Under the pieces are notes generated by a model. That model was not told the origin of the DNA, did not search any database, and was given only the letters and a program-made list of their open reading frames with translations. Of a DNA stretch of 64,000 bases, positions 1 through 64,000 are shown one piece after another (the first letter of the stretch is position 1; each line of letters opens with the position of its first letter). The stretch is from positions 2,639,236 to 2,703,235 of the forward strand of contig SCHM01000003.1 in the NCBI GenBank assembly GCA_004123355.1. The letters are read 5' to 3'. The translations under genes and the position numbers were made by a program. The stretch is from Amphirosellinia nigrospora. Lineage: Eukaryota; Ascomycota; Sordariomycetes; Xylariales; Xylariaceae.

Positions 1-2897
1 GCTTGTTTAAAAGTGATTGGAATGTGGCCGTATTGGATATATGCTGCATCATGCCAACGCGAACCTCATCCTCGTACATAGATGGGACATGCAAGATACA
101 GCTTAACCTAGCTACAGCTGCAATGCTTAGCTTCAAATGCTCGTCGTCAACAATGTCAAAAGCGCTACCTTCATTGAGGGCAGCTGACAATGCGGCGATA
201 AGTAGATCATCAAGAAATTTTAGCATTTTCATAAAGAGTGGCAGTCGTGTTTCGTTGGAAGCACCAATGTATGGATCGCGTTCGAAATCATTGACAATCA
301 TCTCAATACTTTTCAAACAACAAGAAAACTGCTTAGTCTTGTAGCCGATTGCGTCATACGCATCACCAAGACGCGTCCAAAGAAATAAGCGTAGTTCGGT
401 GCTCGTGCCCTGTAGAAATTTCCAAAGATCACGAAGACCTTGACTCGCGGTCTCAGCAATCGGCCGCTTTTCTTCAGTCGATGGTGATTCCGCAAGCTCA
501 CGGCTGACAGCTTCACCTTCAGGCTGGGCTGGCTGATTGTCAACAGTAAAGACTGATGATGGGTTGAGTACAGGCTCCAAGCTTTCAATTACCGAAACAG
601 GATCTTTCAGGTCGGTCTGAAACAACCCGAGGAAGAAATCCATAGTGGTAAGCTTGGATATCTCCCTGTCTGCTGCGAGTGCAGACACTTCAGGCATGAT
701 CGCATTGTTAGGGAGTAGAATGTCAACGGTCGTTTGTTCCTCGCCAAGCCGATCACGGAGACTTTTCCAGCATTGCAAAACATGCTCTCGCTCTGCACCC
801 TCTGTAAGAGTTACGGCGAACACAGAAGACCATAGAAATCGCATTGACAACGAGATATCATCGGTCTCAGCCCGCTCCCTACTCAATTGCGCGGCTAGAG
901 AAAACCAGCGTGCTAATCTAGCTTTTGTTTCAACGCGTGTAGCGAAGTCTACAGCGCTATTTGGGTTGGTAATACGTTCATAGATGTCTAAATGTAGCTC
1001 GAACTGCATTTGAACTAGTCGGTCAACAGCGTCCCGTGCATGTTCGGGGTACTCAGCTTGGGTACCACATAGAAGCTCATGTTTCGTCCGATGATAGATA
1101 TCCTCATGGAGATGACTTATTATCTGCACTACTGCTCTTTTCATTTCATCAGACCATGTGCTTGTAAGATAGTTCTCACAAAGATGCTGGATCCATTGGA
1201 AAATGACTTCGGGAACATCCATCCAGCCATCGTTGATTTTCTGTACGAAATCAGCAAGACCCCTAGTTTCGTGAAATAGAGGTTTGGAGGTATGATGCTG
1301 GGAACCTGGTTTGGAGTATTCGAGAAAGGACGACAATCCTATTGGCGAGGCGGTTTTCTTGGTCAACAAGATCTTTGCATGCTCGTCGACAAATTTCATT
1401 AATGAGTCGCGCAAATCGACCATAGGACGACGGGTCAGTTTCGAAGTCCGTGTATCCGAAGCACAAGAATCTATCACTTCACCTAGGCGCTCGAGAGTGG
1501 CTTTGTCTTCTATGCCTAGGTTCTCAGCTATGTTGCGGGTCATCTGGAAAAGGTTCTTATCCGCAGCCTGAAGTGGTTGTAGTTGGGCAGCTAGAAGGGT
1601 ATTCGAATCTAACACTTCCCCAGCGGTCTCACGACGGCGAGTGCGTTTACTCCTTTTCTGATCTACTGCTTCCTCCTCCCCACCATCGGGAAGACCAGCA
1701 ACGGACTGAGACCGTTTACGTGACATGGTGAAGCTACCTCGGTCCAGTAAGCGGTCGTCCATGGCACTTTCGTTCTCAATGCGGGTCTCTCTAGGAGTTT
1801 CAGCATGGTCATCTTTTGATGTAGAGGGCGAGTCGGTAGTTTGCACTTGTTCTGTTGGGCCCTGATCATCATCCCTTGCGCTTTTGGGCGTTCTACGAGA
1901 GTCTGCACGTCATCGCCGACCTCTGGTATCTCAGGTATATCAATCATGACTTTGCCTGCACCCACACCATCAGACCTTGCGTAAGCAAGAACTGCCAACC
2001 CAGATCGACCCAGGATGGGCTTGAAACATGGATATGGCACTGCCGCGAGGTGGCTTTGCTGATTGCCGGCTTGAGAGGTACAAGTAATTTAGTAGGATCT
2101 GGAAGAAAGGGGAGCGGGTCTATATATCTCTTGAGGGCTTCGGGCATCAACTTCTTGGTGAAAGGAGCCATGGCAGGATGGCTCAGGGAAATCTGGTCAG
2201 ACAACACTTGCAGCTGCTGTTTCAACTGCTCACCCGCGAAGCCCTCGGCAAGGGAGGGTGGTTCGACCTCGTCAACAGCCGGGTCATCGTCTAGTTCAAT
2301 AGCGGCCTCGAGACAATAGCGGCTGATCCTCGTACCATTGAGGAAAGCAGCGACGCGAGCAGTCCGCCTCCATAATTCCGCATCGGATGGGTCCTGGTCC
2401 AAGGCAGCACTATATTCATCCAGAGCTCGCGGGGCTTGGGCGAGGGTCTGCTTGTCATCTAGCAATGAGGAGCCGTCTACCCGGCTCACCTTGGCCCGGT
2501 GGCGAATGACATCGAGGGCAAACTGGCCATGGTTCTTGTAGGCTAAATAAAGCGTCTGAGGCAGACTGCTCGCGCCACCGTCGATGTCGGGCTGGGCCAC
2601 GTCGAGAGCATGAGGAAAAGCTGAGTGCGCAGACAGGTCGCGACCGTCTGCGTGCGTCTCTGCGCGGTCAAACTCGGTAGCGCTCTCCGGAAGATGGAAA
2701 ATTTCGGACTGGAAAAGATGGTCGTAGGCAGCGGCGGCGTCTTGGTAATGCTCGGGCCCTTGGGCATGCAGTTTAAGGGCAGTCTGAAAGCGCTTGAGGG
2801 CTTCGTCTATTTGGAGTTCGCGGGAGGTGTCGACCTCCTCGTCGGATTCTCTTCGGGCTCGAGATTGATGGCCGCGAAGGCAGGCTGTATTTGCCAT
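1..2897 (-). CDS. HIR3: Histone transcription regulator 3 homologue (HIR complex), 3'-truncated by window edge, frameshifted
   Basis: Hir3 (CABIN1 in animals) is the large TPR scaffold of the HIR histone chaperone, which deposits H3-H4 independently of replication and represses histone genes in the nucleus. The N-terminus shows the family signature: an acidic SDEEVD segment, an IDEALKRFQTALKLHAQGPEHYQDAAAAYDHLF TPR-like helix pair, then LFQSEIF and more helical repeats, with DAELWRRTARVAAFLNG near residue 170. A later part carries a basic KRSKRTRRRE nuclear-localisation-like stretch (about 1610-1680) and long helical segments towards position 1. The frame changes several times: near the start (about 2860-2890), near 1960, and again near 1700. 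Each change is explained by one missing base, so I treat it as one gene read through base-calling errors. The start at 2897 is the best ATG. It is divergent from the Bud7 gene. Family assignment is fairly sure; exact exons are not. Confidence 0.8.
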
Positions 2898-3789
2898 TAG
2901 CTATCGTCTAACCGTGAATCTCGTCGACAATCATCGAATGGGTCGTCTTGCCATAGTGTAGTCTCGAACCGTGCGTCACAGCTTCGCTGATCTTCAATCC
3001 GTGAGAAGGCGAGGCAGAATGCGCCGTCGCATAATGACATTACCTCTACGCTATGAGAATGCTATAACGTTGCTCGACGGACGGATGTTTGGCTTATCAT
3101 GTACAATTTGGGATTTGCGGGTTTGCCTGGTAGATATTGTACAGTAGGTACAGTACAGATGATACCTATTGTCTAAGTACCTAGTGGGTTAGCAAGGATG
3201 AACTGTCCGCGCGACGAAGTGCTTGATTTACAGTACGATGCAGCGCGCATCCAAATCGGCTTAGATCTAACCACTTAGTAGTACATAGGTACCCGGTAGC
3301 TATGCCGTTAGCAGAGGTGCTGGTTAGGAAGTGTACCTACAAGAGAACCCTCCCAGCTGTGGTGGGAACCTGGTGGCGAGATGGTCCGTGCGGGTTTGAG
3401 TTGGCAGCTCTTACCCTGGGCAGAAACCCCTTGGCGCTGCAGGTGCAGGTACCTCCTGCGTACTTACTCAACGATTCATTGCAGTACAGTGAGCTGCTAC
3501 TATACAGTCCATTGGACGGGCCTTGTATCAGCAGCTCAAGGCGTCGTTGTGCCTCACATCATTTTACGAACCACCACCAGCCTAGTGCTCTTTATTTCAA
3601 CGTCCTTGAGAACATACAACCCCGGCCCTGACACCATCTCCAACATCTCCAACCATACAGTACATACTAGTCCCGAGAGCCGCAGTCTAGCAAGATACGC
3701 CGCGTGTTTAGCCGAGCTAGGAGCTAGCAAGGAGAGCTGCCTGCACTCCTTGTCCTCCAAACCGCCGCAACCACCACACCACAACCACA
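2898..3789. other. Divergent intergenic region HIR3 / BUD7
   Basis: This is a shared upstream region of about 0.9 kb for two genes transcribed away from each other. It contains several GTAC and GGTACCTA-type palindromes (for example around 3130-3190 and 3285-3300) and C-rich tracts just before the Bud7 start. Open frames here (3302-3850) show no family resemblance and overlap the probable 5' leader. I see no other gene. Confidence 0.6.
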
Positions 3790-6138
3790 ATGCCGGCGCC
3801 AGCAGTTCCAGAGTAAGTTGGGCCTCTCGATGTGTGCTAAGGCCCCGCTAAGGACCTACACAGGATCTCCGAAGAGGTCATACACGAGTCAATTGATGCC
3901 CGTACCGAGATACTCGTGACTCTGCGCGAGCTTGGTCCCCAGACCTCGTCCACCTGCTCAAGCAAAACCTGAGAAACACAGGCAAGCAGGTACGGCCCCG
4001 TCGTCGCTCTGCGCCCGCGGTTCTTCTCGGCGCATCCATCTCTAACATGAGCTTTACTCTAGACAGGTGTTTACCATCATGTCACCGGCGTTGATGCCTC
4101 CTCCTCGGCCAGTCTCGCTGCCTACATCAACACACTGACCTACAAGGAGCACGGCCAAGCGCCCACCCACAAGATTGTCGAAGGCGTCTACTGCTGCTAT
4201 AATGCCTTCTCCCGCCTTGATATGCGTGTCCATGTTACCATTCCCGGAACTGTTGAGGCGTTCTGCGTCGACGAGAGGGCGAGAAGCGCAAGGCTACCGA
4301 CGAACTTTGGCTTGAGACATACCTATGCAGTGTGTTGCGCGCCTACTCATATGCAGATGACGGGAGCGGAGACACTATACGCAAAATTATGGGTGTGCGA
4401 CGCTTCAATCCTGTTACCAACACTGAGACCGAGCACCGCTTCCTAAGCGCTGCCGAAACGCTTTCTTCCGAGGTTCGTAGCGGCGCATTCGTTGAAACCC
4501 CAAGAAGTCAAGTCAAATGCTAATACATAGTGTTACAGGATGGCAGTTAGGCTCTGATTCCGTCGTGCAAGTGCCCAACAACGTGTCCAATCACCTAACG
4601 GCTGGGCTGTTAAAGTACTTCCACACAACCGGTCGCTTCACCTCTGCTATCAATCTTTTGAGAAGCTCCGAACGCAGAATGTCGAAGTATCCTCACTGCT
4701 CGCCAAGATTCTCTTTATGGGAAACGAGGAGGTACAAGGTATACGAGTGCTTCACCAGGCACTAAAGGAAGCGCCTATGGATTATGTCATGTTGGATTCC
4801 CAAGCCGAATTTCTCATAAAAAAGGCGATAACAGCCGAGACGCCGGCGCAGAAAGAAGAGAGACTGAAAATGGCCCTAGGCTGCGCTGATCGTAGTACTG
4901 TCGCCGCTCCAAGTGAATTTGGGACATGGGCTCGACTAGCCCAAGTGTACGTTGCTCTAGAAGATTGGGAGAACGCCCTGACGATACTTAACTCTTGCCC
5001 AATGTTCAGTACCAGGACAAAGACGCACCCATAATGCCGGAGCCAAAGGAGGTATATCTTCCGACGCTACCCGAAACTCGGCTCGATGAGATCGACAGCG
5101 AACCGGACTCCAGATTTGGGAACAGGTAGACCCAAATTTAGTGAACCTTCGAGCAGCAACCTACCGAGGTACCTTTAAGTTGCATATAATTTCTCACCGA
5201 GATGACAGCGAAGATTGGTTGGGACCAGTTATTGAAGATACGCAGCTCGGTTTTCGTGATGGAGGATGAGTACCGGACTGACAGACAGGACGATGCCTCA
5301 CAGGCTCCACTACAAAGCGCAATCCTAGTACGGATGGCTCCGTGGTTCGCCAGAGCCCTCTACAAATGGGGATCATGAAACCGAGGATGAGGAAAGTAAG
5401 AAGGAAACTGAGGACGATTCCACCACAAACGCCCTGGCCAATGGCAACGGCGATGAAACGGTGGAGAAGCCAACACACACCATCGACCCTGGCGAAGTCA
5501 AAGCCGATGGTGATACCGTAAGACACCTTTTATCCCCTCTCTCCACGATCAATTAGTTATTAATGACACTACAGACGGCGACAACTGACGAGCATCTTTC
5601 TCGGTTAAATAACAAGCGTCTGTGTGAGAGATGGCTGGACAGCCTTTTCATGGTGCTTTACGAGGACCTCCGCGTCTACACTATCTGGAGAACACAGATG
5701 GCTCAGTACCGGGCGCAGTCCATGCAGTACAAGAAGTCACCTGAAGAGTGGGAGATCCTGGGTGCCTTGGCAGAACGCTTGCAGCATCATGATGAGGCAG
5801 CCGAAGCATACAGAGCGTGCCTTGCCGCGCGATTCAGCCCAAAAGCACTATCGGCATCCTTCGCGTCTTCCAGAAGCAGAAGAATACGAGGGACACAGTA
5901 GCAGCCGTCATTCGGTTGGTGACTTGGCAATACCGATGGTACTCAGAATTCTCTCCCGGACTACTTCATACCATACGAGTCCTTATTGAGGGGAAGTGCG
6001 GTTAAAGTACGATCGATTATTCAAGCGACGAGTTTGCCTCAAAACGTGCTTGATCTGACCCATCACTATGCTGCGTTATGCGCGACCTTCCGAAGTAGGG
6101 GACCGACGGCTAGAGATATCCTGACAACAACTGTATAA
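3790..6138 (+). CDS. BUD7: Bud7/Chs5-Arf1-binding protein (exomer cargo adaptor), frameshifted
   Basis: Yeast Bud7, Bch1, Bch2 and Chs6 (ChAPs) bind Chs5 and Arf1 to form exomer, a trans-Golgi coat that exports chitin synthase and other cargo to the cell surface. Recognisable blocks occur in order: ISEEVIHESIDARTEILVTLRELG, THKIVEGVYCCYNAFSRLDMRVHV, LRAYSYADDGSG, VPNNVSNHLTAGLLKYF, TPAQKEERLKMALGCADRST, GTWARLAQVYVALEDW, and a C-terminus with VIRLVTWQYRWYSEFSPGLLHTIR and SLPQNVLDLTHHYAALCATFRS. The first exon is 3790-3812 with donor gtaagt, and exon 2 begins at 3864. The reading frame breaks at CCCC 3937-3940, TTT 4070-4072, GGG 4277-4279, TTTT 4656-4659 and several later points; each is repaired by one added base. 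The end at 6138 is the first stop in the restored family frame. Either a gene with sequencing errors (preferred) or a pseudogene. Confidence 0.8.
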
Positions 6139-6866
6139 ACACTTCAAAATAGTGTTTAGTAATCCGGACTGGGCAGTAGCAGGTGATTGGCCTGGGACCA
6201 TCGATATGAATGGTGCGCTTATACATAACTCAGTAATTACACAGAAAAACGATGAGACTATTAGATACCCGTGAAGCATGAGCACTTTGGTCCCCACTGT
6301 GGGATAGTCCGTGTATTCCAGCTATTCCCATACATCGCACTTTCAACTGTTTTAGTAAGCCTGTTAAAGTAAGGTGTGCGAAGCTACTACAACAAATTAA
6401 CTTTATAAATAAGTGGGTTTCAGATCATGATACCACTTTAGTTTTCCAAAAAGAGGACGCAACATATCGAACAACTAAAGTGAGAGGTTACTACGGGCAA
6501 TTTGGTTACTTAGGGAGTAAAGTGTGAAAGCTGGCTGAGTTCCCAAACTATTCACAAGCAGGATCTTAGGCCTTTTTCATGGTACGAATAACCTATCTAA
6601 GAGCTAGCGACATAACTACCAAGAAGTTAACACTCGGAATTGTAGGTGTTATAATTATATACATACGTTCGTGATGGCTATAATAGGGTAGCTGCTTTGA
6701 CCCGATTGGCCAAAACTCTCCTATAGCTTTCTTTATATGATGTCATAATTCCCATTCAACGCAAACTCAATTATCACAGCAACACCAACGGCTACATATC
6801 GTTTAGCATCAATCTATATTTCTCTAATTTATACGTCGTAGCAGTAGAGGATCCATAGCTTGCGCG
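6139..6866. other. AT-rich intergenic region
   Basis: About 730 bases separate the Bud7 stop from the carrier start codon. The stretch is AT-rich with stops in all frames. I see no RNA gene, repeat or recognisable site. Confidence 0.5.
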
Positions 6867-8214
6867 ATGAGTGGCAGTTCACATGTCGACGTCATGTTAG
6901 TAAGTCGCTTTCGATACAGCTTCTCATCACAGAGAGCTACCGACACAGGCTGGTGGGCGCGCGGCGGCGTTCACAGTTGATGTTATGTTATATATCCTTT
7001 AGACACGCTTAAAACGCGCAGCAAAGCCGGGATTTTCTAAGGACGTTTGTGGACCCCTCGTCCCAGACACGGCTGCCCTCTAGCGGGTATTCAAGGGTCT
7101 ATATCAGGGCATAGGAATCGTCGTCGTCGCTACGCTGCAGCAGCAGTATGTATCCCTACCTCACCTCAAAAAAACAAAATTGTCTCGGCATAATCTCGCA
7201 CGTCCCCTCGAAACCTTGGGATGATTCAACTGTCTACTACAAGCCGTGCGATTTGTAACACCTGGGCTTTTTTACTTGTTTAGGGAACCTTCTTCACCGT
7301 GTACGAGGCTTCGAAGTCATTCCTGGGCCGCCATACCGGCATCCCGCAGCCGCTCGTGCACTCCGGCGCCTCGGCAATCGCGGAATGCGCCTCCTGCCTC
7401 GTGCTCACGCCCGCCGAGGTCGTCAAGCAGAATGCCCAGATGCTGCAACAGCGCGTGTCTAGCGAGGATGGCGGGCGCAGGTCCCGTCCGGGAGATCCAC
7501 CTCTCTACAGGCGCTACGACAGCTAGGCGGCGCCGATGCAGGGCGCCGACGTGAGTATACTTTTTCGTGACTAGTGTTGTTCTTGTTCTGGCAACTTCAG
7601 AGCACAAGCCTTTCCCATTTGAGCCGAAGACAGTGTGCAGATGCTCCCGAAACCCTCTCACAAGTATCACTGACTCTGGATGTTGTAGTACTCTCGGGCT
7701 ACACGGCGTTGGTGGCGCGGAACTTGCCGTTCACCGCCATACAATTCCCTATCTTCGAATTCATTCGAGAGCGAATATGGCGGCGGCGGCGCTGCCGCTC
7801 GACAGGGGCTGGCAGCCACGAACCTGAAGGGCGGAACCTTCTCGAGACGGGCGTCGTCACGGGGGCGAGCGCCGGGTTGGCTGGGAGCTTCGCGGCGCTG
7901 GTGACCACACCAATGGATGTCGTCAAGACCCGAATGATGCTATCCGCGGGACGCGGCGAGCAGGAGGATGTTCGACAGGGCGCTCATGAGCGGACCAGCA
8001 AAGCTGGGCCAGGACATGATCAACGTAACACGCGGGAGGGCTAGCAGTGGCGCGGCAAGTTGTTGCCGAGAGAGGTGTTGTTGGGCTTTTCCGCGGCGCT
8101 GTCCTTCGATCGGTATGGACGGCGGTTGGGAGTGGTCTCTATCTGGGTATGTATGAAGTCGCCAAGGCATGGCTTACAAGTGGCAATGGAGATGACGAGG
8201 ACGGTTTCCCATAG
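6867..8214 (+). CDS. Mitochondrial carrier (SLC25), S-adenosylmethionine-carrier-like, frameshifted
   Basis: Members of this family are inner-membrane six-helix transporters with three repeats carrying P-x-[DE]-x-x-[KR]. All three signatures are visible: YPLDTLKTR near 6990-7020, TPAEVVKQNAQ near 7410-7440 and TTPMDVVKTRMML near 7905-7945. Also present are TVYEASKSFLG, RGYTALVARNLPFTAIQFPIFEFIRER and a C-terminus GLFRGAVLRSVWTAVGSGLYLGMYEVAKAWL, as in Pet8/SLC25A26-type carriers. Exon 1 starts at ATG 6867 with donor gtaagt at about 6900; further introns lie near 7140-7285 and 7550-7690. The frame is broken by extra AT dinucleotides inside TATATAT runs (about 6997 and 7101) and by single-base changes elsewhere. 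Those AT insertions differ from the homopolymer losses seen in other genes, so true decay is possible. SAM as substrate is inferred from the NAQ/FEF motifs; another carrier substrate cannot be excluded. Confidence 0.65.
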
Positions 8215-11200
8215 TGAAAATCATGCAACATCGTATCTCTCTGTTAAGTCTGTATCCATGACTCATCTCTGTGAAACTGCTCCGTTTTAAAGGTGTTGTG
8301 ACTGGCATGGTACGATACTTGGGAAATTTCAAGAGACGGCGATAGACTAATGCAATAATTATAATCTATGTTCTAATTGATAGTAGTTCTATTAACGTAA
8401 AAAATTCTCATCATAGAATGAAACGCTATGTTTGAGATCCTGTCTGCGATGGCTAGCTAGTGAAGGCTAATTACTTCTTTAGACTCAGACCAGATCTAAT
8501 TCCGATATCTTACTACTACTCCTCGAGGAATAAGCTTAACTAGCATGAGAAATGCTGAGAAGGTTCTAAAATCGACGGACTATAAGTGAGTCTTTGTTGT
8601 TTAGCCCTAGAAACATGTAATATATGTTGCCGTCCGATATCTGATGCAATCTGAGCCTAAAGAAACACAATAAGCGCTGTAAGTTAAATGAAACATGCCA
8701 TTCCTTATTCTTCATCGATACAATGGATGAGAAGGACAGCTCTACGTGTTCAATTCTAGACCGACCGGTCAGCATAATTATAGGATCAAATTGAACTGAC
8801 CACTATATGCGGCCATGTCTCAAAAGGGTCAACCGAAGATATTTTAGACGCTGTCAGAAGCTTATCGGCCATCAATATTGTCAGCATGAGACCAGAAGAG
8901 GCCGCCGGCATATCTCGAGTAGGTACCGGACAGAAGAAAGCTGAAGCCGGACCCCGGTGGTCCGTGATGCCGGATATTGGTTCATTGGATGGAGACGAAG
9001 GCCCGGGGTAACTTTCACCTGTGGCCGGCATGGGCGGAAAGGCGGCCCGCTTACCGAACTCTGGGGTGAGAAGTGTAGAGATAAGGTCTCGGTCAGAAAA
9101 GCACATGCGTAACTCATATCTAGATGTCGCCATATCTGGGACCGTGTGAGGAACGACTGTGGGTGCGTCATCTCAGGGTTTTCGATCTACACGCCGCCGA
9201 ACGTCTAAAGAGCCTAATAGCTAATGTGTAGATCAGCCAAAACATAGTAATTGAGGTTTTTTATTCGAGTCGTGTTGCATGCAAGACGAAGATCATCTGT
9301 GTGCCGCGTATCGCCGCGTATCGCCGCGCGGTTATGCCAGATTGTTGACACTACATTATAGTGTTTGGTATTAATGTAGCCCACCATCTCTGCTGTGACC
9401 AAAAAGCGCGGTATTTCCCTCGCCAACCGGGATGAAACCTCGTTGAGACCAAATGGATAGCAAAGAAGTCACGAAATCTCAATGTGAATAGATGCAGATG
9501 TAGAGTAGTAACCACATGAGTGTGGATAGATCTAAATGCCACAATACCAGAATGCATCATTTTGTATGTCGGGGTCAAATTTGCTGTTCAAGAGCCATTC
9601 CCAGTTAGTTCAGGCTGTGGGATGATACATCATCCAGGTCCCTTGCTACGTCACTAAACGCAAGTGATTCCTCTACGTCGTGGGGGTCGCCAACGTGACA
9701 ACAAGAATGACAGAAGAACGGGATCACAACCCACATATATGACCGTTCCTTCAGTATACGTGGTACTCGGCCCTGATCGTCAGGGCCGCAAGTCATCCAA
9801 TTCGTCACCTGAATTCTTGGAGCTATTAGGTAGTCTAGAAGCTCAACGGCGGGTGATAGCACTCGGATACAACCATGTCGTGTGGGTATCAGTGGAGTGC
9901 GAGGCAGGCAGCCAAGATGCACAAGGGAGGATGCGGTTCGCAATTAAGACCATATGAAGAAATCGGTCGACGCGATATTGCCACTGACGGATAAACTGGA
10001 TAGCGAGGCTTCTGAAATCCTTGATAGAGGCGCAGCAGGCATATTGTTGTTAGTCCACTTGGTGCGACACGGGCAATCCGGATATTTAAACTAGAGGCCA
10101 ACCAACAACGGCCAACATGTTGCGTATCGTCATATAGCATCTGGGTCTTGGCCCTGTTGGCCGGATCTTGCAGAAGGAGAATGTCAGATACTCTGCCGTC
10201 TCTACTGTACTATGTAGGTCAGTGTTTATTCTCGCCACGCCTCCCCGTCTGCACACTGCCTGTCGGCAATATGCAGCTACTAGCGAAAGCGAACCACGGC
10301 TGGGACATCAAGGGCTCTGGAGGTCTCGTTTTTAAGCCCCAAGGTTCCGACGCCAAGAACGCGTCTACCTTGTTCAATATTCGCTGCATGGAACCCTCCG
10401 GTGAGTGGATGGTGACTGGGTGACCAGAACAGGCATACCAAAACCCGGTAGCTGTTTGCCTTATTGGAGAACCAGCGAGCGGTTGACACTGGTTTACGGT
10501 AGTTGCCAAAGTTGTTGTGGCAGGCTCAAGGTACACGAGAAGCGATACGCTGTTATGATATGTATGCACTGGCTGTTTTGACGAACAGGCATCAGATTGG
10601 ATATCAGGTGGTTGGTATTCCAAGGGAGAGTTACTGGTAGGTAGGTTGCTTGCACAGCAGACTTGGTCAGAACAGCAATAGATCCGTACATATGTACAGT
10701 ATGCCAGCTGCTTACCTGCCACCTTGCTTCTCGTTCATCCTTCGCTGCATAGCACAGATAGGGGCAACAAGAGCCGAGGAGTGTATTATGCCTGTGCTCC
10801 TACTCAGCTAGTGCCTCGCAACCGAGAACCCATCATTGTGTCCGAATTCATGGCGGATGAGGAGATATACAAGTCACAGGCTTCATTACCTAGACAGCCA
10901 CCGTAGCTCAATTGTAGCATGTGAAAATCAGGGCTTGAGTACAAATAGGTCGGTTCCAAAGTGTTTGGTAGTATACATCAATGCAGTGGTAGTCTAGGGA
11001 CGGAGTGACGGGATCACAAGAAGTTGAGTTGGGGTTGCGTCCAAATCCCTGCAGTATACCTAGCGTAAATTGCTAACTAGTTGGGGCAGTTAACTGGTAT
11101 GGAGCGGTGCCAGATTCATAGCGAGGTCACGTGTTTGTGTATCCAGAAGTGGCTGTGCAGCTATCAGCTATGTAGGTATAGTAGCTTAGTAGGTACATAA

Positions 11201-13450
11201 CCATGATGTAGTAATGAAGAGAGTGGGCACAATGGGCAGATTACAATGCCTTCTCTCGTAAGGATGTAGCTCAAAAACTGAGTTGAAGACGCATAGGTAC
11301 CGCTGTATATCCTTTTAGTACCTACATAACGCAGTTTTAGTCTTCCCGTAACCATACAGTAGCCATGTAATGAACTGATCTATATGTATACTTAGGTTGC
11401 ACAAGGCGCCACAGCTAACTACCTAGGTAGATACCTAACTGAGCACCTCACTGTTGAACCTAAGGATGTATTCCGATAGATATACGCCCCAAGGTCCCTA
11501 TTATTATCGCTAACTCCACCCTCAACCCTCCCAAGGTTCTCATGTATTCTTTTCGATTTTAATTTTCTTCCGACTTCTCAGATATTGCATCTTTGTATCA
11601 GCGCCCTCACCCACTCCTCCTTGTCACTTAGTGTACTCAAGCTCAACGCAATCTCTGTAACGTCACGTCGCATCGCGCCGGGTATGCTTCGCACTGCATA
11701 GGCAGGCCTCTTTATCTGGCTGTTGAGCAGTTCATCAAGATTGCCTGGGTCCTCACATCCTCACGCTCGGGACACACTCACCATCGCATCACACCCCAAG
11801 AGCTGTTATACCCTAGTCGCAAGCCGAACAGCTCGTTGGTGTAGAGAGATTTGTCATTTCCCAGGCATCATAACATAATACCTAGTGTACGCGTAGTCGG
11901 GCGGCAAAGAAAGGTCAGAATTTGGCAAGTCAGCACCAACACCCGAGGCGTCTGCAGAGCCAAACCCACAATACCGCCTGCTAAATCGCTCTCGTGAGTA
12001 CAAGGGAGGCATAGTACCTTCATATGTGTTCATTTGCGCATCCCTCTGTCCGCATGAACCCTACCTATAGGCACTCAAGGTAGAAGGAAGTACGTTATTA
12101 TCTTCTATTATTATCTATTATTGTAAGCCACCGGCCGCTCCCGTCTTATCGTCCTGCTATCCACCAGACTTACCGCGCCTAAATCACGATCTCGTTAAAA
12201 CACGCCCTGTGTTCCTTCTGACATGGTGCATACACACACATGTACAGTCTCTGTCGTTCGCAAACCCACCAGGAACCGTTTGCACACTACGCTAGTCTCT
12301 ATCTCTGTCTCAGGTGGCTCGGAGGATACAGGACACAGCTAAAGATGATGCCCTTGATCGGTCTGACCTTACTACTTGGCGATCAGATACATGAATAGAT
12401 GCATGTGGGTATGTACCGCAACTAGCCAGGTAGCTACGTACGGGCAAGGTACAAATAGGCGAGGGCATAATATTGGTAGGTAGGTATTCCCTATCACCAA
12501 AGCAGCCCTATTGACGTCTGGACCCTGAAGGCCCTCCAACAATAACAACAACATAGGCCGATCCATCTGCCTTCCTTGTTAAGTATCAGGTCATACTGTG
12601 CACGGTATACCTGGACATGGAGCTACCTAGCAGCAGGCCCCTCTGAATGTACTGTATGCTGTACACCTGTGCCCCCCTGTTCAATTCGCCGGCACGTTCC
12701 ACCCCTTCCAGCTTATTCTTCCATTATTACAACGGCCAGTGGCTGCATGGCCGGGAAGCGAAGTTAGGATAGGATAGGGACGAGAATGAGACCGAAGAGG
12801 CAGAATCATAATAATTGATGCCCACAGGATACATGAGACGTTGCTGCTCGCCGTCTTGACAGATATGTACTATCTCGGTATCAATCTATGCACAGGAGAC
12901 AAATCGGTACCACCCTCCTCGCTGCACGAACGAACCATCCAAGCAGCCGCAAAGCTCCATTTCCTTGAATTCCGCTGCAGCGTGCATTTGTTTATTAGTC
13001 GCCGGCCGGGGCGCTAAGACCAAAAGAGTAGCCAAGTGGCTAGACGGAGTCGATGCAAGAGAAAAAAAAAACGCCCATTGCACCGGCAGGTTAAGCTAAC
13101 AGGAATCTCGGCCCAGGGTCGCGTCGAAACACCTCAAACATCGGACCACCACCACCATCGTTTTCTGACCTGCTCTGCTGTTGCGGCGCTGTGTTGCCCC
13201 CTTGGGATCCCATCCCCTGGCTCCTCTCGCGCGCGCACGCACGTCTCGCTTGTCGCATAGCTAGCCACCGGTCTAGGTACTGCACACTACTGTACCGCAC
13301 CGCTCGTCCCGGGGTCCTAGGGCCTGTCCGGTCCAGTCCCTGGTCCGCTGCGGGCTTCGTTACCTATTCGCAGCTGCTGCTGCTACCTCGATTGTGCGTG
13401 CCCCTGCTCGGCCAAACCCCCGTAGCAGTTCCAATTTAAATCAAATCAAA
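8215..13450. other. Long gene-poor interval
   Basis: About 5.2 kb without a gene I can support. Open frames of 60-170 codons occur (8786-9171, 9605-9957, 10148-10722) but overlap on both strands and show no family motif. The 11.1-12.5 kb part has many TAGGTA/TACCTA palindromes. From about 12.9 kb the DNA becomes C/T-rich and GC-richer, consistent with the promoter and 5' leader of the transcription factor downstream. Confidence 0.5.
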
Positions 13451-26224: not shown

Positions 26225-27894
26225 TTCTGTGTTGAACACTGTCAGTTCCAAGTCATATAGTGTGAGACATGAACTTCTTTTCTAGTCCGATTGAAACTTA
26301 CTGTAGTGGTAGAGCAGACGCTGCGATGAACAAAGGGTCTGAGATCTGAGGAGGGGTACGTAAGTTATTGCCGGATGCTCGGGACGAAGGCTGTTGAGTT
26401 CACAAAAGCCCGCAACTGCAACTTACACGAAGGAGATCTAGAGACGGGATGGGAATGAGAGAGTGAGAGAGAGTGAGGGACAGGAGGGAAAGAAAGGAGG
26501 ATTGAGGGAGTAATATAGAAAGGGCTTAGTAGAAGAACCGAAGTAGTAAGCATTGAGGGGCGGAACAAGACAATAAAGGTCGGCGTCGAAGGATTGCCTA
26601 CGTCGGAGAAAATTTGGGACTGGATCTGCCCCTCCATTGCCGCCGACAGCACAAAGGCCCCTCCAGCCCCTCGTTGGGCCCTGAATCTCACTGGCTGCTG
26701 GCCGCTAGACCTGCAAGTCCTCTGGACCCTCTTATTGCCCGCCGGATTCCTACGGCGACTGGTTCAGCGATTGGACCGTTGCGCCCGCTAGCTCTCTGCT
26801 CGGCTTAGCGGCTTAGTGTCTCGACCCCTCGCCCCAGGCTTTCGGCAAATAAACTGACACCTTTCTTCGCTGCTCCGTAAACAAATACCCAACATTATTT
26901 CCGACACAACCGTGCAAGCCTGCCATCATTTTCGGCGAATTGCTTGCCTACGTTACAGTCCTCCGAAATTGACAAGACTTGCCTGCTCTACCCAGTCACA
27001 GTCACACTAAGAGCAACAACCGTGGGCTACTATGATTGTTGGAATGGGTGACGGTCATTTCTAGGTTTTGCGACCACCGCCGAACGTACATAATATCTGA
27101 ACGGAGGTCTGCGGAGGGCTCCATAGAAAGTGGGGAGAGATGCTAGTTGACAAATTAAGAAGTGATCAGCCAGCAGATTGGAGGTTACTACTATACGTGT
27201 AGTCCCTGATACTGCTAGTTGTGCTCATTACTAGTATTAGATAATTGCCCAATCAAATAAAATGATAATAATGCTGTACTAGAAGTCTTATCCAACACAT
27301 GTAACAATATGGCAAGGTTATGCCCGTATAGACACACAGACCCTTAGCTCGGCGATGGTCCGGTCACTGGCCGCGTAAGCCGGCCCGGTGAACTCCACGA
27401 TATCCCACAAGTTGGTTGCCAACTATCGTGTATAGCACGTTAAGTAGCCAATAGGCCGTCTGATGTGGGCTATTTCCAACCAACTAGCAATCTGCTTAAA
27501 TCACGTCTCAGAGACTGATGCCTACTTGTTCATTCATGCTGACATCTCACCCAGCAACATGGATAGTCAATTACCTATATCAAGGCTGAGACCTTCGAAT
27601 ATGGAGGGCCTTTCTCCTTCTCGCTATTGAGCGTTCGCTCCATATTTTCCTCGGCTTCTTCGTCATGATAGCAGCATATCGGTAAGCTTTTACTTCCCGT
27701 CCCATAAAAGTACAGGCACATGTCTACTCATGATGGCACCTAGCTCCGTAGGATGGCAACACCAGATAACACCGTCAAGATGTTGTGCCGAGTAAATGCT
27801 TGTTGTTTATAGAACCCAATGAGAGCGCCCAATCGCGAACGCCGTGCCAGATGCATGCCTACCGAAACATCATCCCACCTTTCCAATCATGTCT
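26225..27894. other. Intergenic region upstream of SAH hydrolase
   Basis: About 1.7 kb. The first 600 bases are the promoter and leader of the hydrolase, with a polypurine GA-repeat tract at 26455-26500. The remainder shows no gene. Open frames at 27785-28035 are antisense to the 3' end of eIF3h and are not supported. Confidence 0.5.
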
Positions 27895-29136
27895 TCATTC
27901 CGGCAGCAGGTTCCCCCTGACTGCGAACATCTTGGCGCTAACACACGCCGTAAACCCATCTACTGCTTGCTGTATTGCTCAACTTGCTTCGCATTCAACA
28001 TGCCCTCGAGGCGGCTGGTTCTTGTGGTAGTTTGAAAATGCGTTGCCACTCATCTTCGGGTAACGGCTGTTGCTTAGCGGCAACACGTGCCGCGTTCTCC
28101 GCCTTACGCTTTGTTTGCCATGCTGTTATTGTTAGTCTGTTCTCGTGCCAATTGTCTCTGGTAGTACTGGTAGTTGTTGAGTTCGGTGTAGTGTGACTCT
28201 ATGCTGTCGAGTAGTAGATCACACGTCTTCTCTAGGAATGGATCTATCGAGAGGTCGAGAGTATCGGCTGAAGGATGAAGAGGCATTTGGATAGGATTTT
28301 TTGGAGATCGGCTAGTGATGTAGGCATGGCCAAATCACCAGTTATCGGCTTCGCAGGAATTTGGTGCAGGAACGAGGTGAGAAGGTGGGAATTATGCATG
28401 GTGACTGGGAATTCGGCGAAGATGTCCTTGAAGGATAGTTTCGATTTTTTGCAGGCTATTGTAGTTAGCATTACATCTTCTCGGGAGTTAGCGGTCAAGT
28501 CGAACCTCTCTGTCGTGAACTTGCCCTCCTTGTATGCGGTCATGAAGGTGGGGTTAGTCTAAAGGCGCGCAAGCTCAGAGCACCCTGCGAGCTCCGGCTG
28601 ACATCATGAACAAGGGCTACTGTCTTGTCGTTTTCCCGCTGTAGTGATATTGATTCTCGATGAAGCCGAGGTTGACAAAGTTGCCCATGGTAGCGCTCGT
28701 ATACCAGCCGACATTGTTAGCATCGACATTTACCTCCTTAAGGTGCCTAATCATCTCGTTTTGGTAGGTAATGTTGGCTTTTGCCCGAGGCGCGGCAGCG
28801 GCGAGTGAAGATGCGTCGTTCTGGTGGCTGCCTTCGACATTGGCAACATCGGCGGTGGGGAAAGGGAAGGAATTTGTGATTTCCACGACTCCATCCTGGT
28901 CCATGCCAACGATGGATCCGGTGGCAGTAGTTGGGAAGCTAGCAGAGCAGTGCTTGACAATCTTCATGACAACCTATAGATACGCAAGCATATGTCAGTA
29001 TGCGACTGTAGCAATCAGAGGTTCGCGATCGAGATGACGGAGGGGTGCAAGGAGGCAAGGAGGGGTATGAATGGTTTGACTAACCAGGGCTTCCACTGGA
29101 CCGTCTTCAACGGCGCATCTTGAGGGAGTCGGCCAT
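27895..29136 (-). CDS. eIF3h: Translation initiation factor eIF3 subunit h, frameshifted in this sequence
   Basis: A cytosolic MPN-domain (non-catalytic) subunit of eIF3, which recruits mRNA to the 40S ribosome. Motifs in order: MADSLK start, VQVEAL split by an intron (29094-28974, gttagt...atag), [124 protein letters not shown], then [22 protein letters not shown] and a C-terminal coiled coil with [12 protein letters not shown] and [11 protein letters not shown]. At least seven frame breaks fall at short homopolymers (for example GGGG 28550-28553, TTTTTT 28297-28302, TTTT 28631-28634 on the plus strand), each repaired by one added base. Because eIF3h is normally single-copy, base-calling errors are preferred over pseudogene. 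Stop at 27895-27897 follows NLLPE, the usual fungal ending. Confidence 0.9.
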
Positions 29137-30486
29137 GATTCCAGCAATGAAACTCAAGAGGTAGATCGTATCGTCTTATCTCGCTTGCTCGAGTCGCGGT
29201 GTGGCGTGTATATGATGAATGGCGAACGGTCGCAAGGCACGCGTCGCTGGAGCCTCAAATTTTGTGGTTTCGCAAAATTGTGTGTGTGGCAGCTGGTCGG
29301 TTTGGGGGGAGGCGGGGGCGCGTGGCAGAAACAGACTTACCTAATCTTACTGGCTACTTACCTAACCTTAGGTACATCCAAGCGCCTACCTAGGTCCCCG
29401 CACTACCTACACGGGTCCAGGCGAGTGGTACCTCCATCAATTACCATTACCATCCGAGCTCCAGGTAAATCACCTTTATCCCAAGGTGCCCAGGTCCCTG
29501 CTCGAACGAGAACCCCCCTCGAACGAAGTATTCCGATCTAGGCCGGACAGTGGTCGGACTAGACGCAAGCGGACGTCTCTCGTCTCAGAAGAACAAGTGC
29601 TGGGGCGTGCGTGATCCTTAAAGAGCGAGCGAAGCGAATAAATGCCAATCCCACTCTTGACCCCCCACGCCAGAGTTCGGGGTGTTGTCATCTTCCATGT
29701 CATTTAGGCCACTAATAGACTTCTGCTGAAAGAGCCTCATCTTGACGTCGTCTCATCTTTATATGTGATCTTCGCCGTCGTTGAACGCTTCCAATTCAGC
29801 CAAATATCGCCATGCCGCCGTGACGCCTAGCTCTGAGCGTGTGCTCAAGCCTCCCGTCATCACGCAGCTGACGACTGGGGCTATCAGGCTATCAAGGACT
29901 GCCACGAGCACCAAGACAGGGCCTGATTAGCCCCCTCCGCAACACTCTCCGCAACACCCGCCTGGCCCTGTTCCTCGTCTCAGACTGCTTGCTGCGCGCC
30001 AGATATCTGGGTACTGGTAGCGTCGCCCTCCCGGCTCTCTCAGCACAGCGCAGCGCAGCGCAGCACAGCACAACGCAGCGCTACACCTGTTACTGGGGGA
30101 TCATCCTGCATTGGGTAGAGGGAACAAGAGCTTCCGGTTTTTGGATCCATTTCTATTGTGATTGCGTCTCATCTGCGCCTCCTGGCAATCAAAATGACAG
30201 ATACTCACTTCTACATACCCTGCGCCGAAAAAGATCTACTCTACTGTACGTACAACAGTTACCAGCAAAATCCATGCCACGGTGTGACGGCTCGTGTCTT
30301 TCATGTGCAACCCTGGTCTACTATTCCCCATGAACACACCGCATGGTTACGTCCAGCTCTCGTTCCATTCGCCACAGCCAACCGGTGGCCTCTATCTATT
30401 CTCCTCCTGCCCTTGGATCCTCTGTCGAACCGCTTCGATGATAACTCGCATGCAGCAGCTTGACCTGATGCTACCCCACCAGCTCG
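29137..30486. other. Intergenic region
   Basis: About 1.35 kb between eIF3h and the UPF0643 gene. It contains TACCTAGGTA-like palindromes at 29335-29400 and a short AGC/GCGCA microsatellite at 30041-30081. No gene recognised. Confidence 0.5.
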
Positions 30487-31206
30487 TCACGCCCAGTCGG
30501 TAATCTCCCAGCTTTCCACTTCGTCCCGAATGATAAGCCTGTGCCGGTCAATCTTCCAATGGGAATAGAGGTCCCGGGCTGCCGTGGCTGCCCGTCGATG
30601 CGCGGGTCCGATGCCTCCTTTCCTTGCGTCTTCTTGCGATCTCCACACGCATGTTGCCAGATTTTTGCCATCCTTATCAGGGCTTCCAAACCAGTATCTA
30701 AGCCTTGTCAGTGCATGATGTGCATCAGCGGCGCAGAACCACCTACTTGAGGAACCCGCCACTGGCTGTTGCTTCTGCGTGTGCCGCCTTGTCCAAAGCC
30801 CCCAGGTCCTCATACACCGTTGTCGGTGGGATCTGGGAACGGAACGCGACCACAAAAAACGAGCTTCCTTTCCAGCTGTGTTCTTTTTGCTGCGTTAGCC
30901 GTTTTACCTGGTCCATTACCTCTCTCCAGTTGAAGGTATCGATATATGGGGCAGTGGCATAATCGGGCCGGAGACACTTCAAGTGAACTAGCGCCTGCGC
31001 AAGGATTGCATTCTCCATGTCGAGACTCTTCAGATTCAATAGGTGTTCCCTTTCGGTATAAGGTGACATGACCATCAGATTTTCGGCCTCATCTAGGAAA
31101 GTCTCAGGGTCGCGAGGCCTTTCGTTGAAACTATGACTGTTGTTTTGCTGGCGGTAGTGGCGGGCATAGATTCTGCGCTATGCAGATATTCATGCTGGAC
31201 AGCCAT
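30487..31206 (-). CDS. UPF0643 family protein, frame break near N-terminus
   Basis: A conserved fungal protein of unknown function. The body is unmistakable for the family: TFLDEAENLMVMSPYTEREHLLNLKSLDMENAILAQALVHLKCLRPDYATAPYIDTFNW, SSFFVVAFRSQIPPTTVYEDLGALDKAAHAEATASGGFLK, then after an intron (30746-30698, gtaggt...ttag) YWFGSPDKDGKNLATCVWRSQEDARKGGIGPAHRRAA and DRHRLIIRDEVESWEITDW to the stop at 30489-30487. The last part looks acyltransferase-like (IWRSxEDA, heavily conserved), but no activity should be assumed. The N-terminus MAVQHEY...STKGLAT joins the body in frame only if one base is added at GGG 31107-31109. Start could instead be the internal MPATT at about 31167. Confidence 0.85.
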
Positions 31207-34200
31207 AGTCTCGCCTAAATCCACAGATGCCCTTGCAGCTTATGGAATGATGACGAACTCAACAAGATACGCAACGAGTTGTTAGGTATAGTACTGCAAG
31301 AAAGAACTGCTCGCGGATCAATGGGTAGGGAAATGAGCTTCGTGGTAGGTTATGTGCTTTGCTAGGCCAGATAGGTCGAATCCTCACAATTGGATGTTTG
31401 AAGGAGACGGCATAAATCCAGGCGACTCTCGAGACAACTTATACAAACGAACACCCCGGCCACCGTTGATCTCTCTTACTCCAGCCGATTACGACGTTTG
31501 AGCTCTGCATTGATAATGCCGTGTACCAACAACAATCAGCGCCGGTACCGCTTGGGCCTTATAACATCTACTCTCTGGGAATGTTGCGCTATCGCGCCAT
31601 CCTGCCGATTGCTGATATCATCATTTCCCGTCATTAGTATGGGCCAGTGCCAGTGGCCAGCGTGTCAATTATTATGTCAAATCACGACGTATTTCCCCGG
31701 ACGCTAACATAAGTTCACCCAGACTATCGACTCCATGTTGCGCAGTGTTTGCGGCGCACCATACGTGTCTCACTTTCCCAACCGATAACAGCTTATAATA
31801 CAGGTTGTATAACTGAGAGATGGGCAATTTAACACTAGCAAGTAGCTTTGCCCTCGCTAACCTAGTATTAGGGAGGCCTATTAATTTTTTAACGGGGACG
31901 ACAATGCTGCATGAGTAAGGCTTCTAACACTAGCTCGATAGACATTTTATGTCGAAAGAATTCGTTTCAGCTATGATTAGTCCGACTTCACAACATCAAG
32001 CTCGCTCACCGCCAATCACGAAAGCCACACTAAACTCCAGACTAGTTAGTGTAGACCCAAATCCCTTGGGAATCTCGAGGCCCGAAGCACTTCGGGCTTG
32101 CTACTTACTACTATAGCAAGCTACGAGCCGCCCAGTGAGCTTTTCTTCAACACTCGTCACCTATTTAGCCCATCATCTACCATACATGTGCCTAGCGCTC
32201 TCTAAATTTCCTTCATTATCAACGGCGTATATCATATAGAGCGTCATCTATAGAGACCACTTCCTTGGTGACTGTTTGCGTCCGAAACCGGTCTGTATTA
32301 TGTTGCAGTCACTTTGCTGCGGAAAAAAGGGAATCCCTGGCGGTATCCGCTCGCAATGTCCTCCTCCACGAAGCTTAGGGAACCAGCCAATAGCATGTCC
32401 TCACTTGTCTGATTGCGTAATCGGAAGTAGTACGAGAAAGATCTTAAAGAGATGTAGGCGCCTTGGCAGAAATGTCAGGATTACCAGTTCCCGGGGCTCA
32501 ACACCAACACCCTTTGTGAAACCTTCGGATCTCACAGCCGAAGGTATGACGAATCAAACGAGACCAATTAGCAAATACTTGTTTATCATTTCGGGTAGTT
32601 CTTATCTTTTACGTCGTGCAGGGCGACTGAAAGTCTTAAAGTTCGTTGAATACACTTCCACATTCCAGCGATCACTGGCTGCAAAGAATGATGCCTGCCT
32701 ATGACGTACAGGATACATGATGGAAGATAATGTAACCCTACACTGCATCTCGTGCATAAGAAAAAGAATGATAACGGTAAGTAGGTGCCATATGGGCGCA
32801 AGGTTATCTAGTAGTCCGCTTCATGCCAAGATAAGACTTCTTACACTTGTAGATATAGCTGATATATATTCGACTCTAGGAACATCGTCATGTACGAGTT
32901 ACTATATCATAGTCACAAACGTCGTGGATCTATCCAAATGTGGCCTTAATAAGAACCTTGTTAGCATCAACCTGAGATGAACTTGGACTTAAATAGCTAT
33001 AGGCAGGGTAGGATGTATGCCATCTAAATTTTGAGCATACGAGAAGGACACTAGTACCATTCGAGCTTCTTACTCAGCCAATACAATACGGGGTTGAACC
33101 TAGAAAAGGTAATAATTGTGATACCAGGGAGGCCACAAAACTTAAGTATACTTGCCTACCTACGGTTAGGTCCGTTGTGCACAGGCTCTAACCTACTATA
33201 AAGTTACACCGCTGATCTTGCTTAAGTTGAGAGACAACACATTTGTCCGTCCGCCCGTACGAGTTAGAACTTTGCATGCCGGGAGTGAATGCCGATACTT
33301 TCTCAAGTCTAAGATATGGGGACCTGTGTTGCTGCCACGTGTATTCTCGTCCACGTTCTTTCTTTGCACTTATCTACCCGGGCTTAGACTCGATTAGGCA
33401 TATCAAGGACTACTCAAACCACAAGTGTGTGTTATAAACGCTCGACTAAGATTACCAAGAGCAGGTTCTATATAGACCTAGCCCCCGGCGATAAGGCAAT
33501 AAGAAAAGGGGTTAAGGAAGTTGTGTGATAGGCTAACTTGATGCAAATGTAATACCGCTTCGCTACCCATGAATGACCGAAAGCGTCGTGACACTACAGA
33601 AACCTTGCCTGTTCTTTGTTGAGGCATTGTTTAGGCTACGGAATCAAACCCGAAATCATTCTTGCAGCCGCCGGATCTGCCACGGCGCTAGGCAGTCATT
33701 GCCCTAGGTGGGCGGTTTTTTTTCAGCGCGTCAAGTGACGTGACTTGTACTTTAAATACCCGGCGCCGAAGTTGGTTTGGTAACCCAAAGATAGGGTAAT
33801 AGCACTATAAGGTACACACACTTATGCTCTGGTTTCAAATCCAGACATCCAAGCTAGCATCAAACATCCCATAGATCTTAGCTACTCCGATCTCGCTTCA
33901 ACTTCTACACACAACCAAGACATTGGTTGATAAACGTGTTATAGCACCAATCATAATGGAATATTTGAAATATTCCTCCTCACGTCTATATGACTATTTC
34001 TATGCAATTAGTTGAAGCAGGATTCTAGATAGAAAAGGAAGCAAACTCCTTATTCAAAATCTGAAAGAAACAAGTGCCATGGCGAGAATAAATCTAAAAA
34101 AATCCATGTATATCCAGGATTCCGATAATGGGTTGTGATATGCAATTTCTTTTCTCTGATGCCTTGGTTTTGGAGGCCTGTATCACACAAATTTGAGTTT

Positions 34201-36577
34201 AGTCTGAATAAGACAGCCCTTGGCAGGATAGGCTAATAGATATACTCACGTCAGGGGTGTGTTGATTTGAATGTTGCACGAAGGGTCGGGAACTCCCATT
34301 TAACTACCCCATCGATACCCATATTGTTGTCAGACGCTGAGGTCGTAAGGGAGATAAACGGTTCCATAGAGCGGACCTAGTATATAGCATCCAGGTATAA
34401 TAAGATAGGAGAGCTCAAGAATTCATGATATTAAGTCCTTACTCATATACACTTTGGAGCCCAATCCTTTCGACAATTGCCTTCGTCACTAACGAGAGTG
34501 CCAAGAATATATGCTCGAAATCTATATTCTACCAGTCTTGTATATATTATAGCTTATCTTAGTTCCTTTTCCACTGATTTTCTCAGTAGTCCTTGTTTTC
34601 GGTCCGACCTAAGATAAAAACTCGAACCCTGCGGCAATTCCCAGCCCCTTCGCCATTCTGATATATTAATGTTGTAGGCGACTTGTCCGCGATTATCACG
34701 AGCAGAAACGCGTCCCTTTTGTACAAGCACTCACATACTTTACGTATCAATTCAATTAACCCTTCAAAAGTATATCATGGAGCGCCACAGATCAACTCTA
34801 GGAGACTGAGCGTATCGGATACGGATCTTCGGTCCGTTTGTATGTAAGTGTGCCCAATGCTCCTGCGAGATATATAGGATTACCTCCTCCTCGGGCAATA
34901 ATAATTAGCAAATACGGGATATACCGGTAGCGAGGAGCAGTGTGAGAAAGTGTCTTTATCACGCAGTCCAGAACAAAGTAAACAAAACTGGCTTTTTTTT
35001 AACTACGACGGGGTATATTATGACATCACGCCTATAATAAGAACGAGGAAGCTTAGTATTTGCGTAGTTGGACCTCACCTGGCCGAATATCCATTACCTT
35101 GTCTAGATCGGCTACTTGACGAACTCTTCACACATTCAGTACCTGTGGTTGGTTATTCATGGGCTTTTCTAGTTAGTTAGACATCTCTTAAGAATCTCTA
35201 TGCCCTAAATTAAGTATATGACGAACCTGCTAAACCGACATGGGTCGGGCAACGTGTATTTAGCCCCATCATACGATCTGTAGCATTGTCGCCCCATGCC
35301 CTTTGCTGAATGGTCCTAAGCTACATCACTACCTGTGTATGTACCTGTAGACTAATGCAAAGGTCTGCCGATATGATCTGATGTCATAGCTCTTGTGTCC
35401 TTTAAAAAATCGCTAATTCTATGCTATTACTTCCCTATCTTGAAATTCTGTTGCTTGATTCTTTCATGAGACCAACTCGTTTCTACCTCATTCATCCGTG
35501 CCATACGAGTGTGAGGTGTGATCTTCTAGTTGTAACACTGAGACCGTGATCCGAATGGGCATAGAGAAGTTGATTGTATTCAAACTTATAAGTTGTATAT
35601 CGCCCATTTAACTCGCCTAATAATTATTAGAGTTCCTATGATGATAGGTATGTCATAAATATTTGTTCTTGCCCGAGGGTCTCCAGAATTCTCCCTCGCG
35701 GGCTGTCCTACGGATCTCGTACGGAGCGCACTAAATACTACCCTATGAGGCCGACGGAGTCGCACAAGTATCGCGAGTCTCAGGCACTCACCAAATACCG
35801 AGATAGATAACCGAGACACACAGACTCCGGCTAGACAGGTCTATGGAGGTCCGCGAGGCTGTAGGATAAATGAGGAAGACATTCGAGCATAAAGGCACGG
35901 AATCTTCCTACCTGGAGACAGAGGAGTTAGATCTCCATGGCGCCTTTGGCGCCTTAGTAGTTCATTACTCAATTTGAGCCCCTTTCCAAGCCCTCATAAC
36001 GAATGTTTTCCCGAGCACTCGTTCTCACTCCCCTGCTATACTCAAAGCAAGCACCATACCAATACCAATAGGGGAGAACGCAATGGAAGGTGATTCTACA
36101 ATTCTTTGAAAGCGAGTTTATTGAGCTGTTCAATCTTCTGACTACATGAGCCGAGGGCCTCATGTCTTCGGCCTACGTGGAAGACGTTCTCTAATTCACA
36201 TCTATAAAGACTGTTCCACAATTTGAAACACTGGTTGGATTTTCCTTATTTAAAGTAACCTTTTGATAGCATGGATTAACGGTGAGCAGAAGTGGAACGG
36301 ACGATTCTGCGTAGTGTATGAGAGCGGATTAATATGTTTCAATTGAAGTATATCCGCAGATTAATTGTCACCGTTTTCAAATTGCCCGGGACTTGATCAA
36401 AGGGTTTGTTGTATTATATATATAGCCCAGTAACGCGTCCATACTGTTATGGCATCTACGCGCCAATATTATTATTATATCACCCATGAAGCCAATAGCT
36501 TTCGGATGCCAGTACAGATGCCATGCAATAAACTGTCTCGAGTTGCTCCCTCATTAACCGAGTTCATTCGGGTATTC
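31207..36577. other. Long gene-poor interval
   Basis: About 5.4 kb with no supported gene besides the repeat at 35.7-36.0 kb. A short perfect palindrome CCCGAAGCACTTCGGG lies near 32090. A GC-richer patch at 33650-33770 contains a CRE-like TGACGTGACTT. The frame 32276-32704 is the longest here but shows no family motif. Confidence 0.5.
35690..35997. repeat. Dispersed degenerate repeat, copy 2
   Basis: Related to 22440-22735 in the same orientation. Common landmarks are ACGGATCTCG at the left, GGAGGTCCGCGAGGCT (35846-35861), a GGAATCTTC patch, CATGGCGCCTTTGGCGCC and TTTCCAAGCCC at the right. This copy is a few bases longer through small insertions. No terminal inverted repeats or coding capacity can be seen. 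Confidence 0.6.
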
Positions 36578-37433
36578 CTACTCATCATCGAGTATCCGAC
36601 TTGCTATACTGCCAAAACAGGAACTTCAAATCTAACAGGGCAAGTCAGATACCAAGTCTCGATTTATAATAGCACGTCGGGTGGATTATTCACTTACCTG
36701 TCGAGGGTATCTGCATCCCGGTACGCATGAAGCGCGAGGAACCCGATCAGAGCCAGATCTCCAAAATGATGACCCAGCTGAGGAACGTCGACCAGGAGAA
36801 CAAGAGATGGATGACGACATGACAGTGAAGACGAGACTAGACTGCCACGCATGAAACCTGGTGTCATTATATTAGTTTCCGAACATAGGCACTTAAATGT
36901 CGAATACCCCTCCGAGGCCCCCATTCTCCCATTCCAACCTTCCCTCACCTCCTCGTTGGAATGTACAATCTTAGAAGCAAGATCGCTGCTCCACAAAGCT
37001 CGTAATCTAGGAGAGTATACTTTCGAACCAGACTCACCTAACATAGTCGCTCTTCCGCTCGAGAATCAGCAGTATATGCGGCGCCAAGCGGCGGTATCCC
37101 GATATACGCCAACACAGCCTCGTAGTCAAGCCGTAGACCCAAACTGGTGTCGAACTCGCTGACGAACCCTCCGCCTCCCCCGCCCAACCCTATCCCGCCC
37201 CCACTTCCGCTCTCCGCCTAGGCCGTCCTCGACGCATATCCCGCGTGCCACGAGCGCTGCGGCTGCGGGTGGTGTAGTGGCGGGGGAGAAGTGGCGGCGA
37301 AGTTCCGCTGGGTCGGGCTGAAGGACTGCCGACGATCGAGCGACGCGCGCGGCGACAAAGCGCCCTCGGCCCCGGGCGGAGAAAACGGTCGGCTGTGCTC
37401 GGGCGGCGAGCTCTGGTACGGCGCGAAATCCAT
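36578..37433 (-). CDS. DUF4870/UPF0132-type small membrane protein, frameshifted in this sequence
   Basis: A fungal multi-pass membrane protein of unknown function. Exon 1 (37433-37038) encodes a proline-rich cytosolic-type start MDFAPYQSSPPEHSRPFSPP followed by FDTSLGLRLDYEAVLAYIGIPPLGA and ILERKSDYVR. Exon 2 (36857-36698) encodes RFHAWQSSLVFTVM and HLLFSWSTFLSW, then LALIGFLALHAYRDADTLDR. Exon 3 (36631-36578) encodes FEVPVFGSIASRILDDE and the stop. Introns are 37037-36858 (gtgagt...ccag) and 36697-36632 (gtaagt...ttag). Three hydrophobic helices are expected. The frame needs correction at about 37085, at two T runs inside exon 2 (near 36817 and 36764) and at AAAA 36613-36616 (plus strand). 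Motif order and splice sites are convincing. Function not known. Confidence 0.8.
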
Positions 37434-38379
37434 CGCGAAACTCTCGTTTGCGTTGTGTTGCGTTGTGTTCCTCCTCGCAGGTCTCGCAGGTCTCGCGTGA
37501 CCGCTGTCTGGGTAGGTGGGGGGCTTAACTGGGGCTTGGGCTGGTGCCGTCTTTCGATGTCTGCCTCGACGTTTTTGATGGATGAGAGTAGTTGTAGGCT
37601 AGATTATGAGTATTATTGCACTTGGATAGTGAGATGACGTTAAAGTTGTTCCAGATTCTCAGCTATAAGGTCATGGAATCGACATGCATGAACACAACAG
37701 GCCGGGCTTCGGCTTGGCGCAAACAGCGGCCGGTTGGTGATCTACAGGGTCCAGTTTAGCGTATAACCCGACCACACCTACGGAGGTCTGTGCCAAAATT
37801 GACGATCATCCTTAGCAATGGTGTAAAGTGCAAATAGGGGAGCTTATATACGGTGTAACGGCTTGGCAACCAGCTCATCGGGCCGCTTGCAGCCCGACAG
37901 TCTCAACAGAAAGCTGGCTGGGTATCTACCCTACTAGGCTAAGCCCTGAACTCCGCTCTAGCTAGCGATTGATATGCCCCATCTGCACTAACAGTATAGC
38001 GTAGTTAGTGGTCTATGACTTTATAGACTACTGCCGGCCCGAAACACTGCTTGCCAAGCCGTTACACCGTAGATAAGCTCCCCATTTGCACTTTACACCA
38101 TTGCCAAGGATGATCGTCAATTTTGGCACAGACCTCCGTACCTAGGTACCTACTGGTAGCACCCGGGTACCTTAGCCCCCAGATTTATAGGCTCATCACG
38201 CCGAGCTACCCACTAGCTATCAGCTGGGTTGTTAGGATGCTCTATTCTCATTTTCACATGAAGCTAAATTGGCCGAAGATACTAACCTAGGTATTGCTTT
38301 AGACTTATATACATTGTTGATCCTAGGTATATTGTTTTGCATGGCTTCATAGCACACACAGCTGAATAGTACACGCTTT
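37434..38379. other. Intergenic region containing a MITE
   Basis: The region holds the 5' side of the DUF4870-type gene, the inverted-repeat element described separately at 37779-38140, and about 240 bases that form the 3' flank of the mitochondrial uL10 gene. No further gene recognised. Confidence 0.5.
37779..38140. mobile_element. MITE-like element with about 91-bp terminal inverted repeats and TA target site
   Basis: The left arm 37779-37869 and the right arm 38051-38140 are reverse complements over about 90 bases with only three differences (one base indel and two substitutions). Both outer ends read TA then CGGAGGTCTGTGCC inwards. TA at both flanks fits the TA duplication of Tc1/mariner (Fot/pogo) transposons. 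The 180-base interior has no coding capacity, so the copy is non-autonomous. High arm identity implies a young insertion that has not suffered RIP. Confidence 0.85.
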
Positions 38380-39404
38380 CTAGGCGCTCGTTCCGTTCTC
38401 GGCCCGCCCTCCTTTTTGCCCCCGTTGGATTCTTCTTCGAGTTGTGTCCGCCTACTCTCAAGAGTAAGCCATAAGCCCTTGGAGTGACCCTCCAAAGCTG
38501 TCGTAAGACCAAGACCAGCACTATGTAACAGATAAACGAGCTGTGCCGCAGTCCGTCGAGGCCGCCCTCGATGCCGCCAACCCATTTGACTCCGTCCAGG
38601 TCGAATGCCTTGTCCTCTATTCTGCCTCCGACGAGGATGAGTTTGTGGAATCCACTCTGGGCAATGGGGTCATAGTACCCGGGTTCTTCTTCCGTGTGGG
38701 AGCGGGGAACGCAGGCGGTGATGGCGAAAGGACCTTAAGTACGGCTGCCAGGTGCGCCGGCGAGACAGAGGGGAAGGCCACGGTGGCAACGGGCCCTATG
38801 AGTAAGGGGCTAATCTGGCCATAGGTAGACGACTCGTCAACCGTCACATTCCTAATCGACTCGTAGGCTGTCTTCGACAAATCGTGTGTGTACGCATTCG
38901 ACCTTCCAACTTGGTCCTCGGGTTTGAAGTAGTCGATAATTTTACAGGCGACGCTGAACATGCGCGTGCGCACCACCTGCAACTCGATACTTGATGCGAT
39001 ATCGACGGGGACAGTGCCATCAGGCCCGGCTGCGGGCGACGGAACCTCTGCCAGGCGGCACGCAACTCTCGCCGCACGGCGGCCCATTCCACGGCTGTTA
39101 AATTTTGTGTTGGAAGAAGAGAATCAAAGGCGACGACCGCAGCATTGCCGTGTATGCGCGCAGTAGCTGGGCCTTCCTCTCGTCGGGCCGCCGAGCGCTT
39201 GGAGGTTGGGGTTGGAGGGATATAATCGTCGGGCAGCCTCAGAGCGCCAGCGGGCACTGGGGAGCTTGCTGTTGCATAGTGCCTCGAGGCAGCCCTTGTT
39301 GCGCTCTGAACTGTGAGGGATGGAACTCTCGCCGTGTTTGTCGTCGCTCGTTGCAGAGCTCGCCCTACACTACTGCGCGCAGTGCAATTGAGCCGCAGCG
39401 GCAT
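38380..39404 (-). CDS. MRPL11: Mitochondrial large-subunit ribosomal protein uL10m (YmL11), frameshifted in this sequence
   Basis: The mitochondrial counterpart of bacterial L10, which anchors the stalk that recruits translation factors. The N-terminus [27 protein letters not shown] is Arg-rich and lacks acids, as in an import presequence, and leads to RHYAT. Family blocks follow once frames are joined: [89 protein letters not shown] then [59 protein letters not shown]. Frame breaks occur at an A run near 39103, near 39060, at CCC 38678-38680 and near 38555 and 38410. The stop near 38380 assumes a last missing base; uncorrected the frame stays open to 38232. Likely essential for mitochondrial translation, hence probably a functional gene with base-calling errors. 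Confidence 0.8.
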
Positions 39405-40046
39405 TGTGGGGAATCCGACGAATCGCACCTGAAATCTGCCTTTTCAAGCCTCCTCCCCTGTGTCGTCGTTGTCGCTAGGTTCGAGAGCGTGATAGTCGAT
39501 GGTCTTTGCTCTCGCTAGAGATTAGATAGATTGCCTTAACGCCGGCTACTACAAAAAGCTGAGATGAAAATAAGTGGATCCGTGCTTGCTTCTCCAAGCC
39601 CCGGACCAGTTCCGGCCAGGCGGTCGGAGGCCGGAGGCTTCTTTCTGTCTCTACTTCCTCGAAAACTGCCATGTTTCACCGCTCCAATTGATAACCAAAT
39701 GATAAGACCCTTTTAGTACAGTTCCCCAAATACCCCCTGCCCCTGCTCCCATGCCCCTCCATCGACTTAAGTACTGGAATGACAATGATGGCGGGGCAAC
39801 AAGACCACCAGCAACAGCAATACCTTAGGCAGGGTTGTTATCACCACCTGAGTCATCTGCAGGTACGGATGAGTCTGACATTCCGAAGACTAGGGGCCAA
39901 TTGTGTTGTTTTGGAGAGGTATAGTTATGAATTTTCTTGACTTAATCTCACCTCCCCCTCAACATAGCTAATCCTGTCGCCATCTGGGAATAGCTCAGCA
40001 GAAACTCGCTAAGGTCATCCTCGCCGAACTCGGCATCTTCGACAAG
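39405..40046. other. Divergent intergenic region uL10m / TRP4
   Basis: A shared upstream region of about 640 bases. It includes the amino-acid control element listed at 39849-39855 and a C/A-rich stretch at 39735-39765. No additional gene is supported. Confidence 0.5.
39849..39855 (+). promoter_or_regulatory. TGAGTCA element (Gcn4/CPC-1 type site) upstream of TRP4
   Basis: A perfect TGAGTCA lies about 190 bases before the TRP4 start codon. In ascomycetes this is the binding site of the bZIP activator Gcn4/CPC-1 of general amino-acid control, which is known to regulate tryptophan genes. The match and its position are seen; binding is inferred. Confidence 0.6.
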
Positions 40047-41374
40047 ATGGCTACTACGACCGGATCGCAACCCAATTCGATTGCGATGCAAGACCAGAAG
40101 GTTTTGGTCGACATACGTCCTTTGCTCCAGCGTCTATGGCCGGACCCCGAAAAGGAGAACGTAACGGCCAAAGAGATCGCCGAGGCCATCTCGCTGATCT
40201 TTGTCAACCAGCTGAGCCCAGTTCAAACCGGCTCGCTCCTGACGGCTCTGCATTTTACGGGCTGGGACCGTCGTGCTGATGTCTTAGCTGAAGCCTCGGC
40301 CGCTATGCGCCGTCATGCGGCCGACATTGACTTCCAGGGTTTGGAGAATACCATAGCAAGCAAACGGCGGCCAGAAGGGAAATATTTGGGTGGATTGGTG
40401 GGCTCCCCCCGGAAGTGTTTCGCTAGGATCTGTCGTACAAATACAGAAGCGTATACTAATTTATTTCGTAGTGCGACATTGTTGGCACAGGAGGTGATTC
40501 TCACCATACTTTCAACATTTCTACAACATCCTCCATCCTCGCCTCATCTCTACTTCTCCTTGCCAAGCATGGCAACCGCGCGTCGACCTCCAAGTCTGGC
40601 TCTGCCGACTTGCTCATGAACATGCAACCAAAACCCGCTCAGCTCGCCCGCATCGCGCCTGACACCATTTCTACCGTCTATCAGTCAACCAACTATGCGT
40701 TTCTATTTGCCCCTGTCTTCCACCCGGGTATGAGGCATGTAGCGCCTATCCGCAAAGAGATAGGATGGCGCACTATCTTCAACCTCTTAGGCCCTTTGAG
40801 TAACCCCCTTAACGACGCCATCGAGGCACGTATGTTAGGTGTTGCGCGCGACGATCTAGGCTCCGTCTTTGCTGAGGCTTTGCGTCTAGCCGGCGCAAAG
40901 AAAGGCTTAGTAGTTTGTGGTCAAGAACAACTCGACGAAATTTCGTGCGCCGGACCTACCCTCTGCTGGCAGCTAGTCGAGGGTGACACCGGCGTAGAGG
41001 TCGAGCATTTCTTGATCGAGCCGAAGGACTTCGGGCTTAGTGTACATCCGCTCAGCACCGTTTCACCTGGCAAAGAGCCTCATGAAAACGCAGAAATTCT
41101 ACGTAAGATCTTGCAGAACGAACTACGAGATGACGATCCAATCCTTGAGTTCGTGCTCATGAACACCGCGGCTCTATTCGTTGTCTCAGGTATCTGCGAC
41201 GCTGACACGAGTGCCATGGGCCCTGGCGATGATGGCAAAGTCATCACGGAGAGAGGGCCCGGAAACGGGCGCTGGAAGGAGGGAGTGAGGAGAGCTAGGT
41301 GGACGATAAAAAGCGGCGAAGCATGGAAACAATGGAGTGCTTTCACCGAAGTTACAAATACGCTGCCCATATAA
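40047..41374 (+). CDS. TRP4: Anthranilate phosphoribosyltransferase
   Basis: Transfers phosphoribose from PRPP to anthranilate, the second step from chorismate in tryptophan synthesis. Two exons, 40047-40397 and 40472-41374, separated by an intron with donor gtgggc and acceptor cgtag; together 417 codons plus stop, in frame and intact. Exon 1 has the helical N-terminal domain (VTAKEIAEAISLIFVNQLSPVQTGSLLTALHFTG). Exon 2 opens with the PRPP-binding CDIVGTGGDSHHTFNISTTSS, then AKHGNRASTSKSGSADLL, FAPVFHPGMRHVAPIRKEIGWRTIFNLLGPLSNP, and ends in a C-terminal VLMNTAALFVVSG segment. The intron falls exactly before the GTGGD loop. Unlike in bacteria it is unfused. A CPC-1-type site lies upstream. 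Start chosen as the first ATG of the frame. Confidence 0.96.
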
Positions 41375-41903
41375 TTTTAATGAAATTGCAATCTAGGAAA
41401 ACGGAAAATAGAGCTGAGAGCTACTGGCAGTTTTGATGAATGGCCCTTTTGCATGCGAAATAAGAAGAGTAGCTTTCTATATAAGCTAGATATTAATACG
41501 CTACCTCTACTATACATCTATCAGCTTAGCGTATGGAAAATTATTCCTGAAAGATAAAGAGTATCTTGGGGGATATGACAGGGACAGTTATAAGAATATT
41601 TTAAAGAAAGGGTCAGTGTAAAACCAAAGAGACACATATATTTTTCTCCTTCCAATCAACTATCAAATGCCCTTCTCGACCTCGTGGCCTAATTACATTC
41701 TAGGGCTCGTCAAAACGCTTTCCCGCCATTCCAAAAATAAACGAAAAGGTCACAGAGGAAACAGATGTGATCTGTCGGAGCCAGTACGGGATTTGCTAGA
41801 GTAATGGCTCAGCACAAGGGCACAAGTCGTAATCCCGCTAAGAGGACCCGAAAACAAAATCAAGATTGCGAGAGAGTAAGCAAGCAAAAAGAGAATCGAC
41901 ATT
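41375..41903. other. 3' flank of TRP4
   Basis: About 530 AT-rich bases between the TRP4 stop and the tRNA-Asp gene, including 3' untranslated sequence and the Pol III terminator listed separately. No other gene seen. Confidence 0.5.
41886..41890 (-). terminator. Pol III T5 terminator of tRNA-Asp
   Basis: A run of five T on the tRNA strand 14 bases past the tRNA 3' end, the usual RNA polymerase III stop signal. Confidence 0.7.
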
Positions 41904-42034
41904 CTCTCGATCGGGGAATCGAACCCGGCCACCTGCGGCTTGTTCCACGGTGAGACAAATGAACTCACTAACGTGAGCCGAACTGTATCGCATAGAATGA
42001 CAAGCAGGTATCCTGACCACTAGACCAATCGAGA
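41904..42034 (-). tRNA. tRNA-Asp(GUC) with a 60-nt intron
   Basis: Cloverleaf read on the minus strand: acceptor TCTCGAT pairs with ATCGAGA plus discriminator G, which is typical of fungal tRNA-Asp. The D arm is GTCT...AGTGGTCAG...GATA, the anticodon stem CCTGC/GCAGG, and the loop TTGTCA plus C carries anticodon GTC. The intron is 41997-41938, in the canonical position one base after the anticodon. The T arm reads CGGG-TTCGATT-CCCCG, so one G appears to be missing from the 5' strand of the T stem; this is another short-homopolymer deficit. Splicing would need the tRNA endonuclease and TRL1, encoded next door. Confidence 0.88.
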
Positions 42035-42820
42035 TTTTGTTGTGTGGTCAAGCGAGTGTTGTAATGAGGGCTATCCCGGTCGTGATTTAGTTTGGTGGAG
42101 TTGCGATATTACTAATTTTAGCTCCTCACTGCTGGGTCAAACACACAAGTTAGGTAGGTAGGTGACCGAAGCTCTAAGGAGGATAAAGTAAATGGACATC
42201 GCACGCTTCTAATCAGGCTTCTCTTATTCTTATTCTTTTTAAAAGAATATATAACGCACGTCCTCGTTTTAGCAGGTTGGAATGGGGTTGGAGAGCAAGA
42301 ATGAAAACTCAGGAGTAGAAGATACTGCCAAGGCTAGGAAACATCCTACATGGATCCCTTTGTGATCCTGTCTCGACTAAGCTAAGTCGACGCTTAATTC
42401 TTGAAGTTGAGGGGGTAGAGACGAGGTTTCCATGCTCGCTACACTACCAACAACTACTGCATCTATGTTGAGACTTGCGAGTCGCTTATATTGTAGTTTT
42501 GCATCACGGTGGAAAGCATCCTAGGTCTTGTGTGACGTTATACCCCAACATTATCTTGTCTAGAGGCGTAGTGCATGTTTCCAAGGCCAGTAGTGATTGA
42601 TGTACGGCTCGAATACTTTGGTATAGCCATCTACACAATCTTTATCCTAGTGTACATAAGATTTGGGCAAGTCTGGCATGTGCTTCTAGCTGATCTCTAT
42701 CGGCACGCAAGCCACAGACAAAAGGATCCTAGTAGGACTCCCAAAATAAACAATTTCTACTTAATGACCGCCTCTTCCCCTGTTCCGCCAATGAACTTCT
42801 CGCCATGGTTGATCCCCGTC
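42035..42820. other. Intergenic region between tRNA-Asp and TRL1
   Basis: About 790 bases with a TAGGTAGGTAGGT run near 42153 and no coding potential beyond short frames. It contains the 5' flank of the tRNA gene and the 3' flank of TRL1. Confidence 0.5.
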
Positions 42821-45298
42821 CTATCGCGACAACACACCACGAACTGTTCCTTTTAACGTCGGCTTTTCTTTAAATACCTGCTCACCGATTCCGGTATCAC
42901 CTCCGCTTCCAGCATCCAGCCATCGAGCCAGTAAGTCATTGCTTTCCTTGGGCTTGACCGAATCATCGCGTGTACCCACCGTTATGTGTGCCACCTTGTT
43001 GGTACAAGTCCACTTGTCTTCTTGATCTAATAGCCGCACCACGATGGCCATTATGCGGTCATCGAACACGACACGCTCGAGCATGACTTCGCACTCCCCA
43101 ACCTTGTTATCCACGGACTGGCTTTCGGCTTCGAGGGTAGTGTAGCGCTGCCATAGTTCAGGGTATTGTTTAGCGTTGCTTCTGTGCATGAGTGTAACGT
43201 GAAAAAGAGGCTGGATGCGCCGCGTCTGCTGCAGCTGCTTGTAAAATCGCTGCATTTGTGGATCAAGTCCCTTGAAGGCCGATTCAAGTGTGACGTTGAC
43301 CTCTTTAGCGGGAACTGAGATAGACATGTATTCGAGCGGCTTCTTCTTTTTGGATTCATGTGCCTGTTGGGCCTCCTGACGCTTCTGGTCTCTTTTACTC
43401 GTGCGATCAGGTATCTGATGTCTTATGCTCGGTGTGTAGTCCTCAATGGCGTGCTTTACAGCCGCGTCCATATCTTCCGCACTTGGCATGTCCGGAATCA
43501 GCAACGGATACTTCTTGCGAAGCTCGGTAACCACTTTTTCAACGTTTACACGGCTTCCCTGAGCAGGGTCGAGGTCGATAACGAAGTCAAAGCCATCATC
43601 AGGCTTTTTTTCCGGGTCGCAAGGCTGGAATCTATGTATGAAATTCTCCATGATGCCAATGACCTTATTCTCATCCGAGGCCGCCTGGATGGTTTGATGA
43701 TTATCACCACGTTTCAACACTCGCTCTCTTGTAACCCTTCTAACCTCATCCATGTTGCCGTGGGCAAAATTCAAAGCTACGAGCCGGGCATCTTTGTGCT
43801 GCATGAGGACATCTTTGATGATTTGCTCTCGCTCTCGACGTTCAGAGTTATTCCGGTCAGCAATAACGACAGGATGCTCCACCAGGGAAGACATAACAGC
43901 CTCAAGCATTCTTGCAGGACGCCCCTTACCCTGAATATTGTCATTCTGAATGATGTCCCAACCAAATAGCCGGGTTAATGCTACACCGACAGTGGTTTTA
44001 CCACATCCAATAGTAGCGATTGGTACGAGAACAACATCGCTTGATACATGTGAGGTGTCATTTCCAAACTCATTCTCAAAGTTTGCAGCATCGGAGCCTT
44101 TGAGGTTCTTGTGTGCTAGAAAGTCGTCCCGAAGAGAGATGATACCGTGGTTTTGGTTGTAAAGCTTGGATAGCTTTGGGTCCTTGGCCAATCTTTTACG
44201 AGCATACAATAAGTACTCCTCGGTGATCTTGGTATGTTTTCTGAATTTGGGGGGCTTCCCGGCAATAAGGGCTTTGGTGCATTCCCGCCATTGTCGGTAC
44301 ATCAAGTATGGCTCTTCAAACTTGTATTTGAAGAACCAGTCAACGTATTTCGTTTGTTCCGCATCGGATGCTAATCCGCAGCGGATGACAAAGCCCTCCA
44401 CATCTCGACCTTCGTGGGCACCTGATTCGGCAACCTCCTCCAGGAAACTCTTGACGGTGTCGATATCATCAAAAACTTGGAGCCCAACCTTTCGAAAGCC
44501 CCACTCATCTGCGAATTGCTGTACAAGACCGCTCGGATATGTCATGAATTCAGGGATGTTGACGTTGATGCCATGAAGATACAACCCAGCCTTATCCGGG
44601 CCGTAAGCTAGAATATGCTCCTCGAACTCGTCGTCACACAGTTCAGCAACTGCTGTGACGTTTCTACGCCGCAACTCCTGGGCAAACTCTTCTCTGGTCT
44701 TGCCAATGGTGGCCAACTGTTTGTCTACCCATCTCTCGCCGGCACTGGCATGGCTGACCTCGACATCACTGCGGTCCCCGGTCGAATGCTTGCTACAAAC
44801 GAGCAAAGTTCCATCTTCCAAGCCGCTAATAAAGATGATGCAGCCGTTCTCTTTCAATGTGAGCTCGTATGGACCTCGCGACTTGCGTTTGACGTTCTCC
44901 CACTTCGTGTCGGAAACCTCGCCGACATTGAAAAACTTATCATAACCTCTCACGGCGATCTCATAGTCGTTATGTCGATTCCTGGTGGTGAAAAGGCCAC
45001 GCGCATAGGTTGGTAGGTCAGGCTTCTTGTAATCCCAGTCTTGAAAGCGCCACGAGTCGACACTGACGCCGTCTGGTGACCCGTGGATCTTAAAGGTGGT
45101 TCTCTTGGCCTTGAAACCCCTCTTGGCCTTGTTGGCCCCGTCGTTCAGGGCGCGAACGAGTTGGGAGTTCTGCTGGGGATCTTGCTCACAGTAAGGAGCC
45201 TTGGAAAGATCCATGCTGGGCTGGTGACCAGAAAAACCAATGGTTCGAGGTAGTGATAACCTGGATTGCGAGGACAGGCAAGCGTGATGAACGGCCAA
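42821..45298 (-). CDS. TRL1: Fungal-type tRNA ligase (tRNA splicing, also HAC1-type mRNA splicing)
   Basis: An intronless, intact 825-codon frame with the three activities of Trl1, which heals and seals tRNA halves after intron excision and, in yeast, also joins HAC1 mRNA in the unfolded protein response. The ligase domain has the nucleotidyl-accepting lysine in KENG (K149-G152) and VEGFVIR near 300-306 with WFFKYKF at 321-327. The polynucleotide kinase domain has P-loop GCGKTT (431-436) and DRNNSERRERE (481-491). The C-terminal cyclic phosphodiesterase domain has its two H-x-T motifs, HVT (700-702) and HIT (771-773). All catalytic motifs are present. A second Met at residue 29 (45214) gives the usual N-terminus MDLSKAPYCEQDPQQ; the extra 28 residues are basic and acid-free and could be a leader or may not be translated. 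Confidence 0.96.
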   Translation of the reverse strand: MAVHHACLSSQSRLSLPRTIGFSGHQPSMDLSKAPYCEQDPQQNSQLVRALNDGANKAKRGFKAKRTTFKIHGSPDGVSVDSWRFQDWDYKKPDLPTYARGLFTTRNRHNDYEIAVRGYDKFFNVGEVSDTKWENVKRKSRGPYELTLKENGCIIFISGLEDGTLLVCSKHSTGDRSDVEVSHASAGERWVDKQLATIGKTREEFAQELRRRNVTAVAELCDDEFEEHILAYGPDKAGLYLHGINVNIPEFMTYPSGLVQQFADEWGFRKVGLQVFDDIDTVKSFLEEVAESGAHEGRDVEGFVIRCGLASDAEQTKYVDWFFKYKFEEPYLMYRQWRECTKALIAGKPPKFRKHTKITEEYLLYARKRLAKDPKLSKLYNQNHGIISLRDDFLAHKNLKGSDAANFENEFGNDTSHVSSDVVLVPIATIGCGKTTVGVALTRLFGWDIIQNDNIQGKGRPARMLEAVMSSLVEHPVVIADRNNSERREREQIIKDVLMQHKDARLVALNFAHGNMDEVRRVTRERVLKRGDNHQTIQAASDENKVIGIMENFIHRFQPCDPEKKPDDGFDFVIDLDPAQGSRVNVEKVVTELRKKYPLLIPDMPSAEDMDAAVKHAIEDYTPSIRHQIPDRTSKRDQKRQEAQQAHESKKKKPLEYMSISVPAKEVNVTLESAFKGLDPQMQRFYKQLQQTRRIQPLFHVTLMHRSNAKQYPELWQRYTTLEAESQSVDNKVGECEVMLERVVFDDRIMAIVVRLLDQEDKWTCTNKVAHITVGTRDDSVKPKESNDLLARWLDAGSGGDTGIGEQVFKEKPTLKGTVRGVLSR

Positions 45299-46151
45299 TG
45301 CCCTAATAGTGAGTCTACCAGTACGGGATGTGGCAGATGCAGAACCGAGAAGTGAGCTGTGGGTGTAGTAGCAAGTTAGCTGGCTAGGTCTCCTTGTTAC
45401 TTATTCGTTTTTGTATGTGTAAGGTTGGGGAAACGATGGGATAGATGAGGTGGACTATAAAGGGGTTTGTTGATCTGAAGCGCATTGATAGTGTGTAAGA
45501 CACGCATGTAACATGAACGGCGAGAGTTGGGGTAGAAATAGAAAATGATTTACAACCTCTTGCACAGGGGGGTAATAATTGCCCGCATGAGTCACTCGGT
45601 CTGATCATCAGGCAGTGGCTATCTGTTGTTCTGGGTAGCAGTTACTAAGGCTACTAGGCTGGAATGTTGAGGTAGGCAGTGCCTTGAAGGTCAGGATAGG
45701 ACAATCTAGAATTATTTTGCCTTCGAACTATCACCACGAACTGTGTTCAGCTAAGGTATAGAACCTAGTCGAAGTGACATTGGGTTTCTCATTCAAGGTT
45801 GCTACCTACCAGGTACAGCGCTATCCCTTAGCTACACATATCGCTATAATTCCCCCGCTAACCCCACCAAAAATGACTATGAGTACCTACTTTACCTACC
45901 TAGGTAGCACAAGTTATGCTGGCGGGGTACCTGACCTTGACCATGCGTCACACCGCGGGCCCCTCCAGTCAAAAAAGGTCCAGCAGCTACTTAGTATCAT
46001 ATCCGTCTTTTTTATTTGGGCTAAAGAAATCTAACATATACACTCGCCAGCCTCATCACATTAGGAAGGGTCACGATTCTACAGGCAACAGCTCAATTTT
46101 TTTGCTACGGAAATTTACTTGTTAGCATCGGGATTCTTTAGAGTCATCACA
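45299..46151. other. Divergent intergenic region TRL1 / ankyrin gene
   Basis: An 850-base shared promoter region for two outward-facing genes. It contains the palindrome ACCTACCTAGGTAG near 45895-45908. No additional gene recognised. Confidence 0.5.
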
Positions 46152-46808
46152 ATGCCTCCCAATCCGTTCCTCCTTGCGGCTGATAATAGCCCAGCTCTTC
46201 TGCCCCTCCTTCGCGAAAATCCAGCCCTAGCCAGCCAGCAGGATGAGCACGGCTACTCTCTAATCCACGCCGCCGCCAGCTATAACCACTTAGACCTTCT
46301 ACGTGCCCTTATCCAAGAGTTCAAAGTCGATGTCAACCTGCGCGATGAAGACGAGGAGACCGCCTTATTTGTTGTCGAGACGGTTGATGCTGCCAAAGTT
46401 CTCGTTGAAGAACTTGGCGCCGAGGTCATGATTAAAGGATCCGACGGTTACACTGCTCGCCAAAAGATTAGTGAGGAGGACGATTTCCCAGACGTTGCCG
46501 AGTATCTCAAACTTAAGGAAGCAGAACAGGCCCGGGATCTTTTGAATGGGGCCAATGGCGAACCTGTACAAGACAGTAGTGACATGCCACCCTTACCTGA
46601 AGGACTCAACTTTTCTGTTAGCGCCGTCAACCCAGCCGAAAACGATGAGAGCGAAGTCGACCCAGAGTTTAGGAGAAGGATAGAGGAGTTGGCCCAACGT
46701 GAAGATTTTCATAGCGAGGAAGGCCAGGCAGCGCTCAGAGGGCTTGTCCAAGATGCAATTTCCGATGGGAACCTCGCTGATCGCAACGTCCGACCCCGTC
46801 AAGACTGA
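46152..46808 (+). CDS. Small ankyrin-repeat protein
   Basis: An intact, intronless 218-residue protein. Residues 1-100 form two or three ankyrin repeats: NSPALLPLLRENPALASQQDEHGYSLIHAAASYNHLDLLRALIQEF, DVNLRDEDEETALFVVETVDAAKVLVEELG and GSDGYTARQKI. The C-terminal half is acidic with PEGLNFSVSAVNPAE and an EFRRRIEELAQREDF helix. The layout matches the short cytosolic ankyrin family that includes budding-yeast YCR051W; molecular role unknown. The ATG at 46152 (context CACAATG) is preferred over an upstream in-frame codon because the protein then starts MPPNPFLLAADN as in relatives. The 3' end is only 48 bases from the convergent RPP40 stop. Confidence 0.9.
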   Translation: MPPNPFLLAADNSPALLPLLRENPALASQQDEHGYSLIHAAASYNHLDLLRALIQEFKVDVNLRDEDEETALFVVETVDAAKVLVEELGAEVMIKGSDGYTARQKISEEDDFPDVAEYLKLKEAEQARDLLNGANGEPVQDSSDMPPLPEGLNFSVSAVNPAENDESEVDPEFRRRIEELAQREDFHSEEGQAALRGLVQDAISDGNLADRNVRPRQD

Positions 46809-46856
46809 GCATGGCTAGAGACTTATTTTCAGTTATGATCACCAAGAATTAAGTGC

Positions 46857-48217
46857 TCATTCGTGCCCCTTGATCTCCCAGAGAACATATTCTCCTGGGC
46901 TGCTTGGTGGCCTCATGATGGTACAATCTGCACCATACCCAATAGCAACTCGACTGAATGGTGTGGCGCTCAATGAAAACCATGCTTTAGGCGGCAGCGT
47001 TTTGATCAACTCCACTAAGGTGTTTGTGGCCCAGCTCGGCGGTATAAATCCTTGCCAGCTAATCTTGCATAGCCGATCTTCCTTATTCTCTGAGGGGTCG
47101 CTAGGAACCGCATAGGTGGATAGGTAAGGGTCGATTTTATCTAGAAGGTTGACTCGGGGGCTCTCTAGTCGAACAAGAGAGATCCATTCGTATATATCGG
47201 TAGCATAATCGTTCAGTTCCTGTCTGGTTTGGTCGGCAAGGACCGCCGAAGGAATACCCAGCGGAGGAATCTTCATCGCCAAACCTTGGGCAAGTACTGG
47301 ATGTGATGTATACCTGGTTGGGTAGTATCGGATCATAGGGTCTGGACTAGGCGCTGATACTAGTATTAGCGACAGCTTTATCAATCGAAGGTGAACGGTG
47401 AGCCAGTACTCTCAGAGAGATTGCAAAAGAGCCAGGTAGTCGGTGCGTTTAGCGCATTCGTGCAGGCATATATTAGCCTATCAAACCCTTTCTTGCCATG
47501 TAAGGCCGATGGGCTGCGAAGGTCGTACTCGACAACTTCAAAATAGTTAGCTTTATCATATCCGAATTCTGCTCACATGCGACTTACCCCATCTAGCTTG
47601 TAATCCCCTTGCCCCCTTAGCGCCATGAGGTTTACCTACGAGGCCGGCCCGTTCATATGTCTCTTTATCAAGGGACATGAGAAGTTTCCCTATGAGACCA
47701 GCTGCTATTAACAAATGTAGCAGCTTGTCGACAAGGAGAATTGGCCATACCATCTTTGATTGAAAACACATTATCGGTCCCAACCTTTCCCTCGGAGAGC
47801 ATCATAATATTCCCTCGAGAGTCAATGTCAGTACAAACCACCTTAGAATATGCAGGCATCATATACCAATCTTGATATACTGCGTGAAGAAGTCACGCTC
47901 AAGAACTTGTCCAAGCGTCATTATAACTCGGTGATGGCTTGGGGTTAGTTCTGTGTCGTCAAGTATTTTTTCCTTGATGAGATGCAATAGTGTCTCAGGT
48001 AAAATCAAGTCGATCTAAAAGACCTTGTTAGCCTATCATCTAATCAGATCATCTGCGAAGTCAAAGCTCTTACTTTGTGCAGGTAATCCTGTGAGAGTAA
48101 CGTGTTCCATGGCTTGGTTTTAGTTGGGAGCTGGTTGGCATCGGGATAGCTCATTGCTCCATACGTGACGAAGCATTTTGGCGTCTGATAGACGCTAGGC
48201 TTTGAAAATGAAAACAT
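46857..48217 (-). CDS. RPP40: RNase P protein subunit Rpp40, frameshifted in this sequence
   Basis: A protein of the nuclear RNase P/MRP family, needed for 5' maturation of tRNA. Exon 1 starts MFSFSKPSVYQTPKCFVTYGAM (48217) and ends QDYLHK; intron donor gtaaga, acceptor tttag. Exon 2 reads IDLILPETLLHLIKEKILDD and TLGQVLERDFFTQYIKI; intron gtatat...cgag. Exon 3 reads GNIMMLSEGKVGTDNVFSIKDG, ILLVDKLLHLLIAAGLIGKLLMSLDKETYERAGLVGKPHGAKGARGLQARW; intron gtaagt. Exon 4 reads VVEYDLRSPS, KKGFDRLIYACTNAL, TTWLFCNLSE, then PSAVLADQTRQELNDYATDIYEWISLVRLESPRV, KISWQGFIPPSW, PKAWFSLSATPFSRVAIG and GEYVLWEIKGHE with the stop. One-base breaks occur near 47755 and 47370. The gene shares a 478-base divergent promoter with TRM11. 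Confidence 0.85.
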
Positions 48218-48695
48218 GATGGAGCTAGAGACAGATGTGGCTCTACTCGGACGCCGGCAATATGTTTGTATGAAGTCTGGAGTACTGGTGTTGAAGAGCG
48301 CATGTGAAGAAAACAATTAACTAGGTAGGTACTAGGTAGGTACCTATAATATGACCCTCAGGTGTGGGTATAGTGAAAACTCTTGGATTCTTCTATAATG
48401 GGTATAATTGAATAATTCAAGTTGACAAAGACGAATATATAAGTAGTAAACCGTGCTTTACATTCAAAGAGGACTGGCGCCATATCTACCACTCGGCCAT
48501 TTTCTTCCTTAGCTCACCCCCCTGGTTTCTGATGTCAACCCCTCAACCTGCACAAATGTTCCACATTGTGCGAATGACTCCTCCCACAGCCAATGTACAT
48601 TGAAACACAAATGGCGTTGCCTATACATCAGCCGGACATCGTGAATTTTAAAGTTCTGGACCTTTTGCCCAGGTGCGAAACAATAATTGCCTATC
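48218..48695. promoter_or_regulatory. Shared divergent promoter region RPP40 / TRM11
   Basis: The 478 bases between the two start codons must contain both promoters. The region has a CTAGGTAGGTACTAGGTAGGTACC run at 48321-48344 (two near-identical 11-base units) and AT-rich sequence beyond. No TATA element can be assigned with certainty. Confidence 0.5.
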
Positions 48696-50244
48696 ATGCA
48701 ATATCTTATTCGGTTTACGCAGTTACATGAGACCTTCCGTTTAGCAGAGATCCAGGCTCTCGCTGTCGCAGCAAACGTCGATTTAAAAGTAATATCCTAC
48801 AGTGACGAGGCAAGTAAAAGAGGATGTGACCGCATCGTGAACTACTCACTCGAAATGATTTACTGACTCTCTTTAGTCTCCATTTTGTGTTGTTGAGCTT
48901 CCTTCGGAGGATGTTGCGAGAGCTGTTGTCAAGCGCTCGATATTAGCACATAACATCTACGAGCACTGGGGCACTGCCGAGACACTCGATGAATTACATA
49001 TCGCCGTGAAAAGAGACACTGCCCACTTGTGGCCGCTCTACCTCACGTCATCTTTTAAGATTAGCATAGACTCGTATCGAGGATCGAGGTCTTCGAAACA
49101 AAAAGTCGCCCTCATCAACTCATTTTCTTACCTCGGATTCGAGGGCCCTATTTTGTTATCATCTCCTGATAATGAGTTTACACTCTTCGAAGAGTGGGCG
49201 CTTGAGCCCGTGCCTGAGAAGAGACAGCCTTCACCTTTCAAGGTACATTTTGGAAGACTGATTGCCCACGGTGCAAGGGACTTGATCAACACGTTTGATT
49301 TGAAGAAGCGTGATTACATTAGCACAACCTCGATGGATTCCGAGTTGGCTCTTGTTACTGCCAACATAGCTCTTGCTGGGCCGGGTAAGCTATTTTACGA
49401 CCCCTTTGTTGGCACTGGTAGCTTCCCGGTTGCCTGTGCACAGTTCGGCGCACTTGTTTGGGGTAGCGACATTGATGGCCGAAGCATGCGCGGTGCAGGC
49501 GGGAAGAAGAGTCTCTTAGGCAATTTCCAGCAATATGGGCTAGAGAAGTCGTTAGGTGGCGTTTTCGTGAGCGACCTGACCAACACCCCTATACGCAAAG
49601 CTAGGATACTCGATGGTATCTTGTGCGATCCACCTTATGGTGTAAGAGAAGGTCTGAAAGTATTAGGCTGTAGGGATCCTGAAAAAGATGTGCGAAGTAT
49701 CGAAAGAGGGAAGTTGATGTACCGGTAGGGAAACGTCCCTCCTTTGACCTAAGTCTCTAGCTGACATAGAGTAGGGACCCTGCATTCATTCCCCCTAAGA
49801 AACCGTACAGCTTCATAGCTATGTTAGATGACATTCTCAACTTCGCCACAGACATGCTGGTTGATAATGGTCGGCTCTCATTTTGGATGCCGACAGCCAA
49901 CGATGAAGACCAGGAGATCGCCATTCCTACACATCCTTGCCTCGAGGTGGTTGTCGTATGCGTACAAGTATTCAACAAGTGTGAGTAGCTAGAACCCCCG
50001 TATGCGTTGTTTATGTCGAGCTCATAGATCACTAGGGTCGAGACGATTGATTACCTACAAACGGTTGCCCGATTCAGACGTAGACAGTTCGGCATTAGCA
50101 TTGAGGAAGACAAAGCAGGATCAAGGGAATGGTCGATCCGCAGATGACCTTAATCCTTTCCGCCGTCACTACTTCAGGGGCTTCAAGTCAGAACAGGAGT
50201 TCTCAGACACCGTGATTTCCGACATAGGCCAACCACAAACCTAG
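48696..50244 (+). CDS. TRM11: tRNA (guanine(10)-N2)-methyltransferase catalytic subunit
   Basis: With Trm112 it methylates G10 of tRNA from SAM. Four exons, 48696-48809, 48877-49724, 49775-49980 and 50036-50244, sum to 1377 bases (458 residues) with no frame break. The N-terminal MQYLIRFTQLHETFRLAEIQALA is the Trm11 start signature. The methyltransferase core has SAM motif I DPFVGTGSFPVACAQFGA and the N-methyltransferase motif DPPYGVREGLKVLG, then PPKKPYSFIAMLDDIL and the C-terminal RRLITYKRL, FRRHYFRGF. Introns 2-4 are GT-AG type. Intron 1 starts GCAAGT (exon ends GACGAG), a GC-AG intron, which keeps the reading YSDE-SPFCVVELP. Start at 48696 is the first ATG in frame. It faces away from RPP40. 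Confidence 0.94.
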
Positions 50245-52295
50245 ATCTAGAAATAAAATAAAAATTGAACCAGTTTTGCTGTGATAATCGAGCCGGTCAC
50301 TCAGACCAGCCATACTGGTACATGCACTCAGCCAATAACCCTTCAGAGAACTAATACAACGAAGTTTGGTGAACCTACGAATTCGCTATGTTAAGAAAGC
50401 CAAGCTCATCATCGTCTATTAATTCATGTCCACTCGCCGTCTGTTTGAATCCCGATCTGGCTCGCTCTCATACTTAATGAGGACCCTAAGGATTCCCTAT
50501 CTCATACTACCGATGTCCAGCAAACCTACCTGGAAGGAAACACAATGCTTCTCATTGGTTGCTGATTTGAATGATGGGCTACGCCAAGTCGCCATCGAGG
50601 CAAATCTAAATTCTACGCCATCCCCTACCCTACGAAGTTTGATACATGATAAGTAGGGCTAGCATGCATCTGCAGGTGAAAATGCTACTCGATGCATCCG
50701 ATGTGCAGCAGCACTGCAGGTTGTTCGACTTCGGGGACATTTTTGTCCTCCCACCGGAATGAGTTGCATTAGTTTAGACGCGAAGTGAGTTTTAACTATA
50801 GCGCTTACTTACCTAGGTAACTAGGTGTCTTTCAATTACTCAAAAGTTGATGTTGCCTTTGGGCAGATATTGTTGTCTGAAAATAGGCACTGTTCTGCTC
50901 TGAAGACCGGGTCTCGTGTGGTAAAGTAGCGATGAAGATATAGAAAAAAGGGAGAGATGAAGAACGAACGTATTGCCATTATTACCAAATATCTTGATGC
51001 AATCCGTGGAATAGAGAATGGAATAGAATTTACCAAACGGTTTTGTTTTGGAGACTTTGAGCATTTGCTGATGATGATAAGATGGAACTAGCTAATCGCC
51101 TAGGTTGGGAAAAGCTCTGAAGATACGATTTTTGTGATTTTCATGAATTTGTAAAATAGAACTCTTTGAAAGAATTCTAGGCGGTAACCCTAGACCCAGC
51201 GGGTGGTGACTGATCATTCCAGCAGCTGTCATGCAATGCAACATTCAGGATGTCGCGGGACGGTAGCGTGTGGTCACTTTATTTACATGCCCGTTCGAGA
51301 AACGTTCGATCCCCCATTAATTATCCTGTTGTCGAAAATTGAAACTAAGACACGGCCGAATTCTAAGACATCTTTACCAGTCTTTACCTTTAGCGCCAGT
51401 CGCTAAAGTAGGTACCTCCCTGGTAATGTGACTGAGCTCCATGTTTCTATATTGCCTATAGGTAGGTACCGAGTCTAGACCTTCACGTGGTGGCAGGTTT
51501 AGGCGAATTCCCAGCCACAGCACAGAATATCTGGAAGCAATAGCGTTTGGAGTATCTAAGTTTACACTACCTAACCGAAGGTTTGTAAAGGTGAGTCGAC
51601 AAGGCCCAACTTCCCCATTTGTAGGTGACCTGAGGTATCCATCTTATCGTAAGTACCTGCATCTAGCGCTATGAGCTGGACTCGAATAAATGTACTGCAA
51701 TCCCGCGCTATACTTAACCCAAGTATGGGGTAATGACCAGCACTGCCAGTTGGGACACCCCTTATCGCTTAGGTACCTTAAGGCGTGGATTTAAGTGGTT
51801 GGTTCACATGGAGACGGGAACTTCTAAAGTCCTGCATTAGGTGGTATAGGATTGACTCCTTGTAGTCTGAGCTCACCTCTACTCTCTGCTCTCTCACCTC
51901 TCTTGAGCTGGTGTGCTCTAGCACTCAACTCTCGGCAATATCAAACCCTCATCGGTTTGGTCTTATACTTCGCAATCTCCCATACCTGGCCGTTGTGTGT
52001 CTGCCATTACCACTCTCTGCCTTCTTGTTATGACCGCTCCTCTTTACCTTGCCGTCTTTTTTGATACGATATCTTCTAGAAACCCGGGGGTTCTCGTTCT
52101 CTTTTAGATATTTAGATACTTTCCATTTCTTTGTATACATTTGAAACGACACGAGCTTACACCTTTCGCACATCTTGTTGCATTTTCTCGTTGTATCCGG
52201 TTATCACCGTCCATCATCCACGTACATACCTGCATACCTGCGTCTTACCGCCACCGCCAGTGCTGTCATCCCTTGCCTCCTCGAAATCATCAAAG
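50245..52295. other. Intergenic region
   Basis: Two kilobases between TRM11 and GID4. A TACCTAGGTAACTAGGT patch lies at 50811-50827 and GGTACC boxes at about 51412 and 51464; the last 450 bases are C/T-rich like a strong fungal leader. Short frames (50426-50656, 50836-51064) show no family motif. I see no gene. Confidence 0.5.
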
Positions 52296-53659
52296 ATGCC
52301 TACGCCCTCTAGCAACACGCCCCCCACCCCTCCCGAATTGCCACCCCGGACACACAGCTCCTCATGTCCCGAAGACGTTCGCTCATCGAGTAGTTGGAGT
52401 CCTGATGAAGATGGGCTGGAAATGAACGTGGACAGCGATGCGACGACGTCACCCGAAGCGACGAGCGCAGCCACTGCCGAGGTTGTCGAACGTCTGACTG
52501 AGTCGCGGTCGGCGACAGAATCTCCAAGGCCGGGCTCGCGGAGCGGCACGGATCGCTCCGCCTCCGAGCCAGTCGATATAGATTCGCCAGCGCATAAGCC
52601 GACTGAAGAGCTCGGTGAAGCGCAGGGCAGCATAATCGCAACGGCACCGCCCGCCGAGCGACATCACCCTCGATGCGACCTTGACGCGGGAACGCCAGAA
52701 CATGAGAAAACTGAGGATGATGACGGGCGGGTCCCCGTAAACCATGACGAGTATGAGCCAACAATGGGCTTTGATTACTCAAATGTTCGGGTATGTGCAC
52801 ACGCATGCATGAGCCAAACTCAGCTCGGGAACCAGGCGCCTCAGGCGTAGAGTGTCGCGCATCTGCTAACGGTGACCTAAAGATATTTCCTTTGTCGCCA
52901 TCATCCTTCCTACGCCCAGGGAGTAAATTCCACGGAACACAACAATCCGAACGGCAGGTTTACGATGTGCAAGTCGAGATCAAATATGTTGATCTGCGCG
53001 AGTCTTTCCTTTGCGGTTACCTCAAGATTCAAGGTATGCTTCAAGACACCCACACAGAATCAGATACTTGTTTTGTTTCAGCACGTCTACCATTATTCCA
53101 TCGGGAAATGACCTTGCCCGATTATCGGCATCTAGATGAATTCGCTAACCACGACCACTTTGTCAAAACAGGTCTAACAGAAGACAACCCAACCCTGACG
53201 ACTTACTTCGAGGGCGAGATCATTGGTAGCCGCTATGACTTCTTAACAAAGCATGAAGGTTGGGGTGCGACTGAGAAAATTGATTTAAATCATTGGGGCA
53301 AGTTCTCTGCCTTTCGGCAGTATAGCAAACAGGTGCGCAAGGGTGTTGCCGTGACAATACCCAACCTTGCCCAGCGCGAGAACATCTTCATGCGCTGGAA
53401 AGAACACTTCTTGGTCCCCGATCATCGTGTTACCTCTATCAACGGTGCCAGCTTTGAAGGGTTCTACTACATTTGCTTCAACCAGAAGGAGGGTAGTGTC
53501 AGTGGCATATATTTCCACTCCAAAAGCGAGAAGTAAGTCTCCCAAGATTTTCAACACTTATGTTTATAAAGCTAACCCTTTCGGCCAAGCAGGTTCCAAC
53601 AGTTAGAGCTCAAACACGTGGAAGACAGGGGTTGTTTCAGCGCCCTGGAATTCCGATGA
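52296..53659 (+). CDS. GID4: GID/CTLH E3 ligase substrate receptor Gid4 (Vid24)
   Basis: Gid4 recognises N-terminal proline degrons, in yeast on gluconeogenic enzymes, and docks them to the GID ubiquitin ligase. Four exons, 52296-52790, 52883-53033, 53172-53532 and 53593-53659, total 1074 bases (357 residues) in frame. Exon 1 gives a 165-residue Ser/Pro/Glu-rich disordered region. The Vid24 beta-barrel follows: [130 protein letters not shown], ending ALEFR. Introns are gtatgt...aaag, gtatgc...acag and gtaagt...gcag. The gene is convergent with mago nashi, 380 bases apart. Confidence 0.94.
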
Positions 53660-54039
53660 AGAACATGATATACGTATAACAATAACCACAACTAGTTAAT
53701 CAGCATGGCGGTGGTGCTGGGATGAGACAGCATAGTTAGGAGATTGATCGATTCGAACATGGAGGGTAAATCCAGAGATATGTTATCATGGTGAGCGGTT
53801 TACGAGTATGATATTCTATGAATGGCATCGAGGTAGCTCAGAAGTGAAACCCAAACATTGAGGGCACAAGGCGTTTGGTTGTTCCGGGAGCACTTTCTGG
53901 AGGCACGGAGCGACAACAGATATAGCATTTTACGAACAGCCATGTAGGGGTATATTCCAGGTCCGGAGAATGAGGAATGGCTAGTTCGCGTACATCAAAC
54001 ACCCAACCATTAATCTTCCACCGCATATCCTCGCATGAC
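53660..54039. other. Convergent 3' region GID4 / mago nashi
   Basis: 380 bases holding the 3' untranslated regions of two converging genes. Nothing else is seen. Confidence 0.5.
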
Positions 54040-54877
54040 CTATGAGATGGGCTTAATCTTGAAGTGAAGTGATGTCAAGCTAAATACCAGCGCCTTCAAG
54101 TCCTGCACTAGGTAGTAAAAGACGCGGAGCCCTTCGGGATCTGCCGACTCGGTGACATCGATTAAAGAGCCAATTTTCGCTGTCTGTAAGGGGCGTGTTC
54201 TCATGCGTGAGTATCCATCTAATTTTAGTTGACTGGGTGGGAATATAGTGAGTTTCTCGCACCTCAAATGATATGTGCTCCGTTCCCAGCCGAATCTCCA
54301 GCTCCTGGCGGCCGTCCTTGTTCTTCTGTGGCCATTTCGAATCGTCTTCCTTCATGATCTCGCTCGACTTTACTATCCGCTTGATCTCATCAACCACTAA
54401 CGAACTGACACACACTAGACGGATTCCAATAGTCAGCGTATTGGGTTCCTCCAAGAAGTACGGACGGAAATAGGCGAGCGTGCGGGAAACGTCGCGAGTT
54501 TAAAGTAGGTCGGGGGAACGGGGAATCCGGGGGCGCGCACTCTCTTTGCGAATAAGACTGTCGTTACGGTAATTCGAATTGTTGGCGTATCGGGCCACTG
54601 CGCTTCGTCCGTCACCAACTACTCGGAAGTCGAATTCTGGTATGGATACGGTCTAGTTAGCTTCCCATGAACTTAATTGGCACTTTCTTCTCTCTGCCGC
54701 TATGGAATATTGATGAATAAGTGGATAAAATGCGCACCGAGAAATTCATGGCCGAAACGACCAGAATGGCCGGAACTAGATGTCGCGATGTGTTAGTGGT
54801 GTTGTAGGCCAAGTTTGTGGAGTGGCGGGTTGAACGTACTAGTAGCGTATGTAGAAGGGCTCGCCAGATGAAGCCAT
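54040..54877 (-). CDS. mago: Mago nashi, exon junction complex core protein
   Basis: Mago binds Y14 and locks eIF4A3 on spliced mRNA. Five exons, 54877-54840, 54775-54738, 54636-54541, 54414-54263 and 54183-54040, sum to 468 bases (155 residues) with all junctions in frame. Sequence: [142 protein letters not shown]. This is full-length and matches the family closely, with every conserved block present. The first two exons are only 38 bases each. Introns begin gtacgt, gtgcgc, gtgcgc and gtgcga. Its presence shows that this fungus retains the EJC, which budding yeast has lost. Divergent from the beta-COP gene. Confidence 0.97.
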
Positions 54878-55713
54878 ATTGGGTATTGGTTGTCTTGAAA
54901 TGGTGTAAATTCCCTGGATGCGTGGAATACACAATGTTGTTGCAATTGTTTATTGGGCGGGAGTTAATGTTGAAATACACAAGAAGCAAGCAAGGCTCCC
55001 TGCATCTTGAATTATAGATAGGTACCTATCGAGATCAGCTAAAGTACATTTTGGCGGGGCAGAAAGCCGGGTACCTAAGTTATCGCAAGCCGCGCTGATA
55101 TCAGGTGTGGCTTAACCACTCAAAACTCGATACGCAAGTCTCTTATGATTGGCTCGGTACCTAACGTTAGAGAAGGAAGACCCATGCTGGGCTTTATCTG
55201 GGGGCCTTTCAGGTAGCTCAAGCCACTTTACCGGCCCACATTTGACCCCAGCCCTTCACAGGCACCTAATGTGACCTGGGAAAGTACCTAGATAATGGCC
55301 CACTAGCAGTTCAGGAGGGACAGATTCCACACAGAAGTGCATGCTGTCAACTGCCATTGGGACAGCCTGGTCACGAATTGAGGGTCAACCCACGACCGTA
55401 ATACAACTAGACTAGCTCCCTACGACAACAACTTCTACCGCTCTGAGGACCACCAGCATCACAGCCTGTCGAGCAATACTGGGATGCGTAATCATATTAT
55501 ACCCAACCGACTACCTCTTGTCCACTGACACCATCCCCGGTCACTCATATCCCGACCCAATCGCCCGCTACCGCTCCGTCGAGGGGATCTACCACGAATA
55601 TCAATTCCTCTCGGCGCTATAGTCGATTGTCCTTCCGATATCCCCTTCAAGAACAGACAGTAGACCGCCGCCGATATTGACGAGGCGGTCGAGAGCCGCG
55701 GTAGTTGCCCACC
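54878..55713. promoter_or_regulatory. Shared divergent promoter region mago / SEC26
   Basis: 836 bases between the two start codons. A palindrome TAGGTACCTA lies at about 55019-55028, with GGTACC boxes near 55070 and 55157. The last 250 bases are C-rich and lead into the beta-COP start. No discrete site can be assigned. Confidence 0.5.
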
Positions 55714-58700
55714 ATGACAACCTTCCTCGAGCATGCGTACAGCCTGGTCCACCAGGATAATGCTGCGGATGTGCCCTCAATGTCAGAGCTGCGCACGCAG
55801 CTAGAAAAGGGCACAGACGAGACTAAGGTCGACACCATGAAGCGCATCCTGACGATCATGCTGAACGGTGACCCTATGCCCCAGCTGCTTATGCACATCA
55901 TCCGATTCGTCATGCCTTCGAAGTCCAAACACCTGAAAAAGCTATTGTACTTCTACTACGAGATCTGCCCTAAGCTTGATGCCAGTGGGAAGCTGAAGCA
56001 GGAGATGATCCTGGTCTGGTAAGCATTGCTAAGCCTAGAATAATATCACACTCCCCTGGCTGGTGCTGACTACCGACTGTAGCAACGGCATTCGGAACGA
56101 TCTTCAACACCCCAACGAGTACATCCGAGGAAACACGTTACGCTTCCTCTGTAAGCTGCGAGAATCCGAGCTGATTGAACCTCTTCTATCGTCCTTGCGA
56201 TCCTGCCTCGAGCATCGGCATGCCTATGTGCGAAAGAATGCCGTCTATGCCGTCGCCTCGATTCATCAGCATTCACCCTCCCTTATTCCAGACGCTTCAG
56301 ACCTGATCGCCACATTCCTCGATGGAGAGAGTGATGCAACTTGCAAGCGCAATGCCTTCGCCGCTCTCTCCAGCATTGATCATGACAAGGCCCTTGCCTA
56401 CCTTAGCAATGTATTTGAGGGTATCACAAATGCAGAGGAATTGTTACAATTAGTAGAGCTCGAATTCATCCGCAAAGATGCTATCCAGAACCAGCAAAAC
56501 AAGGTGAGCCAATAATCCGCGCAACATATCTTGTTCTAGCTAACATGAGAAGGCTCGGTATTTGAGGCTCATCTTCGACTTATTAGAAGCCAACACTTCG
56601 ACTGTTGTATACGAGGCCGCGTCATCTTTGACTATTCTTACCAGCAATCCTGTAGCCGTTAAGGCAGCCGCTGCCAAGTTTATCGAGCTCAGCATCAAGG
56701 AGGCAGACAACAATGTGAAGCTTATTGTACTGGACCGTGTTGATCAACTCCGCCAACGAAACGAGGGTGTTCTTGACGATCTCATCATGGAAATTCTCCG
56801 TGTTCTATCAAGTCCTGATATCGATGTCAGACGGAAAGCCCTTGGAATCGCTTTAGAAATGGTCTCTAGCAAAAATGTGGAGGAAGTCATTCTACTACTA
56901 AAGAAGGAACTCTCGAAGACTGTCGATCAGGAGTATGAGAAAAACGCCGAGTACCGACAACTACTCATCCAATCTATCCACCAATGCGCCATCAAGTTCT
57001 CCGAGGTTGCAGCTAGCGTTGTTGATCTGCTTATGGACTTCATCGCGGATTTTAGCAACACATCAGCTGTCGATGTCATCAGCTTCGTAAAGGAGGTTGT
57101 CGAAAAATTCCCTAAGCTGCGGCCTTCAATTGTCGCACGATTGGTCGATACACTCAGTGAGGTCCGGGCAGGTAAGGTCTACCGCGGGATCGTCTGGATT
57201 GTTGGCGAGTATTCTCTTGAGGAAAGTGACATTAGGGATGCATGGAAGAAAATCCGCGCAAGTCTGGGAGAGATACCAATCCTTGCATCCGAACAACGTC
57301 TACTAGACAACGTTGATGGCCAAAATGAACAAGAACAGGAGCAGGTGAATGGCCATTCTAAACCAGCGCAACCTTCCGGCTCGCGGCGAGTTTTGGCCGA
57401 CGGTACATACGCCACCGAAACGGCTCTGACCAGCGCCTCCACTACAGCTGCGAGATTGGAAGCCGTCAAGGCAGCACAAAAGCCCCCATTGCGGCAATTG
57501 ATACTTGATGGAGATTACTACCTGGCAACCGTCCTCTCTGCCACATTAACCAAGCTGGTAATGCGTCACTCTGAGATTTCGCCGGACAAGGCGCGAACCA
57601 ACGCCCTTAAGGCTGAAGCCATGTTGATCATGATCTCCATCATACGTGTCGGCCAATCTCAGTTCGTCAAAGCCCCCATTGACGAGGATTCCGTTGATAG
57701 AATTATGTCTTGTGTTCGGTCATTAGCCGAATTCTCTGACAACAAACCACTTGAGTCCGTCTTCCTCGATGATACTCGGAAAGCCTTCCGGGCCATGGTC
57801 CAGGTTGAGGAGAAGAAGCGAGCAGCTAAGGAAGCCTTCGAAAAAGCGAAGACAGCCATCCAAGTTGATGATGTAGTTCAAATTCGCCAGCTTTCAAAGA
57901 AGAACCATGGAGAAGGTGCCGACGAGATTGAATTGGATCTCGAAAGGGCAACTGGCGGCGAGGCCACCTCTGAGGATCTTACATCGAAACTGAGTCGCGT
58001 TGTTCAACTTACCGGTTTCTCCGACCCCGTTTACGCGGAAGCCTATGTTAAAGTACACCAATTCGATATCGTATTGGACGTACTACTAGTCAACCAGACA
58101 ACTGAGACGCTACAGAATCTCTCGGTCGAGTTTGCTACATTGGGTGACCTCAAGGTTGTGGAGCGGCCAACCACCCAGAACTTAGGTCCACACGACTTCC
58201 ACAATGTGCAGTGCACCATCAAGGTTTCTTCAACCGACACAGGTGTCATTTTTGGCAATGTTGTGTACGATGGTGCCCATAGCACTGACACCAACGTCGT
58301 CATCCTCAACGATCTTCACGTTGATATTATGGACTACATCCAACCCGCTACATGTACAGAAACGCAGTTCCGGACCATGTGGACCGAATTCGAATGGGAA
58401 AACAAAGTCAATATTAATAGCAAAGCCAAGTCCCTTCGCGAGTTTTTGGAACAACTTATGGCTTGCACGAATATGAACTGTCTGACGCCCGAAGCCAGCA
58501 TGAAGGGCGACTGTCAGTTCCTGAGTGCGAACTTATACGCCAGGAGTGTATTCGGTAGGTTCCCCTCACTAGCATTGATTCTACAGTAAATACTGATTTT
58601 TTTTTTTTACACAGGCGAGGATGCCCTAGCCAACCTAAGTATAGAAAAGGAGGGCGAGGATGGACCCATCACAGGCTTTGTCCGCATAAGAAGCAGATCA

Positions 58701-58763
58701 CAAGGCCTAGCCTTGAGTCTTGGGTCGCTAAAGGGGCTGAACAAGATCGGAACAGGTGCTTGA
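55714..58763 (+). CDS. SEC26: Coatomer subunit beta (beta-COP)
   Basis: A subunit of the COPI F-subcomplex that coats Golgi-to-ER and intra-Golgi vesicles. Exons 55714-56018, 56083-56503, 56553-58554 and 58615-58763 total 2877 bases (958 residues), all in frame. The N-terminal adaptin-like HEAT solenoid ([87 protein letters not shown]) runs to about residue 520. A charged linker ([14 protein letters not shown]) and second helical part follow, then the beta-COP appendage with [79 protein letters not shown] and [25 protein letters not shown] at the end. Introns are gtaagc, gtgagc and gtaggt types. ATG 55714 (CCACCATGA) is a strong start. Confidence 0.97.
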
Positions 58764-59166
58764 GTTTCGCGAGCCTCCAATTCCGGACTTTAAATATAGC
58801 GCTGTAGTGTAGAATTTTCGCACTCAAAAAGCAGGCAATGAAATGCCAGTATTCAACTGTGATGAAGAGGATGGTTGGTCGGGAAGAGGAAAAAGACTTG
58901 ATATCCAAGAGCAAGGTATCCCGGACTTGGCGGAGTTCAACGAGTCTGATAGCATGATAACGTGAGTTGCTAGGTTAGCTCAGGGCGATCTAGACAAATC
59001 CAAGTCATTTTGACATATTTATCGAACATTTCAGAAGCTCCGGCCAAACATGGTAGTTGTACATATTCTAATCTACTCACCCCGCCGCCTATTCGATGTA
59101 GGGGTTAAAGCGGAGGAAATAAAGCCGGAAGAAAGAAAAAGAATCTAAGTTAACTAAAAGCTTGAC
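58764..59166. other. 3' flank of SEC26
   Basis: About 400 bases between the coatomer stop and the tRNA-Met terminator; only 3' untranslated sequence is expected. Confidence 0.5.
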
Positions 59167-59171
59167 AAAAA
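59167..59171 (-). terminator. Pol III T5 terminator of tRNA-Met
   Basis: Five T on the tRNA strand six bases after the tRNA 3' end, as required by RNA polymerase III. Confidence 0.7.
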
Positions 59172-59176
59172 GGTGA

Positions 59177-59278
59177 TGTCCTCGGTGAGGCTCGAACTCA
59201 CGACCTTTGGATAGCCCAATCTTGGATTGAATCATACGAATATGAGACCAACGCTCTGACCAACTGAGCCACGAAGAC
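59177..59278 (-). tRNA. Elongator tRNA-Met(CAU) with a 28-nt intron
   Basis: Minus-strand cloverleaf: acceptor GTCTTCG/CGAGGAC with one G-T pair and discriminator A; D arm GCTC-AGTTGGTCA-GAGC; anticodon stem TTGGT/TCCAA with one mismatch; loop CTCATAA, the usual elongator-Met loop with anticodon CAT; variable loop AGGTC; T arm GTGAG-TTCGAGC-CTCAC. The intron is 59240-59213, one base after the anticodon. Inside the intron TATGA can pair with TCATA of the anticodon loop, the expected anticodon-intron helix. The initiator is excluded because the T loop has TTCG and the anticodon stem lacks the GGG/CCC pairs. Confidence 0.85.
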
Positions 59279-60831
59279 GCATATTGCCTAACTTGATTAG
59301 GCACTTGCATTACCAGGTTTCAAGGGAGGCTAGTATATGACTTGCGCGACAAACTTCGAGAAAGGTAGGTATCAGAAGGGAAGAGATGCTAGACCATCTA
59401 TATTCTTTCTGTATTCCCTCTATCCCGTCGCCGTATAGTGCTTGTTCCTCTGGAAAAGAGGAAGAGATCAACAGATAGGCCTCGGTCAATGCAAGGCGAA
59501 GGAAACTGATATTCTGCCCTAGGTGACGGCGAGAGGCGTGGAAGTCTCATTGCTGGGGGTCAAAATTATTGTGCCACATACGCGTCATAAATGCATATAT
59601 GCGGGAAGGGAAGGCGTCTCAGCGGGTAAAGGTGATTAGGTACTTCAGGCTCGGGATGTTGAACGGCTTGCTTAGGACAGTCAGCTAATAGGTGGTATTA
59701 TAAAGGAGAGGTGTGATGAAACTGGGAGGTAATATGAGGGAAAATAAGTCGGCCGGCAAAAATGGTTGTGTATCGAGCTGACTGGCTGATGTGTGCCCCC
59801 AATATCGTCTCTAAGATCATTATTTGGTTTGTCCACGAGAATGTATAAAACAGCGGAATATAGCTGAGCTAGGAACATTAAACTAAATATGACCAATCGT
59901 CATCCACCCCGGATTCTAGCGACAAAGAGAACCCTTGAATTATCTTCTCGTCTCCTTCTCGAACTACAAGTGCGAGAGCCGAACATGAAGGACGCGGATG
60001 CCATCGCCGGTATCACCGGAGTCGCCCGAACAGTGATTCTCCTCCGTCTTAACCAGCGTTCCACTAAACGGTGACACCAATCTCCCGTGTATTCCTCAGG
60101 CTATGGAACTAACGTATTGGGGTTTGCTATGCACCTGCAATGCTAGAGGTGGTCATCATCGTGTAACCCGACCACTACCCGTTAGGTAGTTATTAAATGA
60201 CGTGTGCCTCAAGGACTTGGCAAGGCTCTGAACTAAACAGTTGCCAATATAAATAAGTATATAGCCACTACCTAGGCCACGGATCACCACTAAGGTACCT
60301 AAAGGACTAGCAGGCCTATATACAGCACACCACATGCCTAAACACATTATGCCTGTACAGTTATAGGCCGTGTCACCTCGCGAAAAAGGCTCTTAGTGCA
60401 GGTGGCGGGACCTCGCATACAGCGCCTCCTTTGTTTTTTTGAAGATTGTCACGCTGCGCTAAGTACGCACCATCTGCAACACCCCGCGATTAGTGTAGGG
60501 GTCGGTGACAAACTACTACTTCTTCTAGAGCCTTATCTAACAATGGAACGGAACTAGGTTGTAACGGACGAAGATCTAGACCTAAGTAGGTGATGAGAAA
60601 GATGGTGAATATCAACTTGGAGAGGATTTTGTACAAAGGCAGGTTAGCGATCAGCATCACATGTGAAGTAAGCTTGCAAGGTTTACATGCAAATATGTGG
60701 ATTTCCCCGCAAACAGCGAAGTAACTATAATTAAGACCTTGGGGCATACATGTAATTCCAGATGACTACATATATTAAGTAATCCTATCTATATAGATGC
60801 CTAGAGCTTACTATAGTAGCCCCCGCAAGGT
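59279..60831. other. Intergenic region before the AT-rich block
   Basis: About 1.5 kb of mixed composition. A 61-codon frame at 59889-60074 shows no family resemblance. No gene or RNA supported. Base composition changes abruptly at about 60830. Confidence 0.5.
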
Positions 60832-61420
60832 AATATAAACTGTTATTTAATAGTAAATTAATAGTTTATAATTATAAACGTTTGTAAAAATCTAAACTTT
60901 TAAGCATTCGTTTTAGATTTTAAAGCGTTAAAAATAAATTAATATTAAAATAATTTTAAACGTTTATATTTTTTAGCGTTTAAAGCTACAAACATTTAAA
61001 TCTAGTTTAAACGTTTATTTTTTATAAACGTTTATTAATTATAAACGTTTATAAGCTTTTTAAACTGTTTATTTATAAGATCGTTTATTAGTAAAAAATA
61101 TTTAATAGTTTTATATATTAAAATTAAGTTTTAAAATTATAGATTTTAGTACTATTAATTTAATTACTATCGAAATATTATTTTATTTATATTATAACTA
61201 GCCCGTTTTTTAAGACTTTTTTATTTTTATTATATAAATCTATTATTATTTAATAAATATAAAGTCCACTATTATCCTATAAATATAAAGTTTATTATTA
61301 TTTTATAAATATAAAGCTTATTTATATAAAGCTTATATTTTAGTTAATATAAAATAAAAAACAGTTATTATAGTTGTTTATTTTAAAATTTAAAACGAAT
61401 ATTTAATTATTATTATTATT

Positions 61421-61630
61421 TAATATAGTAAAATATAAGTAAAATTTATATATTAAAAAAAAATAAAAATAAAATCTCTAAATCTATATAAGTTTTACAA
61501 ATTTAAATAATATTTATATATATATATATGGCGAAGCTACACGTATAAACTAAGTAGTAGCTACGCAGTGGCTAGTGCGCGCCCGCCAGGGCATGTATGC
61601 GCGTAAGCGCATACCTTTTGCCCGCGCGTA
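61421..61630 (+). repeat. Direct repeat copy A with GC-rich core
   Basis: This 210-base segment matches 63440-63649 co-linearly with a constant offset of 2019 bases. Differences are almost all C/T or G/A transitions. The core (from about 61530) contains GTAGTAGCTACG, GTGGCTAGTGCGCGCCC and a CGCGTAAGCGC palindrome-like run and is preceded by a TATATA microsatellite. Downstream at 61651-61670 a small hairpin CCTGCTACTTTTAGCAGG is present only in this copy. Confidence 0.8.
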
Positions 61631-62907
61631 TCAGGTGCCGGCTATACAAAAAGCCTGCTACTTTTAGCAGGTTTATTACTTGCGTAAGCGCCCTTTGCGC
61701 CAGGGTTTAAAAAAAATAATAGTATTAAGTATATTAAAAGTAATACGTAAGCATCTTTTGCGCCGAAATTTAAAAAAGATAATAATACTTTTTTTAAGTT
61801 ATTATATTTTTAGTTAAAGTTTATTACGATTTTAATATTTTTTAATTAGTTTACCGCTATAATATAATTATTATTTAAACTTTTATTTATTATATTTATA
61901 ATTTTAACTTTTTTATTTAATTAAATAATTAAAGCTATTACGTTTACGATTAAATCGGTAATTAAATATAATATTAATTTCGTAAATATTTCTTTTTTTT
62001 ATATTAAAGTTGCCTTATTTTGCTTTTATAAGTTTAAAAAAAACAACGTAGCGTTTAAATAAATTTTTACTTTTAAATATAAATTATAAATATTTAATAA
62101 ATATTATTAAGTAAATTTTAAAATTATATAAAAAATCTAGTTTATAAGCTAGATTTTTTATTTTTTGTTTAATTATTTATAGTTTTAAACGTTATTATAA
62201 ATATTTATGCGCTAGTTTATTAAATAAATAATATTCTTTATATAGTTTAAAATAAATTTAGTTTTTAAGTTTAAATTATAAATATTTATATTTAGCGTTA
62301 TATTAATGTTTAATAGTTACTTGCGCGAAATTTATAGCGAAATATATATTTTTTTAATATATTTTTAAAAAAATCTAATATTATCGAATTTTTATAGATT
62401 TTTTTTTTTAACATTTATTAAAATATCGAATACGTTTAATAGTTTAAATCTAAATAATTATTCGTATAAAGTTAAATATATAGTTTTAAAATATATAGCG
62501 TTTAAGTTTTATTATAAAAATAATATAATATTTATTTAGTTTGCTTTAAAGTTTTCGAAATTATAATATTTTAATATTATTTTAACTATTTAATTCTTTC
62601 GTTTAAATAATCTATCTATTTATAAATAATAAGCTGTTATTATTAATAGTTTTATTTTTATAGCTTTCTATATATTTTGCTAAAATCTTTTATTTTTTAG
62701 CATAATATTAAGCATAAGCTTTTTTAATATAATAAACGAAGTAAATATAAACTATAAGTAATAAAAATTAAAAAGGATTAAAAATCAAATATACGCTACG
62801 CTTAAATAAGCTAGCAAAATTATTTACTATGTTTATTTTATAATATTTAATATGTTTGTTTTATATTATAAAATAAAATATAAAAATATATTGCTAAACT
62901 TATTAAC

Positions 62908-63173
62908 GCTTTATAAGTTTGCACTAAAATATACGCTTTATTACCTTAGTTAAGCGTATTAACGCAAGTTAACCGAAATTTATACTTTAATAATAACTTT
63001 AATTTTAAACTTTAAACATATTACCCGTATATAACTATAAGCCTTATAAATTTATATTAAAGTATACGCTTTGTTATTTTAGTTAAACGTATTAATATAA
63101 GCTAACTAAAGTTTATACCCTGATAATAACTTTAATTTCGGACTTTAAATACGTTATTTATATATAACTATAA
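62908..63173 (+). repeat. Two tandem 133-bp units in the AT-rich block
   Basis: 62908-63040 and 63041-63173 are two head-to-tail units of equal length. Each begins GCYTTATAARTTT, contains TATACGCTTTRTTA, AGTTAARCGTATTAA and a central AATAATAACTTTAATTT, and ends CTATAA. Differences are mainly A/G and C/T changes. Confidence 0.8.
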
Positions 63174-63439
63174 AAATGTTTAGTTTTAATAAAAAAAGTA
63201 AAAAAAGTAAAAATATACTAAAAATACTTATTAATACTTGCTTAAAAGCGTTATTTTATTAAAATAATAACATTTTTAGCAATAGTTAAATAGCGAATTA
63301 AATAATCTATTAATAATTTTATTAATAGATTTATATTATTAAAGCAATAATAATTATTAAAAAAAGCTAATTAATAATAATAAATAATAATAATAATAGT
63401 TTAATATAATCCGTACAATAAAATAATAAAAGCACTATT

Positions 63440-63649
63440 TAATATAATAAAATATAAATAGAATTTATATATTAAAAAAAAATAAAAACAAAATCTCCAG
63501 ATCTATATAAGTTCTATAGGTTTAAATAATATTTGTATATATATATATAGCAAAGCTATACGTATAAACCAGGTAGTAGCTACGTAGTGGCTAGTGCGCG
63601 CCCACTAGGGCACATATACGCGTGAGCGCACACCCCTTGCCCGCGCGTA
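63440..63649 (+). repeat. Direct repeat copy B
   Basis: Partner of 61421-61630, same orientation, no indels visible between them, transition-type differences. It could be one end of a 2.2-kb element (LTR-like) or a tandem duplication. No primer-binding site or polypurine tract is recognisable because of the mutation load. Confidence 0.8.
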
Positions 63650-64000
63650 TTATTATTTTTAAAAAGTATTATATTTAAGTTTTATAAAAGAGGTATAACT
63701 AAGTAAAAAAAAAGTTTTTTTATCGATAAAAAAAATTTTTATTTTTTATATTTTAAATAAGAAATTTTTTTACCCGAATTAAAAACTTTTTTATTTTTAT
63801 TTATTATTATATATATTTAGTTTTTAATATTTATTTTTTATTATATAAATAACTATAAATTTAATAAAATAATTTAAAGTTAAATATTTATATTAAAAAT
63901 AATAATATAATATAAATAAATTATAAAGTTTTATTTTTAATTTTTTTTTTATTATAAATTATATTAAATTTAATTTTATATTAAATTTAATTATTTAATA

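Follow-up and report, generated by a model that had tools for sequence, protein, structure and literature searches.

Homopolymer-length errors as the probable source of frame changes in conserved genes of an Amphirosellinia nigrospora assembly

A stretch of 64,000 nucleotides of the Amphirosellinia nigrospora genome (G000, contig C5, 2639236-2703235; hereafter the window) carries conserved genes whose reading frames are interrupted, and the question it raises is whether these genes are dead, are divided by introns or have been misread. The original prediction held that about nine genes are broken by the loss of single bases at short homopolymers, and that these losses are errors of the consensus. 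The assembly amounts to 48.1 Mb in 11 contigs, which reach 13.8 Mb. In the current study, reading-frame pieces were searched one by one and neighbouring pieces were checked for colinearity within a family, for a change of frame and for intron space, joins whose gap stayed below 40 and whose surplus stayed below 45 bases being taken to have no room for an intron. Pfam scans covered portions of the window, mostly on one strand each, and genes in the remaining parts may be missed; genome searches scored the best candidates only, so that copy numbers are lower bounds. The tally of joins includes all rows for RPP40, ChAPs, Cpn60/TCP1, HSP70 and PF00133, with one of the three eIF3h_C rows left out.

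Frame changes in protein genes of the window

The BUD7/ChAPs gene (PF09295; 4063..5276, forward strand) was recovered by profile search as five colinear pieces. At three of its four joins the piece ends overlap and the DNA falls exactly one base short of the length needed (within 4275-4287, 4609-4666 and 4995-5025). The runs GGG 4277 and TTTT 4656 lie inside these mapped intervals, and the deficit at 4995-5025 is an addition to those originally listed. The second join, around 4512-4534, is longer by 68 bases and, going by its length, reads as an intron. A deficit at CCCC 3937 was not confirmed, its upstream side being without homology. A DNA search with 4260-5100 returned only the query itself. 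For ChAPs and eIF3h, the intact paralogues elsewhere that had been named as grounds for abandoning the original prediction did not appear: at E<=0.1, among the best candidates scored in the 48 Mb assembly, no second match was found for ChAPs or for eIF3h_C.

In the eIF3h gene (27957..28973, reverse strand), delimited from homology pieces and reading frames, chain residues 141 and 145 call for 9 bases between them, but the join at 28630-28637 has only 8. E-values for the middle piece are weak (0.03-0.05), yet all eight of its eight matches are eIF3h, and the join, with TTTT 28631-28634 inside it, is confirmed as one base short. The reading frames suggest that GGGG 28550-28553 is likely a further change in the one-short sense, and the run at about 28446-28451 appears to contain one base too many. 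An intron of ~50 bases is probable between about 28505 and 28455; TTTTTT 28297 is ambiguous between a deficit and a frame-keeping intron of ~70 bases. The gene for mitochondrial uL10 (uL10m; 38432..39365, reverse strand) was compared with its best solved relative, 6ywe_f, which we take to be the Neurospora protein. Against this relative the join at 38674-38689, with CCC 38678 inside it, is exactly one base short, and this deficit is confirmed. Two further changes in the one-short sense are likely, at 39103-39106, as judged by eye against the printed reference, and at 38989-39029, where an intron would need more than the 17 extra bases; an apparent one-base surplus lies near 39210.

The evidence from the remaining genes is graded downwards from here. 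RPP40 (PF08584; 46932..47690, reverse strand) is made up of three homology pieces, and all of the RPP40 matches among the best candidates scored in the assembly are these three within the window. Its first join, with 55 extra bases, is compatible with an intron; between 47390 and 47276 lies the second, which has 26 extra bases and is probably a one-base deficit. In the gene originally named UPF0643 (30773..31180, reverse strand), which was delimited from reading frames alone, the same frames make a deficit plausible near GGG 31107-31109. The HIR3 homologue (1..2900, reverse strand) matches residues 15-294 and 359-954 of its best solved relative, 8gix_D; it stays in frame over long pieces and keeps its frame across the border to the adjacent stretch, L018. 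The window contains a single change of frame in it, which falls between about 1992 and 1813 in a homology-free linker; the following one downstream is compatible with an intron of ~58 bases, and homology to 8gix_D revealed no proven deficit in the window and L018. No Pfam match at E<0.01 was obtained around the runs at 16552 and 36613, whose assignment to the Zn2Cys6 and DUF4870 genes is an assumption. Three genes served as deficit-free controls: S-adenosylhomocysteine hydrolase (24690..26281, reverse strand), in which a frame change with ~50 extra bases fits an intron; the fungal tRNA ligase (42821..45400, reverse strand), a single open frame of 859 residues for which a plasmid collection gave no match; and COPI beta (55783..58589, forward strand), where two frame changes with ~79 and ~49 extra bases fit introns.

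Of the ten runs originally listed, nine stand where stated; AAAA 36613-36616 is shifted by one, position 36613 being C. Homology on both sides or comparison of copies confirmed four of the roughly nine broken genes (BUD7/ChAPs, eIF3h, uL10m and tRNA-Asp), RPP40 and UPF0643 remain plausible, and HIR3, Zn2Cys6, DUF4870 and CCCC 3937 were not confirmed. Several frame changes in the window match introns or stay unproven as deficits.

Run lengths in tRNA-Asp and 5S rRNA copies

ARAGORN, with introns allowed, places a tRNA-Asp(GTC) gene with a 60-base intron at 41904..42034 on the reverse strand; it was detected in the window neither by Rfam nor by the bacterial mode of ARAGORN. Its T-stem run is GGG (41924-41926), whereas four of the five further copies located in the genome have GGGG. 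DNA search gave at least six copies with exons identical bar this run, GGGG in four and GGG in two, one of which is the window copy. In the ARAGORN drawings of three copies, the T-stem pair is broken in the window copy, and no pair is broken in L084 or L085.

The 5S rRNA genes behave alike. At least 33 matches were found, and nine copies differ from one another in run lengths alone; measured against the majority, five of them show six one-base losses in total, and none has a substitution. The tRNA-Asp copies and these nine 5S copies differ at G4 and C5 runs only. Among the 23 copies readable at the 5S G run, 20 have four bases and 3 have three; the 25 readable at the C run before A comprise 14 with five bases and 11 with four, a near balance that may include genuine copy variation. 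We take the longer 5S form to be of canonical length. Insertions relative to the majority are absent from 30 of the 33 copies and present in L080, L082 and L083. Such losses in tRNA-Asp and 5S genes lie beyond rescue by ribosomal frameshifting.

Distribution of the deficits across the assembly

Outside the window, the Cpn60/TCP1 (CCT), HSP70 and tRNA-synthetase (PF00133) families were surveyed, giving 28 match groups and ~35 kb of matched DNA. In 12 of these groups, on contigs C1, C4, C5, C6, C7 and C8, 16 joins switch frame where an intron would not fit. Thirteen of them go in the one-short sense and 3 in the opposite sense; the seven synthetase groups contain none. HSP70 and CCT joins with at least 50 extra bases are likely introns. 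With ChAPs added, 19 joins, out of 46 in the whole tally, change frame without intron room and divide 16 to 3 by sign (one-sided sign test 0.002, in which joins within one gene may be non-independent). Twelve of the 19 are exactly one base short. Of the three joins of opposite sense, two lack exactly two bases and one has 4 bases in excess; one junction (L047) is an exception in being four bases short. Viewed by eye against family sequences, many of the 16 outside junctions fall at runs of 2-7 and a few are unreadable. The claim that the direction is nearly always loss holds for 16 of the 19 intron-free changes, alongside a few gains. CCT and HSP70 genes are affected on six contigs, and the deficits are assembly-wide and no property of this window.

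Run-length distributions provide mixed support for the shortening of runs. In 218 kb, G/C runs of at least 7 number 3 against ~13 expected, whereas A/T runs of 8-12 number 31 against 10-13 under a Markov model, which is an excess and no depletion. By open-frame lengths alone, the window could not be told apart from the adjoining DNA or from six other stretches.

It had also been proposed that errors are worst in the first 40 kb. This was assessed, together with clustering, on nine window genes with homology, whose DNA lengths were estimated by hand; eIF3h contributed 2 and uL10m 3 (one strict deficit each), RPP40 and the HIR3 linker none, and the UPF0643, mitochondrial carrier, ankyrin, UPF0020 and VID24 genes were left out. 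RPP40, which lies past 40 kb, was scored 0 though one deficit is probable there. The rate in the nine genes, 8 deficits per 13.3 kb, is similar to the genome's 16 per 35 kb. The first 40 kb, with 54% of the DNA tested, contains all 8 counted deficits (p 0.007). This concentration is suggestive only, because the 8 deficits belong to three genes, 3 of them are likely and not strict, and their spread among the nine genes exceeds chance (p 0.003).

Consensus error and its alternatives

We propose that the deficits are almost certainly homopolymer-length errors in the assembled consensus, as in an under-polished long-read assembly. In this mechanism, short single-letter runs (about 2-7) would be under-called by one base during long-read base-calling and consensus building, and correction of the assembly with accurate reads would have been absent or patchy. 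Run-length deficits occur both on the six contigs named above and in RNA genes, and single-base indels that no intron explains occur in conserved genes. Error is preferred to biology because the best candidates scored include no second ChAPs or eIF3h_C match, essential chaperones are hit alike, and otherwise identical copies differ in run length only. The original view that the consensus is at fault and the genes are not dead is in this way upheld, by that missing second match to ChAPs or eIF3h_C and by like deficits in CCT, HSP70, tRNA-Asp and 5S. We infer that a long-read platform was used, that short-read polishing was missing or uneven, and that the fungus itself carries intact genes. Several observations stand against consensus error: a few indels are gains or of the opposite sense, one junction is four bases short and a few are unreadable, A/T runs of 8-12 are in excess, the two lengths of the 5S C run are nearly balanced, and errors group by gene (p 0.003), which uniform miscalling does not predict.

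Ordinary fungal introns mistaken for deficits likely account for the second ChAPs join, for S-adenosylhomocysteine hydrolase, COPI beta and the HSP70 and CCT joins with at least 50 extra bases, and possibly for eIF3h 28297; as a general explanation they are very unlikely, since 19 of 46 joins lack the room and 12 are exactly one base short. It is more doubtful still that these are true pseudogenes, decayed while working paralogues persist elsewhere. The sequence as given does contain conserved genes with disrupted frames, but the best candidates scored at E<=0.1 in the assembly include no second ChAPs or eIF3h_C match, the broken pieces retain strong family scores, and the same type of lesion recurs in HSP70 and CCT on six contigs.

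We give hardly any credence to a mutator lineage, for instance one that has lost mismatch repair, in which homopolymers have truly been shortened. Such a lineage could account for the loss bias and for recurrent loss at one run across copies, but 16 joins in ~35 kb would knock out chaperonin and HSP70 at once, presumably with lethal effect. Just as little credence attaches to real short runs that programmed ribosomal frameshifting or RNA editing makes tolerable. In its favour, changes of frame are common across the assembly and go mostly in one direction. In Euplotes ciliates, which use programmed frameshifting, many genes require a frame change as well. Unlike the Euplotes case, no fixed slippery motif was noticed by eye here: the 16 junctions share none visible in this way besides short runs of any letter. 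RNA genes are also hit, the losses in tRNA-Asp and 5S copies showing that the phenomenon is not confined to translated sequence, and several long genes of the window need no frame change past their introns. Least credible of all is the version in which the runs are really short and RNA-level base insertion makes deficits tolerable genome-wide, in coding and structural RNA genes together. Consensus error is the reading that we retain.

There are precedents for such error. For Drechmeria coniospora, none of three new nanopore-only assemblies allowed as many as one-sixth of 305 conserved genes to be predicted at full length, and homopolymers were the site of most errors inspected (PMC7500977). 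The present assembly resembles them in its high contiguity, in conserved genes broken by homopolymer indels and in very uneven error rates from gene to gene (PMC7500977). It differs in direction, since the errors left after long-read polishing there were more often over-calls, whereas losses dominate here (PMC7500977). For bacterial long-read-only assemblies, PMC8812927 likewise gives homopolymer indels as the main residual error and frameshifts as a hindrance to annotation. The same chain from homopolymer indels to frameshifts and harder annotation is seen in our results, with the difference that introns, unlike in bacterial genomes, complicate the reading of frame changes.

For work with this genome, the 12 of 28 CCT, HSP70 and synthetase groups with an intron-free frame change imply that gene models are wrong for a sizeable share of genes. 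The same applies to pseudogene counts and intron calls taken from this assembly, and automatic predictions need care. Multi-copy 5S and tRNA genes offer a fast check on run-length error that requires no protein homology and is usable on other assemblies. The one-base deficits are most likely an artefact with clear precedent, which matters for the annotation of this fungus and little for its biology.

An HSP70 gene junction short by four bases

At the HSP70 gene of locus L047 (C7:1399830-1400015), the junction between the colinear gene pieces is short by four bases, not one, and the site is not a simple run.

5S rRNA and tRNA genes

The 5S rRNA copies L059-L083 fall into several distinct sequence classes, scattered across the contigs; two of the copies, L082 and L083, appear to be diverged. 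Near the end of the window, an intron-bearing tRNA on the minus strand (59177-59278) scores well against Rfam (55 bits) and does not look damaged; ARAGORN assigns it to His(atg), an odd anticodon, and Met(CAT) would also fit the loop.

AT-rich stretches

The end of the window (60001-64000) is extremely AT-rich, with 22.6% GC, and contains two tandem copies of a 133-base unit that match at 77% (62911-63173). Elsewhere on the same contig, C5, the stretches L009 and L010 (C5:2539236-2559235) and L022 are also extremely AT-rich (6-11% GC), as is L024 (21% GC), which lies with L022 in the region of approximately 2733-2763 kb. The gene-rich DNA adjoining the AT-rich stretches has 46-51% GC. RIP isochores generally have a higher GC content than these AT-rich stretches.
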